From positions 310,001-374,000 of the forward strand of contig NZ_CP014796.1 in the NCBI RefSeq assembly GCF_001969385.1: a stretch of DNA of 64,000 bases. The letters run 5' to 3'. A program made the position numbers and the translations under genes. Shown here in pieces: positions 1 through 64,000 of this stretch. The notes below the pieces were generated by a model. It was not told the origin of the DNA. It made no database searches and worked only from the letters and a program-made list of their open reading frames with translations. How positions within the stretch are numbered: position 1 is the first letter of the stretch; every line of letters begins with the position of its first letter. This DNA is from Salipiger profundus. Its GTDB lineage: Bacteria; Pseudomonadota; Alphaproteobacteria; Rhodobacterales; Rhodobacteraceae.

Positions 1-615
1 GCCGACGCCATCGAGGCCGCCGGCATCACCCCCGAGGTCGAGGACCCGCGCAAGTTCCGTGCGCCGCTCGACCCGCAATCGGTGCACCAGGGCGCCGCGA
101 TGGAGGTGAAGCCGCTCGACTGGGGCCGCCTCGCCGATGTCGCCATCCGCGACGATGCCCGCGCCCCCCGTCTGGTGCTGCTCGACCGGGTGACCGACCC
201 GCACAACGTCGGCGCCATCCTGCGCTCGGCCGAGGTCTTCGGCGCGCAGGCGGTCATCGGCACGCTGCACCACTCCGCTCCCGAGACCGGCGCGCTGGCC
301 AAGACCGCCTCGGGCGCGCTCGAGCGTCAGCCCTACCTGCGCGAACGCAACCTCGCCGACACGATCCGCGCGCTGCAGGAAATGGGCTACGTCGTGCTCG
401 GCCTCGACGGCGAGGCGGAGCAGACCATCGAGGAGGCCATCGACGGCCGTCGCGACCGCCCCGTCGCGCTGGTGCTCGGCGCCGAGGGCCCCGGCCTGCG
501 GGAAAAGACCCGCCAGACCGTGGACCAGCTGGTGCGCATCGATTTCGCCGGGGGCTTCGGCTCGCTGAACGTGTCGAACGCCGCCGCCGTCGCGCTCTAC
601 GCCGCGCGCCCCTGA
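1..615 (+). CDS. rlmB: 23S rRNA 2'-O-methyltransferase, RlmB/TrmH (SPOUT) family, 5'-truncated by window edge
   Basis: The reading frame is open from the first base, so the N-terminal substrate-binding part lies outside the window. The visible 204 residues carry the SPOUT methyltransferase signature in order: LLDRVTDPHNVGAILRSAEVFG (motif 1 region, with the conserved N and R of the NxGxxxR type), then VLGAEGPGLR (motif 2) and SLNVSNAAAVALY at the C-terminus (motif 3), which together form the knotted SAM-binding site. RlmB methylates G2251 of 23S rRNA. TrmH and other SpoU-type paralogues share these motifs, so the exact nucleotide target is inferred from family resemblance. It is followed 44 bp later by a small zinc-ribbon gene. 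Confidence 0.85.
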   Translation, partial: ADAIEAAGITPEVEDPRKFRAPLDPQSVHQGAAMEVKPLDWGRLADVAIRDDARAPRLVLLDRVTDPHNVGAILRSAEVFGAQAVIGTLHHSAPETGALAKTASGALERQPYLRERNLADTIRALQEMGYVVLGLDGEAEQTIEEAIDGRRDRPVALVLGAEGPGLREKTRQTVDQLVRIDFAGGFGSLNVSNAAAVALYAARP

Positions 616-659
616 CCCTGCCGCTTGCGCGGCCGCCCCGCCGCGCCCATATCGCCACC

Positions 660-950
660 ATGCCGAACACCAAGATCGCCACCTGCAGCTACTGTGGCAC
701 CCGCGCAGCGCTGGTGCTGGACCGCGGCCGGCACGAGCTGGCCTGCGCCTCCTGCGGCGCGCCGCTGCACGAGCTGAAGAAACTTCGCTCGGATGCGGTC
801 GACCGCGGCTCGCTGCGCCACAGGCCCGACCCGCTGCGCGACGGGCCGCGCAAGCCCGGCAAGAAGAGCCGCAAGAAGAAGAAACCCAAGACCCTCGGGC
901 GCAAGGCCGCGAAGGGGCTCTTCGACCTGCTCGAGGACATCTTCGACTGA
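660..950 (+). CDS. Small zinc-ribbon protein with basic tail, function unknown
   Basis: A 96-residue protein. Two CxxC knuckles near the N-terminus (CSYCG and CASCG, about residues 9-12 and 29-32) make a treble-clef or zinc-ribbon fold likely. The middle is arginine-rich and residues about 66-82 are almost entirely Lys/Arg with Gly and Pro, followed by a short hydrophobic acidic end (GLFDLLEDIFD). The basic stretch suggests nucleic-acid contact, but no catalytic motif is visible. Codon use matches its neighbours and the start ATG follows the rlmB-like gene closely, so the two may be cotranscribed. I do not recognise a named function. Confidence 0.7.
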   Translation: MPNTKIATCSYCGTRAALVLDRGRHELACASCGAPLHELKKLRSDAVDRGSLRHRPDPLRDGPRKPGKKSRKKKKPKTLGRKAAKGLFDLLEDIFD

Positions 951-958
951 CCCCCGGC

Positions 959-1034
959 CTTCTTCTGGCCGAAAATATCCTGGGGGAGTCGCGGCAGCGA
1001 CGGGGGCCGCGCCCCCGGGCGCCCGCAGGGCGCC
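959..1034 (+). repeat. Dispersed intergenic hairpin repeat, copy A
   Basis: Starts with the conserved head CTTCTTCTGGCC, then GAAAATATCC and TGGGGGA. Three perfect hairpins follow: GTCGC/GCGAC with a four-base loop, CGGGGGC/GCCCCCG, and GGCGCCC/GGGCGCC with a GCA loop. It lies between the zinc-ribbon gene and ribB, in the same direction as both. The same head plus hairpins recurs at 14780, 18661, 23141 (inverted), 47222, 53110 (inverted) and 56684. It could end transcription of the upstream gene, although no T-run follows the stems. Confidence 0.8.
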
Positions 1035-1117
1035 ACCACCGCCCCGCGACCCAAAACCACCCTAGCCATTTCGGCCTGCATCTCTTATCTGGCAGGAACG
1101 GTATCAGGAGTGGCGAG

Positions 1118-2242
1118 ATGGCGGATTACGAGAACCCGGGCCAGACCGAGACGGACTGGAAGGCAGCGATTTCCCCGATCGAGGAAATCATCGAGGACGC
1201 GCGCAACGGCCGCATGTTCATCCTCGTCGACCACGAGGATCGCGAGAACGAGGGCGACCTCGTCATTCCCGCGCAGTGGGCCACCCCCGACGCGATCAAT
1301 TTCATGGCCACCTACGGGCGCGGCCTGATCTGCCTGTCGATGACCGCCGAGCGGATCGAGCAGCTCGGGCTCGAGCTCATGTCGACCAACAACTCCTCGC
1401 GGCACGAAACCGCCTTCACCACCTCGATCGAGGCGCGCGAGGGTGTCACCACCGGCATCTCCGCCGCCGACCGGGCGCGCACGATTGCCGTGGCCATCGA
1501 CGCCTCGAAGGGCGCGCAGGACATCGCGACGCCGGGCCACATCTTCCCGCTGCGCGCCAAGGCGGGCGGCGTGCTGGTCCGCGCCGGTCACACCGAGGCC
1601 GCGGTCGATGTCTCCCGGCTGGCCGGTCTCAACAGCGCCGGCGTGATCTGCGAGATCATGAACGACGACGGTTCGATGGCCCGCCTGCCCGAGCTCGTGT
1701 CCTTCGCCCAGAAACACGGCCTCAAGATCGGCACGATCTCCGAGCTGATCGCCTATCGCCGACGCCACGACAATCTCGTGCGGGTCGAGCGCGAGGAAAC
1801 CGTGACCTCGGAATTCGGCGGCGAGTGGCAGATGCGGATCTACTCCGACACCACCCACGGCGACGAGCACATCGCCTTTACCAAGGGCGACCTCGAAACC
1901 GCCGAGCCGGTTCTGGTGCGGATGCATGTGCTCGACCCGATGCTCGACGTGGCGGGCACCGGCCACCCCGGCCGCGCCGACGAGTTCCGGCTGGCGATGC
2001 AGGCGGTCGCCGACGAGGGGCGCGGCGTGGTCGTGCTGCTGCGCGACACGGCGATGAAGCTCGACCCCTCCGAGGGCAGCTCGCCCGGCACGCTTCGGCA
2101 GTATGGCCTCGGCGCGCAGATCCTGTCGTCGCTCGGCCTGTCGCAGCTCGAACTTCTGACCAATTCGCCCACGCCGCGCATCGTGGGCCTCGATGCCTAC
2201 GGTCTCGAGATCGTCGGCACGCGCAAGATCGGAGGTGCCTGA
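1118..2242 (+). CDS. ribB: 3,4-dihydroxy-2-butanone 4-phosphate synthase with degenerate GTP cyclohydrolase II-like domain
   Basis: RibB converts ribulose 5-phosphate to the four-carbon precursor of riboflavin. The N-terminal domain (about residues 20-215) has the acidic metal and substrate motif DHEDRENEGDL, the GLICLSMT strand, NNSSRHETAF and RAGHTEAAVDV. The C-terminal half resembles RibA (LRQYGLGAQIL, then TPRIVGLDAYGLEIVG) but contains none of the zinc-binding cysteines of GTP cyclohydrolase II, so only the DHBP synthase activity is expected. Start chosen at an ATG with AGGAG eight bases upstream. The stop overlaps the ribH start by one base; ribH and nusB follow, an operon usual for this family. 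No FMN riboswitch is visible upstream. Confidence 0.92.
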   Translation: MADYENPGQTETDWKAAISPIEEIIEDARNGRMFILVDHEDRENEGDLVIPAQWATPDAINFMATYGRGLICLSMTAERIEQLGLELMSTNNSSRHETAFTTSIEAREGVTTGISAADRARTIAVAIDASKGAQDIATPGHIFPLRAKAGGVLVRAGHTEAAVDVSRLAGLNSAGVICEIMNDDGSMARLPELVSFAQKHGLKIGTISELIAYRRRHDNLVRVEREETVTSEFGGEWQMRIYSDTTHGDEHIAFTKGDLETAEPVLVRMHVLDPMLDVAGTGHPGRADEFRLAMQAVADEGRGVVVLLRDTAMKLDPSEGSSPGTLRQYGLGAQILSSLGLSQLELLTNSPTPRIVGLDAYGLEIVGTRKIGGA

Positions 2243-2793
2243 TGGCCTCGAACGAAGAGCATTACACCCTGCCCCGGCCGAGCTTCGACAAGCCGGTCAA
2301 GATCCTGATCGTGGTCGCGCCCTACTACAAGCAGATCGCCGAGCAGCTGGTGAAGGGCGCCACGGAGGAGATCGAGGCGGCCGGCGGCTTCCACGAGGTG
2401 ATCGAGGTGCCCGGCGCGCTCGAGGTGCCCTCGGCCATCGGCATCGCCGAACGGCTGTCGAACTTCGACGGCTACGTCGCGCTCGGCTGCGTGATCCGCG
2501 GCGAGACGACCCATTACGACACGGTCTGCAACGACAGCTCGCGCGGCCTGACGCTTCTGGGGCTGCAGGGGCTCTGCATCGGCAACGGCATCCTCACCGT
2601 GGAAAACTACGAGCAGGCCCGCGTCCGGGCCGAGGCGGACGGCCAGAACAAGGGCGGCGGCGCGGCCGCGGCGGCCTTGCATCTGGTCGCGCTGGCCCGT
2701 AGGTGGGGCGGCGCCCGCAAGGGGGTGGGATTCGTTCCTGCCCGCGACGAGTATCAGCTTGCGGGGTCTTCACGAGGAAACGACACCGCATGA
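2242..2793 (+). CDS. ribH: 6,7-dimethyl-8-ribityllumazine synthase
   Basis: Catalyses the penultimate step of riboflavin synthesis, condensing the RibB product with the ribitylamino-pyrimidine. 183 residues. Family motifs are visible: VPGALEVPSAI (substrate phosphate and pyrimidine loop), ALGCVIRGETTHYD with the active-site His, and GILTVENYEQA. The C-terminal helix NKGGGAAAAALHLVALARRW is typical; the last ~25 residues (GARKGVGFVPARDEYQLAGS...) are a tail of the kind found in related Rhodobacteraceae proteins. Start ATG overlaps the ribB stop; the stop overlaps the nusB start by four bases (ATGA), so translation is probably coupled through the operon. Confidence 0.93.
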   Translation: MASNEEHYTLPRPSFDKPVKILIVVAPYYKQIAEQLVKGATEEIEAAGGFHEVIEVPGALEVPSAIGIAERLSNFDGYVALGCVIRGETTHYDTVCNDSSRGLTLLGLQGLCIGNGILTVENYEQARVRAEADGQNKGGGAAAAALHLVALARRWGGARKGVGFVPARDEYQLAGSSRGNDTA

Positions 2794-3281
2794 CCACCCC
2801 GGACACTCCCCCGGCCCCCTCGGGCAATCAGAAGCGTCGGATGAAATCCGCCTCGCGGCTCTACGCGGTGCAGGCGCTCTACCAGATGGAGGTGGGTAAC
2901 CTCACGGTGGAGAAGGTTCAGCACGAGTTCGTCGACCACCGCTTCGGCGCCGAGATCGACGAGGGCATCGAGATGATCGAGGGCGATGTCGACCTCTTCA
3001 GCCGCATCACCTCTTCGGCGGTGAACTGGCAGGCGAAGATCGACCAGATGACCGACCGCGCGCTCGTGGCGAAATGGCCCATCGCGCGGCTCGACCCGAC
3101 GCTGCGCGCGCTCTTCCGCGCCGCCGGCGCCGAGTTGGTCGACAGCGACACGCCGCCGCGCGTGATCATCTCGGAATACGTGGAAGTGACCCGCGCCTTC
3201 TTCCCCGAGGGCCGTGAAGCGAAGTTCGTCAACGCCGTGCTCGACCACATTGCCCGCGAGGCCAAGCCCGAAGCGTTCTGA
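2790..3281 (+). CDS. nusB: Transcription antitermination factor NusB
   Basis: 163 residues, the normal NusB length with a short extended N-terminus. It shows the family start KSASRLYAVQALYQME, the internal helices ending in DRALVAKWPIARLDPTLRALFRAAGAEL, and the closing EYVEVTRAFFPEGREAKFVNAVLDHIARE. NusB, with NusE (S10), binds boxA RNA and supports antitermination on rRNA operons. Third gene of ribB-ribH-nusB, overlapping ribH by four bases. Linkage of nusB to riboflavin genes is common in Proteobacteria. Confidence 0.93.
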   Translation: MTTPDTPPAPSGNQKRRMKSASRLYAVQALYQMEVGNLTVEKVQHEFVDHRFGAEIDEGIEMIEGDVDLFSRITSSAVNWQAKIDQMTDRALVAKWPIARLDPTLRALFRAAGAELVDSDTPPRVIISEYVEVTRAFFPEGREAKFVNAVLDHIAREAKPEAF

Positions 3282-3620
3282 GCTCGGCACGACGCGCCCC
3301 GACGGCGGGGGCGTCCCTGATCGACATGATGGCGTGGATGGCCCCGCGGCCCTTCGGAACATCCGCCACACGCGCAGGCCCGCCAAGGCCGCTGCCGAAG
3401 CCTCTCGCCTCTCGGAGCCGCCGAAGCCTCGCGCCACGCGTGGGGCCGGTTTTCCAAATCCACCGCCCGGCACGCCTGTCGCACGGGCGCCACCGGCGTC
3501 TCATCTTGCCGCAATATTCGAAATACCTGGCCCCGGCGGCACCGGTAGTGTCGGGTTTCAAACCCACAGTCCAGCGCAGGTCACGGCCGGGGCGCGACTG
3601 CCGCGCCCCGGCCGCACCGA
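3282..3620. other. Gene-free stretch between convergent nusB and the efflux operon
   Basis: About 340 bp without a credible gene; the frames that cross it have no family resemblance and poor codon use. The plus-strand end of nusB is followed by a weak GC hairpin (CGCCCCG...CGGGGGCG around 3295-3313). The only strong structure is the 13-bp perfect hairpin at 3584-3614, listed separately. Confidence 0.6.
3584..3614 (-). terminator. Perfect 13-bp hairpin after the outer-membrane efflux gene
   Basis: CGGCCGGGGCGCG at 3584-3596 pairs exactly with CGCGCCCCGGCCG at 3602-3614 around a five-base loop. It starts six bases past the stop codon of the minus-strand gene ending at 3621. No T-run follows on the minus strand, so it may act as an mRNA-stabilising 3' hairpin or a Rho-assisted terminator rather than a classic intrinsic terminator. 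Confidence 0.6.
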
Positions 3621-5003
3621 TCAGCTGCCCTCGGCTTCGGTCGTGACCGCGACCGGCATCGCCCAGCCCTTGCCTGCAGCGACCTGGAGGGTCGCCCAGC
3701 TTGCCGCGAGATTCCGCACGCTCGACGCCAGCGTCAGCCGCGAGTTCGCCAGCGAGCGCTGAACGTCCAGCAGATCGAGCAGCGTCGTGGTGCCGCCGTT
3801 GTAGGTCTCACGCGACAGCGACACGACCCGCTCGTAGGAGTTCACGCTGCGGCGATAGGCCGAGACCGCGCGGCGATTGCGCAGGTAGTCGGTCTGCGCC
3901 GACTGGACCTCTTCGACCGCGCTCAGCACTTCCGATCGCCATGCGAGTTCCGCCTGCTTCGCCTGCGCGACGGCCTGGTCGCGGCTGGCGCGCAGCAGCG
4001 GCTGGCTCAGCACCGGCACCGAAAGCTGCGGTCCGAAGGACCAGCTGCTCACGCCTTCGGTGGCGCTCACCGTGCCGCCGAGGCTGAGCGACGGGTAGAG
4101 CTGCGCCTCGTTCACCCCGATCCGCGCCACGGAGGCGGCAAGGTCGCGCTCGGCGCCGCGCACGTCCGGACGATTGCGCAGCAGGTCCGCCGGAACGCCG
4201 ACCCCGGCGCTGCCGGAGGGGCTGGGCTGTGCCGCGCCGCGCTGAAGCCGGCTCTCGATGCTCTGCACCGGCTGGGCCAGCAGGGTGGCGATGGAATAGG
4301 CCGACGCGTAGAAGCCGCTTTCCAGCGAGGGCAGCGACGCACGGCTGTCGTCCAGCGCCGCCTGCGCCTGCGCCTCGTCGAGCGCGGTTGCGGCCCCGGC
4401 CTCGCGCTGGCTCTGCACCAGCGACAGCGTCTCGCGGCGGGTGTCGAGCGTCTGCCGCGTGATCGCCAGCGCGTTCTGGTAGTAACGCAGGTCGATGTAG
4501 TTCGAGACCAGCGCCGACAGGAAGGCCAGCCGCGCCTCGCCGACGCTCAGCTCGGCCGATTGCAGCGATGCCAGCGCGGCCTCGCGCGAGCGGCGCTCGC
4601 CCCCGAAGAGATCGAACACGTAGGACGGGCTGAACCCTCCGGTGGTCGTCGTGGTGGTGCCATCGACGGTCTCGCCTCCGGCGCGCGTGATCTGTCCCGA
4701 CGCCCCGCCCGAGATCTGCGCCGGCAGCCCCGTCGCGCGGGCGGCGGCCTGTGCTTCGGCGACGCGGGCAATGGCGGTCCGGATATTGAGGTTCTGGTCC
4801 AGCCCGGTCTGCACGAGGCTGTTGAGCGTTGCATCGTTGAAGGCACGCCACCAGTATTGCTCGGAGGCCTTGCCGATCGGTGCGGCCGCGCCCTCGGCGA
4901 AGCTGACCGCAAGCGTCTGTTTCGGCGCCTCGTAATCCGGACCGACGGTGCAGGCGGCGAGGGCCGTCGTCGCGGTCAGGAGTGCCAGTTTTATCTTTTT
5001 CAT
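3621..5003 (-). CDS. Outer-membrane efflux lipoprotein, TolC/OprM (NodT) family
   Basis: 460 residues, full length for an RND-type outer-membrane factor. The signal peptide ends in a lipobox (LAAC, acylated Cys about residue 17) followed by TVGPDYEAP, the usual start of NodT-family lipoproteins. Two OEP repeats follow, with the characteristic [32 protein letters not shown] segment near residues 280-310. It would form the trimeric exit duct of a tripartite pump. It is the last and only intact gene of the minus-strand efflux operon, overlapping the permease remnant by four bases. With permease and adaptor broken it may serve another pump or be on its way to loss. Confidence 0.9.
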
Positions 5004-5815
5004 CTGCTCGTTACTCTCTCTTCGGCCCAGCGGACCAGTCGCATGATGAGCGCGTAGAGCGCTGGCACCATGAAGATGCCTGTGAATGTCGACGCCACCA
5101 TGCCTCCGATCACGCCCGTGCCGGTGGCATTCTGTGCCGCAGCGCCGGCCCCGCTCGCGGTGGCCAGCGGAAGGACGCCAAGGATGAATGTCGACGCGGT
5201 CATCAGGATGGGGCGCAGGCGAAGCCGTGCTGCCTCGATCGCCGCCTCTGCGATGCTGCGCCCCTGAGCGCGCAAATCCTCGGCAATTTCGACGATAAGG
5301 ATCGCATTCCGGGCTGCAAGTCCGATCGTGGTGAGCATCCCAACCTTGAAGTAAACGTCGTTAGATTGGCCACACACCCAGGCCGTCAGGAGCGCTCTGA
5401 GCACCCTCACGGGAACCGCGAGCATCACCGAGAACGGGATTGACCAGCTTTCGTAGAGCGCCGCAAGGGCGAGGAAGATCACGAATGCGGAAATCGCGTA
5501 GAGCCAGGGCGCCTGATCGCCCGACTGCCGCTCCTGGTAGCTGATGCCGGTCCAGGCGGCGCCCTGCGACGAGCGCGCGGTCATGTAGATCATGCCCTCG
5601 AGCCCGGTCATGGCGTCCTCGATGACCCGCGTCACCGAGTTCTCGACGGCCTCGGCGGTGGCGCCGGAATAGGTCGCCGAGACCCGCACCGCGGTCGGCG
5701 CGATGTCGGGATATTGCGCGACGGGCAGCGACACGAAGGACCATGCCCCGGCAAGCATGGTCATCAGGGCGAGCACCCAGGCGAAGACGGGGCGGCGGAT
5801 GAAGAACAGGCCCAT
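5000..5815 (-). pseudogene. RND efflux permease (AcrB/MexB-like) with large in-frame internal deletion
   Basis: Intact family members are about 1040 residues; this frame has 271. The first ~75 residues match the AcrB N-terminus ([11 protein letters not shown], then [23 protein letters not shown]). The sequence then jumps directly to the C-terminal region ([64 protein letters not shown]). Roughly 770 residues are missing, including the porter and docking domains and the central TM helices with the proton-relay Asp pair of TM4, so it cannot be a working pump. Start is the ATG five bases after the adaptor stop; the end overlaps the outer-membrane gene by four bases. Confidence 0.9.
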
Positions 5816-5820
5816 CGGGT

Positions 5821-7026
5821 TTACTCTGCGTCCTGCGCCGCGCCGTCGTCGGGGGCGGCCCCGGCTCTGCCGCCGCCTGTTTCCTCCCCGTCGTCCTGCC
5901 GCACCTCCGTCACGACGCGGTCGTCCGAGATGGAGACCGGCACCGTCGTGACCTGCGCCCCGTCGGCAAGGTTGCTGAGCCCGTCCATGACGAGCGCCTC
6001 GCCGTCCTCGACACCGTCGGTGACGATCCACGCGTTCCGGTAGCTGCCCTGGCTCGTCAGCCTGCGCTGCTGCGCCGTGCCGTCGACGGCGACAAGGGCC
6101 GTGAGCGTGCCGTCCGCCGCGCGCGAGGTCGCCCCCTGCGGCACCAGCACCGCCGTGGTCGTGCCAAGCGTCATGTCCACCCGCGGGAACTGCCCCGGCA
6201 GCACCCGCCGCTCGGGGTTGTCGAACTGCAGGCGCAGCTCGGTGGTGCCGGTTGTGGTCGAGACGTTGACGCTGGGCGAGACCATGCGGCCCTCGCCCGA
6301 GTAGGTCTCGCCGGTCTCGAGCTGCAGCGTGATCCCCAGCCGGTCGCCGCGCTGCAACGTCCCGGTGTCGATCTTCTCGCGGATCTGGCCGATGCGGCGG
6401 CTCGTTTCCTCGACATCGACGTAGATCGGATCAAGCCGCGTGACGGTGGTCAGCGCGTCGGTCTGGTTCTCCGTCACCAGCGCGCCGACCGAGACGGTGG
6501 GCACCGAAGGGAAGCTCGCGATCGGGCTGGTGATCTCGGTGCGGTCCAGATCGAGCTGCGCCACCTACAGCGCGGCGCGTGCCCCGCTCAGATCCGCCTG
6601 CGCCTGCTTCAGCGACACCCGGGCCGAGGCGAGTTCTTCCTGGGTCACGCCAGTGCCCAGCAGGCGTTGGTAGCGGTCGACGGTCTCCTGCGCGGTATCG
6701 ACCGAGGCCTGCGCCAGGTCGACCTCGGCCGAGGCGGAGGTGACCTCGGCGCGGTAGGTCTGATCCTCGATGCGGAAGAGCACGTCACCGGCCTAGAGCG
6801 AACGCCCGGCGTCATAGACGATCTCGGCGATCATGCCGCCGACGCGCGGGCAGATGTCGACCTGCTGATAAGCCACCGCGCGGCCCAGGACCGTCTTGGT
6901 GAAGGGCACCTGCGCGGTCTCGAGCGTGACCACGCCGACCTCGATCGCCCGCCCCGCCGGCCCCATGCCGCCCGGCGCCTGCGCCCGGCCGGCATGGGGC
7001 TGCGTCACCAGAAAAAGGGTCGCCAT
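5821..7026 (-). pseudogene. RND periplasmic adaptor (HlyD/AcrA family) interrupted by two in-frame TAG codons
   Basis: One minus-strand frame of 402 codons encodes a complete membrane-fusion protein except for TAG at 6793-6795 (codon 78) and 6565-6567 (codon 154). Each sits where glutamine (CAG) is expected: AGRSL-stop-AGDVLFRIE in the lipoyl half-motif and ARAAL-stop-VAQLDLDRTEITSPI at the end of the hairpin. Downstream, [15 protein letters not shown] and the beta-barrel [11 protein letters not shown] are normal. A signal-like N-terminus (MATLFLVTQPHAGRAQA) is present but lacks a charged start; the frame stays open further upstream without an ATG. With the permease also deleted, loss of function is likelier than amber readthrough. 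Confidence 0.88.
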
Positions 7027-7345
7027 GATGGCAGACAGGAACGGGAACGGGCGAGTGGCGGAAAATCTGCGTATGAAACCTCACGAAGGGCGCGCGGCGA
7101 ACGGTCTGGAGGGCATTGAACGGCGCCGCGCCGGATTTCCGTCGAAGCCATGGAGAAAAAATGTAAGAAAGATGCGACATTTCACGACCGGCGGCACCGC
7201 ACACCTGACCGTGCGACGCCACGTCGCTTGATTTCGCCGCACAGACCTTCCATCTTTTACAGAGACGAAGGATCGGTTGCGGTCGATCCTTGTCAAACCG
7301 CGTTGCTGCAATACCATTTGTTGCACAGCAAGGAGACAGGAAGAC
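7027..7345. other. Divergent intergenic region between efflux pseudogenes and a small membrane-protein gene
   Basis: About 320 bp with no credible gene. It must hold the promoters of both the minus-strand efflux operon and the plus-strand gene at 7346. The stretch 7145-7260 is less GC-rich than its surroundings. It contains an 8-8-8 inverted repeat at 7268-7291 and TTGCTGCAA at about 7302-7310 near TTGTTGCACAGCAA, which could be operator material. No regulator gene lies next to it. Confidence 0.5.
7268..7291. promoter_or_regulatory. Inverted repeat AAGGATCG-N8-CGATCCTT
   Basis: A perfect 8-bp inverted repeat with an eight-base spacer, 54 bp before the start codon at 7346. Size and position fit a dimeric repressor operator or a 5'-UTR hairpin. 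It has no T-run, and I cannot assign a regulator family. Confidence 0.4.
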
Positions 7346-7690
7346 ATGAACATGCCCCGCCTCGTGCGCCTCTACATCCTGCAAACCCTCATGGGCTTCG
7401 GCCTTTCCACGGTCTTCGTGGGACTGCTGCTCTGGCAGAACGTGGCGAACCTCTACCACCTGGTGACCAGCACCGATGCCGGTTTGCTGGCAGTGTTCCT
7501 GCTCTGGCTGTTCAATGGCCTTGTGTTCGCCGGCGCACAGTTCGCCATCTCGATCATGCGGATGCAGGACACGGACACCCCGCCGTCGGGCGGCAAACGC
7601 GCGCCCACTGTCACGATGCAGCCGGTGCCCGTGCGCGTCGCCGCCGAGCGTCCGAAGGACCGCGCACATCTGCTTCACCGCCGCCGCTGA
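7346..7690 (+). CDS. Small two-helix inner-membrane protein, function unknown
   Basis: 114 residues. Start ATG chosen because AGGAG lies about ten bases upstream; longer frames add a Cys/Arg-rich stretch that looks untranslated. Two hydrophobic segments (about residues 12-34, LMGFGLSTVFVGLLLW, and 46-66, GLLAVFLLWLFNGLVFAGAQF) are joined by a short polar loop. The C-terminal ~45 residues are hydrophilic and basic (DTPPSGGKRAP... ending RPKDRAHLLHRRR), likely cytoplasmic. Standing alone with its own intrinsic terminator at 7718, it looks like an independently transcribed gene. No family recognised. Confidence 0.7.
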   Translation: MNMPRLVRLYILQTLMGFGLSTVFVGLLLWQNVANLYHLVTSTDAGLLAVFLLWLFNGLVFAGAQFAISIMRMQDTDTPPSGGKRAPTVTMQPVPVRVAAERPKDRAHLLHRRR

Positions 7691-7717
7691 CCGGACGGCG
7701 CCCGACCAGACACGACA

Positions 7718-7741
7718 AAGCGCCCCGCGGGGCGCTTTTTT
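7718..7741 (+). terminator. Rho-independent terminator
   Basis: AAGCGCCCC pairs with GGGGCGCTT around a two-base GC turn and is followed by TTTT, 27 bp after the stop of the small membrane-protein gene. This is the most classic intrinsic terminator in the window. Confidence 0.9.
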
Positions 7742-7822
7742 CATGCCGGGCGGACCGGCTGTCGTCTGTCTTGGAAAAGCGGCGGGAACCGCGGCGACCG
7801 TGTGGTTATCTCATTCCCGAGG

Positions 7823-7838
7823 ACCTGTATATACAGGT
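7823..7838. promoter_or_regulatory. Perfect 16-bp palindrome ACCTGTATATACAGGT
   Basis: Lies in the 303-bp gap between the terminator at 7741 and the end of the minus-strand gene at 7994. The arms ACCTGTA/TACAGGT equal those of the classical lux box, but the spacer here is two bases instead of six, so it is not a standard LuxR site. It also differs from the E. coli LexA box (CTGT-N8-ACAG) by spacer. No start codon follows within a normal distance, so what it controls, if anything, is unclear. Nothing else recognisable is in this gap. Confidence 0.4.
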
Positions 7839-7993
7839 GGGCGCCAGGTAACCGGACCAGGGCCCGGACAGAGCCAGCTCCCTCGGAATTGCTTAAGGCC
7901 ACCGGAATGCAACCGTGTCACGGGAAGCGCAGAAACCCGCCTGACCCGCGAGATAAGATGCGTGCAGGCCCACGGCAAGGGGCCTTGCACGAT

Positions 7994-8743
7994 TCAGCCC
8001 GCCTCATCCGTCACGAAATTGTAACGCTCGAGCTCTTCCGGCAGCAGCAGGTATATCTCGTCCGCCGGGGTGGTCAGCGCGTGGCTCATTACCAGCGGGT
8101 CGATCCCCATGTCCTCGAGGTAAATCATCACCTCGCCCTGCCCCCGCTGGATGTCCTCGACGGCAACAAAGGCCGGCAGGATCGTGCTTTCTCCGAAGTA
8201 ATGCTGGTGCACCCCGACCGAGGCCCCCTCTTCCACCTCCCGGGTCTCGCCCCCGGCAAAGAGATAGGGACAGGCCGAGTAGCAGATCTCGCCGCGCAGC
8301 AGCCGCGTGCCGATCCCGCCGGCGCGCAGGTGACGGCCCAGCTCCAGCGCGTCGCGCACCGAGCCGCCGGGGCTTTGCAGGATCACGGTCTCCACCGCCG
8401 GTTCCGCCGAGTCGATCCGGTCGGCGATGCGCGCGCCGTCGCCTGCCGCGATGGTCCCCTCGAGCCTCCAGACCCCCGCCTCGCCGCTCTCGGTCAGGGT
8501 CAGACGCTCGGGCATGTCGCCGGGATCGCGTGCGGGGTTCAGCGGCGGGCGCTCGTAGTCCGGGCTGTAGAGACGGCGCTGGTCGCCCGGCCGAACGGGC
8601 TCGGAGGTACGCGGCGCAGAGGGGCCGAAACTCGGCAGGCGGATGCCCTCGCGCATGTCGCCGATGATGAGGAAACCCGCGATGAAGAGCTGGAAGACAA
8701 GCACCCCGCCCAGTACCCGGCCGATGGAGCTGCGCCCGATCAT
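7994..8743 (-). CDS. Membrane-anchored ClpP/crotonase-fold protein (predicted periplasmic Ser protease-like)
   Basis: 249 residues. One N-terminal hydrophobic helix (about 8-28) forms an uncleaved anchor or signal, followed by a Pro-rich linker. From about residue 90 a ClpP-like fold is visible: VILQSPGGSVRDALELG (oxyanion-type loop, 121-136), CYSACPYLFAGG with candidate nucleophile Ser156, and GVHQHY with candidate His179. The family is known as predicted periplasmic ClpP-like proteins; substrates are unknown. The start ATG overlaps the stop of the upstream membrane coiled-coil gene by four bases, so the two are translationally coupled and probably act together in the envelope. Confidence 0.75.
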   Translation of the reverse strand: MIGRSSIGRVLGGVLVFQLFIAGFLIIGDMREGIRLPSFGPSAPRTSEPVRPGDQRRLYSPDYERPPLNPARDPGDMPERLTLTESGEAGVWRLEGTIAAGDGARIADRIDSAEPAVETVILQSPGGSVRDALELGRHLRAGGIGTRLLRGEICYSACPYLFAGGETREVEEGASVGVHQHYFGESTILPAFVAVEDIQRGQGEVMIYLEDMGIDPLVMSHALTTPADEIYLLLPEELERYNFVTDEAG

Positions 8744-10092
8744 GCCGGGTCGCCCTTGTCGCGCGGCGCCTCCGGCTGCGGCGGCGTGGGCGCCTCGGAG
8801 GGCGCCGGGTCCACCGGCCGCGCGCCGCTCGGCGCAGGCTCGGCCCGGCTGTGCACCTCGGGCATCCGCTCCATGTCGGTCTCGACGTCGCGCAGCGCCG
8901 AGATCGCCGAGCGCAGTTCCGACAGGGTCATCGTGTCTTCGACCGCCGCGCCGTCGCGGTTCTCGCGGATCGCCGCGTGGGTGATGGCGGTGATGAACAC
9001 CAGCACGGCCGGCAGCAGGTCGATGGCGATGGCCCCCGCCCAGGACGGCACGAAATTGCGCGCATAGAGGATCACGGCGTCCGCCGAGGACACCGGCGTA
9101 TAGGTCACCTCGTCCGCCGGGGTCATGGCCATGACCTCGCGCGCCGCCTCCTCGAGCGTGGCCGCCCGGCTCGCCAGCGTGTCGAGCACCGAGTCGATGG
9201 TGGCGGTCTGGCTGCCGCGGATCTCCTCGGTGCTGCCATCGAGCTCGGGCAGCACGACCGAAGCCGAGAGGTCCTGCGCCGCCCGCGCCACCAGCGGCGC
9301 GACCGAAAGCTGCCGCAACTGGGCGATCAGCCCCTGCAGTTCGACTGCCGCCTCGGAAAACTCGACCGAGCGCGCCTCGACCGGGCCGGGTTCGACCGTC
9401 AACGCCCGCATCCGCGACAGGATCGCGTTGCCCTGGTCAAAGGCCCGCTCCACCGGTTGCGTCTGGGTGGCGATCTGTTCCTCGAGCCCCTCGAGCTCGG
9501 CTGCCTTCTGCCGCAGCACACGGAACACCGCGCCGCGTCCGGCAAGCCCCGAGAGCGTGCCGGCGGCCTCCTGCTCGGAGAGATCCTCGAAGCTCTGCCG
9601 CACGCGGGCTACGTCCCGCTCCAGCGACTGCGCCGAAAGCGCCACCTCGTGGCTGCGCTCGAGCGACGCCTGGTAATCCTGCACGGTTTTCGCGAGGTGC
9701 TGCTCGACCGCCGCCGAGCCCGCCAGCGCCGCCGCGTTCAGCCATGACGACATCGCCACGATGGCCAGGCTGCCCACCGCCATCGCCCCCATCAGCCCGA
9801 TCCGCGCCGAGGCAGTGCGCACCGCCGGAAAGAGGCGCATCAGGTAGGACCAGAAGACGAAGATGCCGACCGAGACCGCCACCGAATAGGCGATGGCGGC
9901 GAAGACCGACATCGAGCCGTTGTCATCGAGCAGCGAGGACACCCCGAGGTAGGTGTAGATGCCCGAGGCCACCGCCAGCACCCCCAGCGCCGTGCCGGAA
10001 AACGTGTCGAGCCAGTTCAGGTGATCCTGCAGTTCGCGCGCGTTGCGCACGCCCCGCGCCTGGTGCCGCGGCAGTCCGGATTCGTCGCTCAT
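8740..10092 (-). CDS. Polytopic membrane protein with large coiled-coil domain, function unknown
   Basis: 450 residues from the chosen ATG (MSDESGLPRHQ, with GGGAG upstream); an earlier in-frame ATG would add 14 residues. Predicted layout: cytoplasmic N-terminus with an HLNWLD segment, four hydrophobic helices within about residues 28-130, then a helical, Glu/Gln/Ala-rich stretch (about 140-330) with heptad character, one more hydrophobic segment (WAGAIAIDLLPAVLVFITAIT, about 355-375), and an acidic Pro-rich tail. No enzyme motif. Coupled by a four-base overlap to the downstream ClpP-like gene, which suggests an envelope complex in which this protein could be the membrane scaffold; that role is inference. 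Confidence 0.65.
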   Translation of the reverse strand: MSDESGLPRHQARGVRNARELQDHLNWLDTFSGTALGVLAVASGIYTYLGVSSLLDDNGSMSVFAAIAYSVAVSVGIFVFWSYLMRLFPAVRTASARIGLMGAMAVGSLAIVAMSSWLNAAALAGSAAVEQHLAKTVQDYQASLERSHEVALSAQSLERDVARVRQSFEDLSEQEAAGTLSGLAGRGAVFRVLRQKAAELEGLEEQIATQTQPVERAFDQGNAILSRMRALTVEPGPVEARSVEFSEAAVELQGLIAQLRQLSVAPLVARAAQDLSASVVLPELDGSTEEIRGSQTATIDSVLDTLASRAATLEEAAREVMAMTPADEVTYTPVSSADAVILYARNFVPSWAGAIAIDLLPAVLVFITAITHAAIRENRDGAAVEDTMTLSELRSAISALRDVETDMERMPEVHSRAEPAPSGARPVDPAPSEAPTPPQPEAPRDKGDPA

Positions 10093-10177
10093 GCGTGGGG
10101 CTCCCTTGATCGCAGTGCCTCTTGAAGTAGGCACCCCGCCCGCTCAAGGAAGAGTGACAGGCGAAATGCTTGCATCT

Positions 10178-10192
10178 GTTCACGTATTGTTC
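10178..10192 (+). promoter_or_regulatory. SOS (LexA) box of the alphaproteobacterial type
   Basis: GTTC-ACGTATT-GTTC is an exact match to the alphaproteobacterial LexA consensus GTTC-N7-GTTC. It ends 13 bp before the mmcB start codon, so LexA binding would block transcription directly. The very short leader implies a leaderless or near-leaderless mRNA. Confidence 0.88.
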
Positions 10193-10205
10193 ATACGATT
10201 GCAGC

Positions 10206-10670
10206 ATGGTTCTGGCTCCCGATCCCTCTCTCATGCCCGGTCAGCTTCTGGCGCGCGGCGTCTGCCGCCACCTTGCCGGCGGGCATGGCTTCTCCGTGAT
10301 CGAGGAATTCGTCCCCGAGCGCGGCAAGCGCGTCGACGTCATGGCGCTTGGCCCCAAGGGCGAGATCTGGATCGTGGAATGCAAGAGCAGCCGCGCGGAC
10401 TTCATGTCCGACGGCAAGTGGCAGGGGTATCTCGAGTGGTGCGACCGCTACTTCTGGGCAGTAGACGAGGCCTTTCCGACCGACCTGCTGCCCGAGGGCA
10501 CCGGACTCATCATCGCCGACGCCTATGATGCGGAAATCCTGCGGATGGGCCCCGAGAGCAAGCTCGCCGGCGCCCGGCGCAACGCGCTGATCCGGCGCTT
10601 TGCCGCCCATGCGGCGCGGCGCCTGCACGGGCTGCGCGATCCTGGCGCCATGCTGGATGGCCCGGGCTGA
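10206..10670 (+). CDS. mmcB: MmcB-family DNA repair protein (PD-(D/E)XK nuclease-like)
   Basis: 154 residues. The fold-defining motif is visible: RVDVMALGPKGEIWIVECKSSRADF supplies the Asp and the E-x-K of a PD-(D/E)XK site, preceded by EEFVPERGK. GKWQGYLEWCDRYFWAV, FPTDLLPEGTGLIIADAYDAEI and the end RRLHGLRDPG are typical of the family. MmcB was found as a LexA-controlled gene linked to mitomycin resistance in Caulobacter, and the SOS box just upstream supports the same control here. ATG 10206 chosen because earlier starts lie inside the operator; there is no Shine-Dalgarno sequence, so an internal ATG at 10233 remains possible. Confidence 0.88.
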   Translation: MVLAPDPSLMPGQLLARGVCRHLAGGHGFSVIEEFVPERGKRVDVMALGPKGEIWIVECKSSRADFMSDGKWQGYLEWCDRYFWAVDEAFPTDLLPEGTGLIIADAYDAEILRMGPESKLAGARRNALIRRFAAHAARRLHGLRDPGAMLDGPG

Positions 10671-10687
10671 TCACGACGGCTGGTCGC

Positions 10688-10888
10688 TCAGCGGCGGCCC
10701 TTGGCCCGAAGCTTGCTCGCAGCCGCAGCGGCGGCGCGGATCTCGTCGGCAATCTCCTCGGCTTCGTCCGGCTCGAAGTCCATCGGCACTTCGAGGTCGC
10801 CCGCGGCGATGAAGATCCGCACCATGCCCTGATCGGTCGGCCCGATCTGGAGATTTGCCTCGATGTCGCGTTCGGTATTGATACCCAT
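10688..10888 (-). CDS. Small conserved Rhodobacterales protein (DUF6324-like), function unknown
   Basis: 66 residues from an ATG preceded by AGAGGG at good spacing; a longer upstream frame adds a Cys/Arg-rich stretch without family character. The sequence MGINTERDIEANLQIGPTDQ, MVRIFIAAGDLEVPMDFEPDEAEEIADEI suggests a short beta-hairpin followed by an amphipathic helix with a basic end (SKLRAKGRR). It lies convergent to mmcB and upstream of nothing on its own strand, so it is probably monocistronic. I can assign only the small uncharacterised family. Confidence 0.75.
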   Translation of the reverse strand: MGINTERDIEANLQIGPTDQGMVRIFIAAGDLEVPMDFEPDEAEEIADEIRAAAAAASKLRAKGRR

Positions 10889-10991
10889 GACGTTGCCCTC
10901 TTGTCGCCGCGCGGCCTCATGCGCCGCGGCATCTTGGCGAGGTAGCCCCGGCACGCTTGATTTGCAAGACGCCCGGTGAAAGCCTTCGCGC

Positions 10992-11474
10992 ATGTGCGCC
11001 GCCGCCCTTACCCCCTACTCGGCCCCTGACCAAGACTGGCTGGTCGCGGCCCACGGCGCGCTCTACGCCGAGGCCGAGGGCTTCGATGCCACCTTCCCGG
11101 CGCTGGTCGACGACATCCTGCGCGCCTTCGAGCGCGACCACGATCCGCGCTGCGAAGCCGGCTGGATCGCGCGCGACGGGCGCCGGCGGCTCGGCTCGAT
11201 CTTCTGCGTCAGATCGGACGACACCACCGCGAAACTCCGGCTGTTCCTGCTGCTCCCCGAGGCGCGCGGCATGGGGCTCGGGCAGCACATGCTCGACCAC
11301 GCGCTTGGCTTCGCACGCGACGCGGGCTACCGGCGCATGACGCTCTGGACCCACGAGAGCCACCGCGCCGCCTGCGCGCTCTACGCCCGCAACGGCTTTG
11401 CCTGCCGCTCGGCCACGCCCGTGCACAGCTTTGGCGTCGACCTCGTCGAACAGCACTGGGATCGTGCACTTTAA
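10992..11474 (+). CDS. GNAT-family N-acetyltransferase
   Basis: 160 residues, a single GNAT domain. Motif A, the acetyl-CoA pyrophosphate loop, is seen as LLLPEARGMGLGQHMLDHALGFARDAGY (about 90-117; R/Q-x-x-G-x-G/A form). Strand and helix of motif B follow (MTLWTHESHRAACALYARNGF). GWIARDGRRRLGSIFCVR provides the preceding beta strands. The acceptor substrate cannot be told from sequence. Some relatives are fused to MarR regulators; this one is not. It is divergent from the small gene at 10888 and tRNA-His begins 54 bp after its stop. Confidence 0.85.
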   Translation: MCAAALTPYSAPDQDWLVAAHGALYAEAEGFDATFPALVDDILRAFERDHDPRCEAGWIARDGRRRLGSIFCVRSDDTTAKLRLFLLLPEARGMGLGQHMLDHALGFARDAGYRRMTLWTHESHRAACALYARNGFACRSATPVHSFGVDLVEQHWDRAL

Positions 11475-11528
11475 GGCCGAATTTCGGGTTGCAATCCTTC
11501 CGAGGCAGCGCTATCTCCCCCGCAACGT

Positions 11529-11605
11529 GCCGCCTTAGCTCAGTAGGTTAGAGCGCTTGATTGTGGATCAAGAGGTCTCCCGTTCGAACCGGGAAGGCGG
11601 TACCA
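11529..11605 (+). tRNA. tRNA-His (anticodon GTG)
   Basis: 77 nt with encoded CCA. Acceptor GCCGCCT/AGGCGGT, D-arm TAGCTCAG..., anticodon stem CTTGA/TCAAG around TTGTGGA (anticodon GTG), T-arm TCCCG-TTCGAAC-CGGGA. Discriminator is A73 and no G-1 is encoded, in contrast to most bacteria; this variant is known from a clade of Alphaproteobacteria. Confidence 0.95.
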
Positions 11606-11677
11606 CCACCCCCCTTTCCAGCACATCCAAGCTACCGGAAACGCTGCGATTCACATGCGGTCCGCGGTGTGCTGCGC

Positions 11678-12466
11678 TCAGCCCAGAAGCCGGCGCAGGC
11701 CCGTGGTGATCCCGAAGAGAATCGCCGCCGCGCAGACCATCGACGGCCCCGCCGGAGTGTCGAAGACGAACGCCCCCCAGAGCCCGCCAAGCGCCGAGAG
11801 CGCGCCGAGCGCCGCCGCGATAAGCACCATGGCTTCGGGGCTGCGAGCGAAGGGTCGCGCCGCGGCAGCGGGAATCAGCAACATGGCGCTGACCAGAAGC
11901 GCCCCCACCACCTTGATCGCCAGCGCGACCACCAGCGCCAGGGCCAGCGTCAGGATGCGCTGCTCGCGTCTCGGGTCGATGCCGCTCGACCAGGCCAGGT
12001 CGGGCGAGACGGTCGCGGTCAGCAGGGCCTGCCAGCGCCAGCCGATGAGCGCCAGCACCGCGACTGCCCCGCCCCAGATCACCCCGAGATCGGACCGTGT
12101 CACCGCAAGGATGTCACCGAAGAGATAGGCACTCAGGTCCAGTCTCGCACCGGGCACGAAGGTCACCGCCACGAGACCGAAGGCCAGCGCGCTGTGGGCC
12201 ATCACCCCCAGCACCGTGTCGAGCGCGAGCCCGCGCTCGGACAGCGAACTTACCAGCAGCGCCATGATGAGCGCGACAAGCAGCGTGCCGAAGACGATCG
12301 GCAGCGCGGTCGCCAGCGACAGGGCCACGCCCAGGATCGCCGCATGCGCAGTGGCATCTCCGAAGTAGGCCATCCGCCGCCACGCCACGAAGCAGCCCAG
12401 CGGCGCCGCCGCCAGCGCCAGCCCCAGTCCGGCCAGCGCCGCGCGCACAAGGAAATCGTCGAGCAT
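11678..12466 (-). CDS. znuB: Zinc ABC transporter permease ZnuB
   Basis: 262 residues, almost wholly hydrophobic, with eight or more TM segments as expected of the ABC-3 (metal) permease family. Family landmarks: GCFVAWRRMAYFGDATAHAAILGVAL near residues 24-50 and KVVGALLVSAMLLIPAAAARPFA around 180-205 (the ATPase-coupling region). It abuts znuC with no gap (the znuC stop is followed directly by this ATG) and forms zur-znuC-znuB on the minus strand. Zinc rather than manganese is inferred from the linked Zur gene and the His-rich ZnuA. Confidence 0.92.
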   Translation of the reverse strand: MLDDFLVRAALAGLGLALAAAPLGCFVAWRRMAYFGDATAHAAILGVALSLATALPIVFGTLLVALIMALLVSSLSERGLALDTVLGVMAHSALAFGLVAVTFVPGARLDLSAYLFGDILAVTRSDLGVIWGGAVAVLALIGWRWQALLTATVSPDLAWSSGIDPRREQRILTLALALVVALAIKVVGALLVSAMLLIPAAAARPFARSPEAMVLIAAALGALSALGGLWGAFVFDTPAGPSMVCAAAILFGITTGLRRLLG

Positions 12467-13237
12467 TCAGTGCGGTCCCGTTTGGTTGACGGGTGCCCCC
12501 GTCGCGTGGTCATGAGCGCAGGCGCCGTCGTGTCGGTGGCCGCCGTGATCGTGCCGGTAGAGCGCCAGCGCCCCTTCCGTGCCGGTGCCGAAGAGCGCCC
12601 GGTATTCCGCCGCCTGCGCCACCACCTCGGGATGCCCCTGGCAGCAGACGTGGCCATTGAGGCAGACCACCCGGTCCGAGGCGCTCATCACCACGTGCAG
12701 CTCGTGGCTGACCATCACGACGGCGCAGCCGAGATGCGCCCGGATATGTTCGATCTGCCGGTAGAAGGCCGCCGAGCCCGGCTGGTCGAGCCCCTGCGTC
12801 GGCTCGTCGAGCAGCAGCACGTCGGGCCGGTCCAGCAGCGCTCGCGCCAGCATGACCCGCTGGAACTGGCCACCCGACAGCCCGGCCATGGGGCGATCCC
12901 CGAGGTCACCGATTCCCGCCTCTTCGAGCGCGGTCTTGCGCACGGCGGGCGCGACGCGCCTCGGCAGCGAGAGGAAGCGCATCACCGTCATCGGCAAGGT
13001 CGGGTCCATCTGCAGCTTCTGGGGCACGTAGCCGATCCGCAGGCCCGGCTTCCGCGTCACGCTGCCCGCGTCGGGCTTCAGCGCACCGACGAGCACCCGC
13101 AGCAACGTCGATTTCCCCGAGCCGTTCGGCCCGACGATGGTCACGATCTCGCCCGGCCCGACGTGGAAATCCACCCCGCTCAGCACCCGGTGACTGCCGA
13201 GCGTGACCTCGAGCCCGGTCGCCTCGATCAGGCTCAT
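12467..13237 (-). CDS. znuC: Zinc ABC transporter ATP-binding protein ZnuC
   Basis: 256 residues. Walker A GPNGSGKST (about 36-44), Q-loop YVPQKL, signature LSGGQ (about 122-126) and Walker B LLLDEPTQGLD (about 140-150), then the H-loop VMVSHEL. The C-terminal 40 residues are His-rich (YRHDHGGHRHDG, AHDHATG), a metal-binding tail often found on ZnuC. It overlaps the zur stop by four bases, so zur and znuC are coupled. Confidence 0.94.
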   Translation of the reverse strand: MSLIEATGLEVTLGSHRVLSGVDFHVGPGEIVTIVGPNGSGKSTLLRVLVGALKPDAGSVTRKPGLRIGYVPQKLQMDPTLPMTVMRFLSLPRRVAPAVRKTALEEAGIGDLGDRPMAGLSGGQFQRVMLARALLDRPDVLLLDEPTQGLDQPGSAAFYRQIEHIRAHLGCAVVMVSHELHVVMSASDRVVCLNGHVCCQGHPEVVAQAAEYRALFGTGTEGALALYRHDHGGHRHDGACAHDHATGAPVNQTGPH

Positions 13238-13713
13238 GCCCGCGCCTCGCGGCAGGCCGGGCAGAGGCCCTCGGCCTCGATCACCATGCGCGACACCTCG
13301 AAGTCGATCTCGGCGGCCGCCCCGCGCACCGCTCGCGCGATCCCCTGCGACGGCATCTCGGCGACCGCGCCGCAGCCGGTGCAGATGAGAAACGCCGGCG
13401 CGTGGCGCTCGCCGGGGGCGGCGCAGGCGACGAAGGCGTTCAGCCGCTCGATCTTGTGCGCGAACCCGTGCCCCACGAGGAAATCCAGCGCCCGGTAGAC
13501 GGTCGGCGGCTGCGCTGCCAGACCCTCGGCACGCAGCACGTCCAGCAGCTCGTAGGCGCCCATGGCGCGATGCTCCTGCAGGAGAATCTCCAGCACCCGC
13601 CGTCGCTGCGGCGTGAACTGCAACGCCTGCGCGGCGCAGGTTTCCTCGACCGCCTCCAGCGCCTGGGCGATGCAGTGGCGATGATCGTGTCGGGTGAAGC
13701 CGAGCGCGTCCAT
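13234..13713 (-). CDS. zur: Fur-family zinc uptake regulator Zur
   Basis: 159 residues from ATG with GGAG upstream. Winged-helix part: LQFTPQRRRVLEILLQEHRAMGAYELLDVL and QPPTVYRALDFLVGHGFAHKIERLNAFVAC, typical of Fur DNA-binding helices. The C-terminal dimer domain has two CxxC zinc pairs, CTGC (about 107-110) and CPAC (near the end). An N-terminal His cluster (RHDHRHC) is a further potential ligand. With zinc, Zur should repress its own operon and the divergent znuA through the palindromes at 13742-13787. Confidence 0.92.
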   Translation of the reverse strand: MDALGFTRHDHRHCIAQALEAVEETCAAQALQFTPQRRRVLEILLQEHRAMGAYELLDVLRAEGLAAQPPTVYRALDFLVGHGFAHKIERLNAFVACAAPGERHAPAFLICTGCGAVAEMPSQGIARAVRGAAAEIDFEVSRMVIEAEGLCPACREARA

Positions 13714-13741
13714 GGCAATCTCCGTAAACTCGAGGGGTTGA

Positions 13742-13787
13742 TATGTTATACTATCGCCGCTATCAACCCCGCACGTTATATCATAAC
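13742..13787. promoter_or_regulatory. Zur operator region between zur and znuA
   Basis: The AT-rich 97-bp divergent spacer holds GTTAT-ATC-ATAAC (13775-13787), a perfect palindrome of the alphaproteobacterial Zur type, and a second, half-conserved copy TGTTATACTATCGC at about 13744-13757. One site per divergent promoter is the likely arrangement. Confidence 0.8.
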
Positions 13788-13809
13788 ACCCATTGAAGAA
13801 GGACCCGTC

Positions 13810-14757
13810 ATGCTCAGATATCTCCTCCCCGCCGCTCTGGTCGCGAGCCCGCTGGCTGCCGAACCGCCGCGTGCGGTGACCGACATCGCGCCGGTGCAGG
13901 GGCTCGTCGCCTCCGTCATGGGAGAGCTCGGCAGCCCCGAGGCGCTCGTGCCGAGCAGCGCCTCGCCGCATGACCACGCACTCTCGCCCTCCGAAGCCCG
14001 CGCCCTCCAGCAGGCCGAAGTGCTGTTCTGGATCGGCCCGGACCTGAGCCCCGGCCTCGGCCGCAAGATCGAGGCCATCGCGGGCGACACCCGGGTCGTG
14101 GCGCTCGGCGAGCTGCCGCAGACACGGCACCTCGCGGCCCGCGACGACGTCCTGTTCTCCGGCGCCGATGAAGACACCGAAGATCATGGACACGCGCACG
14201 CCGAAGACGACCACGCAGACGAAGAGGGCCATCACCACGGCAGCGACGACCCGCACGTCTGGCTCTCGCCCGACAACGCCCGCGCCTGGCTCGAGACCAT
14301 CGCCGAAACGCTCGCCGAGGCCGACCCCGAGAACGCCGACACCTACCGCGCCAACGCCAGGACCGCGCAGGCCGCCATCGACGATGCCGTGGCCCGCGCG
14401 ACCGAGAGCCTTGCGCCGGCCCGCGAGGCACGCTTCGTCGTCTTCCACGACGCCTACCAGTATTTCGAACGGGCGTTTGACCTCGATGTCGTCGGTGCGC
14501 TCAGCCTCTCCGACGCCAGCGCACCGAGCCCCGCCAGCCTTTCCGCGGTGCGCGACGCGATCCGCGACAGCGGCGCCCGCTGCGTCTTCGCCGAGCCACA
14601 GTTCGATCCGCGCCTGATCGACGCGGTCACCGAAGGCAGCGAAATTGCGGTCGCGGAACTCGACCCGCTCGGCAGCGACATCGCGCCCGGCGCCGGGTTC
14701 TACCCGTCGCTCGTCGACGATCTGGCGACACGCATCGCCGACTGCGCCAGCCAGTAG
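13810..14757 (+). CDS. znuA: Zinc ABC transporter periplasmic binding protein ZnuA
   Basis: 315 residues. Start ATG is preceded by AAGGA and gives a Sec signal peptide (MLRYLLPAALVASPLAA). Metal ligands of the cluster A-I fold are visible: His in SPHDHALSPSEARAL (about residue 58), His in DDPHVWLSPDNA (about 153), His in FVVFHDAYQYF (about 217) and an acidic residue near the C-terminus (ELDPLGSDIAPG). Between the first two lies the His/Asp-rich loop (DHGHAHAEDDHADEEGHHHG) that marks zinc-binding members. It delivers zinc to ZnuBC; transcribed divergently from zur-znuCB under shared Zur control. Confidence 0.94.
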   Translation: MLRYLLPAALVASPLAAEPPRAVTDIAPVQGLVASVMGELGSPEALVPSSASPHDHALSPSEARALQQAEVLFWIGPDLSPGLGRKIEAIAGDTRVVALGELPQTRHLAARDDVLFSGADEDTEDHGHAHAEDDHADEEGHHHGSDDPHVWLSPDNARAWLETIAETLAEADPENADTYRANARTAQAAIDDAVARATESLAPAREARFVVFHDAYQYFERAFDLDVVGALSLSDASAPSPASLSAVRDAIRDSGARCVFAEPQFDPRLIDAVTEGSEIAVAELDPLGSDIAPGAGFYPSLVDDLATRIADCASQ

Positions 14758-14779
14758 CCTCTGGTGGCACCGCTTCGCC

Positions 14780-14851
14780 CTTCTTCTCTTTCCAAATACC
14801 CTCGGGGGTGAATGCGGCGCAGCCGCAGAGGGGGCAGCGCCCCCTCCCCCC
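14780..14851 (+). repeat. Dispersed intergenic hairpin repeat, copy B
   Basis: Head CTTCTTCTCTTTCC, AAATACCC, TCGGGGGTGAAT; first hairpin GCGGC-GCA-GCCGC; second hairpin GGGGGC-AGC-GCCCCC followed by TCCCCCC. Starts 22 bp after the znuA stop and lies 160 bp before the next gene, both on the same strand. Confidence 0.85.
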
Positions 14852-15009
14852 TCACCAAATGCACGGTCCGCGCACCGCCGCCACAGGACAGCACCCGCAC
14901 AGACCCTGCGCCCGAGCGAACCGCCGCGCCTCTTGTCGCGTGCCGCTCCCGCCCCCTATTTCCAGTCCCGACAGGCGCCAACACCGCGCCACCTGAAAGG
15001 ACCGGCCCC

Positions 15010-16029
15010 ATGAAACGCATCGGATTTCTCTCCTTCGGCCACTGGTCGCCCACCCGGGGCAGCGAGGTCAAAACCGCCGCCGACGTGCTGACGCAGTCCA
15101 TCGACCTCGCGGTCGCCGCCGAAGAGCTCGGCCTCGACGGCGCCTACTTCCGCGTGCATCACTTCGCGCAGCAGCTCGCATCGCCCTTCCCCCTGCTCGC
15201 GGCCGTCGGTGCCCGCACCTCGCGCATCGAGATCGGCACCGGCGTCATCGACATGCGCTACGAGAACCCCTTCTACATGGTCGAGGACGCGGGCGCCGCC
15301 GACCTGATCTCGGGCGGCCGCCTGCAACTCGGCATCTCGCGTGGCTCGCCGGAGCAGGTGATCGACGGCTGGAAACACTTCGGCTACCGCCCGGACGCCG
15401 GCGAAAGCCCTGCCGACATGGCGCGGCGGCACACGCAGGTCTTCCTCGACCTGCTGCAGGGCGAGGGCTTCGCCGAGCCGAACCCGCGGCCGATGTTCCC
15501 CAACCCGCCCGGTCTCCTGCGGCTCGAGCCCCATTCCGAAGGCCTGCGCGAGCGGATCTGGTGGGGGGCCGGCTCCAACGCCACCGCCGAGTGGGCGGCC
15601 CGGCTCGGCATGAACCTGCAAAGCTCCACGCTCAAGGACGACGAGACCGGCGAGCCCTTCCACGTCCAGCAGGCGCAGCAGATCCGCGCCTACCGCGCCG
15701 CCTGGGAAGCCGCCGGCCACGCCCGCAGCCCTCGTGTCTCGGTCAGCCGCTCGATCTTCCCGCTGGTCAGCGACATGGACCGTCGCTACTTCGGCCATGG
15801 CGGCAAGGAAAGCGACCAGGTCGGTATCATCGACCAGACCCGCTCGATCTTCGGGCGCGGCTATGCCGACGAGCCCGACCGGCTGGTCGCGCAGCTTGCC
15901 GGCGACGAGGCCATCGCCGAGGCCGACACCCTGCTTCTGACGGTCCCGAACATGCTCGGCGTCGACTACAACGCCCATGTGATCGAGACCGTCCTGCGCG
16001 AGGTCGCCCCGGCGCTCGGCTGGCGCTGA
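15010..16029 (+). CDS. LLM-class flavin-dependent oxidoreductase (luciferase-like monooxygenase)
   Basis: 339 residues with the TIM-barrel pattern of the bacterial luciferase-like family: GFLSFGHWSP at the start, DLAVAAEELGLDGAYFRVHHFAQQ, LLAAVGARTSRIEIGTGVIDMRYENPFYMVEDAGAADLISGGRLQLGISRGSPEQ. These enzymes use FMNH2 or F420; no F420 genes are visible here, so FMN is likelier. The substrate is unknown. AAAGGA precedes the start. The gene is single, between the repeat copy B and the convergent pxp operon. Confidence 0.88.
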   Translation: MKRIGFLSFGHWSPTRGSEVKTAADVLTQSIDLAVAAEELGLDGAYFRVHHFAQQLASPFPLLAAVGARTSRIEIGTGVIDMRYENPFYMVEDAGAADLISGGRLQLGISRGSPEQVIDGWKHFGYRPDAGESPADMARRHTQVFLDLLQGEGFAEPNPRPMFPNPPGLLRLEPHSEGLRERIWWGAGSNATAEWAARLGMNLQSSTLKDDETGEPFHVQQAQQIRAYRAAWEAAGHARSPRVSVSRSIFPLVSDMDRRYFGHGGKESDQVGIIDQTRSIFGRGYADEPDRLVAQLAGDEAIAEADTLLLTVPNMLGVDYNAHVIETVLREVAPALGWR

Positions 16030-16048
16030 TCCCGCGCGGCCGGGGGTC

Positions 16049-16825
16049 TCAGAGCCGGCCGGTGCGCCCCTCGAAGGCCTCCAGCGTCACGCCCGCGCCG
16101 GTCAGCGCATCGCGCACCGCGCGGGCGATCAGCAGCGCCGTGCGGCCGTCCCCATGCAGGCAGATCGTGTCGGTCGCCGCCGGGATGTGCTTGCCGCTTT
16201 CGGTGATGATCGCCCCCGCCTGCACCATCTCGACCATGCGCCGCGCCGCCACCTCGGGCTCGTGGATCACCGCGCCGGGCTGCGACCGGTCGACCAGCGT
16301 CGCGTCGTCGTTGTAGGCCCGGTCGGCGAAGATCTCGCCTGCCCAGCGGCACCCCAGCGCCTCGACCGCCCGCTGCTGCGCGGTCTCGGCCAGCACCATG
16401 ACGATGATGTCGGGATCGACCGACAGCGCCCCCTCGTAGGCCGCCTGCGCCAGTGCCGCGTCCTCGGCGCAGGTGTTGGCGAGCGCGCCGTGCAGCTTCA
16501 GGTGCCGCACCTTGCCCCCCGCCGCCTGCGCCATCGCGCGCGCCGCGCCCAGCTGGTAGGCCACGAGGTTGCGCAGGCTGTCCGCCGGAAGCTGCATCCG
16601 CCGCCGCCCGAAGCCCTGCAGGTCGGGGTAGCCCGGATGCGCGCCGATGCCAGTGCCGGTCTCGACCGCCAGCTTCATGGTGCCCGCCATGACGTCCCAG
16701 TCGCCAGCGTGGAAGCCGCAGGCGATATTCGCCGAGGTGATGACATCGAGCAGGTCCTCGTCCTGCCCCATGACCCAGGGCCCGAAACTTTCGCCCATGT
16801 CCGCGTTGAGATCGACCGATGTCAT
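16049..16825 (-). CDS. pxpA: 5-oxoprolinase subunit PxpA (LamB/YcsF family)
   Basis: 258 residues. The family signature is complete: SVDLNADMGESFGPW at the start, ITSANIACGFHAGD(WDVM), GIGAHPGYPDLQGFGRR, and later LKLHGAL, EIFADRAYNDDATLV and ICLHGDG. PxpABC cleaves 5-oxo-L-proline (pyroglutamate), a spontaneous glutamine breakdown product, to glutamate using ATP. Last gene of the minus-strand operon pxpB-pxpC-pxpA, nine bases after pxpC. Confidence 0.93.
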   Translation of the reverse strand: MTSVDLNADMGESFGPWVMGQDEDLLDVITSANIACGFHAGDWDVMAGTMKLAVETGTGIGAHPGYPDLQGFGRRRMQLPADSLRNLVAYQLGAARAMAQAAGGKVRHLKLHGALANTCAEDAALAQAAYEGALSVDPDIIVMVLAETAQQRAVEALGCRWAGEIFADRAYNDDATLVDRSQPGAVIHEPEVAARRMVEMVQAGAIITESGKHIPAATDTICLHGDGRTALLIARAVRDALTGAGVTLEAFEGRTGRL

Positions 16826-16834
16826 GCGTGTCTC

Positions 16835-17848
16835 CTAGTGATCGTGATGGTCGCCGCTGGAAAATCCGCTGACCAGCTTGTGGGTAAGAAGGTCCGGCAC
16901 GTCCGCCGGGTGGCGCACCACCGGCTGCACCCGGCGCGGCAGTTCGCCGAGATGACGCCGAAAGACCGCCTCGACCGCAAGAGCCGCGTCGAGCGCCAGC
17001 CACTCGAAGCGCAACCGCGCCCCGGCCGGCGCCTGCGCGATGCGCGGCAGGTCGGCGGGGATGACGGTGGCGAGCCGCGGGTAGCCGCCGGTGGTCTGGC
17101 ACTCGGCCATCAGCACGAAGGGCGCGCCGTCGCCGGTCATCTGGATGTCACCGGGCGAGATCACCTCGGAGACGACGGAAAGTCCGCACTCGACCCCGTA
17201 GCCCGCGCCGTCGGGGGTGAGCTTCACGCCCATGCGGTTGGCCCGGGCATCGCGGACGAATACCTCGCTGCCGAAACGCTCGCGCTGCGCGGCCGGAAAG
17301 AGCCCGGTCTGCAGGCTTTCGACCACCCGTAGCGTGCCGCCCGAGAACCGGTCCTCGACCGGCAGCTTCAGCCCGGTCTCGCCGCCTGTGTCCGCGGCTA
17401 CCGCCAGCCGGTCGCCGGCCTCGACCGCGCGGCCCAGCCCGGCCGTGAGATGCGCCGACCCGGCGCCGAGGATTTCCGGTGGCGCGAAGCCGCCGCCCAC
17501 GTGCAGGTACCCATAGGCCCCCGAGGTCGCGGGCCCGATCTCGAGCCGCGCGCCCGCCGGCAGCAGGTGCGAGGCGTGCCAGGTCAGCGGCGCGCCTTCG
17601 AGCGTCGCGCGCATCGGCGCCCCGGTGAGCGCGATGCGCATGTCGCAGGTCGCCTCGAAAAGCCCGCCGACACCACCCATCTCGAGCGCCACCGCCGGCC
17701 CCTGGCCCAGCAGCGCCGCACCCTCAGCGAGCGCCAGCCGATCCATCGCTCCCCCGCGCGACAACCCCTGAGTGATCCAGCCCGGACGGCCCGCGTCCTG
17801 CAGCGTCAGCGCCGGTCCGGCACGGTGCACGACCAGCTCCCGGCTCAT
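16835..17848 (-). CDS. pxpC: 5-oxoprolinase subunit PxpC (biotin-dependent carboxyltransferase-like)
   Basis: 337 residues of the KipA/AHS2 fold. Landmarks: the N-terminal TLQDAGRPGWITQGLSRGGAMDRLAL, ALEMGGVGG, AYGYLHVGGGFAPPEILGAGSA, and the C-terminal MTGDGAPFVLMAECQTTGGYPRLATVIPADLPRIAQ. ATG at 17848 overlaps the pxpB stop by four bases; an alternative ATG five codons upstream lacks support. The His-rich last residues (GDHHDH) are unusual for the family but short. Works with PxpB as the kinase/activation half of pyroglutamate hydrolysis. Confidence 0.92.
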   Translation of the reverse strand: MSRELVVHRAGPALTLQDAGRPGWITQGLSRGGAMDRLALAEGAALLGQGPAVALEMGGVGGLFEATCDMRIALTGAPMRATLEGAPLTWHASHLLPAGARLEIGPATSGAYGYLHVGGGFAPPEILGAGSAHLTAGLGRAVEAGDRLAVAADTGGETGLKLPVEDRFSGGTLRVVESLQTGLFPAAQRERFGSEVFVRDARANRMGVKLTPDGAGYGVECGLSVVSEVISPGDIQMTGDGAPFVLMAECQTTGGYPRLATVIPADLPRIAQAPAGARLRFEWLALDAALAVEAVFRRHLGELPRRVQPVVRHPADVPDLLTHKLVSGFSSGDHHDH

Positions 17849-18585
17849 GCCAGCGCCTCCCACCGCGCGCCACCGTCGAGCGTGTCGACCATCCGTTCGA
17901 ATTCTTCTTCCGAAACCGCCGGGAACTCCACCTCGTCCCCCGGCGCCAGCAGGAACGGTCGCTCATGGCCCATGCGGAACAGGGGCGCCGCGGTCTGCCC
18001 GACATGGCGCCAGCCCGTCGGCGCGGTCACCGAAAAGATCACCAGCTGCCGGATCGCGAGCACCAGCGCCCCCTTCGGCACCTTCGGCGTCAGCGCCTGC
18101 TGGCGGGGGATATCCCAGGCCTCTGGCAGCTCCCCGAGATAAGGCTGACCGGGCGCGAACCCCAGCGCCGTCACCCGCACCCGGGCCTCCGACAACGAGC
18201 GCCGCGCCGCCGCCTCCGACATCCCGGCCGCCTCCGCGGCCTCGCCCAGTTGCGGCGCAAGACGGCCGCCGTAGACCGTTGGAATCCGATGCAGCCGCCG
18301 CCCGCCCGGCAGCTCCGCCGCCAGCCAGTCGCGCCCGTCCAGCATCTGCCGCAGCCGCGCCTCGAGATCCGCATGCGACAGGTGCAACGGATCGAAGCGC
18401 AGGTAGCAGGACACCAGCGACGACGACGTCTCCTCGACACCGTCGAGCCCCGCGCGCGCGACCTCGGCGCGAAAGGCGATGGCGGCACGGTTGGCAGGCT
18501 CGCTCAGCCGGTCGCCGAAGCTCACCAGCATCCCGTCGATGCCCGCGGTGCGAATGATCGGAAAGCCCGGCATGTCCAGTGGCAT
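17845..18585 (-). CDS. pxpB: 5-oxoprolinase subunit PxpB (KipI/AHS1 family)
   Basis: 246 residues. Start ATG at 18585 has GGGGA upstream; an in-frame ATG four codons later is possible. Conserved parts: GIDGMLVSFGDRLSEPANRAAIAF, TSSSLVSCYLRFDPL, then RIPTVYGG, LGFAPGQPYLGELPEAWDIPRQ and GWRHVGQTAAPLFRM, the usual VGPSPRGWxxLGRT-type region. First gene of the pxp operon; the 240-bp upstream region contains the repeat array at 18661-18798. Confidence 0.9.
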   Translation of the reverse strand: MPLDMPGFPIIRTAGIDGMLVSFGDRLSEPANRAAIAFRAEVARAGLDGVEETSSSLVSCYLRFDPLHLSHADLEARLRQMLDGRDWLAAELPGGRRLHRIPTVYGGRLAPQLGEAAEAAGMSEAAARRSLSEARVRVTALGFAPGQPYLGELPEAWDIPRQQALTPKVPKGALVLAIRQLVIFSVTAPTGWRHVGQTAAPLFRMGHERPFLLAPGDEVEFPAVSEEEFERMVDTLDGGARWEALA

Positions 18586-18660
18586 CAAACCGTCCCCAGC
18601 ATCAGGAATTGCATGAACGACAAGGAACCGCAGACCGCCCGCAACCGCAAGCACCCCTGG

Positions 18661-18798
18661 CTTCTTCGGTTGGAAAATACCTCGGGGTGAATGCCGCCAA
18701 CGGCGGCAGAGGGGCAGCGCCCCTCCCCCCGGCGCCGCCAAAGGCGGCGCAAATCCCCTACCACGGCGCCGCCACAGGCGGCGCAAATCCTCTGCCCC
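18661..18798 (+). repeat. Dispersed intergenic hairpin repeat, copy C, with 34-bp tandem tail
   Basis: Head CTTCTTCGGTTGG, AAAATACC, TCGGGGTGAAT; first hairpin GCCGCC-AAC-GGCGGC; second hairpin AGGGGC-AGC-GCCCCT (to 18730). Then two near-identical 34-bp units (18731-18764 and 18765-18798), each with an 8-bp hairpin GCGCCGCC/GGCGGCGC and AAATCC. A further stem CGTCGCC/GGCGACG follows at about 18801-18818, just past the 3' end of the minus-strand PLP-enzyme gene. Lies between pxpB (5' end) and that gene. Confidence 0.85.
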
Positions 18799-18827
18799 CA
18801 GCGTCGCCAGGGGCGACGGCCCATGCC

Positions 18828-20078
18828 CTAGCCGAGGATCCGCTGCATGGCCGAGAGAAACGCCGCGACCTCGGCTTCCGTGTTGTAGTGACACAGCGAC
18901 ACCCGCACGCAGTCCGACTTGCCGAGCGGCGTCAGCACGTTGCCCGAGTAATGGTCGGCCTTGCGCGTGTGCACCCGGATGCCCTGGTCGGCCAGCGCCC
19001 GCACCAGCTCCGCCGAGGCGTGGCCGTCGGCCCAGAAGCTCACCAGACCCTCACGCGCCGGGTTGTCGATGCCGCCGACGACGCCGACTCCCGGCATCTC
19101 CGCCAGTCCCGGCAGGTTGCCGGTGCCGTGCAGCATGGCCTGCGTCAGCCGCGCCTCGTGTTCGTGGATCGCGCGGCCCGCTGCCTCGATCCGTGCACGC
19201 GGCTCGGTCGCGTCCGAGACCTCGCCGCCGAGCCATTCGAAATACTCCACGACATCCGAGAAGGTCGCGTAGGCGCCGGTGTCGCGGGTGCCGAGCTCCC
19301 AGCTGCCTTCGGGGGCGCCGATCAGCGCGTCGTGGCGCAGCGCGGTCAGCCGGTCCGAGGCCCAGGCCAGCCCGTAGCCGTGCCGCGAGAACACCTTGTA
19401 GGGAGAGATCACGTAGCCGTCGATGTCGCAGGCGGCGATATCGATGCCGCCGTGGCAGGCGTGCTGGATACCGTCGACGATGATCAGCGCCTCGGGCGCC
19501 TTCGCCCGGATCGCCGCCGCGATGGCGGGCACGTCCATGCCCATGCCGGTGACCGGCGAGGTGTGCAGGATGGTGGCCACCGCCACGTCCTCGGTGACCT
19601 CGGCGGCATAGGACTCGGCACTGACGGTGCCGGTGGCGTCGTCATGGGCGATCAGCACGTGCCGCTTTCCGGAGACGTCCGCCCAGCGGGCGCAGGCACT
19701 GCGCGAGGCCGGGTGCTCTACGGTCGAGCCCAGCACCGTGCCGCCGGCGCTGCCGAGACAGGCGTCGGCGATCAGCCGGAACAGCAGCTCGGTGCCGCTC
19801 TCGCCGACGAAGACCTTGCCGCCGGGCGCATTCAGGAACAGCGCCGCGTCTTCCCGCGCCTTGGCGATGATCTCGCCGAGCGCCGCCGAGGCGGCATTGT
19901 CACGCCCCTGGTTGTCGGGAATCGCCGCGAAGCGGGCCGAGGTCTCGACCACCGACTTCAGCGTCAGCGCCCCGCCCGCGTTCTCGAAAAAGACGCGCGG
20001 GCCGGTAAAGGGGCAATCCTCGACATGGGCAAAGCGCGAACGGATGTCCTCGAGCAGATCGGGCGTGATGGCGGTCAA
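18828..20078 (-). CDS. Class V aminotransferase / cysteine desulfurase-like PLP enzyme
   Basis: 416 residues from a TTG start. The frame runs further upstream but only as the antisense of yacG; TTG is preceded by AGAGGA at nine bases and overlaps the yacG stop (TTGA), the coupling seen throughout this operon. Fold type I features: GGALTLKSVVETSARF, FVGESGTELLFRLIADAC (cofactor ring and phosphate), [58 protein letters not shown] with the Schiff-base Lys in SPYKVF. This places it with the NifS/CsdA-like class V group; no catalytic Cys loop typical of sulfur transfer is obvious, so substrate remains open. Confidence 0.82.
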   Translation of the reverse strand: MTAITPDLLEDIRSRFAHVEDCPFTGPRVFFENAGGALTLKSVVETSARFAAIPDNQGRDNAASAALGEIIAKAREDAALFLNAPGGKVFVGESGTELLFRLIADACLGSAGGTVLGSTVEHPASRSACARWADVSGKRHVLIAHDDATGTVSAESYAAEVTEDVAVATILHTSPVTGMGMDVPAIAAAIRAKAPEALIIVDGIQHACHGGIDIAACDIDGYVISPYKVFSRHGYGLAWASDRLTALRHDALIGAPEGSWELGTRDTGAYATFSDVVEYFEWLGGEVSDATEPRARIEAAGRAIHEHEARLTQAMLHGTGNLPGLAEMPGVGVVGGIDNPAREGLVSFWADGHASAELVRALADQGIRVHTRKADHYSGNVLTPLGKSDCVRVSLCHYNTEAEVAAFLSAMQRILG

Positions 20079-20263
20079 TGTCTGGTTTCCTCTTGCCTTG
20101 CGCGTTCCGCCGCCTCGATCGCTTCCTCGATGTCCTCGGGGTCGGTCGACGGCACGGCGTAGCTGCCCGACACCCACTTCGCGAGATCGATGTCGGCGCA
20201 GCGTTTCGAGCAGAACGGGCGGTATTTCTTGTCCGTGGGTTTGGCGCAGATCGGACAGCTCAT
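20075..20263 (-). CDS. yacG: DNA gyrase inhibitor / zinc-binding protein YacG
   Basis: 62 residues, the normal size. Four zinc-ligand cysteines in the order CPIC (residues 3-6) and FCSKRC (18-22), then DLAKWVSGSYAVPS and an acidic helical tail. YacG binds and inhibits the GyrB subunit in E. coli. Overlaps the rng-like gene by four bases upstream and the PLP-enzyme TTG start downstream. Confidence 0.92.
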   Translation of the reverse strand: MSCPICAKPTDKKYRPFCSKRCADIDLAKWVSGSYAVPSTDPEDIEEAIEAAERARQEETRH

Positions 20264-21276
20264 GTCAGCACCTCCCGCAGCGGCACGCGCTCGCGCTTGC
20301 GCTGCAATTCGATGAGGCCAAGCTGGGTCCAGCCGGCCAGCACCGTTTCGGTCGCATCCTGCTTGAGCGCGGCGCGCAGCACCTGCTCCATCTGGCGGCG
20401 GTCCTTCTTCGGCGCCGGCGCCGGATCGACGAGGATCTGCCCGCCGAGCCCGCGCAGCCGAAGCTGACGCGGCAGCTCGCGCAGCGCCGACATGTTCGCC
20501 TTGAGCCCTGCCGCGGGCGAGGTGTCGTTGCCGGTGTTGACGTCGACGGCGACCAGCGCCCGCGTGGGCTCGATGCACATCGACCCGCCGCCCGAAAGCG
20601 GCACGACCGGCGTGCGGAGCGCCTCGATCATGTCGTGCACGTCGTGGCGCTCGAAGCTGCCGGGCTCGGCATCGAGCTCGCCCTTGCCCCACTCGCGCCA
20701 GGCCAGCTCTTGCGGGCCGTCGCCCTCGACCAGCAGCTCGGCCTCGCCGGCGGTGTCGGCCGTGACCTTGGCCGCGAGATCGGCCATCGCGGCGATGTCC
20801 TCGGCGATGTCATCGGCATCGGCCTCGGCGCAGGAAGACCGCAGGATGAGCCCGTTGTCGCCCTCCATCACCTCGTGCGCGATGCCCAGAAGCTCGTCGC
20901 GCAGGTCGTCGTCCTTGATCTGGCGCGACACGTTGATGCCCGGCGCGCCGGGGGTGACGATGGCGTAGCGCGACTTGAAGAGAAGCCGCGTGGTGACCGG
21001 GATCGCCTTGCCCGGCTCGGCGAAGCCGGTGACCTGCACCAGCAGACGGTCGCCCGGCGCGAGCCCCTTGACCTGCCGCAGGAAGGCGTTGCCGTCGGGC
21101 GTGGTCAGGAACATGCCGCCCTGCCCCTTCACCGGGCGCAGCGCCACGGCGCGGTAGATGGTGCCCGGGCGCGGATGGTCGCTGTCGACGAGCAGATCCT
21201 GCAGCTGACCGTCGACGATCAGCGCGGCGGCCTCGGCCTCGCCCAGCGTGTCGAGTGCGATGGTGCGGCCCTTCAT
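20260..21276 (-). CDS. Ribonuclease E/G family protein, short form
   Basis: 338 residues against about 490 for RNase G. It begins with a compact S1-like part ([29 protein letters not shown]..., LLVQVTGF...[11 protein letters not shown]), then the [17 protein letters not shown] region, and the catalytic core with both metal-binding Asp residues ([12 protein letters not shown] and [10 protein letters not shown]). The zinc-link CPxC and the C-terminal dimer domain are absent, as in other short alphaproteobacterial members. It would cut or trim structured RNA. Sits between maf and yacG with four-base overlaps on both sides. Confidence 0.88.
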
Positions 21277-21851
21277 GGCGCGTCTCCGTAAAGCGGGTAG
21301 CCGGCAGCCTGCAACAGCCCGGCGGTTTCGGCCAGCGGCAGGCCCACGACGGCCGAGAAGCTGCCGTTGATCCATGGAATGAAGGCGCCGGCGGCGCCCT
21401 GGATGCCGTAGCCACCGGCCTTGCCGTGCCAGTCGCCGCTCTGCAGATAGGCGTTCAGCTCCTCGTTCGAGAGCGACTTCATCTTCACCTGCGTGACGAC
21501 GTCGCGCTCCCAGATCCGGTCACCGCGTTTCACGGCGACGGCGGTCACCACCCGGTGGCGACGGCCCGAGAGCTTGGTGAGGAAGACCGCGGCCTCTTTC
21601 TCGTCGGCGGGCTTGCCGAGAATCCGGCGCCCCAGCGCGACGGTGGTGTCGGCGCAGAGCACGACCTCGTCGTCGGCGCAGGGAATCGCCTGCGCCTTCT
21701 CGCGCGCGATGCGCACGCAATAAGGGCGCGGCAGTTCGCCGTCGCGAGGGTCTTCGTCGATGTCGGGGGGCCGCACGTCCGACGGCACGAGCCCGAGCTG
21801 CGCGAGAAGCTCACGCCGGCGCGGGCTGCCGGAGCCGAGGACGAGTTTCAT
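21273..21851 (-). CDS. Maf-family nucleoside triphosphate pyrophosphatase
   Basis: 192 residues from [16 protein letters not shown], the invariant Maf N-terminus (S-x-S-P-R-R). Other conserved elements: [34 protein letters not shown] with the catalytic Asp, and [36 protein letters not shown]. Maf proteins hydrolyse modified or non-canonical pyrimidine NTPs and affect septum formation. Overlaps the RNase gene by four bases and follows infA by 66 bp. Confidence 0.92.
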
Positions 21852-21917
21852 GCGAGGGCCCATGCGGGAGCCGTCCGCGAAGCGGTCGCTGCCATGCTGG
21901 TCAGGCCCATGCGGTGC

Positions 21918-22136
21918 TTACTTGAAGCGATAGTTGATCCGACCCTTGGTCAGGTCGTAGGGGGTCATTTCCACCTGGACGCGGTCGCCTGCGAGAACCC
22001 GGATACGGTTCTTGCGCATCTTGCCTGCCGTGTGCGCGATGATTTCATGGCCGTTCTCGAGTTCGACCCGGAAAGTCGCGTTCGGCAGGAGTTCCTTAAC
22101 GACGCCGGGGAATTCGAGAATGTCTTCCTTGGCCAT
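21918..22136 (-). CDS. infA: Translation initiation factor IF-1
   Basis: 72 residues, a single S1/OB domain and the universal IF-1 sequence: [67 protein letters not shown] with end NYRFK. It starts after GGAGT and lies between the nitrilase and maf genes. A heavily expressed housekeeping gene, probably with its own promoter in the 95-bp gap upstream. Confidence 0.97.
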
Positions 22137-22230
22137 GGTCACTCCTGTGTTCGCCGTTCCGCAAGAGTCCGCGGAACGGGCACACATATGCGCCCAATCC
22201 GCGCGCTTTTCAAGGGCGCATATCCCGAAA

Positions 22231-23115
22231 TCACGAAAGGGGCCGCAAGACGGCGGGGCTGTCACGCCCGGCCTGCTCCGCCCAGTGGCTGCGGTTGAGC
22301 ACGACACCATCCTTGCGAACCCGCGCCACCGCGTCAAGGTCCAGCTCGGCGATGGTCCAGCCGGGCTGGTTCATGCGGCCCTGCGCCAGAACGCCGTCGG
22401 CGGGAAAGCCGGTGTCCGGCGGGCCGAAGATCCCGCCCATGCCGCAGTTGGTGTCCACCGCCTCGGACCAGTCGCAGTCGCCCACGGTCGAGGCCATGAC
22501 GGTCACGCACTGCTGTTCGAGCGCCCGCGCCATCGCGCCGATGCGCACGCGGTTGTAGCCGTGCGCCGCCTCGGTGCAGGAGGGTACGAGGATGAGGTCC
22601 GCCTCCGTCATCGCACGCGCGAGAAGCGGGTATTCGCTGTCGTAGCAGATGAGGATGCCGATCCTGCCGAGCGCGGTGTCGAAGAGCGCGAGCGGCCCGC
22701 CGCCCACGACGCCCCAGTCCTCGCGCTCGAAGCGGGTCATGATCTGCTTGTCCTGCACGCCCATCGCACCGGAGGGGGCGAAGAGCCTTGCGCGGTTGAC
22801 CGGGCGCGCCCCGAGGTCCGGATCGAAGACCGGCGCCGAGGCCGCGAGGATGTGCACCCCGTGCCGCTTCGCAAGCTCGGCGTGCAGCGCGTCGACCTGC
22901 GGGATCCGCTCGGAGACCGCGTGCAGCGAGGCCTCGAGATCCCCGGCGGCGGCGCGGCCGGCAAGCGTTGCCAGCTCCATCGCGCCGTACTCGGGAAAGA
23001 CCAGCAGGTCGGCGCCCTGCCCGGCCGCGTCCTCGACCCAGGCGGTGAGCTTTGCGACATAGGCGTCCCAGCTGTCGAGGAAGTCCATGCGGTAAGCGGC
23101 GGCGGCAAGTTTCAT
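22231..23115 (-). CDS. Carbon-nitrogen hydrolase (nitrilase superfamily)
   Basis: 294 residues. The Glu-Lys-Cys triad is visible: LLVFPEYGA (Glu42), VQDKQIM (Lys123) and LICYDSEYP (Cys157). Shape and motifs resemble amidase branches of the superfamily ([32 protein letters not shown]), acting on a linear amide rather than a true nitrile; substrate unknown. It is preceded on its strand by a repeat copy (23141-23187), which separates it from the acetyltransferase gene. Confidence 0.88.
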
Positions 23116-23140
23116 GGCGGCGGTCCTTTGGTTGCAGCAG

Positions 23141-23187
23141 GACCGGGGCGCTGCCCCGGACCCCGGGATATTTCGGGCCAGAAGAAG
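23141..23187 (-). repeat. Dispersed intergenic hairpin repeat, copy D (short, inverted)
   Basis: Read on the minus strand: CTTCTTCTGGCCC, GAAATATCCC, GGGG, then a 7-bp hairpin CCGGGGC/GCCCCGG. The first, variable hairpin of the other copies is missing, so this is the shortest version. It lies in the 107-bp gap between two minus-strand genes. Confidence 0.8.
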
Positions 23188-23222
23188 TCTCTGGCAAGGG
23201 AGTGGCCGTGACCGGCGCGCGC

Positions 23223-23825
23223 CTAGCGCGGCGCGCGATCCCGGTCGAGCGGACGGATCCAGAATTGCAGGGCATGGTCGGTCTCGGCCGGCTGGTCGAT
23301 GTCCTTCCAGCGGAAATGCGCGATGGCGCCGTCGAGCGGCGCGTAGCCGCGCTTGCGCCAGAAGGCGTCGAGCGGACGATAGCCCTGCGGGCGAAGGGGG
23401 TGATCCCCGGGGCGCTGCACTCCGCAGAAGGCCGAGTGGCGACGCCCGAGTGCGCGGGCATGGGCTTCGCGCAGGTCGAAGAAGCGGTGCCCGATGCCCT
23501 GTCCGCGATAGCCCGGCAGCAGCACGGATTCGGCGCAGTAGAAGACCTGGTCGAGCGCGAGGCCGGTGCCTTCGAAGGCGGCGGCGAAATCCTCGGCGTG
23601 ATCCTCCATCGGGGTTCCCGTGGCGGCGCCGACCAGCGTGTCGCCGTCGAAGGCGCCGACCAGCACTGCGCCGGGGCTGTCGCGGTAGGTCTGCAGGTAG
23701 TCGCGCTCGTAGCCGAGGTCGCCGTCGTAGAGGTAGGGCCAGTCGCGGAAGACCGCGATGCGCAGCCGCGCCACGTCGTCGAGCGCGGCGTCGAGCGCCG
23801 CGCCGGTCAGCACCTCGACCCGCAT
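23223..23825 (-). CDS. GNAT-family N-acetyltransferase
   Basis: 200 residues from the ATG; a GTG one codon earlier overlaps the preceding stop (GTGA) and is an equal candidate. The acetyl-CoA loop is seen as SVLLPGYRGQGIGHRFFDLREAHARALG (about 103-130; R-G-Q-G-I-G). Preceded by DDVARLRIAVFRDWPYLYDGDLGYERDYLQTYRDSPGAVLVGAFDGDTLVGAATG. The Tyr-rich N-terminal part resembles a subfamily of unknown substrate. Coupled to the NTF2-like gene upstream. Confidence 0.85.
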   Translation of the reverse strand: MRVEVLTGAALDAALDDVARLRIAVFRDWPYLYDGDLGYERDYLQTYRDSPGAVLVGAFDGDTLVGAATGTPMEDHAEDFAAAFEGTGLALDQVFYCAESVLLPGYRGQGIGHRFFDLREAHARALGRRHSAFCGVQRPGDHPLRPQGYRPLDAFWRKRGYAPLDGAIAHFRWKDIDQPAETDHALQFWIRPLDRDRAPR

Positions 23826-24223
23826 CACGAGACCTGCCGGATCCAGTCCGCGAGGTTGTAGTAGGTCACGATCCGGGTGATCCGGCCATCCTTCAGCGAG
23901 AAGAACGAGCCTGCCGGCAGCCGGTATCCCTGCCCGCGCGCCTCGGGGAGGCCCGCGTCGCTGTTGAGGTAGACGCCGTTGACGAGGTATTCCGCCGCCG
24001 CGCGTGTGCCGCCCTCGGCCTCGAAGAGTACCATCTCGGTCAGGGTCTCGTCGTAGCAGTGGGACATGTGGGCGCAGAACTCGGCGAACCTGACCTTGCC
24101 GATCCGCACCTGCCCCTCGTTGACATGATGCGCCACGTCGGCGTCGAGACAGGCCAGCATGGCCTCGGTATCATTGGCATTGAAGGCGTCGAAATAGCGT
24201 TTGATGACGTCGGTGGCGCTCAT
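23825..24223 (-). CDS. SnoaL/NTF2-like (ketosteroid isomerase-related) protein
   Basis: 132 residues from MSATDVIKRYFDAFNANDTEAMLACLDADVAHHVNEGQ. The cone-shaped alpha+beta fold is suggested by the paired N-terminal helices, the VxHxVNEG strand, and the C-terminal strands YRLPAGSFFSLKDGRITRIVTYYNLADWI. The pocket residues vary widely in this superfamily and give no substrate. An upstream ATG four codons earlier overlaps the phosphatase gene more deeply and is less likely. Overlaps the phosphatase gene by four bases. Confidence 0.82.
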   Translation of the reverse strand: MSATDVIKRYFDAFNANDTEAMLACLDADVAHHVNEGQVRIGKVRFAEFCAHMSHCYDETLTEMVLFEAEGGTRAAAEYLVNGVYLNSDAGLPEARGQGYRLPAGSFFSLKDGRITRIVTYYNLADWIRQVS

Positions 24224-24666
24224 GTGTCTCCCCATCGGCTCTTGAGTTTTTCCATGATCTGGTCGCGGGTCTGGCGGTAGGCGTTGAGCTTCGTCTCGCG
24301 CGTTTCGCCCAGGCCCGTCGGGTCCATGATCGGCCAGTATTCCACCTTGAGGTGGTAGAAGCGCGTGAGCTCCAGCGCCGCGCGCTGCGAGGCGGGCGAC
24401 ATCGCGACGATCAGGTCGAAGCCCGACAGCGCCTCGCCCATCTCCTCGAGTTCCTCGAAGCTGCGCGAGCGGTGCTTGTCGAGCTCGACGCCGATCTCGC
24501 GGCAGACCGCGATGGCGAAGCCGTCGATGTCGAGATCGTTCACCACGCCCACCGACTGCACGTAGCTGTCGAAGCCGTAGAGCTTCTTCATGATGCCCTC
24601 GGCCATGGGCGAGCGCACCGCGTTGTGATCGCAGCAGAACAGCACCGACTGCGGCAGGTCCGCCAC
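24220..24666 (-). CDS. Low-molecular-weight protein tyrosine phosphatase / arsenate reductase-like protein
   Basis: 148 residues from a GTG start three bases after the UPF0262 stop. The P-loop is CDHNAVRS (C-x5-R-S; nucleophile Cys12, Arg18) and IMDPTGLGETRETK supplies the general-acid Asp of the family (D-P). Unlike the DPY/DPW of classical tyrosine phosphatases, the loop reads MDPTG, which is common in this conserved alphaproteobacterial group. No ars genes are near, so arsenate reduction is not supported by context. Confidence 0.85.
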   Translation of the reverse strand: MADLPQSVLFCCDHNAVRSPMAEGIMKKLYGFDSYVQSVGVVNDLDIDGFAIAVCREIGVELDKHRSRSFEELEEMGEALSGFDLIVAMSPASQRAALELTRFYHLKVEYWPIMDPTGLGETRETKLNAYRQTRDQIMEKLKSRWGDT

Positions 24667-24669
24667 GCC

Positions 24670-25149
24670 TCAGCCCCCGTAATGCAGGACGCAGATGAGC
24701 GTGAAGAGCCGGCGGGCGGTGTCCTCGTCGACCATGGCCTTGCCCTCGAGCCGCTCCTGCAGGATGCGCGCGCCCTCGTTATGGATGCCGCGGCGTGCCA
24801 TGTCGATGGTCTCGATCTGGCTGGGCGCGGCGGTCTTGACCGCGTCGAAGTAGCTCTTGCAGATCTGGAAGTAGTCCTTGACCACCTGCCGGAAGGGCGA
24901 CAGCGACAGGTGGAACTCGGCGGCCTTCTCGCCGGCCTCGGTCGAGATGTCGAAGACGAGCCGCTTCTCGCGGATCGCGAGCGCGAGGTTGTAGGGTCCC
25001 TCGGGCACGTCGCGGGCATCGCGGGCGGGCAGCGTGAAGCTGTTTTCCTCCATCAGGTCGAACATCGCGACGCGACGCTCCTGTTCGATCTCGGGGGTCG
25101 GCGGCGGCAGGTTTGCGTCGTCCAGATCGATATGGCTGATGTGGCTCAT
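24670..25149 (-). CDS. UPF0262 family protein
   Basis: 159 residues; conserved in Alphaproteobacteria directly after hisD, as here. Characteristic stretches: ERRVAMFDLMEENSFTL, PYNLALAIREKRLVFDIST, HLSLSPFRQVVKDYFQICKSYFDAVKTA, IETIDMARRGIHNEGARILQERLEGK and DTARRLFTLICVLHY. Probably cytosolic and largely helical in its second half. No enzymatic motif and no known function. Confidence 0.9.
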   Translation of the reverse strand: MSHISHIDLDDANLPPPTPEIEQERRVAMFDLMEENSFTLPARDARDVPEGPYNLALAIREKRLVFDISTEAGEKAAEFHLSLSPFRQVVKDYFQICKSYFDAVKTAAPSQIETIDMARRGIHNEGARILQERLEGKAMVDEDTARRLFTLICVLHYGG

Positions 25150-25291
25150 GAGCGAGGTCCTTCACCGGGTCCGCACAGGCTTAGCGCGCGCGAGGGCGCG
25201 CCGCAATCCTGCCGGGGCCCGTGCGTTGCACCGGGGCCGGAGGCGCGACCTTTATGTCCCGGGGGCGCGTCGGGCGCGTTCCGCGCAGCGA

Positions 25292-26593
25292 CTAGCCGTT
25301 GAGCTTGCGCAGGCGCGCGGTGACGCTCAGGCCATGCGCCTGCAGGCTTTCCGAGGCGGCGAGCGTCTCGGCGGCGGGGCCGATGGCACGCAGCGCCTGA
25401 GGCGACATCTGCGCCAGCGTCGTGCGCTTGAGGAAGTCGAGCGTCGAGAGCCCCGAGGAGAAGCGCGCCGAGCGGGCCGTGGGCAGCACGTGGTTCGGGC
25501 CGCCGACGTAGTCGCCGATGGCCTCGGGGGTCCACTGGCCGAGGAAGATCGCGCCGGCGTGGCGGATCGACTTCGACAGCGCCAGAGGATCGGCGACGCA
25601 GAGCTCGAGGTGCTCGGGCGCGACGCGGTCGGACAGGGCCGCCGCCTCGTCGAGGTCGCGCGCCACGATGATCGCACCGAAGTCGCGCCAGCTCGCGCCC
25701 GCGATGGCGCCGCGTTCCAGCACCGAGAGCTGGTGCTCGATCTCGGCCGCGACCGCCTGCCCGAAGCCGGCGTCGGTGGTGATCAGGATCGACTGGGCGC
25801 TTTCGTCGTGCTCGGCCTGGCTCAGCAGGTCGAGCGCCACGAACTCGGGGTCGTTGTCGGCATCTGCGATGACGAGGATCTCGGAAGGGCCCGCGATCAT
25901 GTCGATCCCGACCCGGCCGAACACCCGCCGCTTGGCCGCCGCCACGAAGGCGTTGCCCGGGCCGGTGATCTTGTCGACCGGCGAAACGGTCTCGGTGCCG
26001 TAGGCCAGCGCGGCGATGGCCTGAGCCCCGCCCAGCCGGTAGATCTCGTCGACTCCGGCGATGCGGGCGGCGAGCAGTACCAGCGGGTTCACCACCCCGT
26101 CGGGCGTGGGCACGGTGATGCAGAGCCGCTCGACGCCCGCGACCTTGGCGGGAATGGCATTCATCAGCACCGACGATGGGTAGCTCGCAAGCCCGCCCGG
26201 CACGTAGAGGCCCGCGGCGGCGACCGGCGTCCAGCGCCAGCCGAGGGTGGCGCCGTCGGGGTCGGTCCAGAGCGCGTTCTCGGGCATCTGGCGCACGTGG
26301 TAGGCTCGGATGCGCTCGGCGGCCTTCTCGAGCGCCACGCGCTCCTCGGCGGGCACGCGGGCGCATTCGGCGTCGATTTCCTCGGGGGTAAAGGCCAGCC
26401 GGTCGGCGGTCAGCGACAGCCGGTCGAACCGCTCGGTCAGGTCGAGCAGCGCGGCATCGCCTCGCTTGCGGACATCGGCGATGATCTCCGCGACGGTATC
26501 GTCCACGTCCGGGCTGTCCTCGCGCTTGGCCGACAGCAGGCGGGCAAAGGCGATCTCGAAATCCGGCTCGGTCGTGTCGAGAAAGACGGGCAT
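25292..26593 (-). CDS. hisD: Histidinol dehydrogenase
   Basis: 433 residues, full length. HisD oxidises L-histidinol to L-histidine in two NAD-dependent steps using zinc. Seen: the NAD-binding and zinc-site region AGLYVPGGLASYPSSVLMNAIPAKVAGVERL, DEIYRLGGAQAIAALAYGTETV, KITGPGNAFVAAAKR, GPSEILVIADADN, the SQAEHDESAQSILITTD catalytic Glu/His segment and the closing GPNHVLPTARSARFSSGLSTLDFLKRT. The rest of the his pathway is elsewhere. The 142-bp downstream gap to UPF0262 shows nothing recognisable. Confidence 0.96.
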   Translation of the reverse strand: MPVFLDTTEPDFEIAFARLLSAKREDSPDVDDTVAEIIADVRKRGDAALLDLTERFDRLSLTADRLAFTPEEIDAECARVPAEERVALEKAAERIRAYHVRQMPENALWTDPDGATLGWRWTPVAAAGLYVPGGLASYPSSVLMNAIPAKVAGVERLCITVPTPDGVVNPLVLLAARIAGVDEIYRLGGAQAIAALAYGTETVSPVDKITGPGNAFVAAAKRRVFGRVGIDMIAGPSEILVIADADNDPEFVALDLLSQAEHDESAQSILITTDAGFGQAVAAEIEHQLSVLERGAIAGASWRDFGAIIVARDLDEAAALSDRVAPEHLELCVADPLALSKSIRHAGAIFLGQWTPEAIGDYVGGPNHVLPTARSARFSSGLSTLDFLKRTTLAQMSPQALRAIGPAAETLAASESLQAHGLSVTARLRKLNG

Positions 26594-26741
26594 GACGCGC
26601 TCCTCACAATCTTTCCGGCGCTCTTACCCCCTGCCCGCCTCCGTCTCAAGCGCCACATGCCGCGCCGATGACCGGCGCCAATGAGCCGAACGGGGCATGG
26701 CGACACACTGGCACGTGAGGATGATGGCAAAGGAGGGAGCC

Positions 26742-27120
26742 ATGAAACCGATTTCAGCGCTCTGCGCCGCGCTGGCCGTCGCGATCCCCGCGACGCTTTC
26801 GGCGGAAACGGTCGGCGAGGCCGAATACATGAACCACCGCGCGACCGGCCACGGGGCCTCGGGCAGCGGAGACGGGCTGTTCGCGGAGTTGATGACCGTG
26901 CCGGTGCCAGATCTCACGCATATCTGACGGCAGCTTCCCGATGCTGAAGAGGATCCAGTTGTTCGACGGGCGCACCGGCATCCGCGGGCACGGCGACCCG
27001 ATGCCGGTCCGGGGCCAGCGCTTCAAGGACGATCGGTAGGGCGACATCGGCAACTACGCCAGCGAGATCGAGGTTCGCGGCCGCGTACTGTCGCCGGCCT
27101 ACGACCGTGACCCGATCCAG
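26742..27120 (+). pseudogene. Decayed c-type cytochrome gene, both heme cysteines lost
   Basis: The start is intact: AGGAGGGAGC before ATG and a Sec signal peptide (MKPISALCAALAVAIPATLSA). The heme site that should read C-A-T-C-H reads R-A-T-G-H (codons CGC and GGC at 26838 and 26847), so heme could not be attached. A stop at 26925 follows DLTHI; in another frame the cytochrome sequence resumes (GSFPMLKRIQLFDGRTGIRGHGDPMPV) with the usual PVWG Trp changed to Arg, then TAG at about 27037 and a last piece EIEVRGRVLSPAY. Two substitutions, a frameshift and a nonsense codon make this a relic, not a gene. Confidence 0.85.
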
Positions 27121-27223
27121 GTGAAACGAGGCAGCGCCCGGGCCGCCGCAATTCGGCGACCCGCAACCCGTTGCGAGGGGGCCTTGGGGCCCTCTGCAGG
27201 GTTTCGGGACTGGAGCCGGCGGC

Positions 27224-27688
27224 TCAGAGGCCGTGGTCGGGCGCCTTGCCCGAAGGCGCCACGTAAGGCCGGGTCACGTCACGAAGCCGCAGCTCCAGCG
27301 CCTCGACACTCGCGCGCAGCACGCCGTCGCCGGCGAGCGTGAAGACGACATGCCCGGCACCGTCCTCGCCCGGCTCGAAGCTCACCGACAGCAGCGAGAG
27401 CACCATGTCGGGATCATCACGCGGCACCCCCTGGCTTGCCACGCCGAGCACGTTCTCGACCACCAGCATCGCCCGGACGCGTTCCGGCGGTTCGGCGTGC
27501 ACGCCATCCTCGCGCCGGATGCGGTTGAGCAGCAGCGCCAGCCGGCGGTGCCGCTTCTGCCAGGAAATGTCGCGGACCGTGAAGACCGAATCCTGCAGAA
27601 GCGCCGAAAGCACCTGCAGGTCATCCGGGTCCATCGCGCCGAGGTTCAGCGGCGCACCGCTCGCGTCTTCGAATCTTGCGTCCGTCAC
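27224..27688 (-). CDS. DUF2948 family protein
   Basis: 154 residues from a GTG start that overlaps the murA stop (GTGA). Conserved features of the family: [62 protein letters not shown] and [43 protein letters not shown]. Found after murA across Rhodobacterales, so it may be tied to envelope growth, but no activity is known. Confidence 0.88.
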
Positions 27689-28956
27689 TCGCCCTTCACC
27701 CGTTCGATCTTGGCGCCAACACCCGAGAGCTTGCGTACCACGTGCTCGTAGCCGCGGTCGAGGTGATAGACGCGGTTCACCACCGTCTCGCCCTCGGCGG
27801 CAAGGCCGGCGAGAATCAGCGACACGCTGGCGCGCAGGTCGGTGGCCATCACCGGAGCGCCCTTGAGCCGGTCGACGCCGGTCACCTTGGCGGTGCCGCC
27901 GTGCACGTCGATCTTCGCGCCCATTCGCATCAGCTCCGGAGCGTGCATGAAGCGATTCTCGAAGATCTTCTCCTCGAGCACCGAGGTGCCCTCGGCGACG
28001 CAGAGCAGCGCCATCATCTGCGCCTGCAGATCGGTCGGAAAGCCGGGGAACGGCTCGGTGGTCACGTCGACGGCCTGAACCCGGCCATTCTTGCGCGCGA
28101 CCTTGAGGCCGGTCTCGGTCTCTTCGACCGAGATCCCCGCCGCGTCGAGCTTCTCGCAGAAGCTCTGGACCAGCTCGATCCTGCCGCCGAGGCATTCGAC
28201 CTCGCCGCCGCAGATGGCGGGGGCCAGCATGTAGGTGCCCAGCTCGATGCGGTCCGTGACGACCCGGTGCGTCGCCCCGCCAAGACGGTCAACGCCCTGG
28301 ATCTCGATGGTGTCGGTGCCCTCGCCCGAGATCTGCGCGCCCATCTTGCGCAGGCACTGCGCGAGATCGACGATCTCGGGCTCGCGCGCCGCGTTCTTGA
28401 GCACCGTGGTGCCGCGCGCCAGCGTCGCCGCCATCAGCGCGTTCTCGGTCGCGCCGACCGAGACCACGGGGAAGGTGAAGGTGCCGCCGGTAAGCCCGCC
28501 CTTGGGCGCGCGGGCATGGACGTAGCCCTCTTTCAGCTCCAGCTGGGCGCCCATCGCCTCGAGCGCGCGCAGGTGCAGGTCGACGGGCCGCGCCCCGATG
28601 GCGCAACCGCCCGGCAGCGAGACCTCGGCATAGCCCTCACGGGCCAGCATCGGGCCGAGCACCAGGATCGACGCGCGCATCTTGCGGACGATGTCGTAAT
28701 CGGCCCGCAGGCTGGTCAGCTCGTGGCTCGACATGGCGAGCACCTGGCTGTCCTGCAGGCTCTGCACCTCGGCGCCCAGCGACTGCAGCAGCACGCTCAT
28801 GGTGCGGATGTCCGACAGCCGCGGCGCGTTGGTCAGCGTCAGCGGCTCGTCCGAGAGCAGCGTCGCGGGCATCAGGGTGAGGCAGGCGTTCTTCGCGCCG
28901 GCAATGGGAATCTGGCCCGAAAGCGGGCCATTTCCGGTGACGATGATGGAATCCAT
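27685..28956 (-). CDS. murA: UDP-N-acetylglucosamine 1-carboxyvinyltransferase
   Basis: 423 residues. MurA transfers enolpyruvate from PEP to UDP-GlcNAc, the first committed step of peptidoglycan synthesis, in the cytosol. Visible: [12 protein letters not shown] with the catalytic Lys22-Asn23, and the flexible loop [24 protein letters not shown] with the fosfomycin-target Cys118. The closing [32 protein letters not shown] is typical. Preceded three bases upstream by a 52-residue gene and followed by DUF2948, all likely one transcript. Confidence 0.97.
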
Positions 28957-28959
28957 TCC

Positions 28960-29118
28960 CTATCGGTCCTTTTCGCTGCTCGTGTCGGCCTCGTCGTCCT
29001 GCGAGGTCCGCGCCTTCGCCTGCGCCTTGCGCCGGGCGAGATTCGCCTTCAACGCCGCTTTCAGCCGCGCATCCCGGTCATTCTTGGTGGTTTTCTGCTG
29101 GCCTGACTTGCGCTCCAT
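28960..29118 (-). CDS. Small highly basic protein upstream of murA
   Basis: 52 residues, start ATG, stop TAG three bases before murA. The central helix RDARLKAALKANLARRKAQAKARTS is amphipathic and strongly basic; the tail is acidic (DDEADTSSEKDR). Near-identical small genes sit before murA in related Rhodobacteraceae as far as I recall, and the clean codon pattern supports a real gene. Possible nucleic-acid or ribosome contact is only a guess. Confidence 0.72.
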   Translation of the reverse strand: MERKSGQQKTTKNDRDARLKAALKANLARRKAQAKARTSQDDEADTSSEKDR

Positions 29119-29218
29119 GGGCCTTCTTTAAAGCAGGGTGAAAAAAGCGTCCAGATTGCGCTTGCACCCGTTCGAATTTGCCCTTAGAGAGCCGCTCACG
29201 CCAACAAGGCGCCCCGGC

Positions 29219-29293
<75 letters not shown>

Positions 29294-29381
29294 CTTCCCC
29301 TCCTTCGATCACGCGGCATCTTGCATATAATGCCCGGCTGCCCAGACGGGTTCCACGGGGTTCGCAGGCTTTATGCGACGC

Positions 29382-29410
29382 TTGACAGGGGCGGCTTCCG
29401 GTTGAACGAT
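29382..29410 (+). promoter_or_regulatory. Possible sigma-70 promoter of the small exported protein gene
   Basis: TTGACA at 29382-29387 is followed after 17 bases by AACGAT at 29405-29410, about 70 bp before the start codon. The -35 is a perfect consensus; the -10 is weak. Judged by eye only. Confidence 0.3.
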
Positions 29411-29479
29411 CATTGACGTAGCGGCACCTTGAGGCCGCGCGGTTTTGTTACAGTGTTTTTTCAACGGAGATTTTTTCTC

Positions 29480-29821
29480 ATGCGAAAGCTCTTTCTGATT
29501 CTCGCCCTTTGCCTCATGCCCCTCGCCGCCACGGCACAACAGCTCGGCGGACAGGAGGTCTTCGAGATTCTCACCGCCAAGACCCGCCATTTCTCCGGCG
29601 GATCGGTCAGTGACTTCAAACCCGACGGCACGTTCGTAATGACCCATTCCAACGGGGTGCGTGAAAAAGGCACCTACAGGATCACCAAGGACGGTCTCGT
29701 CAAGGTGGACGACCGGGCCACGGGCACGAAATACACCTTCACTGTGCGGCAGGGCGACGGCGCCTACCTGTTCACCTACCGCAGCGGCCCGGGTCGCGGG
29801 AAGACTTACAGCTTCAAGTGA
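29480..29821 (+). CDS. Small exported protein, function unknown
   Basis: 113 residues from ATG with GGAG upstream; an earlier in-frame ATG would put an Arg/Phe-rich piece in front of the signal peptide. The signal peptide is clear (MRKLFLILALCLMPLAATAQQ, cleavage after ATA). The mature ~92 residues look like a small beta structure: VFEILTAKTRHFSGGSVSDFKPDGTFVMTHSNGVREKGTYRITKDGLVKVDDRATGTKYTFTVRQGDGAYLF, with alternating polar and aromatic residues like lipocalin-type or MORN-like periplasmic proteins. No catalytic motif. Monocistronic. Confidence 0.8.
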   Translation: MRKLFLILALCLMPLAATAQQLGGQEVFEILTAKTRHFSGGSVSDFKPDGTFVMTHSNGVREKGTYRITKDGLVKVDDRATGTKYTFTVRQGDGAYLFTYRSGPGRGKTYSFK

Positions 29822-29940
29822 CCCGATGGCGAGCGATCAGCCGAACCGATGCCGAGCCAGGGTTCGTTAGCATTTCTTAACCAGGAATTAACAAATCCCT
29901 CCGATCCTCGAAGGGTAACCTGTTTTTGCGGAGGTTTCGG

Positions 29941-30834
29941 ATGGGTCTCTATGCCTTTCTGGACCGGCTCTTTCCAAGAAGCTTTTCGAGCAAGGTCTTC
30001 TTTACCGCGTTTCTCGGCACGCATGTCCCGCTGATCGCCGTGACCGTCTACGCCCTGTCCCGAAGCACCGGGATCGAAGACCACTTGGACGAGCTCCTGC
30101 TCCTGATCGGCGCCACGCTCATCGGCTGCACGGGCACGCTGCTCAGCCTCTGGGTGCTTCTCGCTCCGCTCCGGCGGATGCGCGGTGCGATCCTGGCGTT
30201 CGAGCAAAGCGGCTACGTTGTGCGCCTGCCCGAAGCACATCTGGACGAGATCGGCCAGCTGATGCGCTGCACCAACACTGTGATCCGCAGCATCGAGCAG
30301 CGGCATGCACGCGCCTACAGCGCGGCTCTGACGGATTCGCTGACCGGCCTGCCGAACCGGCGCGGCTTCGAGGCGCTCGCGCCGGCCCTCGGGACCGGCG
30401 CGGTGCTGTTCCTGGATCTCGACCACTTCAAGCAGGTCAACGACACCCAGGGCCACGCGGCCGGAGATGCGGTGCTGAAGGGCGTCGCCGGGGTGATCTC
30501 GGCGACGATGCGCCGGCAGGACGTGGTCGCGCGGTGGGGTGGCGAGGAATTCGTGATCTGGCTGCCCGGCGCCACCGAGGACGTGGCCCGCGGTATCGGT
30601 GAACGCCTGCGCCTGGCGATCTCGGACCGGGTCCCCCTGCCGCGAGGCCTGCTCACCGCCTCCATCGGCATCGCGGTTGCCCGCGAAGGCGACAGTCGCG
30701 ACAGGCTCATCGCCCGGGCCGACGCGGCGCTCTACGCCGCCAAGGCAGGCGGTCGGAACAGGGTGGTCGCGCAATCGTCCGAGCGCGAGACACCGGTCGT
30801 GCTCGGCCCGGAAAGCCGCCTCTGCGCAGGCTGA
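29941..30834 (+). CDS. Membrane-bound diguanylate cyclase (GGDEF domain)
   Basis: 297 residues, start ATG seven bases after GGAGG. Two TM helices (about 18-40 and 51-75) with a very short periplasmic loop, then a short linker of HAMP-like character and the GGDEF domain from about residue 128 (DSLTGLPNRRGFE). The active site reads GGEEF (200-204), and the RxxD inhibitory I-site is present as RRQD at 191-194, five residues before it. LFLDLDHFKQVNDTQGHAAGD and YAAKAGGRNRV complete the fold. It should make c-di-GMP and be feedback-inhibited. Standalone gene next to the chemotaxis region. Confidence 0.93.
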   Translation: MGLYAFLDRLFPRSFSSKVFFTAFLGTHVPLIAVTVYALSRSTGIEDHLDELLLLIGATLIGCTGTLLSLWVLLAPLRRMRGAILAFEQSGYVVRLPEAHLDEIGQLMRCTNTVIRSIEQRHARAYSAALTDSLTGLPNRRGFEALAPALGTGAVLFLDLDHFKQVNDTQGHAAGDAVLKGVAGVISATMRRQDVVARWGGEEFVIWLPGATEDVARGIGERLRLAISDRVPLPRGLLTASIGIAVAREGDSRDRLIARADAALYAAKAGGRNRVVAQSSERETPVVLGPESRLCAG

Positions 30835-30862
30835 TGACACTGCTGCGCCCGGTGGCGTCCGG

Positions 30863-32512
30863 TCAGCGCCCCTCGCGGATCTGGGTCAGCGTGCGGTAGG
30901 GCGTCAGCGCCTCCTTGGTGACCGTCAGTTCGAGCAGAGCCCCGTGCGGCGCGGCAAGCGCCCGTTCGAAGGCGTCGGCGAAGGCCGCCGTCTCTTCCAC
31001 CCGCTCACCGTGCAGCCCATAGCCCTGCGCCAGCGTCGCGAAGTCCGGGTTGACCAGGTCGGTGCCGCTGACCCGCGTCGGGAACTCGCGCTCCTGGTGG
31101 GCGCGGATGGTCCCGTAGGTGCCGTTGTTCACCACGATCACGATGACCGCCGCGCCCGCCTGCCGAGCCGTCGCCAGCTCCTGCATGGTCATCTGGATGT
31201 CGCCGTCACCGGCGAAGCAGATCACCGTCGCGCCGGGCCGTTCGAGCTTGGCGGCCACCGCCGCCGGCAACCCGTAGCCCATCGAGCCCGACTGCGGTGC
31301 AAGCAGCCGCATCCCGGGACGGAAGCGGAAGAAACGCGAAGGCCAGACCGTGAAGTTGCCCGCGCCGTTGGTCAGCACCAGCTCTTCGCCCTCGAGCCGA
31401 TCCCGCAGGTGCGCGCAGACCGCCACCATATCGACCGGACCCGGTTGCGCAGGCGCCTTGTCGATGAACCCGAGATACGCGTCACGTGCGGCCGCGCGCC
31501 AGTCCCCCCAACTGCCCTGCACCGTCTCGCCCAGCGCGAGGGCGAAGCGCTCCGGCGCGGCATGGATGCCCAGCGCCGGGCGGTAGACCTTGCCGAGCTC
31601 GCGGTCCGAGGCGTGCACGTGAATGATCTTCTGCACCGGGTCCGGCACGTCGAGCAGCGCGTAGCCGTCGGTCATGTTCTCGCCGAAGCGGATGCCCAGC
31701 GCGAGAATGACATCGGCGTCGCGCAGCAGCGCCTTCGTCGCGGCGGTCATGCCAACGCCCGCGTCGCCACAGAAACATGGCGAAGCGCTGTCGAACTGGT
31801 CCTGGTAACGGAAGGAGCTCGCGACCGGAATGTCCGAAGCCTCGGCGAACCGCTGAAGCGCCGCGCTCGCCGCCCGGTCCCAGGGCGCGCCGCCGAACAG
31901 GATCAACGGCCGCTCGGCACGACCGATCATCTCGAGCGCCTCGGCCACCGCCGCCGGCGCCGGCTCGGGCGGGAAGATCGGCACCGGCCCCTCGACCGGT
32001 GTGGCGTCTGTCGCGGCCATCAAGATGTCCTCGGGGAGCGCCACCACCACCGGTCCCGGCCGACCGGTGGTCGCCACGGTCCAGGCGCGGGAGAGCAGTT
32101 CGGGCACACGGTCGACATCATCGATCTCGGTGACCCACTTGGCCATGGTGCCGAAGACAGCGCGGTAGTCGACCTCCTGGAAGGCTTCGCGCTCACGCAT
32201 CCAGGTGGCGATCTGGCCCACGAGCAGGATCATCGGCGCGCTGTCCTGCATGGCCGTGTGGACACCGATCGAAGCGTTCGTGGCCCCAGGCCCGCGCGTG
32301 ACGAGACAGATGCCGGGTGAGCCTGTCAGCTTGCCATGCGCCGCTGCCATGAAGGCCGCCCCGCCCTCCTGCCGGCAGTTCACGAAGCCGATCTCGCTGT
32401 CGTGCAGCGCATCGAGCACCGCGAGATAGCTCTCTCCCGGCACGCCGAAGGCGCGGCGCGCCCCCAGCGCCTGCAGGCATTCCACGACGAGTCGTCCACC
32501 ATTGCGCGCCAT
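30863..32512 (-). CDS. Thiamine-diphosphate-dependent enzyme, acetolactate synthase-like large subunit
   Basis: 549 residues from MARNGGRLVVECLQALGARRAFGVPGESY. The cofactor-activating Glu is in CRQEGGAAFMAAAHGKLTG, and the ThDP/Mg motif is GDGDIQMTMQELATARQAGAAVIVIVVNNGTYG. VTRGPGATNASIGVHTAMQDSAPMILLVGQ is typical of the acetolactate synthase/benzoylformate decarboxylase group. No small regulatory subunit (ilvN) and no ilv genes are adjacent, so a catabolic or sulfo/carboligase role is as likely as branched-chain synthesis. The -35 to start gap toward the che operon is shared divergently. Confidence 0.85.
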   Translation of the reverse strand: MARNGGRLVVECLQALGARRAFGVPGESYLAVLDALHDSEIGFVNCRQEGGAAFMAAAHGKLTGSPGICLVTRGPGATNASIGVHTAMQDSAPMILLVGQIATWMREREAFQEVDYRAVFGTMAKWVTEIDDVDRVPELLSRAWTVATTGRPGPVVVALPEDILMAATDATPVEGPVPIFPPEPAPAAVAEALEMIGRAERPLILFGGAPWDRAASAALQRFAEASDIPVASSFRYQDQFDSASPCFCGDAGVGMTAATKALLRDADVILALGIRFGENMTDGYALLDVPDPVQKIIHVHASDRELGKVYRPALGIHAAPERFALALGETVQGSWGDWRAAARDAYLGFIDKAPAQPGPVDMVAVCAHLRDRLEGEELVLTNGAGNFTVWPSRFFRFRPGMRLLAPQSGSMGYGLPAAVAAKLERPGATVICFAGDGDIQMTMQELATARQAGAAVIVIVVNNGTYGTIRAHQEREFPTRVSGTDLVNPDFATLAQGYGLHGERVEETAAFADAFERALAAPHGALLELTVTKEALTPYRTLTQIREGR

Positions 32513-32706
32513 CTGTGATCTCCCGAAACTCTCGGATTGTTTGTGCAGAATGCACCGCGCCATCGCAAGAGGCGTGCCCAGGGGGGCGATTTCCGGTATT
32601 CCAGAACGCTTTGTTAAGACACCGCACGTATGTCTCTTGGCGATCCGGGCGACGCTCCGGCCCGCCGATCGACCGCTTTCGCCGTCTCCAGAGGTGCCGA
32701 TCCAAG

Positions 32707-32991
32707 ATGACCGACGTTCACTACCATGTTCTAGAACCCGCGCGGAACCGGAATGGCGAGGATGCGCTCGTTCCCTTCCTTCTGGGCGCGCGCCACGCTC
32801 CGGTCACGATCTCGGTCCGCGACGTCGCGCGGCTCGATTCCCATCGCCTGCAGATCCTGCTGGTCGCCCGGCGACAGTGGGCCGGCGAAGCGCTTCCATT
32901 CCTCGTGACAGACACCACAGAGACCTTCCGCGCCGGCCTCGAACGGCTCGGCCTCGCTCCCGATCACTTCGACAAGGATCCGATGCAATGA
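32707..32991 (+). CDS. STAS-domain protein at the head of the chemotaxis operon
   Basis: 94 residues. A SpoIIAA-like STAS pattern: VTISVRDVARLDSHRLQILLVARRQWAGEALPFLVTDTTETFRAGLERLGL, with the D-S pair at the position where SpoIIAA-type proteins are phosphorylated on Ser. Overlaps the downstream cheY by four bases (ATGA). Similar STAS genes begin che operons in some Rhizobiales and Rhodobacterales. Its partner is unknown; binding to another che protein is inference. The 194-bp gap upstream must hold the operon promoter. Confidence 0.78.
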   Translation: MTDVHYHVLEPARNRNGEDALVPFLLGARHAPVTISVRDVARLDSHRLQILLVARRQWAGEALPFLVTDTTETFRAGLERLGLAPDHFDKDPMQ

Positions 32992-33362
32992 CCACCAAAG
33001 TCCTCGCGATCGACGATTCCCGCACAATCCGGAACCTGTTGCGCGTCTCGCTCGAGGGAGCGGGCTTCGAATATCACTCGGCCTGTGACGGGGTCGAAGG
33101 TGTCGAACAGTTCTCTGAAGTGGAACCCGACGTGGTGATCACCGACATCAACATGCCCAACATGGACGGCTTCGGCGTGATCGAAACGCTGCGCGGCGGA
33201 CCGAACCGAACCACGGTGCCGATCATCGTGCTTACCACCGAAAGCGGGCCCGATCTCAAGGCCCGTGCCCGACAGGCCGGGGCCACCGGCTGGATCGTGA
33301 AACCGTTCGACGATTCCTCGCTGGTCTCGGTCCTGCGCCGCCTCACCGGACACGTGGTGTGA
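32988..33362 (+). CDS. cheY: CheY-like single-domain response regulator
   Basis: 124 residues, receiver domain only. The acid pocket is Asp9-Asp10, the phospho-acceptor Asp53 (VVITDINMPNMDG), the switch Thr/Ser in IVLTTES and Lys in WIVKPFDD. It precedes cheA with overlapping stop and start, so it is probably the main phosphate acceptor or flagellar output regulator of this pathway. Confidence 0.92.
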   Translation: MTTKVLAIDDSRTIRNLLRVSLEGAGFEYHSACDGVEGVEQFSEVEPDVVITDINMPNMDGFGVIETLRGGPNRTTVPIIVLTTESGPDLKARARQAGATGWIVKPFDDSSLVSVLRRLTGHVV

Positions 33363-33364
33363 CC

Positions 33365-35500
33365 ATGTCGAGAAACGCCATACGCGATACGTTCTTCGAG
33401 GAATGCGAGGAGCTTCTCGAAGCCCTTGTCGAGGGTCTCTCCTCCATGGAGGCCGACGCCGGGAACATGGAGGTCGTGAATGCCGTCTTCCGGGCGGTCC
33501 ACTCGATCAAGGGTGGTGCCGGGGCCTTCGCGCTTGATCGGCTGGTGAATTTTGCCCACACCTTCGAGACGGTGATGGACAAGGTCCGGTCACAGGAACT
33601 CACGGTCGACGAAGAGCTCATGCTGCTCTTTCACCGGTCCGGCGACCAGCTGGCAGATCTCGTCGAGGCCGCGAGGGATGAGCGCGAGCCGAACGCCGAA
33701 TCCGAAGCTGCCATCCTCAAGGAACTAGAAGCGCACCTGGGCGAGGCCGACAAGGAAGAGGACTTCGCCTTCGACGCCGTCACCCTCGACTTCGATGCCA
33801 CCCCGGCGCCGCTCGAGCTTGCCGAAGACACGCCTGAGCTTCGCCGGTTCGACATCCGGTTCAAGCCGAAACCGGCCCTCTATGCCAACGGCCACGAGCC
33901 GCTTCTGCTGTTCGACGCACTCGCCGAACTGGGTACGCTCTCGGTGACGGCGAACATCGCCGACCTTCCCGACTTCGATGCCTTCGATCCCAACGACGCG
34001 GTGATCGACTGGCACCTCACGCTGGACACCGCGGAAGACGAAACCGTCCTGCATGAGATTTTCGAATTCGTCGACGCACTCTGCGAGCTCGATATCTCCG
34101 TGAACGAGGACCCGCAGCCCGCGCTGGAGGTCTCTGCCTTGGCCGAGGCACCTGCGCCCCCCACCGTGACGTCGCTCGAAAACGAGCCGATCGAAGCGCC
34201 CGCGCCGCTGCGGCAATCCGAAGATCGTCCGCCTGCGCCTGAGCCGAAACCATCCGTTGCCCGGGACGAACCGCGAGGCCCGAAGCCCACCCTTCGCGTC
34301 GATCTCGATCGCGTGGACCGCCTGATCAACACGGTGGGCGAGCTGATCATCAACCAGGCCATGATCTCGCAGCGGATCGAAGAGCTCGAGCTGCCTGCGG
34401 TGGCCCACCTCACCAATGAGCTTGAAGCCTACAAGCTGCTGGCCCGCGACATTCAGGAGGGCGTCATGGCCATCCGCGCCCAGCCGGTGAAGCCGCTCTT
34501 CCAGCGCATGTCGCGCATCGTCCGCGAGGCGTCGGAGGCGACCGGCAAGAAGGCCAAGCTCGTGACCGTCGGCGACTCGACCGAGGTCGACAAGACTGTC
34601 ATCGAGCGCCTCGCCGATCCGCTCACCCACATGGTCCGCAACGCGGTCGATCATGGGCTCGAACTTCCCGAACGGCGCGAAGAGGCCGGGAAGGACCCGG
34701 TGGGCTCGATCCGTCTCTCCGCATCGCACCGCTCCGGAAGTGTCTTCATCGAGATTGCCGATGATGGCGCGGGGCTCAACCGCGCCCGGGTCCTGGAGAA
34801 GGCCATCGAAAAGGGGCTGATCGCCCCGGACGCAGAACTCTCTGAGCAAGAGACCGACAACCTCCTCTTCCTCCCCGGCTTCTCGACGGCCTCGGAGATT
34901 TCAAACCTCTCCGGTCGCGGCGTGGGTATGGACGTGGTGAAGAACGCGGTCTCGGGCCTCGGCGGACGCGTGTCGATCACTTCCACAGCCGGCGCGGGAA
35001 CGACCTTCACCATCGTTCTGCCGCTGACGCTGGCCGTGATGGACGGCTTCGTGATCTCGATCGCCGATCAGACCATGGTGATCCCCATCGCCTCGATCAT
35101 CGAGACCATCCGACCGAACCGCAAGGATCTGCATCACATCGGGACCGGCGGAGAGGTCATCTCGGTCCGTGGCGCCTACGTCCCGATCGTCGATGTCGCC
35201 CGGAATTTGGGCCTTTCTCATGGTGCAGATGACATCGGTAGCGGCGTGCTGCTGCTTGTCAGCACCGAAAGCCACGGGCTGACCGCGCTGCGCGTCGGCG
35301 CAATCCATGACCAGCGACAAGTCGTGATCAAGAGCCTCGAAAGCAACTATGGCGCCATTCCCGGTGTCTCGGCCGCAACCATTCTCGGCGACGGCAAGAT
35401 CGCGTTGATCCTCGACCCCGACGAACTCGTGAAGCTCAACCCCGCCGCCCCCTTCCTGCCTCCCGCGTCCACCCCCAGAATGGAGCTGCGCCATGCTTGA
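33365..35500 (+). CDS. cheA: Chemotaxis histidine kinase CheA
   Basis: 711 residues from ATG; a GTG two codons upstream that overlaps the cheY stop (GTGA) is an alternative. P1 HPt domain with phospho-His46 (FRAVHSIKGGAGAF), a long acidic/Pro-rich linker (about 120-310), the P3 dimerisation helices (LDRVDRLINTVGELIINQAMI), P4 kinase with N box HMVRNAVDHGLE, G1 DDGAGLN, and G2 GRGVGMDVVKNAV, then the P5 CheW-like domain (VMDGFVISIADQTMVIPIASI...). The linker shows no clear P2 domain. It autophosphorylates under receptor control and passes phosphate to the CheYs and perhaps CheB. Confidence 0.95.
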   Translation: MSRNAIRDTFFEECEELLEALVEGLSSMEADAGNMEVVNAVFRAVHSIKGGAGAFALDRLVNFAHTFETVMDKVRSQELTVDEELMLLFHRSGDQLADLVEAARDEREPNAESEAAILKELEAHLGEADKEEDFAFDAVTLDFDATPAPLELAEDTPELRRFDIRFKPKPALYANGHEPLLLFDALAELGTLSVTANIADLPDFDAFDPNDAVIDWHLTLDTAEDETVLHEIFEFVDALCELDISVNEDPQPALEVSALAEAPAPPTVTSLENEPIEAPAPLRQSEDRPPAPEPKPSVARDEPRGPKPTLRVDLDRVDRLINTVGELIINQAMISQRIEELELPAVAHLTNELEAYKLLARDIQEGVMAIRAQPVKPLFQRMSRIVREASEATGKKAKLVTVGDSTEVDKTVIERLADPLTHMVRNAVDHGLELPERREEAGKDPVGSIRLSASHRSGSVFIEIADDGAGLNRARVLEKAIEKGLIAPDAELSEQETDNLLFLPGFSTASEISNLSGRGVGMDVVKNAVSGLGGRVSITSTAGAGTTFTIVLPLTLAVMDGFVISIADQTMVIPIASIIETIRPNRKDLHHIGTGGEVISVRGAYVPIVDVARNLGLSHGADDIGSGVLLLVSTESHGLTALRVGAIHDQRQVVIKSLESNYGAIPGVSAATILGDGKIALILDPDELVKLNPAAPFLPPASTPRMELRHA

Positions 35501-35960
35501 CGCCGCCGAAGCCCCGAAAGAGACACAGTTCGAGTTCATCACCTTCTCATCTGGAGAACAGAGCTTCTGCCTCGAGATCACGCAAATTCGCGAGATCCGA
35601 CGCTGGACCCCGGTCACCAAATTACCGCACACGCCCGATGACGTTCTGGGCGTGATGAACCTGCGCGGCGCAGTGATCCCGATATTCGACCTCGCGGCCC
35701 GCTTCGGGCTCGGCAAGACATCAGACAACGAGCGCAACGTCGTCATCGTCGCGGCGGCGGGAGGGACGACCATCGGACTTCTCGTCGAATCCGTGTCCGA
35801 GATCCTCTCGGTCGATAAATCCGCGATCCAGGAGACTCCGGACATCAAGTCGGACGCCGCGCGGCAGGCGATTCTCGGGGTCATCTCCGTCGGCGAAAGC
35901 ATGGTTCGTGTCGTGAACCTCGATGCTGTTCTGGATAACGAGATCGGAGGCGCGACATGA
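35493..35960 (+). CDS. cheW: Chemotaxis coupling protein CheW
   Basis: 155 residues. CheW-fold signature: EFITFSSGEQSFCLEITQIREIRRWTPVTKLPHTPDDVLGVMNLRGAVIPIFDLAARFGL, including the conserved NLRG turn, then VVIVAAAGGTTIGLLVESVSEIL. It links receptors to CheA. It starts eight bases before the cheA stop and overlaps cheR by four bases at its end. Confidence 0.95.
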   Translation: MLDAAEAPKETQFEFITFSSGEQSFCLEITQIREIRRWTPVTKLPHTPDDVLGVMNLRGAVIPIFDLAARFGLGKTSDNERNVVIVAAAGGTTIGLLVESVSEILSVDKSAIQETPDIKSDAARQAILGVISVGESMVRVVNLDAVLDNEIGGAT

Positions 35961-36826
35961 CCACGGCGCCCGCGGTGACGACGCACCAGGAGTTCAGCTT
36001 CACCGACGAAGACTTTCGTGCACTTGCACAACTTGCACGGGCACAATTCGGCCTGAGCCTTGCCGAAAGCAAGAAACCCCTCGTCTATTCAAGGCTCGCT
36101 CGAAGGCTGAGGGCCAGAAACATCTGTCGCTTCGATGACTACATGTCACTTCTCGACATTCCCGACGAGCAAGACGAACGACTGCAGCTCATTTCGGCTC
36201 TGACGACGAATGTGACAAGTTTTTTTCGAGAGAAGCATCATTTCCAAACGCTGCGCGAAATTGTCCTGCCAAGGCTGGCGTCCCGGCGTCGCCTTCGGAT
36301 CTGGTCCGCAGGTTGCTCCACGGGCCAGGAGGCCTACTCCATCGCAATGACCCTGCTTGAGGCGTTGCCCGATGCGGGCAGCCGGGACATTCGCATCTTG
36401 GCAACAGATATCGACCCCGCCGTCGTGGAGCGTGCCAAGGTCGGATCCTATGCCGTCGAAGACATCGAAAACCTGCCGGCCGAAATGCGCCGTGCATGGA
36501 CCCGCGCAAGCCCTGAGACCGCAGGAAAAAGCGAAATCGCCGCAGAGGTGAAACGCATGATTTCCTTCGGCGAACTGAATCTTGTCGACCCATGGCCCTT
36601 CCACGGACCCTTCGACGCGATTTTCTGCCGCAACGTTGCGATCTACTTCGACCAAGAGACGCAACAACGCCTCTGGCAGCGGTTCGCCGGAATGCTCGAC
36701 GATGGCGGGTACCTGTTCATCGGACATTCCGAACGTGTCTCTGGCCCGGCCCTGCAAGCACTCGAGACAGCAGGCGTCACGACCTACCGCAAGAAGCAGG
36801 ACACACTCGGTGTCACGAGGACCTAG
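35957..36826 (+). CDS. cheR: Chemotaxis protein methyltransferase CheR
   Basis: 289 residues. N-terminal helical domain (FTDEDFRALAQLARAQFGLSLAESKKPLVYSRLARRLRA), the TTNVTSFFRE segment, and the SAM-binding site IWSAGCSTGQEAYSIAMTL, then ATDIDPAVVERA and FDAIFCRNVAIYFDQETQQRL. CheR methylates receptor glutamates, opposed by CheB. No tetratricopeptide tail is present. Note lower GC than neighbours in the first 300 bp. Confidence 0.95.
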   Translation: MTTAPAVTTHQEFSFTDEDFRALAQLARAQFGLSLAESKKPLVYSRLARRLRARNICRFDDYMSLLDIPDEQDERLQLISALTTNVTSFFREKHHFQTLREIVLPRLASRRRLRIWSAGCSTGQEAYSIAMTLLEALPDAGSRDIRILATDIDPAVVERAKVGSYAVEDIENLPAEMRRAWTRASPETAGKSEIAAEVKRMISFGELNLVDPWPFHGPFDAIFCRNVAIYFDQETQQRLWQRFAGMLDDGGYLFIGHSERVSGPALQALETAGVTTYRKKQDTLGVTRT

Positions 36827-36835
36827 GAGACGTAA

Positions 36836-37222
36836 ATGAGTCTGAAAGATTCCCTGCGCATCATGGTGGTGGACGACATGGCCACCAGCCGCGGCCTAAT
36901 CACGCAAGCGCTCGATGAAATCGGTATCAGCAACTACCTGACCGAAAACGACGGCCAGAAAGCTCTGGCCCGCCTGTCTGCCAGTCCCGTTCATCTAGTT
37001 CTGTCGGATTTCAACATGCCGAACATGGACGGGCTCGGCCTCCTGCAGGCGATACGGCAGAACAGCGCCACTCAGCGCATGGGCTTTATCCTCGTGACCG
37101 GGAAACCGACCCCGGAGATGGTCGCTGCCGCCAAGAAGTGGGGGCTGAACAACATGATAAAGAAACCCTTCACCTCGCTCGCAATGAAGCAATGTATCGA
37201 AAGCGTCGTGGGAAAGCTCTGA
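36836..37222 (+). CDS. Second CheY-like response regulator
   Basis: 128 residues with AGGAG six bases before the ATG. Receiver residues Asp13-Asp14, phospho-acceptor Asp58 (LVLSDFNMPNMDG), Thr in ILVTGKPT and Lys in MIKKPF. Two CheY proteins in one operon are common in Alphaproteobacteria lacking CheZ, where one may act as a phosphate sink. Which CheY binds the flagellar motor cannot be told here. Confidence 0.93.
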   Translation: MSLKDSLRIMVVDDMATSRGLITQALDEIGISNYLTENDGQKALARLSASPVHLVLSDFNMPNMDGLGLLQAIRQNSATQRMGFILVTGKPTPEMVAAAKKWGLNNMIKKPFTSLAMKQCIESVVGKL

Positions 37223-37223
37223 C

Positions 37224-37580
37224 ATGGCGCGCGCGGAAATACTTCTCACTCCAAGCGAGGCAACGCGTCTGGTGTCGCTCGAAGTCCGTCAGTTGCAGCA
37301 CCGCCTGGAGTTGCTCGAACGCGGGGTAGAGCATGTTTACGAAGAGCGCGGCGGCCGTCTAGGCCGCGTCGCGATGACCGCACTGCAGGAACTCGACATG
37401 CTCGCGCAATGCACCGATGCGATCGCCGCCTACATCGAAAAGCTCGCAATTCGTCTCGACAACGACGCGCCGCTCGACCTTGCCGCGGAACTCTCTGCCA
37501 TTCCGCTTCGCGCCTTGGAGCAGCGCCTCAGCGGCAGCGTTCAAGATGAACTGTGTGCCAATGCGCCAGAGCTCTTCTGA
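37224..37580 (+). CDS. Unknown helical protein encoded within the chemotaxis operon
   Basis: 118 residues, one base after the second cheY stop, so clearly in the operon. Predicted almost all alpha-helical: LTPSEATRLVSLEVRQLQHRLELLERGVEHVYEERGGRLGRVAMTALQELDMLAQCTDAIAAYIEKLAIRL, with a heptad-like Leu/Ile pattern over residues 15-75. It has neither a CheZ-type DxxxQ motif nor a receiver. It could be a CheY phosphatase-like or adaptor helix protein, but that rests only on shape and position. Confidence 0.7.
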   Translation: MARAEILLTPSEATRLVSLEVRQLQHRLELLERGVEHVYEERGGRLGRVAMTALQELDMLAQCTDAIAAYIEKLAIRLDNDAPLDLAAELSAIPLRALEQRLSGSVQDELCANAPELF

Positions 37581-37694
37581 GACCCGACCCGCAAACCGGA
37601 ACCGCCTTTGGCCGCTTTCGGCTGGGCGATACGTCAAGTCAACCGGACGACCCCGCTCGTCTACTGACCGGACATCAGCACGAGGAGGCCCCGA

Positions 37695-38747
37695 ATGACT
37701 TCGATCACCCTGGTCGTTGCCATACCGGATCCTCGCCTGCGGCGTCGTTTGGCCCAAGAGCTCATTACGTCGGCGCAGGTGGAGGTGGTCGGAGAAACAC
37801 ATGACCTCATGTCGACCTATGCGGAGGTCGAGGAGCGGGAACCCATGGCCGTGCTCATCGCCGGTCGCCTTGCCCGGCAGCCGGAATTCGAGGTGATGCG
37901 CGCCCTCTTTGCGGCATTGGATGTGCGCTGGATCGTAATCTCGGAAGATCCGGATACCGGCGCGCGCGATGCTGGCTCCCCATGGGGCCGGACTTCGGAT
38001 CTTTTTGCGGTGCCTTCGGATATCTCATCCCATTTGCTGATCGACTCCCTATGTAGCCTGACACGCAATGCGCGGCGCAGCAGCCGACCCGTCCCCGGTC
38101 CACCCCCTACAGAGGCTCCGATCGGCCAGACAGCTGGCAATAACGGCAACCGGTTCATCCTGATCGGCGCCTCGACTGGCGGGGTCGACGCTCTTCTGAA
38201 GGTTCTCGCGGCCTTTCCCGTCGACTGTCCACCGACCTTCGTCGTGCAGCATACCGGTGCCGGCTTCGGTGAAAGCCTGACCAGGCTGCTCGACAGACAA
38301 TGTGCGGCAGCGGTCCGAAGCGCACGCGACGGCGACACTGTGGGCCATGGCAAGATCGTGGTTGCCGCTGGCTGTGGGGCGCATCTGCGGCTTGGTGGCG
38401 GATCGCCCATGCGGATCAGGCTTGCACGCGACGCGCCGGTTTCCGGTCACATGCCCTCGGTGGACGTGCTGTTCCAGTCGGCGATTCCCGGTGCAAAGCG
38501 CGCGGTCGCGGCTCTTCTGACCGGCATGGGCCGCGATGGCGCCGAGGGGCTGAAGGCCCTCAGGGACAGCGGTGCGATCACGATCGCCCAGGACCAGGCG
38601 ACAAGCACTGTCTACGGCATGCCTCGCGCGGCAACGGAGCTCGGTGCCGTTCAGTCCTCCCTCCCACTGCAGGAGATCGGGCCAGCGATCCTCCGCGCCT
38701 GCGCCACGCCGCACACAGTCCCCAGACAGAGGATGCCTCACAGATGA
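37695..38747 (+). CDS. cheB: Chemotaxis methylesterase CheB with degenerate receiver domain
   Basis: 350 residues; GAGGAGG precedes the start. The C-terminal esterase domain has the full triad: Ser160 in ILIGASTGGVDALL, His186 in FVVQHTGAGF and Asp281 in LTGMGRDGAEGL. The N-terminal ~120 residues keep the length and hydrophobic strands of a receiver but lack the phospho-acceptor Asp (expected in P-M-A-V-L-I-A-G at about residue 56), the paired acidic residues and the pocket Lys. Activity would therefore not be raised by CheA phosphorylation in the usual way. Overlaps cheD by four bases. Confidence 0.92.
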   Translation: MTSITLVVAIPDPRLRRRLAQELITSAQVEVVGETHDLMSTYAEVEEREPMAVLIAGRLARQPEFEVMRALFAALDVRWIVISEDPDTGARDAGSPWGRTSDLFAVPSDISSHLLIDSLCSLTRNARRSSRPVPGPPPTEAPIGQTAGNNGNRFILIGASTGGVDALLKVLAAFPVDCPPTFVVQHTGAGFGESLTRLLDRQCAAAVRSARDGDTVGHGKIVVAAGCGAHLRLGGGSPMRIRLARDAPVSGHMPSVDVLFQSAIPGAKRAVAALLTGMGRDGAEGLKALRDSGAITIAQDQATSTVYGMPRAATELGAVQSSLPLQEIGPAILRACATPHTVPRQRMPHR

Positions 38748-39274
38748 TCGAACGCGGCGAGACGTTGGTGAACGTCATCCAGGGAGAGTACCGTATCTCG
38801 GATGATCCCAATTGCATTCTGTCGACGGTGCTTGGCTCCTGCGCGGCGGTCTGCCTGACGGATCCAACCGCCCAGGTCGGCGGAATGAACCATTTCCTTC
38901 TTCCCCACCGGGCCGGGCGCGAGGGAGAGGACGTGCGCTATGGAGCGTATTCCATGGAGTTGCTGATCAACGGGCTACTGAAACGGGGTGCAAGAAAGAA
39001 CCGCATGGTCGCCAAGCTCTTCGGCGGGGCGAAGATGCTGGCACAACTCCGCGACATCGGCGTCTCCAACGCCGCCTTCGCACGGGAATTCCTGCAAAGT
39101 GAGGGCATTCCGATCGCGTCGGAAAGCACCGGCGGCACAGCCGCGCGAAGGATCCGTTTCTGGCCTACGGATGGACGCGTCAAGCAGTTCATCGTGCCGG
39201 GCGAGGTCGAACGGATCGCCCCACCTGCACCGGCGGCGCCCCCACCTGCGCATGGCGAAATCACGCTGTTCTGA
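38744..39274 (+). CDS. cheD: Chemoreceptor glutamine deamidase CheD
   Basis: 176 residues. The deamidase Cys-His-Thr site is visible: LSTVLGSCAAVCLTDP (Thr and Cys) and GGMNHFLLPH (His), followed by RYGAYSMELLINGLLKRGARKNRMVAKLFGGAKML. CheD deamidates receptor Gln to Glu so CheR can methylate. The C-terminal ~20 residues are Pro/Ala-rich. Last gene of the operon; convergent with the Anbu operon 56 bp away. No methyl-accepting receptor gene lies in the operon. Confidence 0.94.
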   Translation: MIERGETLVNVIQGEYRISDDPNCILSTVLGSCAAVCLTDPTAQVGGMNHFLLPHRAGREGEDVRYGAYSMELLINGLLKRGARKNRMVAKLFGGAKMLAQLRDIGVSNAAFAREFLQSEGIPIASESTGGTAARRIRFWPTDGRVKQFIVPGEVERIAPPAPAAPPPAHGEITLF

Positions 39275-39330
39275 GCTTCACCATGCGATCAGGAACAGAG
39301 CATTTCGTGTGCAGTTCAGAGGTCAGGGCC

Positions 39331-40053
39331 TCAGGTCGGATCGATTTCGGCAAAGGCGTTGCGCAAGGCTTCCGACCACGCGGCGCTCATGCGGGCAAAG
39401 CCCTCGTCGTCCGCCTCGATCCGTCTGCGACGGGTGATCTCGAGGGCATCCCGCTCGATGATCGCGAAGTCGAGCGGCATTCCAACGCTGAGATTCGACC
39501 GAAGGGTCGAATCCATCGACAGCAGCACCGCCTTCTCTGCATCGGCAAGAGAGGTGCCGGGCTCGATCACCCGGTCAAGGATCGGCTTGCCGTACTTGTG
39601 CTCGCCGATCTGCAGGAAAGGCGTGTCGGCGGTCGCCTCGATGAAATTGCCCTCGGGGTAGATGAGGAACATCCGCATCGGCCCCCCCTTGCGCTGCCCG
39701 GCGACGATCATCGACGCCGTGGCCTTCTGGCTCATCCGCTCCATCTTCGACGCCACTTCGGAGGTCACGTCGGACAGCATCGAACCGACGATCTCCGCGA
39801 CCTGCAGCATCGTGGGCGCGCGCAGGATCGACTTCTCGCCGTCGGGATCGTCGATGGCGTCCGAGAGACGCGCCATGGTGGTCTGGGTGATCGAGAGCGA
39901 ACCGGCGGTCATGATCCCGATGGCGCGCTCGCCCGGTGTCTCGAACAGGAACATCTTTCGATAGGTCGCGATGTTGTCGAGCCCGGCGTTGGTGCGCGTG
40001 TCGGACAGCAGAACGATGCCCGCGTCCAGCAGCAGTCCCACGCAATAGGTCAT
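39331..40053 (-). CDS. Anbu, proteasome-like peptidase subunit
   Basis: 240 residues. Begins MTYCVGLLLDAGIVLLSDTRTNAGLDNIATYRKMF, so Thr2 would become the N-terminal nucleophile after Met removal, with Asp/Lys partners of the beta-subunit (Ntn hydrolase) fold in SDTR and YRKM. SMDSTLRSNLSVGMPLDF is typical of the Anbu branch (ancestral beta subunit, related to HslV and 20S beta). Anbu assembles into an open ring-like or helical particle; a physiological substrate is not established. Last gene of the four-gene operon with transglutaminase, alpha-E and ATP-grasp genes, the standard Anbu neighbourhood. Confidence 0.92.
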   Translation of the reverse strand: MTYCVGLLLDAGIVLLSDTRTNAGLDNIATYRKMFLFETPGERAIGIMTAGSLSITQTTMARLSDAIDDPDGEKSILRAPTMLQVAEIVGSMLSDVTSEVASKMERMSQKATASMIVAGQRKGGPMRMFLIYPEGNFIEATADTPFLQIGEHKYGKPILDRVIEPGTSLADAEKAVLLSMDSTLRSNLSVGMPLDFAIIERDALEITRRRRIEADDEGFARMSAAWSEALRNAFAEIDPT

Positions 40054-40135
40054 AGTCGAATCCTCGGGAGCGTCATGCCCGGCAACGGCTATAGTGCCGG
40101 GCGGGCGCTGCGGCAATGGCCGCGCACCCTTGTCG

Positions 40136-40963
40136 TCACTGTTGCTGCTGATCCGGCGTCACGACAACCTCGACCTCGAGATGCTCGTCGGGCGTGCTGC
40201 CCTGAACGACCCCCCGGATCGGGGCCGCGTCCTGCGCATCGTAGCCAGAGCCGAGCCGGATGTAGCGATCGTCCGGACAGCAGCGGTTCGCGGCGTCGAA
40301 TCCGACCCATCCCAGGTTCGGCACGAAAAGCTCGGCCCAGGCGTGGCTGGCCTCGTGCGGCGCTCCATCCCCATCGGTCTGCAGGTAGCCCATTACGTAA
40401 CGGGCCGGAATGCCTGCCACATGCGCCACAGCGATCAGTGCATGGGCATGATCCTGGCAAACGCCCCGACCACCCGCCAGCGCCTCGGCCGCCGTGGTAT
40501 GCGGCTGCGTCTCGCCCGGCGCGTATTCGATGGCCTCGTTCACCGCCTTTGCAAGCGCATGCGCCCGGTCCAGATCGCTCGCGCCTCTCATGCCGTCGAG
40601 CGCGGATACGGACAGTTCCTTGAGGTCATGGTCCGGCCGGATATGCTTGGTGGACCGCAGGTAGAGCGACGCCGGACCCTTCTCGCGGTGCTCTCGAAGA
40701 ACCCCGAAGAGATCGGCCGTTTCGACCTCGCCCGAAACCTCGACGGTGAGCTCATCAAGCGGGCCGCGCCAGGTGGCCAGCATGGTCCGGTCGCCCGCTC
40801 CGTCGGTGAATTCGGCCCCGCGCAGCGCGCCTTCGGTGCGGACTTGCCACGAGACGACCTTTTGCGACGCGCAGTCGGCGGGCCAGAGCCGCAGCGACTG
40901 GGCCACCCCGCGCACGGGGTGATCGAAGCGGTAGCGCGTCGTGTGTCGAACGCTGAGTCTCAT
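40136..40963 (-). CDS. Transglutaminase-like cysteine peptidase of the Anbu operon
   Basis: 275 residues. N-terminal beta-rich domain (MRLSVRHTTRYRFDHPVRGVAQSLRLWP) common to bacterial transglutaminase-like proteins, then the core with triad Cys in GRGVCQDHAHALIAVAHVAGIPARYVMGYL, His in ASHAWAELFVPNLGWVGFD and Asp in that last FD. The end is acidic and Gln-rich. Such proteins usually cleave or form isopeptide bonds. It overlaps the alpha-E gene by four bases and lies 82 bp before the Anbu gene. Confidence 0.92.
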   Translation of the reverse strand: MRLSVRHTTRYRFDHPVRGVAQSLRLWPADCASQKVVSWQVRTEGALRGAEFTDGAGDRTMLATWRGPLDELTVEVSGEVETADLFGVLREHREKGPASLYLRSTKHIRPDHDLKELSVSALDGMRGASDLDRAHALAKAVNEAIEYAPGETQPHTTAAEALAGGRGVCQDHAHALIAVAHVAGIPARYVMGYLQTDGDGAPHEASHAWAELFVPNLGWVGFDAANRCCPDDRYIRLGSGYDAQDAAPIRGVVQGSTPDEHLEVEVVVTPDQQQQ

Positions 40964-41913
40964 GCCGGCATCCCCTGTAGGTAGACGTCCTGCACCGTCG
41001 TGGCGACGCCCGCGTTGCGCGCCATGAACCGCGCGAGGAATTCGTGCAGTCCCTCGTCGAAGATGTCGTCGATGGTGGCGTTGTTGAGGTCCTCGAGCAA
41101 CTTGTGTGCCTCGTCCTGCGCACGGGTGCCCGCCGCGTAGTTCTGGGCGATGTCGTCGAGGTGATCGCAGGTCCATTGCACGCAGGACAGAAGCGAGCGC
41201 GGGAACTTGCGGTTGAGGATCAGCAGGTGCGCGATCTTCTGCGCGGTGATCTCGCCGGAGTAGGTCCAGTTGAACGCCCGCTGCGCGGTCATCGACTGCA
41301 GCAGCAGCGCCCACTGGCTCTGGTCGAGACCGGAGCCCACGTAGGACAGCGACGGCAGCAGCACGTAGTATTTCACGTCGATCAGCCGCGCGGTGTTGTC
41401 GGCGCGCTCGACCGAGGTGCCGATGCCCATGAAGGCGTAGCCGTCGTTGCGCAGCTGGGTCGCCGACAGGCAGCCTCGCACGAGATGGCAGTTGCGCAGC
41501 GTCCACTCGGTCAGCTCGTTGGTCATCAGCTTGCTGCGCTCGGTGCGCTGCAGCTGCTTGAGCTCCTGGAAGGCCGAGTTGATGGCGTCCCACACCGGCG
41601 AGGTCAGCGCGGTGCGCACGACCCGGGCGTTCTCGCGCGCGGCATTGATGCACGACAGCACCGAGGCCGGGTTCTCGGCGTCGAAGAACAGCCAGGTCTC
41701 GATGTTGCGCTCGTTGGTCTCGCCGTACTTGTCGAGGAACTGTTCCAGCGTGCCCTTCGATTGCAGCACGGCCTCCCAGTCGTTGCGATAGCCGCCCGAG
41801 GGATCGGGCAGCAGGGCGTTGCGGGCGCCCACCTCGAGCAGGCGCGCGGTGGTTTCGGCGCGCTCGAGATAGCGGGCCATCCAGTAGAGATGTTCTGCGG
41901 TGCGGCTCAGCAT
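40960..41913 (-). CDS. Alpha-E domain protein of the Anbu operon
   Basis: 317 residues, all-helical. MLSRTAEHLYWMARYLERAETTARLLEVGARN is the conserved start; VWDAINSAFQELKQLQ, MGIGTSVERADNTARLIDVKYYVLLPSL and AFNWTYSGEITAQKIAHLLILNRKFPRSL follow. Alpha-E domains carry conserved Glu/Arg clusters and accompany ATP-grasp ligases; their activity is unknown. A long upstream extension of the frame is only antisense to other coding and was rejected. Coupled to the transglutaminase gene by a four-base overlap. Confidence 0.93.
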   Translation of the reverse strand: MLSRTAEHLYWMARYLERAETTARLLEVGARNALLPDPSGGYRNDWEAVLQSKGTLEQFLDKYGETNERNIETWLFFDAENPASVLSCINAARENARVVRTALTSPVWDAINSAFQELKQLQRTERSKLMTNELTEWTLRNCHLVRGCLSATQLRNDGYAFMGIGTSVERADNTARLIDVKYYVLLPSLSYVGSGLDQSQWALLLQSMTAQRAFNWTYSGEITAQKIAHLLILNRKFPRSLLSCVQWTCDHLDDIAQNYAAGTRAQDEAHKLLEDLNNATIDDIFDEGLHEFLARFMARNAGVATTVQDVYLQGMPA

Positions 41914-41933
41914 GTTGTTCTTCTCACTCCGCC

Positions 41934-43358
41934 TTATTCCGCCAGGACCCAGGTGTCCTTGACGCCCCCGCCCTGCGAGGAGTTCACCACCAGCGAGCCT
42001 TCGGTCAGCGCCACACGGGTCAGGCCGCCGGGCACCAGCTCGATCTGCTCGCCCACGAGGCAGTAGGGCCGCAGGTCGACGTGGCGCGGCGCGATCCCCT
42101 CCTCCACGAAGGTCGGGCAGGCCGACAGCGACAGCGTCGGCTGGGCGATGTAGTTCTCGGGCCGCTCGCGGATCTTGGCCGCGAACGCCTCGATGGTCGA
42201 CTTGTCGGCCTTCGGCCCGACAAGCATGCCGTAGCCCCCCGAGCCGTGCACTTCCTTGACCACCAGCTCGGGCAGGTGTTCGAGAACGTACTTGCAGTCG
42301 TCGCGCTTGGCGCACTGCCAGGTCGGCACGTTTTCCAGCACCGGCTCCTCGCCGAGGTAGAAGCGGATCATCTCGGGCACGTAGGTATATATGGCCTTGT
42401 CGTCGGCAACGCCCGCGCCGGGCGCGGAACAGATCGACACCCCGCCCGAACGGTAGACGTTCATCAGCCCCGGCACGCCCAGCATCGAATCCGGGCGGAA
42501 GCACAGCGGGTCGAGGAAGTTGTCGTCGATCCTGCGGTAGATCACGTCGACCTTCTTGGGGCCCTCGGTGGTCTTCATCCAGACGAAATCGCCCTCGACG
42601 AACAGGTCCTGTCCCTCAACCAGCTCGACGCCCATGAGGTCGGCCAGGAAGGAATGCTCGTAGTAGGCCGAGTTGAACTGGCCGGGCGTCAGGATCACGA
42701 TCTTCGGCTCGCCCTGGCACTTCTTCGGCGCGACCGAGCCCAGCGTCTTCTTGAGCGCGTTGGCGTAGCCGTCGACCGGTGCGATGCGGTTTTCCATGAA
42801 GAGCTGCGGGAACATGCGCATCATGATCTCGCGGTTCTGCAGCATGTAGCTGACGCCCGACGGCGTGCGGCAGTTGTCCTCGAGCACGTAGAACTGGTCG
42901 GGCCCGGTGCGCACGAGATCGACGCCGACGATGTGGCTGAACACGCCCTTGGGCGGCATGAAGCCGATGGCGGCCTTCTCGTAGGCCTCGTTGTTGGTCA
43001 CCAGGTGTTCGGGGATGCGGCCCGCCCGGATGATCTCGCGCCGACCGTAGACATCGCAGAGGAAGGCGTTGAGCGCGGCGGCCCGTTGCCGGATGCCGCG
43101 GTCGAGCTTGCGCCACTCCGATGCGGTGAGCACGCGCGGAAACATGTCGAACGGGATAAGCCGCTCCGGATCCCCGCCCTCGCCGTAGACCGCGAAGGTG
43201 ATCCCCACCCTGCGGAACAGCGCCTCGGCCTCTGATTGCTTGAGGTTCCGCAGCTCGGGCGGCATCGACCGATACCATTTCTCGAGGTTCTGATATGCGG
43301 CGCGAACCTCTTCGCCGTTCATCATCTCGTTGAAGATCGGGGGGTGCTTTGCGCTCAT
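41934..43358 (-). CDS. Circularly permuted type 2 ATP-grasp protein of the Anbu operon
   Basis: 474 residues from MSAKHPPIFNEMMNGEEVRAAYQNLEKWY. The permuted ATP-grasp fold is suggested by FYVLEDNCRTPSGVSYMLQNREIMMRMFP (Glu/Asn metal site), VILTPGQFNSAYYEHSFLADLMGVELVEGQDLF, YRRIDDNFLDPL and the nucleotide-binding LVVKEVHGSGGYGMLVG. Enzymes of this group are predicted to ligate amino acids to a peptide or small acceptor. First gene of the operon; an ATG 11 codons upstream is possible but lies in sequence without family character. Confidence 0.92.
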   Translation of the reverse strand: MSAKHPPIFNEMMNGEEVRAAYQNLEKWYRSMPPELRNLKQSEAEALFRRVGITFAVYGEGGDPERLIPFDMFPRVLTASEWRKLDRGIRQRAAALNAFLCDVYGRREIIRAGRIPEHLVTNNEAYEKAAIGFMPPKGVFSHIVGVDLVRTGPDQFYVLEDNCRTPSGVSYMLQNREIMMRMFPQLFMENRIAPVDGYANALKKTLGSVAPKKCQGEPKIVILTPGQFNSAYYEHSFLADLMGVELVEGQDLFVEGDFVWMKTTEGPKKVDVIYRRIDDNFLDPLCFRPDSMLGVPGLMNVYRSGGVSICSAPGAGVADDKAIYTYVPEMIRFYLGEEPVLENVPTWQCAKRDDCKYVLEHLPELVVKEVHGSGGYGMLVGPKADKSTIEAFAAKIRERPENYIAQPTLSLSACPTFVEEGIAPRHVDLRPYCLVGEQIELVPGGLTRVALTEGSLVVNSSQGGGVKDTWVLAE

Positions 43359-43831
43359 TGTTTTCCCTTCGCTCTGCCCTTCACGTTCCACGACAACGCG
43401 CCGAAGGAAAAGAGGGCAATGCAGAAATATTTCGAACCCATCGGTGCGTGATCAAAAAGACGGCACGCTCAGATCTACGCCCCAAACGACCAGAAAACGA
43501 CCAGACCGGCGCGACAAGCGACACCTCCGACACATACAAATGATCACAAAACGGGCAATTGCACAAAATTACGCACAATATTTGACCTCACATCTACAGC
43601 CGAGCCGGCAAGCCGGACTTTGAAGTGCCCCCGGGCGACCCCCTCGTCTATTGAGGTGCAGCGTCTCGAAACCGGGGCGCTCAACGGGGACGCCAGGGCC
43701 GAAAATGCGGCGAGAATCCGCGCCGGTCCCGGCACAAACAGAACGAAGCGGCACGCAGTCATTTTCTGCCCCGCCCGACCGATCCGGCGGGCGGCAACGG
43801 GAGGATCTTGCCGCGCTAGGGAGCCATTTTG
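43359..43831. other. Long divergent regulatory gap between the Anbu and urt operons
   Basis: About 470 bp with no credible gene. The middle (43420-43600) is clearly less GC-rich than flanking genes and contains TTGCAC and TTTGACC boxes around 43559-43583 and a GCAC-rich stretch (TTGCACAAAATTACGCAC). These could be promoter or NtrC/activator elements for the nitrogen-related urt genes, but no exact consensus is present. A Shine-Dalgarno AGGGAG lies before urtA. Short frames in this stretch have no family resemblance. Confidence 0.5.
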
Positions 43832-45121
43832 ATGATCAAGAGTCTTAAACTGTCCGGCGTCGCCACCGCCGCCATTCTCGCTGCGGGCGCCGTCTCGGCG
43901 CAGGAGGCCGACTGTCCGATCAAGGTGGGTGTGCTGCACTCGCTGTCCGGCACGATGGCGATCTCGGAGACCACCCTCAAAGACACCATGCTGATGCTGA
44001 TCGAGAAGCAGAACGAGGCCGGCGGGCTTCTGGGCTGCGAGCTCGAGGCAGTGGTCAAGGACCCGGCCTCCGACTGGCCGCTGTTCGCCGAGAAGGCCCG
44101 CGAGCTGATCTCGAACGACGAGGTCGACGTGACCTTCGGCAGCTGGACCTCGGCCTCGCGCAAGGCGGTCCTGCCGGTGCTCGAAGAGCTGAACGCGCTC
44201 TACTTCTACCCGGTGCAATACGAAGGTGAAGAGTCGTCCAAGAACGTCTTCTACACCGGCGCGGCGCCGAACCAGCAGGCGATCCCGGCCACCGACTACT
44301 TCCTCGAAGAGCTCGGCGTCGAGAAGTTCGCCCTGCTCGGCACCGACTACGTCTACCCGCGCACCACGAACAACATCCTCGAGAGCTACCTCGAGTCCAA
44401 GGGCATCGCCGAGGAAGACATCTTCGTGAACTACACGCCCTTCGGGCACTCCGACTGGTCAACCATCGTGTCCGACGTCGTGGCGCTGGGTGAGGACGGC
44501 AAGCAGGTCGGCGTGATCTCGACGATCAACGGCGACGCCAACATCGGCTTCTACAAGGAACTGGCGGCACAGGGCGTGAGCGCAGACGACATCCCCGTCG
44601 TGGCCTTCTCTGTCGGCGAAGAGGAACTGTCGGGCCTCGACACCTCGAACCTCGTCGGTCACCTCGCCGCGTGGAACTACTTCATGACCGCGGACACGCC
44701 CGAGAACGAGGAATTCATTGCCCAGTGGCACGAGTTCATCGGCGACGACAGCCGCGTGACCAACGACCCGATGGAAGCGCACTACATCGGCTTCAACATG
44801 TGGGTGAACGCGGTTGAAGCCGCCGGCACCACCGATGTCGACGCCGTCCGCGAGGCGATGTGGGGTCAGGAATTCCCGAACCTCACCGGCGGCACCGCGG
44901 TGATGGGCACCAACCACCACCTCTCGAAGCCGGTGCTGATCGGCGAGATCCGCGAAGACGGCATGTTCGACATCATCTCGGAAACCGATCCGGTCCCCGG
45001 CGACGCCTGGACCGACTTCCTGCCGGAATCCGCTCCGCTCAAGTCCGACTGGCAAGAGCTCGAGTGCGGCATGTACAACACCGAGACCGAGACCTGCGTG
45101 CAGATCAAGTCGAACTACTGA
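43832..45121 (+). CDS. urtA: Urea ABC transporter substrate-binding protein UrtA
   Basis: 429 residues. Signal peptide MIKSLKLSGVATAAILAAGAVSAQE. Family landmarks: IKVGVLHSLSGTMAISETTLKDTMLMLIEKQNEAGGLLG, TFGSWTSASRKAVLPVLEELNALYFYPVQYEGEE, TDYVYPRTTN and STINGDANIGFYKEL, diagnostic of UrtA rather than the related branched-chain amino-acid binders. It delivers urea to UrtBCDE. First gene of the five-gene urt operon; a GC hairpin follows its stop. Confidence 0.96.
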   Translation: MIKSLKLSGVATAAILAAGAVSAQEADCPIKVGVLHSLSGTMAISETTLKDTMLMLIEKQNEAGGLLGCELEAVVKDPASDWPLFAEKARELISNDEVDVTFGSWTSASRKAVLPVLEELNALYFYPVQYEGEESSKNVFYTGAAPNQQAIPATDYFLEELGVEKFALLGTDYVYPRTTNNILESYLESKGIAEEDIFVNYTPFGHSDWSTIVSDVVALGEDGKQVGVISTINGDANIGFYKELAAQGVSADDIPVVAFSVGEEELSGLDTSNLVGHLAAWNYFMTADTPENEEFIAQWHEFIGDDSRVTNDPMEAHYIGFNMWVNAVEAAGTTDVDAVREAMWGQEFPNLTGGTAVMGTNHHLSKPVLIGEIREDGMFDIISETDPVPGDAWTDFLPESAPLKSDWQELECGMYNTETETCVQIKSNY

Positions 45122-45146
45122 CCTGATCCGACCGAGCTGACCGGCG

Positions 45147-45169
45147 GCGGGCGCCCCTTCCGCGCCCGC
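45147..45169 (+). promoter_or_regulatory. Intercistronic hairpin after urtA
   Basis: GCGGGCGC (45147-45154) pairs with GCGCCCGC (45162-45169) around a seven-base loop, between urtA and urtB. Without a T-run it is better read as a 3' stabiliser or attenuator that keeps the binding-protein mRNA more abundant than the permease mRNA. Confidence 0.6.
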
Positions 45170-45207
45170 TGCCCCATACGCAAACGACCATTCCCGATAG
45201 GCTGACC

Positions 45208-47166
45208 ATGCTGCGCGCGCTCCTTCCCGCCCTCGCGCTGATCCTGTGCATCTGCACCGTCCCCGCGACGGCCCGCGCACAGGACCAGGATCTCCAGGCG
45301 CTTCTCCAGGACCGGGCCGAGGAGGTCGCCAGCCCCGGCCGCCGCACCGTCGGCCCGCTGATCGAGGCGCTCGTCGCCTCCGGCCTGCCCGGCGTGCCCA
45401 CCTTCCTCGAACGCTGGGCCGAGCGCGAGGTCTACCAGCGCGAAAGCGACGGCCTGTTCTTCTACGCCGATGAAGAGGGCGACACCTACGCGCTGCGCGA
45501 CATCTCGACCGACGCGCCCGCCGGCACCGCGCCCGACGACGCGATGGACCAGATCCGCCCCAACGGCGGCGTGCGCCGGGTGATCGCCACGGCGCTGGTG
45601 CAATTCCAACTCTCCGACCCCGACCGGGCCCGCCGCGTCGACGCGCTCGACGCGATCTCGCGCAGCCCCGAGCCCGACCAGATCGAACCGCTGCGGGCCT
45701 CCATCGAGGGCGAACCCGACCCGCTGCTGCGCGCCCGCAAGGAACAGCTCGCCGGGATGCTTGCCGCGCGCTTCGGCGAAAGCACCGAGGACCGGATCGC
45801 CGCCATCGAGGCGCTCTCCGGCGCGCTCTCGGTCGAGGTCCGCGCGGTGCTCAACCAGATACTCGCGACCGAAGGCGGCGTTGCCGCCGAGCTACCCGAA
45901 GACGCCAACATCGCCCGCACGCTCACCCCCGGCGACGACCTGACCGAGGCCGAGGCCTACGCGCAGCTCGTCGATGCCGACCTCGCCCCGCCGGTGCAGG
46001 ACCGGGCCGAGATCAAGGCCGCGCTCACCGACAACGTCGAGAACGGCAGCGTCGGCGGCGTCCCCCTCGGCCAGCTCGTGACCAAGGCCGGCCGCGCCCG
46101 CGCCTACGCCGCGCTCGCCGAGGCCGGCACCGTGCCACCGCTGGTCACCGACGAGGACATCGACGCCGCGCTCGCCTCGCATGTCTTCTACGAAGCCTAC
46201 GACGAGCCCGATCCCGCCGTCACCGACGCGGCCCGCGCCGCCCTCGACGAGGTCGAGACCCGCGTCGCCATGAACCAGGCGCTCGACCTCGGGCTCGACG
46301 CGCTGTCGCTGGCCTCGATCTACTTCCTCGCGGCCATCGGCCTCGCCATCACGTTCGGCGTGATGGGCGTCATCAACATGGCGCATGGCGAGTTCATCAT
46401 GATGGGCGCCTACACCGGCTACGTGGTGCAGCAGATCATCCCCGACTACACCGTCAGCATCATCGTCGCCCTGCCGCTGGCCTTTGCAGTGACCTTCGGC
46501 GCCGGCGTCGCGATGGAACGGCTGGTGATCCGCTGGCTCTACCACCGTCCGCTTGAAACGCTTCTGGCCACCTTCGGCATCTCCATCGCGCTGCAGCAGC
46601 TCGCCAAGAACATCTTCGGCACGCAGGCCCGGCCGCTGACCTCGCCCTCCTGGCTCGACGGCGCCTGGGTGCTCAACGACGTGGTCTCCATCGCCAACAT
46701 CCGCATCGCGATCTTCGTGCTGGCGATGATCTTCCTCGGCCTGATCCTCTTCGTGCTCAACAAGACCCGCCTCGGCCTCGAGGTCCGCGCCGTGACCCAG
46801 AACCCCGGCATGGCCGCCTCGATGGGCATCAACCCCGACAAGATCAACATGCTGACCTTCGGCCTCGGCTCCGGCATCGCCGGCATCGCCGGAGTCGCCA
46901 TCGGCCTCTACGCCAAGGTGACCTCCGAGATGGGTGCCGACTACATCGTGCAGAGCTTCATGACCGTGGTCGTCGGCGGCGTCGGCAACGTCTGGGGCAC
47001 CCTCGCGGGCGCCGGCCTGATCGGCATCCTCCAGAAGGGGATCGAGTTCTTCAACCCGTCCAACACGCTGGCCGCGCAAACCTACATGATCCTCTTCATC
47101 ATCCTCTTCATCCAGTTCCGTCCCAAGGGCATCGTCGCCCTCAAGGGCCGCGCGGCGGGAGACTGA
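45208..47166 (+). CDS. urtB: Urea ABC transporter permease UrtB with long periplasmic N-terminal domain
   Basis: 652 residues. After a signal sequence (MLRALLPALALILCICTVPATARAQ), about 340 residues of soluble, helical, Asp/Glu/Ala-rich sequence precede the membrane part. The permease (about 360-650) is typical LivH/UrtB: IYFLAAIGLAITFGVMGVINMAHGEFIMMGAYTGY, LEVRAVTQNPGMAASMGINPDKINMLTFGLGSGIAGIAG, VQSFMTVVVGGVGNVWGT. UrtB proteins often have such an extension, but this one is longer than the usual ~230 residues. A repeat element separates it from urtC. Confidence 0.94.
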   Translation: MLRALLPALALILCICTVPATARAQDQDLQALLQDRAEEVASPGRRTVGPLIEALVASGLPGVPTFLERWAEREVYQRESDGLFFYADEEGDTYALRDISTDAPAGTAPDDAMDQIRPNGGVRRVIATALVQFQLSDPDRARRVDALDAISRSPEPDQIEPLRASIEGEPDPLLRARKEQLAGMLAARFGESTEDRIAAIEALSGALSVEVRAVLNQILATEGGVAAELPEDANIARTLTPGDDLTEAEAYAQLVDADLAPPVQDRAEIKAALTDNVENGSVGGVPLGQLVTKAGRARAYAALAEAGTVPPLVTDEDIDAALASHVFYEAYDEPDPAVTDAARAALDEVETRVAMNQALDLGLDALSLASIYFLAAIGLAITFGVMGVINMAHGEFIMMGAYTGYVVQQIIPDYTVSIIVALPLAFAVTFGAGVAMERLVIRWLYHRPLETLLATFGISIALQQLAKNIFGTQARPLTSPSWLDGAWVLNDVVSIANIRIAIFVLAMIFLGLILFVLNKTRLGLEVRAVTQNPGMAASMGINPDKINMLTFGLGSGIAGIAGVAIGLYAKVTSEMGADYIVQSFMTVVVGGVGNVWGTLAGAGLIGILQKGIEFFNPSNTLAAQTYMILFIILFIQFRPKGIVALKGRAAGD

Positions 47167-47221
47167 TCATGCAGCACCCCACACCCGAAGCCCTCCCCGG
47201 CCGCGATGGCCGGCCTGCCTC

Positions 47222-47338
47222 CGGCGGGGATATTTTGGGCCAGAAGAAACATCGGCGCGACACCAGGCCTTCTTCTGGCAGGAAATATCCCGGGGGTGAA
47301 TTGGCCGCAGGCCAAGAGGGGGCAGCGCCCCCTCCCCC
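47222..47338. repeat. Dispersed intergenic hairpin repeat, copy E, head-to-head pair
   Basis: At 47222-47248 lies an inverted head (GGGGATATTTTGGGCCAGAAGAA) and at 47269-47338 a complete plus-strand copy: CTTCTTCTGGCAGG, AAATATCC, CGGGGGTGAAT, hairpin GGCC-GCA-GGCC, hairpin GGGGGC-AGC-GCCCCC, TCCCCC. The two heads face each other and could pair into a long cruciform. It sits inside the urt operon between urtB and urtC. Confidence 0.88.
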
Positions 47339-47419
47339 ACGGCGGCGCGCGCCAGCGCGGCGCAAACCCTGCCGATGCTGCGCGTCAGCGCAGCGCGACA
47401 TTCCTGCCGGAGGCGCCGC

Positions 47420-48657
47420 ATGAGCCGCCAGACCTTCCTCACCCAGAACCGCTCGATCCTCTGGTTCCTGCTCGCCCTCGCCGTTTTCGCGCTCGTGGTG
47501 ACGGTGATGTCCGAGGCGATGGGCAACGGCATGATCTCGACGAGCTTCGTGAAGACGCTCGGCAAGACCCTCTGCCTGATGCTCGTCGCCGTGGCGATGG
47601 ACGTGGTGTGGGGCTACACCGGCATCCTCAGCCTCGGGCACATGGCCTTCTTCGGGCTCGGTGGCTACATGATCGGCATGTGGCTGATGTATGCCCGGAC
47701 CGAGATCATCGTGACCGAAAGCTTGCGCGCAGCAACCATCCCGCCCACCCCGGAAGAGATCCACGACGCCATCGGCACGCAGATCTTCGGCGTGGTGGGC
47801 TCGTCGGAGTTCCCGCCGATCTGGGCCGTCGCCCACAGCCTGCCGCTGCAGCTGCTCATGGTGGTTCTGGTGCCCGGCGTGCTGGCGCTGGTCTTCGGCT
47901 GGCTGGCCTTCCGCAGCCGGGTGACCGGCGTCTACCTGTCGATCCTCACGCAGGCGATGACGCTGGCGCTGTCGCTCTACCTCTTCCAGAACGAGAGCGG
48001 ACTGCGCGGCAACAACGGCCTGTCGGGCCTGCAGAACCTGCCCGGCCTCGACGACATGCCGCAATCGACGCTGTCGCTCGCCTTCTTCTGGGCCTCGGCG
48101 GTGGCGCTGGCGCTGGGCTACGTGCTCTTCGCCTGGGTGGTCTCGGGCAAGTTCGGCTCGGTGATCCGCGGCATCCGCGACAACGAGAGCCGGGTGCGCT
48201 TCCTCGGCTATCACGTCGAGAGCTACAAGCTCTTCGTCTTCACCCTGACCGGCATCGTCGCCGGCATCGCCGGGGCGCTCTACTACCCGCAGGCCGGCAT
48301 CATCAACCCGAACGAGGTCGCCCCGATCGCCTCGATCTACCTCGCGGTCTGGGTCGCCATCGGCGGTCGCGGCCGGCTCTACGGGGCGGCGATCGGCGCT
48401 GGTGTCGTGTCGCTGCTGTCGAGCTGGTTCACCGGTGGCGGCGCCCCCGACATCCCGCTCGGGGTCTACACCATCCAGTGGACCGACTGGTGGCTGGTGC
48501 TGCTCGGCGTCTCCTTCGTCGCGGTCACGCTGCTGGCGCCGAAAGGCATCGGCGGGCTCTTCGACCTCGTCGGCCGCAGCCACCCGATCCCCGACCGCGT
48601 CGGCGATTTCGGGCCCGACAAGGGCGCGCGCCGCATCAGCGAAGGCGAGGAAGAGAA

Positions 48658-48661
<4 letters not shown>
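47420..48661 (+). CDS. urtC: Urea ABC transporter permease UrtC
   Basis: 413 residues, about ten TM helices. GGAGGC precedes the ATG; an earlier frame start falls in the repeat. Conserved parts: LCLMLVAVAMDVVWGYTGILSLGHMAFFGLGGYMIGMWLMY, FRSRVTGVYLSILTQAMTLALSLYLFQNE, GFKSVIRGIRDNE-type loop (GSVIRGIRDNESRVRFLGY) and LYYPQAGIINPNEVAPIASIYLAVWVAIGGRG. Pairs with UrtB in the membrane. Ends with an Asp/Glu/Lys-rich tail; overlaps urtD by four bases. Confidence 0.95.
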
Positions 48662-49398
<737 letters not shown>

Positions 49399-49410
49399 GA
49401 GGACCCCAAC

Positions 49411-50106
49411 ATGCTGAGCGTCGAGAACCTCACCCTCAAATACGGTCAGAGCCAGATCCTGCACGGGGTCTCGCTCACCGCCGAACCCGGCAAGGTCACC
49501 GCCGTGACCGGCACCAACGGCGTGGGCAAGACCTCCCTGCTCAAGGCCATCGCGGGGCGGCACCCATATGCGGGGGGCACCATCACGCTCGACGGGCAAC
49601 CGCTGCACCATCTCAACGCCTACCAGGCGGCGCGCGCCGGCATCGCCTACGTCCCGCAGGGGCGCGAGGTCTTTCCGCTGCTCACGGTGCAGGAGAACCT
49701 CGAGACCGGTTTCGCCTGCCTGCCGCGCTCCGAGCACGGGGTGCCCGAGCACATCTTCGAGCTGTTCCCGATCCTCAAGGACTTCCTGCAGCGCCGGGGC
49801 GGCGACCTCTCGGGCGGTCAGCAGCAGCAGCTTGCCATCGCCCGCGCGCTGATCTCGCGCCCGCGCGTGCTGCTGCTCGACGAACCGACCGAGGGCATCC
49901 AGCCCAACATCATCCAGCAGATCGGCCGGGTCAGCGCGCAGTTGCGCGACCAGGGCGACATGGCGATCATCCTCGTGGAACAGTATTTCGACTTCATGTG
50001 GGATCTCGCCGACAGCTTCACCGCCATGAGCCGTGGCGAGGTGACGCTTTCGGGCCGCGCCGGCGAGGTCGACCGCGAGGCGCTTCTGGCAAGGGTCTCG
50101 ATCTGA
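49411..50106 (+). CDS. urtE: Urea ABC transporter ATP-binding protein UrtE
   Basis: 231 residues. Walker A GTNGVGKTS (about 33-41), YVPQGREVFPLLTVQENLETGF, signature LSGGQQQQLAIARAL, Walker B VLLLDEPTEGIQPNIIQQIG and the H-loop analogue IILVEQYFDFM, all diagnostic of UrtE/LivF. Completes the high-affinity urea importer. Urease genes are not in the window. Confidence 0.95.
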   Translation: MLSVENLTLKYGQSQILHGVSLTAEPGKVTAVTGTNGVGKTSLLKAIAGRHPYAGGTITLDGQPLHHLNAYQAARAGIAYVPQGREVFPLLTVQENLETGFACLPRSEHGVPEHIFELFPILKDFLQRRGGDLSGGQQQQLAIARALISRPRVLLLDEPTEGIQPNIIQQIGRVSAQLRDQGDMAIILVEQYFDFMWDLADSFTAMSRGEVTLSGRAGEVDREALLARVSI

Positions 50107-50428
50107 GGCCCGCCACCCCGGTTTATCGCTAACTTGCCGCGACGCGGCGAAATTTCCTCTTGCCCAAATCGCTTTGAGCGCCAATCCTCCCGCTTGGGAG
50201 ATGTGTTCACATGCTGCCAGCGGCAGAGAGTTCGAGACACGGCGCAAAGCCCCTGCCGACCGGCACGGGTCCTGTTCCGGCAGCGGTGCGCCGCGCCGCG
50301 TCCGATATCGTCTCGCCTCGTGATTTTCCGCCCCGACCGTCTCACGCCCGCCCGCTGCCCAGCGCATCGGTCGCACGCGGCGCCGGGGTGTTTCATGCCT
50401 TACGAGTGAAGACCCACAGGAGGACACC
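50107..50428. other. Gene-free stretch between the urt and solute-transport operons
   Basis: About 320 bp without a credible gene. A small perfect hairpin GCCGCG-A-CGCGGC at about 50135-50147 follows urtE and runs into AAATTT; it may contribute to transcription end. GGAGG stands at 50418-50424 before the next start codon. No operator palindrome could be picked by eye. Confidence 0.5.
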
Positions 50429-51778
50429 ATGAAGACGACCAGACCGCCGCTGCTGTGCAGTGCGGCGATGGCACTCGCGCTTACCGCGAGCGCCGTCCAC
50501 GCCGAGACCATCCGCTTCTGGACGACGGAGGAGCAACCCGAACGGCTGGCGCGGCAGGAAACCATGGCGGAAGCCTTCGCCAAGGCCACAGGCACCGACG
50601 TCGAGGTGATCCCGGTCACCGAGTCCGAGCTCGGCACCCGGGCGACCGCGGCCTATGCCGCCGGTGACCTGCCCGACGTGATCTACCACCCGCTGTCGCT
50701 CGCCCTGCCCTGGGCAGAGGCCGGCATCCTCGACCCGGACGCCGCGACCGACGTGATCGAGGATCTCGGCGCCGACAGCTTCGCGTCGGGCGCGCTCGAG
50801 ATGGCAAGCTTCGACGGCGGCTATGCCTCGGTGCCCGCCGACGGCTGGACCCAGATGATCGTCTACCGCAAGGACCTGTTCGACGAGAACGGCCTCGAGC
50901 CGCCGACCACCTACGCCGCGGTCGAGGCGGCGATCGACGCGCTGCACAACCCGCCCGAGATGTATGGCTTCGTCGCCGCCACCAAGGTCGACGAGGCCTT
51001 CATGAGCCAGGTACTCGAGCATGTCTTCCTTGCCAACGACGTGTCGCCGGTGGGCCCGGACGGGGTGATGGCGCTCGACGAGGCGAAGACCACCGAGGTG
51101 CTGGAGTTCTACAAGACGCTCGCCGACGCCTCGCCTCCGGGCGATCTCTACTGGGACCAGTCGCGCACGCTCTACTTCGCGGGCGACGCGGCGATGATCA
51201 TCTGGTCGCCCTTCATCCTCGACGAGCTCGCCGGCCTGCGCGACAGCGCGCCGCCGACGATCACCGACGATCCGACCTCGACCGAGCTGGCCTCGAAGAC
51301 CGGAATCGTCACCAACTTCGCCGGCCCCTCGAACCCCGACGGCGCAGCCTGGGCCTCGATCAACATGTTCGGGATCACCGGCGACGCCTCGACCGACGCT
51401 GCGATCGACTTCGTGAAATACTCGATGGACGAGGGCTACGTGGACACGCTGGCCATCGCGCCCGAGGGCAAGTTCCCGATCCGCCGGGGCAACGGCGACG
51501 ATCCGGAGTTCTTCGTCAAGAAGTGGGCCGAGCTTCCGGTCGGCGTTGACCGCAAGGCCCCGCTGGGCGAGCTCTACCCGCAGGAGATGATCGACGAGAT
51601 CGTCGGCGGGCTCGACGTGGCGCAACGCTGGGGCGTCGCCGACGGGCAGCTCGCGCTTGCCTCGAAGATGGTGAACAGCCAGGTCATCAACCGCGTCGTG
51701 CGCGAATACATCGACGGCCAGGTCGACGCCGCCGCCGCGGTGGCCGAGATGAACGAAGAACTGGCCGCCATCCAGTAG
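50429..51778 (+). CDS. ABC transporter extracellular solute-binding protein (family 1, sugar-like)
   Basis: 449 residues. Signal peptide MKTTRPPLLCSAAMALALTASAVHAE. Mature part begins TIRFWTTEEQPERLARQETMAEAFAKATGTDVEVIPV, as in the maltose/oligosaccharide class; YAAGDLPDVIYHPLSLALPWAEAGILDPD and AAMIIWSPFILDELAGL are typical. The ligand is not readable. Context (glycosidase and ugp/mal-type ATPase in the same operon) points to a glycosylated small solute. First gene of a five-gene operon; a strong hairpin follows. Confidence 0.88.
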   Translation: MKTTRPPLLCSAAMALALTASAVHAETIRFWTTEEQPERLARQETMAEAFAKATGTDVEVIPVTESELGTRATAAYAAGDLPDVIYHPLSLALPWAEAGILDPDAATDVIEDLGADSFASGALEMASFDGGYASVPADGWTQMIVYRKDLFDENGLEPPTTYAAVEAAIDALHNPPEMYGFVAATKVDEAFMSQVLEHVFLANDVSPVGPDGVMALDEAKTTEVLEFYKTLADASPPGDLYWDQSRTLYFAGDAAMIIWSPFILDELAGLRDSAPPTITDDPTSTELASKTGIVTNFAGPSNPDGAAWASINMFGITGDASTDAAIDFVKYSMDEGYVDTLAIAPEGKFPIRRGNGDDPEFFVKKWAELPVGVDRKAPLGELYPQEMIDEIVGGLDVAQRWGVADGQLALASKMVNSQVINRVVREYIDGQVDAAAAVAEMNEELAAIQ

Positions 51779-51787
51779 GACGGCCCC

Positions 51788-51816
51788 GCCCCTCTCCCGC
51801 CCTGGCGGAGAGGGGC
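51788..51816 (+). promoter_or_regulatory. Intercistronic hairpin after the solute-binding protein gene
   Basis: GCCCCTCTC-(C)-CGCC at 51788-51801 pairs with GGCGGAGAGGGGC at 51804-51816, one bulged base, ten bases after the stop codon. Same position and probable role as the hairpin behind urtA: to stabilise the binding-protein mRNA or limit readthrough into permease genes. Confidence 0.65.
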
Positions 51817-51838
51817 ACCGCTTGCGGAGACAGCGCTG

Positions 51839-53080
51839 ATGAGCGACGCGACCCCACCTACCGGCACCGGACCGCTCGCCCGCCGCGAGGCGCGGCTGGC
51901 GTGGGGGCTGCTCTTTCCGACGCTGGCGGCGGTGTCCCTTGTGGTGATCCTGCCGCTGCTCGCGGTGTTCTGGATCAGCTTCAAGCCCGTGGGGCTCGCC
52001 GACCTGCGACCGCCTACCCCCATCGTGCGCGAGGACATCCGCGGCGACCTAGAGGCGCCCGGAGACGAGGCCACGCTGCGCTACCGGCTGCGCAACTCCT
52101 CGCAGGACCAGCCGATCCTCGGGGTGACGCTCAGCGACGACTGGCCCGCCGGGCTCCGGCCCGGTGAGCTCGATCCGCGCTGCGAGATCGCCGAGACCCG
52201 CCTTTACTGCGATTTCGGCGACTGGGAGGGCGGCATGCGCGAGCAGATCCGCATCCCGGTGACCGCCGATGCCGGTTACTTCGAGGCAGCGCCCGCCACC
52301 GACAGCGCGCCGGTGATGACCGGGCAGGCCCGCAACATCCTCACGAATTTCGACTTCACGCTGGAGAACTTCGCGCGGGTCTTCGATGGCCGCGAGTTCT
52401 GGGCGGTGCTCGGGGTCACGGTGTTCTACACCGTCTTCGGCACGCTCGGCGCGCTGGTCATGGGGCTGTTCGCCGCGATGCTGCTGAACAAGTCGTTCCG
52501 TGGCCAGGGCATCCTGCGCGGGCTCTACCTGTTTCCCTACGTGGCGCCGGTGATCGCCGTGGCCTTCGCCTGGATCCTGCTCTTCGATCCGTTCTCGGGC
52601 TCGGCCAATGCGCTGCTGATCCAGATGGGCGTGAGCGAACAGGCCATCAACTTCTTCGGCGAGCGGCCACTGGCGCTGATCATGGTCACGCTGTTCGAGA
52701 TCTGGCGCTACTTCCCGCTGTCGTTCCTGTTCATCCTCGCCCGGATGCAGTCGATCGACCACGACATGTACGAGGCCGCCGACATGGACGGGGCCTCGCC
52801 GTTCCAGAAGTTCTGGTACCTGTCGCTGCCGCAGCTCGTGGGCATCCTGTCGGTGCTGTTCCTGCTGCGCTTCATCTGGACGTTCAACAAGTTCGACGAC
52901 ATCTTCCTGCTGACGGGCGGCAATGCCGGCACGCGGGTGCTGACGGTGAACGTCTACGAGCAGGCCTTCGCGCTGTCGAACATCGGTGCCGGTGCCGCCG
53001 TGGCGGTGGTGATCTTCTGCTGCCTGCTGCTGTTCTCGGTGCTGTTCTTCCGCCTGATGAGCCGGGAGGAAGGGCTGTGA
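51839..53080 (+). CDS. ABC transporter permease (MalF/UgpA-like) with periplasmic insert
   Basis: 413 residues. TM1 (about 18-45) is followed by a ~105-residue soluble stretch (residues about 50-160, with ATLRYRLRNSSQDQPILGVTLSDDWPAGL, CEIAETRLYCDFGDW) that resembles a small beta domain with two Cys. Then the regular six-helix core with the EAA loop DMYEAADMDGASPFQKFWYLSLPQL. The insert recalls the P2 loop of MalF in position. Pairs with the permease at 53187. Confidence 0.9.
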   Translation: MSDATPPTGTGPLARREARLAWGLLFPTLAAVSLVVILPLLAVFWISFKPVGLADLRPPTPIVREDIRGDLEAPGDEATLRYRLRNSSQDQPILGVTLSDDWPAGLRPGELDPRCEIAETRLYCDFGDWEGGMREQIRIPVTADAGYFEAAPATDSAPVMTGQARNILTNFDFTLENFARVFDGREFWAVLGVTVFYTVFGTLGALVMGLFAAMLLNKSFRGQGILRGLYLFPYVAPVIAVAFAWILLFDPFSGSANALLIQMGVSEQAINFFGERPLALIMVTLFEIWRYFPLSFLFILARMQSIDHDMYEAADMDGASPFQKFWYLSLPQLVGILSVLFLLRFIWTFNKFDDIFLLTGGNAGTRVLTVNVYEQAFALSNIGAGAAVAVVIFCCLLLFSVLFFRLMSREEGL

Positions 53081-53109
53081 TGGTGTCGCTTCTGGCCGGT
53101 GGAGATTTC

Positions 53110-53173
53110 GGGGGCGCTGCCCCCGCGCGCGCCGGGGCGCGCTTCCCCCGAGGTATTTTCGAACCAGAGAAGT
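53110..53173 (-). repeat. Dispersed intergenic hairpin repeat, copy F (inverted)
   Basis: Minus-strand reading: GACTTCTCTGGTTCG, AAAATACC, TCGGGGG, hairpin GCGCGCC-CCG-GCGCGC, then GGGGGC-AGC-GCCCCC. It fills the ~105-bp gap between two permease genes of one operon and is oriented against transcription; 13 bp remain before the next start codon. Confidence 0.82.
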
Positions 53174-53186
53174 CCTGGAGGGCGCG

Positions 53187-54407
53187 ATGAGGGCGGTGCG
53201 TTTCGGATATGTCACCGGGCCGGTGCTGGGGGCGCTGTGGTGCCTTGTCGTGGCGACGACCGTCGCCGTGGCGATGAGCCTGGCCACCGGCGAGGCGTTC
53301 CGCCCGACGCTATGGGGCGCGCTTGTCGCCGGTGCGGCGCTGGGGCTGGCGTGCCTGCGCCCCGGCGGGCGGCGCGCGCCGATATGGCCGGTGGCGGTGG
53401 CGGCGGTGATCCTCGCGGGCTCGGCCGCGGGCTTCGGCCCGCTGGCGGTGGGCGGCGACACCGGCGTGCTGGCGGCCTGGATCGGTTGGCTGGGCGCGGT
53501 GGGCTTCACCGCGCTGGGACTTTGGAAGATGCTCGACGAATGCCGCCCGGGCCGGCTTACGCGGCACGAGTTCGAGGAGGCGGTGATCCGTTTCCTGACC
53601 GGGTTCGGCTACATCTTCTTCACCGCCATCGTGCTGATCCCCTTTTACGTCATGGTGATGACCAGCCTGAAGAACCAGTCCGAGCTGATGGCCAACCCGC
53701 TGGATTTCACCATCGACCTGAGCCAGGGCTGGGGACTTCTGCGCAGCTACGCGGAGCTGATGACCGACTACGATTTCGGGCGTTATCTCTGGACCAGCTT
53801 CTACGTCTCGGTGCTGACGGTGCTCATCACCCTCGCCTTCGCGATCCCCGGCGCCTATTCCGTGGCCCGGCTGCGGTTCCGGGGGCAGGCGCTTTTCGCC
53901 CGCTCGATCCTGCTCATCTACATGGTGCCGATGATCGTTCTGGCGCTGCCGATCTACATCGGCTTTTCCATGACGGGGCTGCGCAACACCATCTTCGGCA
54001 TCGTGATGATCTACCCGGTGACCACGATCCCGGTGGCACTCTACATGCTGCAGGGCTACTTCCGCGGCCTGCCCGCCGAGGTCGAGGAGGCCGGGCTCAT
54101 GGACGGACTCAGCCGGCTCAAGGTGATCTGGAAGATCACCCTGCCGCTGTCTCTGCCGGCGCTGGCGAGCGTGTCGCTCTACGTCTTCATGATCGCCTGG
54201 AACGAGTTCCTGCTGGCGTTCATGCTGCTCGACGACCCTTCGAAATTCACGCTCACGCGGGGGATCGCCTCGCTCAACTCTTCCGAGGTGCCACGGCAGC
54301 ACCTGATGGCAGGCTCGGTGATCGCCACCGTGCCGATCATGGTGCTGTTCCTGGGCCTCGAACGCTTCATGACCAAGGGGCTGACCGCCGGCTCCGTGAA
54401 AGGATGA
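53187..54407 (+). CDS. ABC transporter permease (MalG/UgpE-like) with extra N-terminal helices
   Basis: 406 residues against about 280 for the family. The first ~130 residues contain about four additional hydrophobic helices (VTGPVLGALWCLVVATTVAVAMSL, LWGALVAGAALGLACL, WPVAVAAVILAGSAAGF, WIGWLGAVGFTALGLW). The standard permease then begins (FLTGFGYIFFTAIVLIPFYVMVMTSLKNQSEL), with the EAA loop EEAGLMDGLSRLKVIWKITLPLSLPAL. ATG is preceded by GGAGG. It overlaps the glycosidase gene by four bases. Confidence 0.9.
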   Translation: MRAVRFGYVTGPVLGALWCLVVATTVAVAMSLATGEAFRPTLWGALVAGAALGLACLRPGGRRAPIWPVAVAAVILAGSAAGFGPLAVGGDTGVLAAWIGWLGAVGFTALGLWKMLDECRPGRLTRHEFEEAVIRFLTGFGYIFFTAIVLIPFYVMVMTSLKNQSELMANPLDFTIDLSQGWGLLRSYAELMTDYDFGRYLWTSFYVSVLTVLITLAFAIPGAYSVARLRFRGQALFARSILLIYMVPMIVLALPIYIGFSMTGLRNTIFGIVMIYPVTTIPVALYMLQGYFRGLPAEVEEAGLMDGLSRLKVIWKITLPLSLPALASVSLYVFMIAWNEFLLAFMLLDDPSKFTLTRGIASLNSSEVPRQHLMAGSVIATVPIMVLFLGLERFMTKGLTAGSVKG

Positions 54408-55648
54408 CGATGCACGACGACACCGCCCGCGCCATCCTGCGCGGCAACGACCGCACGACCGACGGGGGCGCCTACACGGTGCCAACCGACATGCTATACC
54501 CGTTCCAGTGGAACTGGGACAGCGCCTTTGCCGCGTGGGGGTTCTCGACCTTCGACACCGACCGGGCGTGGCGCGAGCTCGAGACGCTCTTTGCCGCGCA
54601 ATGGGCCGACGGCATGGTGCCGCACATGGTGTTCCACGACGCAGCGCCAGGCTACTTTCCCGGCCCCGACGTCTGGGGCGCGGGGGGCGAGGTGCCGACC
54701 TCGGGGATCAGCCAGCCGCCGGTGGCCGCGACCATGGCGCGGCTGGTCTGGGAGGCCGACCCGGAGGCCGGGCGCACCCGCATGGCGGCGCTCTACCCGA
54801 AGCTGCTGGCGTGGCACCGCTGGTGGATGGAGACCCGCTGCGGCTCGGGCGCGGTGGCGGTCTGCCACCCCTGGGAATCCGGCCGAGACAACTGCCCGGA
54901 CTGGGACGTGGGCCTGGCCGGCGTCGACGGCTCTGGCGCGGGCGACTACGCCCGGCGCGACGAGGCGCAGGTGGACGGCGCGCAGCGACCCACCAAACAG
55001 GAATACGACCGCTACCTCGCGCTGGTGCGCTTCGGCCGCGACTGCGGCTGGGACCAGGCGACGATCGTGGCCGACTGCCCCTTCTACATGGCCGACCCGG
55101 GCATGACCTTCATCCTGATCCGCGCCCATGACGACCTTGCCGCCATGGGCCGGTCGCTGGGGCAGGACGTGACCGAGCTCGAGGGCTGGGCCGCCGCCCT
55201 GCGCGACGGCGTGGACAGCCTGTGGAACCCCGAGCTCGGCGCCTGGGACGCGAAGGACCTGCGCAGCGGGGCATGGGCCGGCATCGTGGGATCCGGGGCG
55301 CTGCTCTGCTGGCTCGCCGGCTGCGAGCGTCCCGAGATGGAGGCGCACCTCGCGCGCATGTGGGACGCGGTGACCTACGGGCTGCCGTCTTCGGACCCCG
55401 AGGCGCCGAGCTTCGAGCGCAAGCGCTACTGGCGCGGGCCGGTCTGGCCGCAGATGAACGCGCTGATCGCGCTCGGCTTCCTGCGGGCGGGGCGCGACTG
55501 GGACGAGGCACGGCTGCGCGAGGAGACCGCCACGCTGATCGAGACATCCGGCTTCCGCGAGTATTTCGATCCGATCGACGCCGCGCCCTGCGGCGGTGAC
55601 AGTTTCACCTGGACGGCGGCGGTCTGGCTGGCCTGGGCGGGGAGGTAG
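54404..55648 (+). CDS. GH63-like (alpha/alpha)6-barrel glycosidase, mannosyl-/glucosylglycerate hydrolase-type
   Basis: 414 residues. MLYPFQWNWDSAFAAWGFSTFDTDRAWRELETLFAAQWADGMVPHMVFH is the signature of the trehalase/GH63 clan branch including mannosylglycerate and glucosylglycerate hydrolases; GDYARRDEAQVDG, CHPWESGRDNCPDWD (candidate catalytic acid) and RYWRGPVWPQMNALIALGFLR follow. No signal peptide, so cytosolic: it would split the imported glycoside. Start is the first of two close ATGs, overlapping the permease stop. The exact substrate is inference from family and operon. Confidence 0.82.
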   Translation: MTMHDDTARAILRGNDRTTDGGAYTVPTDMLYPFQWNWDSAFAAWGFSTFDTDRAWRELETLFAAQWADGMVPHMVFHDAAPGYFPGPDVWGAGGEVPTSGISQPPVAATMARLVWEADPEAGRTRMAALYPKLLAWHRWWMETRCGSGAVAVCHPWESGRDNCPDWDVGLAGVDGSGAGDYARRDEAQVDGAQRPTKQEYDRYLALVRFGRDCGWDQATIVADCPFYMADPGMTFILIRAHDDLAAMGRSLGQDVTELEGWAAALRDGVDSLWNPELGAWDAKDLRSGAWAGIVGSGALLCWLAGCERPEMEAHLARMWDAVTYGLPSSDPEAPSFERKRYWRGPVWPQMNALIALGFLRAGRDWDEARLREETATLIETSGFREYFDPIDAAPCGGDSFTWTAAVWLAWAGR

Positions 55649-55654
55649 AGGACC

Positions 55655-56680
55655 ATGGCAAGCATCGAACTCAGGGCCGTCGAGAAGTGGTATGGCGAGG
55701 TGCAGGTCATCAAGGGCGTCGACCTCGCCATCGAGGAAGGCGAGTTCATCATCTTCGTCGGCCCCTCGGGCTGCGGGAAATCCACGCTGCTGCGGATGAT
55801 CGCCGGGCTGGAAGAGACCTCGCGCGGGCAGATCGTGATCGGTGAGCGTGACGCCACCGCCGAGCCGCCCGCCCGGCGCGGGCTCGCCATGGTGTTCCAG
55901 AGCTATGCGCTCTACCCGCACATGTCGGTGCGCGACAACATGGGCTTCTCGCTCAAGGCCGCCGGGGTGAAGAGGCCCGAGATGGACGCCAAGGTCGACG
56001 AGGCCGCCCGGGTCCTGAAACTCGAGCCTCTTCTCGACCGTCGCCCGAAGGATCTCAGCGGCGGCCAGCGCCAGCGGGTCGCCATCGGACGCTCGATCGT
56101 GCGCGACCCCACCGCCTTCCTCTTCGACGAGCCGCTCTCGAACCTCGACGCCGCGCTCCGGGTCGAGATGCGCTACGAGATCGCCAAGCTGCACCAGGCC
56201 CTGCAATCGACGATGATCTACGTCACCCATGACCAGGTCGAGGCCATGACCCTCGCCGACCGGATCGTCGTGCTCGAGGCCGGTCGGGTCAGCCAGGTGG
56301 GCTCCCCGCGCGAGCTCTACGAGCGCCCCGGAAACCTCTTCGTGGCGCAGTTCATCGGCAGCCCGAAGATGAACGTCTTCCCCGCGGACACCCCCGGTCT
56401 GCGGCTCGAGACAACGCTGCCACCGGAGGCCGCGCATTTCGGCATCCGCCCCGAGCACATCAGCCTTGGCGACCCCGGCAGCGGCCAGATCGACGGCACC
56501 GTCGACATCGTCGAATATCTCGGCGCCGACACCTATGTCATCGCCGACTGCGGTGCCGCCGGCAAGCTCACGGTGCGCACCCATGACGACGCGGGTCTCG
56601 CCCCGGGCCGGACCTGCGGCCTCGCCTTCGAACCCGGCCGGACGCATCTCTTCGACGAGGCCGGCCTCGCGCTGCGCTAG
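55655..56680 (+). CDS. ABC transporter ATP-binding protein, MalK/UgpC family
   Basis: 341 residues. Walker A GPSGCGKST (about 37-45), Q-loop MVFQSYALYPHMSV, signature LSGGQRQRVAIGRSI, Walker B AFLFDEPLSNLD, H-loop YVTHDQ. The C-terminal regulatory OB-type domain (about 240-340; FIGSPKMNVFPAD, HFGIRPEHISLGD) places it with sugar and polyol importers. Last gene of the operon, seven bases after the glycosidase. Confidence 0.93.
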   Translation: MASIELRAVEKWYGEVQVIKGVDLAIEEGEFIIFVGPSGCGKSTLLRMIAGLEETSRGQIVIGERDATAEPPARRGLAMVFQSYALYPHMSVRDNMGFSLKAAGVKRPEMDAKVDEAARVLKLEPLLDRRPKDLSGGQRQRVAIGRSIVRDPTAFLFDEPLSNLDAALRVEMRYEIAKLHQALQSTMIYVTHDQVEAMTLADRIVVLEAGRVSQVGSPRELYERPGNLFVAQFIGSPKMNVFPADTPGLRLETTLPPEAAHFGIRPEHISLGDPGSGQIDGTVDIVEYLGADTYVIADCGAAGKLTVRTHDDAGLAPGRTCGLAFEPGRTHLFDEAGLALR

Positions 56681-56683
56681 CGG

Positions 56684-56752
56684 CTTCTTCTGGCCAAGAA
56701 TATTCCCGGGGTGAATTGGCGCGGCACGCGCCAAGAGGGGCAGCGCCCCTCC
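56684..56752 (+). repeat. Dispersed intergenic hairpin repeat, copy G
   Basis: Head CTTCTTCTGGCC, AAGAATATTCC, CGGGGTGAAT; hairpin GGCGCG-GCA-CGCGCC; hairpin AGGGGC-AGC-GCCCCT; TCC. Another stem CCCGTGCGC/GCGCATGGG follows at about 56754-56776. It starts three bases after the ATPase stop codon and lies before selD. Confidence 0.86.
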
Positions 56753-56829
56753 GCCCGTGCGCATTGGCGCATGGGCGCGCGCCGGCGCCCGTGCTAAGGC
56801 GCCGGCGAGACCTTCAAGGAGCGCCCGCC

Positions 56830-58993
56830 ATGATGCCCCCCGCCCTGCCCCTCACCCGTGATCTCGTTCTGATCGGCGGCGGTCACACCCACGCGCTGGT
56901 GCTCCGCATGTGGGGGATGGCCCCGCTGCCCGGGGTGCGCGTCACGCTGATCAATCCCGGCCCCACCGCGCCCTACTCGGGGATGCTGCCGGGCTTCGTC
57001 GCCGGTCATTACGACCGCGACGCGCTCGACATCGACCTCGTGAAACTGGCGCGCTTCGCGGGCGCCCGGGTCATCCTCGGCGCCGCGCAGGGGATCGACA
57101 CCACCGCCCGCCAGATCCACGTCGCAGGCCGGCCGCCGGTAAGCTTCGACGTGGCCTCGGTCGACATCGGCATCACCTCCGAAATGCCCGGGCTGCCGGG
57201 CTTTGCCGACCACGCGGTGCCCGCCAAGCCGCTCGGCCCCTTCGCGACGAAATGGGCGCGCTACCGGGATGGCAAAGGCCCGGCCCGGGTGGCGGTGATC
57301 GGCGGCGGCGTCGCGGGGGCGAGAGCTCGCTGCCGCCATGGCTTATGCGCTCGGGCGCAAGGGCCGCGCGGCGCAGGTGCATCTCGTCGACCGGGGCGCC
57401 GCGCTCTCGACGCTGCGGGCGCCCGCCGCCGCGAAACTGCGCGCCGCGCTCTCCGGTCTCGGCGTCAGCCTGCATGAACATGCGCAGATCGCGGCGGTCA
57501 CCGCCGAGGGCCTCATGCTGGACGACGGCAGCACGATCGCGGCCGATTTCGTCACCGGCGCAGCCGGAGCGAAACCGCACGGCTGGCTTGCGGGCACCGG
57601 TCTCGACCTGCACGAAGGCTACATCGCCGTCTCGCCCACGCTTCAAAGCAGCCACCCCGACATCTTCGCCGCCGGCGACTGCGCACATCTCACCGAGACC
57701 CCGCGCCCCAAGGCCGGCGTCTACGCCGTGCGCGAGGCGCCGGTGCTGTTCGACAACCTCCGCGCCCGGCTCGCCGAGGACGGCTCGCCGCGCCCCTACC
57801 GCCCGCAGCGCGACTACCTCAAGCTGATCTCGCTGGGGAACAAGTCGGCGCTCGGCGACCGCTTCGGCCTCGCGCTCTCGGGCCCGCTCATGTGGCGTTG
57901 GAAGGACCGCATCGACCGCCGCTTCATGCAGAAGTTTCATGACCTGCCGCAGATGAGCCCGCCGCCGCTGCCCGTGCCGCGCGCCGCCGGCAGCCGCGAG
58001 GCGCTCGGCGACAAGCCGATGTGCGGCGGCTGCGGCGCCAAGGTCGGCCGCGATGCGCTGTCGGCCGCGCTCACCCACCTGCCGGCACCGGTCCGGCCCG
58101 ATGTCACCGCCCTGCCCGGCGACGACGCGGCGCTGCTGCTCACCGGTGGCACGCGGCAGGTGATGACCACCGACCACCTGCGCGCCTTTGTCGAGGACCC
58201 GGTGGTCATGGCCCGCATCGCCACCGTGCACGCGCTTGGCGACATCTGGGCGATGGGCGCCGACGCGCAGGCCGCGACCGCCAGCCTCACCCTGCCCCGC
58301 ATGTCCGAGGCGCTGGCCGAACGCACCCTGACCGAGATCCTCACGGCAGCATCGGACATCCTGCGCGGCGCCGGTGCCGAGATCGTCGGCGGACATTCCT
58401 CGATGGGCGACGAGATGACCATCGGCTTCGCCATCACCGGGCTCTGCGCGCAGGACCCGATCACCCTTGCCGGCGCGCGAGAGGGCGACGACCTGGTGCT
58501 CACCAAGCCCATCGGCTCGGGCGTCGTCATGGCCGCCGAGATGCAGGGGCTTGCCCGCGGTGCCGACGTGGCGGCGGCGCTCGCCAGCATGACCCGCCCG
58601 CAGCAGGACGCGGCCGAGATCCTGCGCGGCGCGCACGCCATGACCGATGTCACCGGTTTCGGCCTCGCGGGGCACCTGCACGGGATCTGCATGGCCTCGG
58701 GCAAGAGCGCCGAGCTGAACGTCAACGCGATCCCGCGCCTGCCCGGCGCCGAGGCGCTCGCCGCTGCGGGCGTCCGCTCGACGCTCTACCCCAAGAACCG
58801 CGACGCCGTGCCCGGGCTTGCCGCCGACAGCCCCGCCGCCGAGCTGCTGTTCGATCCGCAGACCGCCGGCGGCCTGCTCGCGTCCGTTCCCGACGGAGCG
58901 GCGCGCGTCGAAGAGCTGCGCGCACTCGGCTACGAGGCTGCGGTGATCGGACGGATCGTCGGCGACTGGCCGGGTCACATTTCGCTGGTGTGA
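56830..58993 (+). pseudogene. selD: FAD-dependent oxidoreductase / selenide, water dikinase (SelD) fusion, interrupted by a frameshift
   Basis: The gene should encode one ~720-residue protein. The N-terminal half reads in one frame up to VAVIGGGVAGA (about 57325): DLVLIGGGHTHALVLRMWG (FAD site), NPGPTAPYSGMLPGFVAGHY. It resumes one frame over as ELAAAMAYALGRKGR, VHLVDRG, FAAGDCAH, then the SelD domain MCGGCGAKVGRDAL (active Cys and Lys), LPGDDAAL, TVHALGDIWAMGA and GGHSSMGDEM. One extra base in GGGGGCGAGAGCTC (57317-57326) explains it. SelD makes selenophosphate from selenide and ATP. The break could be a true mutation, a sequencing error or recoding; a start inside the second frame (ATG 57338) would still give an intact SelD domain. 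Confidence 0.85.
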
Positions 58994-60033
58994 AGCCTCT
59001 CGGCAATGCGGTCGGCGAGCCGGTCCAGACCCGCGTCGTCCAGCGTCGGCGTCTCGAACCGCTCCATCACGTCGGGCGCCATGGCCGCCATGGATTTCTC
59101 GTAGGCCGGATCGTAGTGATCGGCGGCCAGCGACCGGCAGAGCGCGATGCGCTCGCCCGCGTCGATCAGCGCGCCCCAGCTGTCGACCAGCGCATGACCG
59201 CGATGGTAACGCAGCGGATCGAGCTGCGCCTTGAGCCGGTCGCCGTCGGAAAGGATGTCGTCATAGGCCGCGTCGAGGTAGACCGCCCGCGCCTCCAGCG
59301 GCGCGCCGACCTCGATCCAGCGGGCGGCCTTCATCCCGGCCCAGAGCGACGGCGGCACGAGGATCTGCCCGACCTTGCTGCTCTCGGCCTCGACGACCAC
59401 CGGCCGCGCCGGGTCGAGCTTCGACAGGGCCAGGGCAAGCTCCGTCTCGAAGCCCTTCTGGCTCGGCTGCCCGCCCGGCATGTCGCCCAGGAGCGAGCCC
59501 CTGTGCCGCGCCAGCCCCTCGAGGTCGATGACCTGCACGCCGCGCGCCGCCAGCCGCGGCAGCAGCGCCGTCTTCGCGGTGCCGGTGTAGCCGCCGAGCT
59601 GGATGAAGCGGTGCGGCAGGCTGTCCTCGTAGAGCGCCTTGGTGACCAAGCGCCGGTAGGTCCGGTAGCCGCCGTCGATCTTCTCGGCCCGCCAGCCGAT
59701 TTCCTTCAGCATCCACTCGAGGGCGCCAGAGCGCTGCCCGCCCCGCCAGCAGTAGACCAGAGGCCGCCAGCCACCGTCGTGATGCGACAGCGGCCCCTCG
59801 ATATGCCCGGCGGCATTGCGGAACACCAGCGCCGCCCCGAGCTTGCGGGCCAGGAACGGGCTCTGCTGCTTGTAGATCGTCCCGACCCGCGCGCGTTCCT
59901 CGTTGTCGAGAACCGGCAGGCTGATCGCGCCGGGCACGTGGTCCTCGGCGAATTCGGCGGGGCTGCGCACGTCGATGACCGTGTCGAAGCCGTGATCGAA
60001 GATCTCGTTGAGCGAAGAATAGGAGCGCGCCAT
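58975..60033 (-). CDS. mnmH: tRNA 2-selenouridine synthase
   Basis: 352 residues. Rhodanese domain (about 1-130) with the active Cys95 in PLVYCWRGGQRSG, then a P-loop domain LGGYTGTAKT (147-155). MnmH (SelU) replaces sulfur by selenium at the wobble 2-thiouridine of Lys, Glu and Gln tRNAs, using selenophosphate from SelD, which explains the neighbouring selD. Convergent with selD; the two coding ends overlap by 19 bp. No selA, selB or selC in the window. Confidence 0.94.
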   Translation of the reverse strand: MARSYSSLNEIFDHGFDTVIDVRSPAEFAEDHVPGAISLPVLDNEERARVGTIYKQQSPFLARKLGAALVFRNAAGHIEGPLSHHDGGWRPLVYCWRGGQRSGALEWMLKEIGWRAEKIDGGYRTYRRLVTKALYEDSLPHRFIQLGGYTGTAKTALLPRLAARGVQVIDLEGLARHRGSLLGDMPGGQPSQKGFETELALALSKLDPARPVVVEAESSKVGQILVPPSLWAGMKAARWIEVGAPLEARAVYLDAAYDDILSDGDRLKAQLDPLRYHRGHALVDSWGALIDAGERIALCRSLAADHYDPAYEKSMAAMAPDVMERFETPTLDDAGLDRLADRIAERLHTSEM

Positions 60034-60181
60034 GGCGCCAGATGTAGCCTGCTGCCCTGCCCGAGGGAAGCCGCAACGCGCATTGTTTGCCGGGGTGGAT
60101 TTTTTCGGCGAAACCCTCTGGACACTCCCGGCGCCCTCGGCTATCTCGCCTCCACCCGAGGGGCAACGCCCTTCACCCAGT

Positions 60182-60256
60182 GCCCGGGTAGCTCAGGGGT
60201 AGAGCAGTGGATTGAAAATCCTCGTGTCGGTGGTTCGATTCCGCCCCCGGGCACCA
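60182..60256 (+). tRNA. tRNA-Phe (anticodon GAA)
   Basis: 75 nt with encoded CCA. Acceptor GCCCGGG/CCCGGGC with A73, D-arm TAGCTCAGGGGTAGAGCA, anticodon stem GTGGA/TCCTC around TTGAAAA (anticodon GAA), T-arm CGGTG... with TTCGATT. The second pair of the anticodon stem is a T-T mismatch, otherwise normal. Confidence 0.94.
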
Positions 60257-60367
60257 CTTCTTCAGATAAGAAGTTGGTTTCGCTTAAGCTTCTCGCAGTT
60301 TCTTTGAGCTGTAGAGCATGTGGAAGATCAATTCGCCCGTGTTCACCTTACTGAAGTCCGGGATGCA

Positions 60368-60502
60368 TTACTTCAGCAGTCGCATCCTGACCGGGTTGAA
60401 AGCCACGACACGGCGCCTCGCATCGCCTTTCCGCTTCGTATGAGGTCCGCCCGGATTGTCGAGGCCAAGCGCCCGCACGATCAACTCGGCGCAGACGCCT
60501 AC
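60368..60502 (-). pseudogene. Possible C-terminal fragment of an unidentified protein
   Basis: A 44-codon open frame, bounded upstream by TGA and without a start codon, reads CAELIVRALGLDNPGGPHTK and RRRVVAFNPVRMRLLK then TAA. Composition (ordered hydrophobic and basic pattern, clear end) looks like the tail of a real protein rather than noise, but I cannot name the family. If real, the rest has been deleted. Confidence 0.3.
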
Positions 60503-60822
60503 TCAGATGTTGAAGACCCCGACGAACAACTCGCGGAAAGCGTGTCTTGGTCATACTCACAGGCTTCTTGAGAGCAGCCTGTCAAACGGCACCGGGTAAT
60601 GATCTTCCGCATCGCTCTTCTAGGCCAGGCTCAACGAAAACACATCCAGACACTGCTGACCGAGGGGATCTGCGCCGGCACCCGATCAATCTCCTGCCAG
60701 ACATGCACGAGCATTTTTGGCGCCGGCTTCAACGCAGGGGTCCATCCAATGCGCCTTGCTTCCCTACACTCCCTGCTGCGGCGCACAGGACCGCCGCGCC
60801 ACGCAGGCTCGTAGCCAACTAC

Positions 60823-60851
60823 TACTTTAGTTTATTTTTGATAATTATAAT
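60823..60851 (+). promoter_or_regulatory. Possible promoter of the dehydrogenase-kinase operon
   Basis: TATAAT at 60846-60851 is an exact -10 consensus, rare in this GC-rich DNA, 36 bp before the start codon. Around the -35 position only TACTTT at 60823 is seen, so an activator may be needed. Confidence 0.4.
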
Positions 60852-60886
60852 TTACAAAAGAAGTCGTTTTCGCTCTAGTCAGCGCC

Positions 60887-62599
60887 ATGACATGGCAAAA
60901 AGACAAACCTCAGACAGCAGCAGGCGCGCCGGGCGCGCTGCGGGAGACGTCCCGGGCGCGGCTCGCCGCGCTTGCGGATGCCGAGGTGCTGATCCTGGGC
61001 GGAGGCGTGAACGGCGTTGCCACGCTGCGCGAGCTCGCGCTCAACGGCGTCTCCTGCGTGCTGCTGGACAGTGGCGACTTCGCAAGCGGCGCAAGCGGCG
61101 CCTCGAGCCGGATGGCGCATGGCGGGCTGCGCTACCTGGAAGGGCGCGAGTTCCGCCTCGTCGCTGAATCCGCCCGCGAGCGGAACCGCCTGATCGCCAA
61201 TGCCGGCCATCTCGTGAAACCACTGAAGATCACCGTGCCCCTCGAACACCTCGTTTCGGGCATCGTAGGCTCGGTGACACGGTTCCTTGGCCTGTCGCGT
61301 CGTAGCGGTCCGCTCTCCCTTGCCGCGCTCGAGGGGGCCTTGCGCCTCTACGAAGCCTATGGCCGTCGCGAACACCCCCTCCCCGCCCATCGGACCCTCC
61401 TGCGGCGCGAGCGTTTTCCCGCAGGTCTTTCGCCGCGTACCCGTGCCGTCGTCACCTATTACGATGGCCAGATCACCCAGCCCGAAGGCCTGATGTTCGA
61501 GATGATCGCCGAGGCCATGGCGCAGGGACCGCACGTCGCAGTGCTGAACCATGCGACGTGGCACCGCGAAGACGGCCAGTTCGTCGTCGGCGACAGCTTC
61601 GGTCGCGAGGTCTGGCGGCTCGCACCGAAGGTGGTGGTGAATGCCACCGGCGCCGCGATCGACCGGGTGAACGCGGAGCTGGGCGGTGAAACGCACTATC
61701 TCCGCGGGGTGAAGGGGGCGCATCTCGTGCTCGACAACCCTGAGCTGCATGCCCGCATGAACGGCCACGCCTTCTACTTCGACGATGGCACCGGGCGCAT
61801 GATCATCACCCTTCCCGTGGGCGACAACGTGCTGGCCGGTACCACAGAGGTCGAGACCAACGACCCCGGGGACCGACACATCGCGGAAGACGAAATCGGC
61901 TACCTGCTGCGGGCCATGGACGGGCTTTTCTCCGACATCCCGGTGACCTCGGAGCAGATCGTTTCGATGACCACGGGCATTCGCCCGCTGCGGCGCAGCG
62001 ACGGCTCGGTCACGAGCGCTGCGCGCGACCATGCGCTCGAAGAGAACCGCTTTGCCGGGCTCGACGCGCCGGTCCTGTCCCTCGTGGGCGGCAAGTGGAC
62101 CACCTTCCGCGCCTTCGGGGAAGAAACAGCGGACCGCGCCCTTGCACTGCTCGGACGGGACAGGAAGGTCTCGACGGCCAGCCGGCGCTACCCGGGGGCC
62201 GCACCCTGCTCTGCGGACGACCTCGCCCGCGAAACCGGCGTCGCGCCGGTGCTGGCAGAACGACTTGTGACCCGATACGGCGCCCTGGCGCGCGCGCTGG
62301 CACCATTGTGCACCGGGGCCGGCGCCATGCCGCTGACCGGCGCCTCTCTGTATTGTCGCGGCGAGATCGTCTGGGCCATTCGTGAACGCGGCGCGCAGCG
62401 GATCGAGGACATCGTCCTGCGACGGAGCCGCCTGACCTTCGGACAGGGGCTGCGCGACGACACGCTCGCAGATCTGGCCGGGATCCTTCAGGCCGAAACC
62501 GGTCGTCCGCACGCGGACATCGCCGCCGAGGTGGAAGCGGTCCGCGCGGATCCCCGGCTGATGGGTATGCGCACCCGGTCCGGGGAGGACGCGGCATGA
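60887..62599 (+). CDS. Glycerol-3-phosphate dehydrogenase/oxidase family protein (GlpD-like)
   Basis: 570 residues. FAD-binding DAEVLILGGGVNGVATLRELALNGVSCVLLDSGDFASGASGASSRMAHGGLRYLE is the classic GlpD start; VVTYYDGQITQPEGL, GVKGAHLVLDN, NVLAGTTEVETNDPGD and GIRPLRRSD follow, and VLSLVGGKWTTFRAFGEETAD near 400. The C-terminal DAO_C-like helical domain is present. The four-base overlap with an FGGY kinase suggests a pathway kinase then dehydrogenase: glycerol, or an erythritol-like polyol phosphate. The latter is raised because the kinase is not a close glycerol kinase. Confidence 0.88.
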   Translation: MTWQKDKPQTAAGAPGALRETSRARLAALADAEVLILGGGVNGVATLRELALNGVSCVLLDSGDFASGASGASSRMAHGGLRYLEGREFRLVAESARERNRLIANAGHLVKPLKITVPLEHLVSGIVGSVTRFLGLSRRSGPLSLAALEGALRLYEAYGRREHPLPAHRTLLRRERFPAGLSPRTRAVVTYYDGQITQPEGLMFEMIAEAMAQGPHVAVLNHATWHREDGQFVVGDSFGREVWRLAPKVVVNATGAAIDRVNAELGGETHYLRGVKGAHLVLDNPELHARMNGHAFYFDDGTGRMIITLPVGDNVLAGTTEVETNDPGDRHIAEDEIGYLLRAMDGLFSDIPVTSEQIVSMTTGIRPLRRSDGSVTSAARDHALEENRFAGLDAPVLSLVGGKWTTFRAFGEETADRALALLGRDRKVSTASRRYPGAAPCSADDLARETGVAPVLAERLVTRYGALARALAPLCTGAGAMPLTGASLYCRGEIVWAIRERGAQRIEDIVLRRSRLTFGQGLRDDTLADLAGILQAETGRPHADIAAEVEAVRADPRLMGMRTRSGEDAA

Positions 62600-64000
62600 G
62601 CGGGGATCTCATCATCGCCATCGACGCCGGCGGCACAGCGGTCAAGGTCGTCGCCTTCGACCTGCAGGGCAATGCCTTCGCCTCGGAAACCGCGGATGTC
62701 GAGACGGTGCACCACGCCGACGGGCGGGTCGAGCGTGATGTCGCTGGCTTCTGGCAGGGCACGGTCTCGGCGCTGCGCCGGATCGTGGCGGATTGTGCCG
62801 GGCACCGGATCGCGGGCATCGGCTGCACCGGCTTCGGCAACGGCATCTTCCTCGTGGACGAGAACGGCCACGGCACGCGCCCCGGCATCGTTTCGGTGGA
62901 CCACCGTGCACAGCCGCTGGTGGACGAGCTCGAAACCGAGGGCACCGCGCCGGCCATCGCGGGCATCACCGGGAACCGAATCTGGGGCGGACAGACCCTC
63001 ATGCAGGTGGCGCAGCTTGCGCGCACCGAGCCCGAGGTCATGGCGCGCACCCGCTGGGCACTGGCCTGCAAGGACCTGATCCGCCTGCGGCTGACCGGCG
63101 AGGCCCTGACCGACCCGACCGAGGCCAGCGGCGGCGGAATGATGGACATTGCGCGCGGCGGCTATGCCACCGAGGCGTTCGAACGGATCGGCCTTGCCCC
63201 GCATGGCCACCGCCTGCCCCGGATCGTCGCGAGCGACAGCATCGCCGGCCGCGTCTCGGCCGCCGCCGCCGCAGAGACCGGCCTGCCCGAAGGCACGCCC
63301 GTCGCGGGCTCGATGATGGACGTGGCCGCCTGCTCCCTCGGGGCCGGGGCCGTGGATGCGCCGGTGCTCACCATGATCGCCGGGACCTGGTCGATCAACA
63401 GCCTCGAGAGCGGCCCGCCCACCGGCGAAGGCGTTCCGATCCTCAACATGCACTACCGTGGTGCCGGGAAGCGACTGATTGCCGAGGGCAGCCCCTGCTC
63501 GGCGGCCAACCTCGGCTGGTTCCTCGACACTGCCATGGGAAAGCGTGTCACGGTCGACGAGGCCAATGCGCTGGTCGCCGCAAGCCCCGCTGCGACCCGG
63601 CGCTGCCAGTTCCTGCCCTATGTCTTCGGCCCCGAGCCCCGGCGCGGCGGCTTCGTCGACATGGGCGCGACGGACGACCTGGGCTCGATGCTGAGAGCGA
63701 TCTACGAGGGCGTGGCCTTTCAGTCCCGTCGCCACGCCGAGCACGCCGTGGCGCTGACCGGGCGTCCCTTTCCGCCGACGATCCGACTGGCCGGAGGCGC
63801 GGCGAAGTCGCCGGTCTGGGGACAGGTCTTCGCCGATATATGCCAACGGCCCGTGGAGGCCGTGCGCGCCCCGGAGGTGGGGGCCCTCGGCGCGGCGATC
63901 TGCGCGGCGGTGGCCTGCGGCGCCTATGCCGATCTCGGCGAGGCGAGCCGCGCCATGACCGGTGTTGCGCGCTGCCATACGCCGGACCCCGCGCTTGCCG
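62596..64000 (+). CDS. FGGY-family carbohydrate/polyol kinase, 3'-truncated by window edge
   Basis: At least 468 residues; the C-terminal end lies outside. N-terminal phosphate loop LIIAIDAGGTAVKVVAFDLQGN, then GCTGFGNGIFLVDENGH and RPGIVSVDHRA (catalytic Asp of FGGY kinases), TMIAGTWSINSLESG, and the C-terminal signature region RLAGGAAKSPVWGQVFADICQRPVE. GAGGTAVKVV in place of the GTTS of glycerol kinases, and SPCSAANLGWFLDT, resemble L-xylulose kinase-type members. Starts inside the stop of the GlpD-like gene (ATGA). Confidence 0.88.
   Translation, partial: MSGDLIIAIDAGGTAVKVVAFDLQGNAFASETADVETVHHADGRVERDVAGFWQGTVSALRRIVADCAGHRIAGIGCTGFGNGIFLVDENGHGTRPGIVSVDHRAQPLVDELETEGTAPAIAGITGNRIWGGQTLMQVAQLARTEPEVMARTRWALACKDLIRLRLTGEALTDPTEASGGGMMDIARGGYATEAFERIGLAPHGHRLPRIVASDSIAGRVSAAAAAETGLPEGTPVAGSMMDVAACSLGAGAVDAPVLTMIAGTWSINSLESGPPTGEGVPILNMHYRGAGKRLIAEGSPCSAANLGWFLDTAMGKRVTVDEANALVAASPAATRRCQFLPYVFGPEPRRGGFVDMGATDDLGSMLRAIYEGVAFQSRRHAEHAVALTGRPFPPTIRLAGGAAKSPVWGQVFADICQRPVEAVRAPEVGALGAAICAAVACGAYADLGEASRAMTGVARCHTPDPALA

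Follow-up and report, generated by a model that had tools for sequence, protein, structure and literature searches.

A REP-like gene-end element of the Rhodobacteraceae with hairpin tails and a head box whose spelling differs between relatives

Introduction

The REP and BIME sequences of enterobacteria, together with RAYT-linked REPs and REPINs, are short, high-copy and palindromic, lie at gene ends and in operon gaps, form inverted pairs and occupy few divergent gaps. The element described here resembles them: it is short, high-copy and palindromic, sits at gene ends and within operons, avoids divergent gaps and occurs in inverted pairs. It differs in its box, which is non-palindromic, bipartite and conserved around two free bases. 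It also differs from REPs and REPINs in that its dialect changes at orthologous sites, its sites are old and fixed, and 17 of 20 congeners lack a Y1 transposase. With intrinsic terminators it shares GC-rich hairpins directly past stop codons, but it has no U-run in the head-first orientation, carries an extra conserved box and is accepted in either orientation.

The consulted part of a study of Neisseriaceae describes DNA uptake sequences with species dialects, inverted pairs and a gene-end position, which are often intragenic and reach thousands of copies for some dialects (PMC3630211). Compared with what is described there, our element also has species dialects of a short box and inverted gene-end pairs, whereas it occurs in tens, is almost never intragenic and has structured tails and a bipartite 20-bp box. 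Two structured intergenic motifs of the Rhodobacterales, HRC-8-4 and uORFC-8-2, are found mainly in one place each, between cco operons and upstream of cysS, respectively, according to the portion of the source available to us (PMC8632094). The present element is likewise structured, intergenic and confined to that order but, unlike those motifs as presented there, it is dispersed. We found no description of it in the open-licence full-text literature, including queries with the letters of the motif.

Results

The window analyzed here is a 64,000-nt stretch of the Salipiger profundus genome. The original prediction was of a dispersed two-hairpin intergenic element at seven or more loci, and the element is indeed present at all seven that were named. 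There are eight heads (959+, 14780+, 18661+, 23187-, 47249-, 47269+, 53172- and 56684+) because the locus at 47.2 kb is a head-to-head pair. The copies are as follows:

959..1016, plus strand: copy 1, type-1 head (959-981) and class A tail with two hairpins
14780..14850, plus strand: copy 2, type-2 head (CTTCTTCTCTTTCC + AAATACCCTC) and class B tail; the fold is a three-way junction (z -3.0)
18661..18730, plus strand: copy 3, variant head (CTTCTTCGGTTGGA + AAATACCTC) and class B tail; fold z -0.7
23140..23187, minus strand: copy 4, type-1 head (23187-23165) and single-hairpin tail, flanked by two minus-strand genes
47217..47249, minus strand: copy 5a, type-1 head and class D tail; left half of the head-to-head pair in the urtB/urtC gap
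47250..47268, no strand: loop region between the heads of the pair
47269..47338, plus strand: copy 5b, type-1 head and class B tail, on the right-hand side of the pair
53110..53172, minus strand: copy 6, type-2 head (CTTCTCTGGTTCGA + AAATACCTC) and hairpin tail, flanked by two ABC permease-like genes
56684..56751, plus strand: copy 7, type-1 head and class B tail, at a synteny breakpoint

The head is shared less strictly than proposed: five of the eight (959, 23187-, 47249-, 47269 and 56684) are of the CTTCTTCTGGCC kind, but the other three (14780, 18661 and 53172-) are related heads followed by AAATACC(C/T)TC. Similarly, G(G)GGGTGAAT follows the head in four copies (14780, 18661, 47269 and 56684) but not in the remaining four, where the tail is of class A (959), a single hairpin (23187-), CCGCCGGAGGC (47249-) or GGGGGAAGCGCGC... 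(53172-). Copies 1 and 7 start 8 and 3 nt past the stops of the genes called at 660-950 and 55655-56680, respectively. When nine stretches were folded as RNA, copy 2 and the 47.2-kb pair (z -3.2) stood out, with the other seven at z -0.45 to -2.1; we regard such single-copy folds as the weaker evidence for structure.

The element is real, and its range extends far beyond the window. A strict head pattern (up to three mismatches) matched 71 times in the 5.42-Mb genome, while the reversed pattern did not match at all. A separate scan of genome contigs gave at least 119 stretches, 80 of them listed. As predicted, the heads are dispersed, intergenic (70 of 71 by our own gene calls) and found in both orientations; they show no orientation bias, with 21 against 26 in tandem gaps. 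Only one of 70 lies in a divergent gap, compared with 10 of 30 window gaps of at least 60 nt (Fisher P = 1.5 × 10−5), and 56 of 69 lie within 60 nt of a stop codon; the median distance to the stop is 18 nt, assuming a 65-nt element. In copy number, intergenic location and hairpin tails, as well as in its preference for gene 3' ends over divergent promoters, the element thus has the properties of REP/BIME sequences. The expected copies inside operons are present at 47.2 kb, where urtB and urtC both score above their NCBIfam cut-offs, and at 53.1 kb, where the flanking genes resemble sugar ABC permeases with scores below the cut-offs.

The host range is the Rhodobacter family, with dozens of copies per genome directly 3' of genes. 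Spread beyond the family was rejected, as the D-tail box appeared in only two of 285 genomes from other families, once each and with one mismatch, which we attribute to chance. A phage origin was also rejected, since the 147-nt head-to-head pair had no match in 50,697 phage records. Scanning the window against Rfam 15 placed only three tRNAs and 6S above the gathering threshold; in 18 loci searched at E ≤ 1, copies were overlapped by two weak hits (E 0.88 and 0.42) that stayed far under threshold, and a known RNA family was therefore discarded. A PF01797 (Y1/RAYT) search found no member in G000, the genome of the window, and members in 3 of 20 genus genomes, and a RAYT origin was rejected on this absence from G000 and 17 of the 20 congeners. 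A replication-linked signal was another rejected candidate: relative to an origin placed roughly at 1.33 Mb from the GC skew of the fetched loci, 31 heads run with the leading strand and 37 against it among the 68 on contig 1. Head counts drop mildly away from this inferred origin (13, 22, 13, 12 and 8 per 0.5-Mb bin).

Wherever a copy has stem 1, its letters change while its pairing is kept, as had been claimed. Class A stems form 3.90 of 4 Watson-Crick pairs, a figure that drops to 2.49 on exchanging arms among copies, and none of 10,000 such swaps scored as high; the sample comprises 40 stems with just seven distinct 5' arms. Stem-1 pair counts agree with this result. The predicted covariation is demonstrated for stem 1 only; the letters of stem 2 are almost invariant. 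The G-run of stem 2 has the same length as the head G-run in 90% of 213 copies, versus 45% after shuffling. Two hairpins as the defining trait are not supported: by our own regular expressions the tails fall into at least five classes, including ones with a single hairpin, and the counts include the '?' and 'o' classes. The constant part is instead a bipartite head box, whose first half varies between species. In the head-first orientation no U-run follows the tail hairpins; in the other, they are followed by GGGATATTT, and head-to-head pairs have the U-rich YUUCUUCU past the loop. A long head-head helix was rejected as the cause of head conservation because the heads differ within type-2 pairs of G039 and G066. 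We also discarded the weakly conserved CCSGGG at -6 to -1 before the head as a terminator arm, since a partner arm is missing from many single copies.

At orthologous sites the box is nearly frozen. Its form is TCTTCTGGC-N3-AAATATCC, and across 28 loci shared by G000 and G066, 472 of 476 positions are kept (251/252 and 221/224 in the core), while the two spacer bases inside the box are saturated (17/56) and pre-head positions match at 210/420. The spacer bases are also diverse among the copies of any one genome. Orthologs in the box and tail-class comparisons were preselected for a head in both genomes, and many-to-many pairs were excluded from these counts. In 60-kb stretches chosen irrespective of heads in four genomes, 8/8, 9/9, 4/4, 4/4 and 3/3 heads were kept, counting those with both flanks alignable, at sites that overlap between comparisons. 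Every testable copy in these unbiased stretches is therefore in place, and neither the transposase-linked mobility that would have overturned the original prediction nor recent MITE-type movement was seen among them. Head type at these sites is conserved among G000, G039 and G066. G039 and G066 retain copy 4 at its site; copies 5a and 5b are kept in these and in G159, where both heads read TTTCCTTTGACC; and copy 6 is kept in all three, its head type being unchanged in G039 and G066 and in the G159 dialect in G159. At this type-2 site G159 has a type-1-like box, and conservation of head class is therefore not universal. G159 has three heads in its 58.5-kb stretch, against nine in G039 and G066, and it lacks an element at the left-hand gene of the 56.7-kb locus, which shows that gains or losses happen over longer times.

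An unexpected finding was that the box has dialects: its spelling is near-uniform in a genome and different in relatives. One of four spellings is seen in 12 of 20 congeneric genomes, the tally being made without the other eight (G294, which has almost no boxes and gave 0 in the dialect listing, G300-G304, G306 and G307). Seven genomes have 34-109 copies of the canonical dialect. G159 has 54 copies of TCCTTTGAC and no canonical box. G292 and G293 use TCCATTGGC (exact in 11/12 and 10/11 of those listed), and G296 and G297 use TCTTCTAGG (83/90 in G296, and 32/37 of those listed among 44 in G297). Tail class is mostly retained, at 22 or 21 of 26 pairs for G000-G039 and 23 or 22 of 28 for G000-G066 under two versions of the class rules, one pair apart. 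At cross-dialect orthologs with G000, the head has changed while 13 of 20 have the same tail class, where about 4 would be expected; these orthologs represent fewer than 20 independent loci because head-to-head partners at one locus are included. The G297 cross-dialect orthologs kept the tail class in 0 of 3 cases, and even G296 and G297, which share a dialect, kept it in no more than 4 of 8, with 1.7 expected (P = 0.05).

Discussion

We favor, at a probability of roughly 0.55, a vertically inherited, REP/BIME-like gene-end element combining RNA hairpins with a DNA-read box of shifting specificity. It would consist of two modules, a GC-rich hairpin tail and a head box, passed down vertically through the Rhodobacter family. 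Judging from their position and kept pairing, the tail hairpins probably act in RNA from whichever strand is transcribed, past a gene or between operon genes, where they may brake 3'-5' decay and aid termination. The head would be a 20-bp bipartite box in which a 9-bp dialect half and a AAATATCC half that hardly varies are set at a fixed spacing, and a putative trans-acting factor would read it on double-stranded DNA. The box is nearly frozen, shows no orientation preference and has near-uniform dialects, which change while the tail is mostly kept; from these sequence patterns we infer that the factor exists and that its specificity drifts together with its sites. More tentatively, at somewhat below even odds, the head may serve as the address code for a DNA-reading system, so far undescribed, that marks Rhodobacteraceae gene ends, with one or a few dialects per genome and a reader specificity that moved several times within the genus in step with tens to a hundred scattered old sites.

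Several other explanations need no such reader or assign it a different role. Many copies, REPIN-like head-to-head pairs, common tail subfamilies and tandem arrays would all fit a small repeat mobilized by a transposase (a REP/REPIN or MITE), with the box as the transposase site and the dialects as families that expanded one after another in different lineages. This is unlikely, and already strained by the lack of loss or gain at testable sites of the unbiased stretches; furthermore, copies do not share their spacer bases, the head switches while the tail class mostly persists, there is no phage match, and the Y1 transposase is absent from 17 of 20 congeners, G000 included. It also seems improbable that these are plain transcription terminators, in which the hairpins precede U-rich YUUCUUCU or AUAUUU and the copies are alike through dispersal and terminator constraints, with no specific reader. 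The position just past stops, the strong helix of the 47.2-kb pair and the avoidance of divergent gaps agree with termination, but read head-first the tail hairpins lack a following U-run, copies occur within operons, and many single copies 1-50 nt past a stop have no hairpin ahead of the pyrimidine tract. Frozen letters around free spacer bases and genome-wide dialects would be left unexplained.

If the copies evolved in concert through gene conversion or template switching, near-uniform heads in each genome and matched G-runs would result without any reader. Quasi-palindromes are prone to template switching, which favors this idea. We nonetheless give it very little weight: the spacer between the conserved halves stays diverse, which argues against contiguous conversion tracts, as these would erase diversity, and sites in G000, G039 and G066 hold their head type and mostly their tail class. 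Equally remote is a role as a DNA uptake sequence, which would tag DNA as self for import and be spelled in species dialects, although dialects, inverted pairs and gene-end position are alike in the consulted part of the Neisseriaceae work (PMC3630211). The sequences described there are often intragenic and number thousands for some dialects, while our element is intergenic in 70 of 71 cases, has 34-109 copies in the seven canonical-dialect genomes and bears long tails with a conserved structure of their own.

Even on the modest reading, of vertically kept REP-like hairpins with covariation at orthologous sites, the element supplies a missing 3'-end annotation and shows that REP-like repeats need not be mobile. 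Should a factor indeed read the box, the Rhodobacteraceae, a much-studied family of phototrophs, denitrifiers and marine roseobacters, would own a genome-wide gene-end marking system that is absent from the literature searched. The dialects within one genus would then allow a direct test of how a DNA-reading factor and its dozens of sites evolve together.

Occurrence and anatomy of the element

The seven places named in the original prediction all carry the element when both strands are read, with eight heads among them because 47.2 kb carries two. Five of the eight are type 1 (CTTCTTCTGGCC-N2-AAATATCC), and the other three have AAATACC(C/T)TC in a related head (type 2 and variants). Copies do occur in both orientations (23.1 kb, 53.1 kb, and one half of the 47.2-kb pair are on the minus strand) and inside an operon, where the two heads at 47.2 kb face each other between urtB and urtC. 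G(G)GGGTGAAT, previously counted as part of the head, belongs instead to one tail class, present in four of the eight window copies. The window also contains a 6S RNA (7782-7938, minus strand; 48.9 bits, threshold 46.4).

The head reads Y T TCTTCTGGC N N N AAATATCC and is followed by a C/G-run and then by one of several tails.

Tail classes of the element
Class A: AGTC-stem-GAC-GGGGGCAGCGCCCCC
Class B: TGAAT-stem-AGAGGGGCAGCGCCCCT
Classes C and E: single hairpins
Class D: CCGCCGGAGGC

Allowing up to three mismatches, the strict head has 71 matches in the window's genome (G000, 5.42 Mb; 40 forward, 31 reverse) and none in the control. Across these copies, positions 2-10 are invariant, 14-21 almost invariant apart from position 20 (C 59, T 12), and 12-13 free to vary; as the copies were retrieved by pattern, part of this invariance is built in. 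We extracted all 71 and assigned gene context with a purpose-made simple gene caller. Heads lie between two genes of the element's own sense (21), between two genes of the opposite sense (26), in convergent gaps (22), in a divergent gap (1), or within an ORF call (1). The element avoids divergent gaps, which make up 10 of the 30 window gaps of at least 60 nt (Fisher P = 1.5e-5), and has no orientation bias in tandem gaps (21 vs. 26, P = 0.56). Sixty-nine copies have a neighbouring gene whose 3' end points at them; its stop codon lies a median 18 nt away, with element length taken as 65 nt, and within 60 nt for 56 of them.

G000 has eight head-to-head pairs closer than 200 nt, all facing each other, each judged by eye to combine one D tail with one other tail. 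The 47.2-kb pair folds into a long helix broken at the spacer bases (z = -3.2; 0/200 shuffles as good), and folded class B copies pair the head run with a distal C-run. A second head family with AAATACCTC is also present in G000 (13 of 36 matches listed, by eye). A second head system at loci L185-L190, from the congeneric genomes G039 and G066, has GGGG tails with CTTCTCTGGTTC + AAATACCTC and D tails with CTTCTCTTCGTC + AAATACTCC; a pair thus joins two unlike heads that are not complementary.

Repeated forms were also observed. Immediately after a head in locus L054 (~1501-1650; G000:C1 about 1192548), hairpin units (GTGCGGGGGCTGGCCCCCGC + ATTCCTG) are repeated in tandem almost without change, and in L207 (G039) and L257 (G066) the whole element occurs three times as a direct repeat in the same orientation, about 120-145 nt apart. 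In L309 and L289, from named genome contigs, a D tail CCCCGCCGGAGG is fused to the sequence complementary to it. The result in L309 is a perfect hairpin with a T-run behind it, which may connect D tails with terminators.

Pairing is maintained in stem 1

Arm swaps, shuffles, and changes at orthologous sites support the proposed compensatory changes for stem 1; for stem 2, neither class A alignment (11 and 9 tails) has any variation. Stem-1 arms were delimited by anchors, not complementarity, and 3' arms were swapped between copies as the control. Class A (40 distinct stems, 7 distinct 5' arms, seven genomes) has 3.90/4 Watson-Crick pairs vs. 2.49 swapped (0/10,000 swaps as high), with 36/40 stems fully paired. 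Class B (15 stems, 6 distinct 5' arms) has 3.93 vs. 2.16, with 15/15 paired. In G000 alone, 12/12 class A stems are paired, and five class B stems give P = 0.055.

Pair counting on two alignments, of 11 and 9 distinct class A tails, found 97.2% and 99.2% of cells paired, with covariation scores of 0.299 and 0.353 vs. 0.084 and 0.110 shuffled (0/500 as high). Pairs changed on both sides are usual in the 11-tail alignment (188/500 shuffles) and mildly unusual in the 9-tail one (23/500). Because the copies are related, shuffles alone are no proof of covariation; changes at orthologous sites add to them, such as the 47.2-kb stem, GCGCGCC/GGCGCGC in G039 vs. GCGAGCC/GGCTCGC in G159, another genome of the genus. 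The G-run of the head equals that of stem 2 in 90% of 213 copies vs. 45% shuffled (r = 0.86), and ortholog comparisons, whose pairs overlap, were unchanged (69), concordant (7), one-sided (14), or opposite (0).

Testable sites are conserved and heads change dialect

Copies in G000, G039, G066, and G159 were paired by both flanks. In 28 one-to-one G000-G066 pairs, chosen for a head in both genomes, identity is 251/252 and 221/224 in the head core, 17/56 in the spacer, and 210/420 in the 15 nt before the head; G000-G039 and G039-G066 agree. In 60-kb stretches surrounding the window's region, sampled without regard to heads, all heads whose two flanks could both be aligned are kept on the same strand: 8/8 from G039 to G066 (nine heads in the stretch), 9/9 in reverse, 4/4 from G000 to each of them (eight heads in the G000 stretch), and 3/3 into G159 from each of the three. 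The G159 stretch has three heads vs. nine each in G039 and G066. Where compared, G000, G039, and G066 share the head type of each site, with small spelling variants, and at 53.1 kb G159 has its own box instead of a type-2 head.

The 56.7-kb copy (window 56680-57338) lies at a synteny breakpoint. Its left and right neighbours are widely separated in G039 and G066 and each has an element of its own there, a pattern that a rearrangement might have left by using the repeats. In these two genomes a type-2 element accompanies the left gene; none is visible in G159.

The first half of the head has a near-uniform spelling within a genome, or dialect, which we assigned for 12 of the 20 genomes of the genus. 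Copies of the canonical TCTTCTGGC number 34-109 in seven genomes and at most 8 in the others. It is absent genome-wide from G159, which has 54 TCCTTTGAC boxes; of the 19 other genomes, 18 lack this spelling and G307 has two one-mismatch copies. G292 and G293 use TCCATTGGC (exact in 11/12 and 10/11 matches listed, the rest with one mismatch), and G296 and G297 use TCTTCTAGG (83/90 exact and 5 one-mismatch; 32 exact and 5 one-mismatch among 37 matches listed of 44). The matches listed for these four include no canonical box.

Between dialects, orthologous heads differ and tail class is mostly kept, with some pairs being two heads of one locus: from G000, 5/8 in G159 (1.1 expected), 6/6 in G292 (1.8), 2/3 in G296 (0.8), and 0/3 in G297 (0.6). 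One D-tail site is spelled in a different dialect in each of four genomes (L045, L127, L422, L443). Within a dialect, tail class is the same in 22/26 (G000-G039), 23/28 (G000-G066), 38/39 (G039-G066), and only 4/8 (G296-G297). Each genome retains diverse spacer bases, which makes block-wise copying of heads unlikely.

Spread and relation to known families

Boxes with TCTTCTGGC occur in 82/292 genomes of the order sample and 40/112 genera, with zero matches for each control. At least 80 named Rhodobacterales records have the D-tail box, joined to many different heads, a few of these records being MAGs with other or vague labels; the arms of their head-to-head pairs are complementary in several and not in others. 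In the class sample, this box occurs in G000 and 2/285 other-family genomes, once each with one mismatch. The class A element matched 12 plasmid records; it lies between an AAA-family ATPase gene and a ParB-domain gene on an Antarctobacter plasmid and between aroA and trmB in a Ruegeria pomeroyi plasmid record, and no gene is listed at the match in a Paracoccus denitrificans one.

For the transposase-linked mobility named earlier as a refuting result, no regular Y1 transposase link was seen, and the element had no phage match and no Rfam family over threshold. The suspected earlier description did not turn up in searches of open-licence literature: the sections consulted of PMC3630211, PMC8632094, and PMC12306157 do not describe the element, and PMC3733652, PMC2267715, and PMC2817692 have no word match to Rhodobacter-type names. 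Away from the element, L054:2614-2749 has an Rfam Rickettsia sRNA47 match (41.2 bits, below the threshold of 60; E = 3e-7).

Proposed mechanism

We infer both a reader of the box and an effect of the hairpins on RNA. The box is non-palindromic yet orientation-neutral, which argues for reading on double-stranded DNA, and constraint at fixed sites with dialect change at orthologous sites argues for a trans-acting partner. This putative partner, of shifting specificity, would read the box on double-stranded DNA. REP elements between operon genes serve in 3'-end protection or partial termination. The tail hairpins, in either orientation, may likewise protect 3' ends or partially terminate transcription, which fits their position after stops and inside operons (urtB-urtC) and the pairing they keep.
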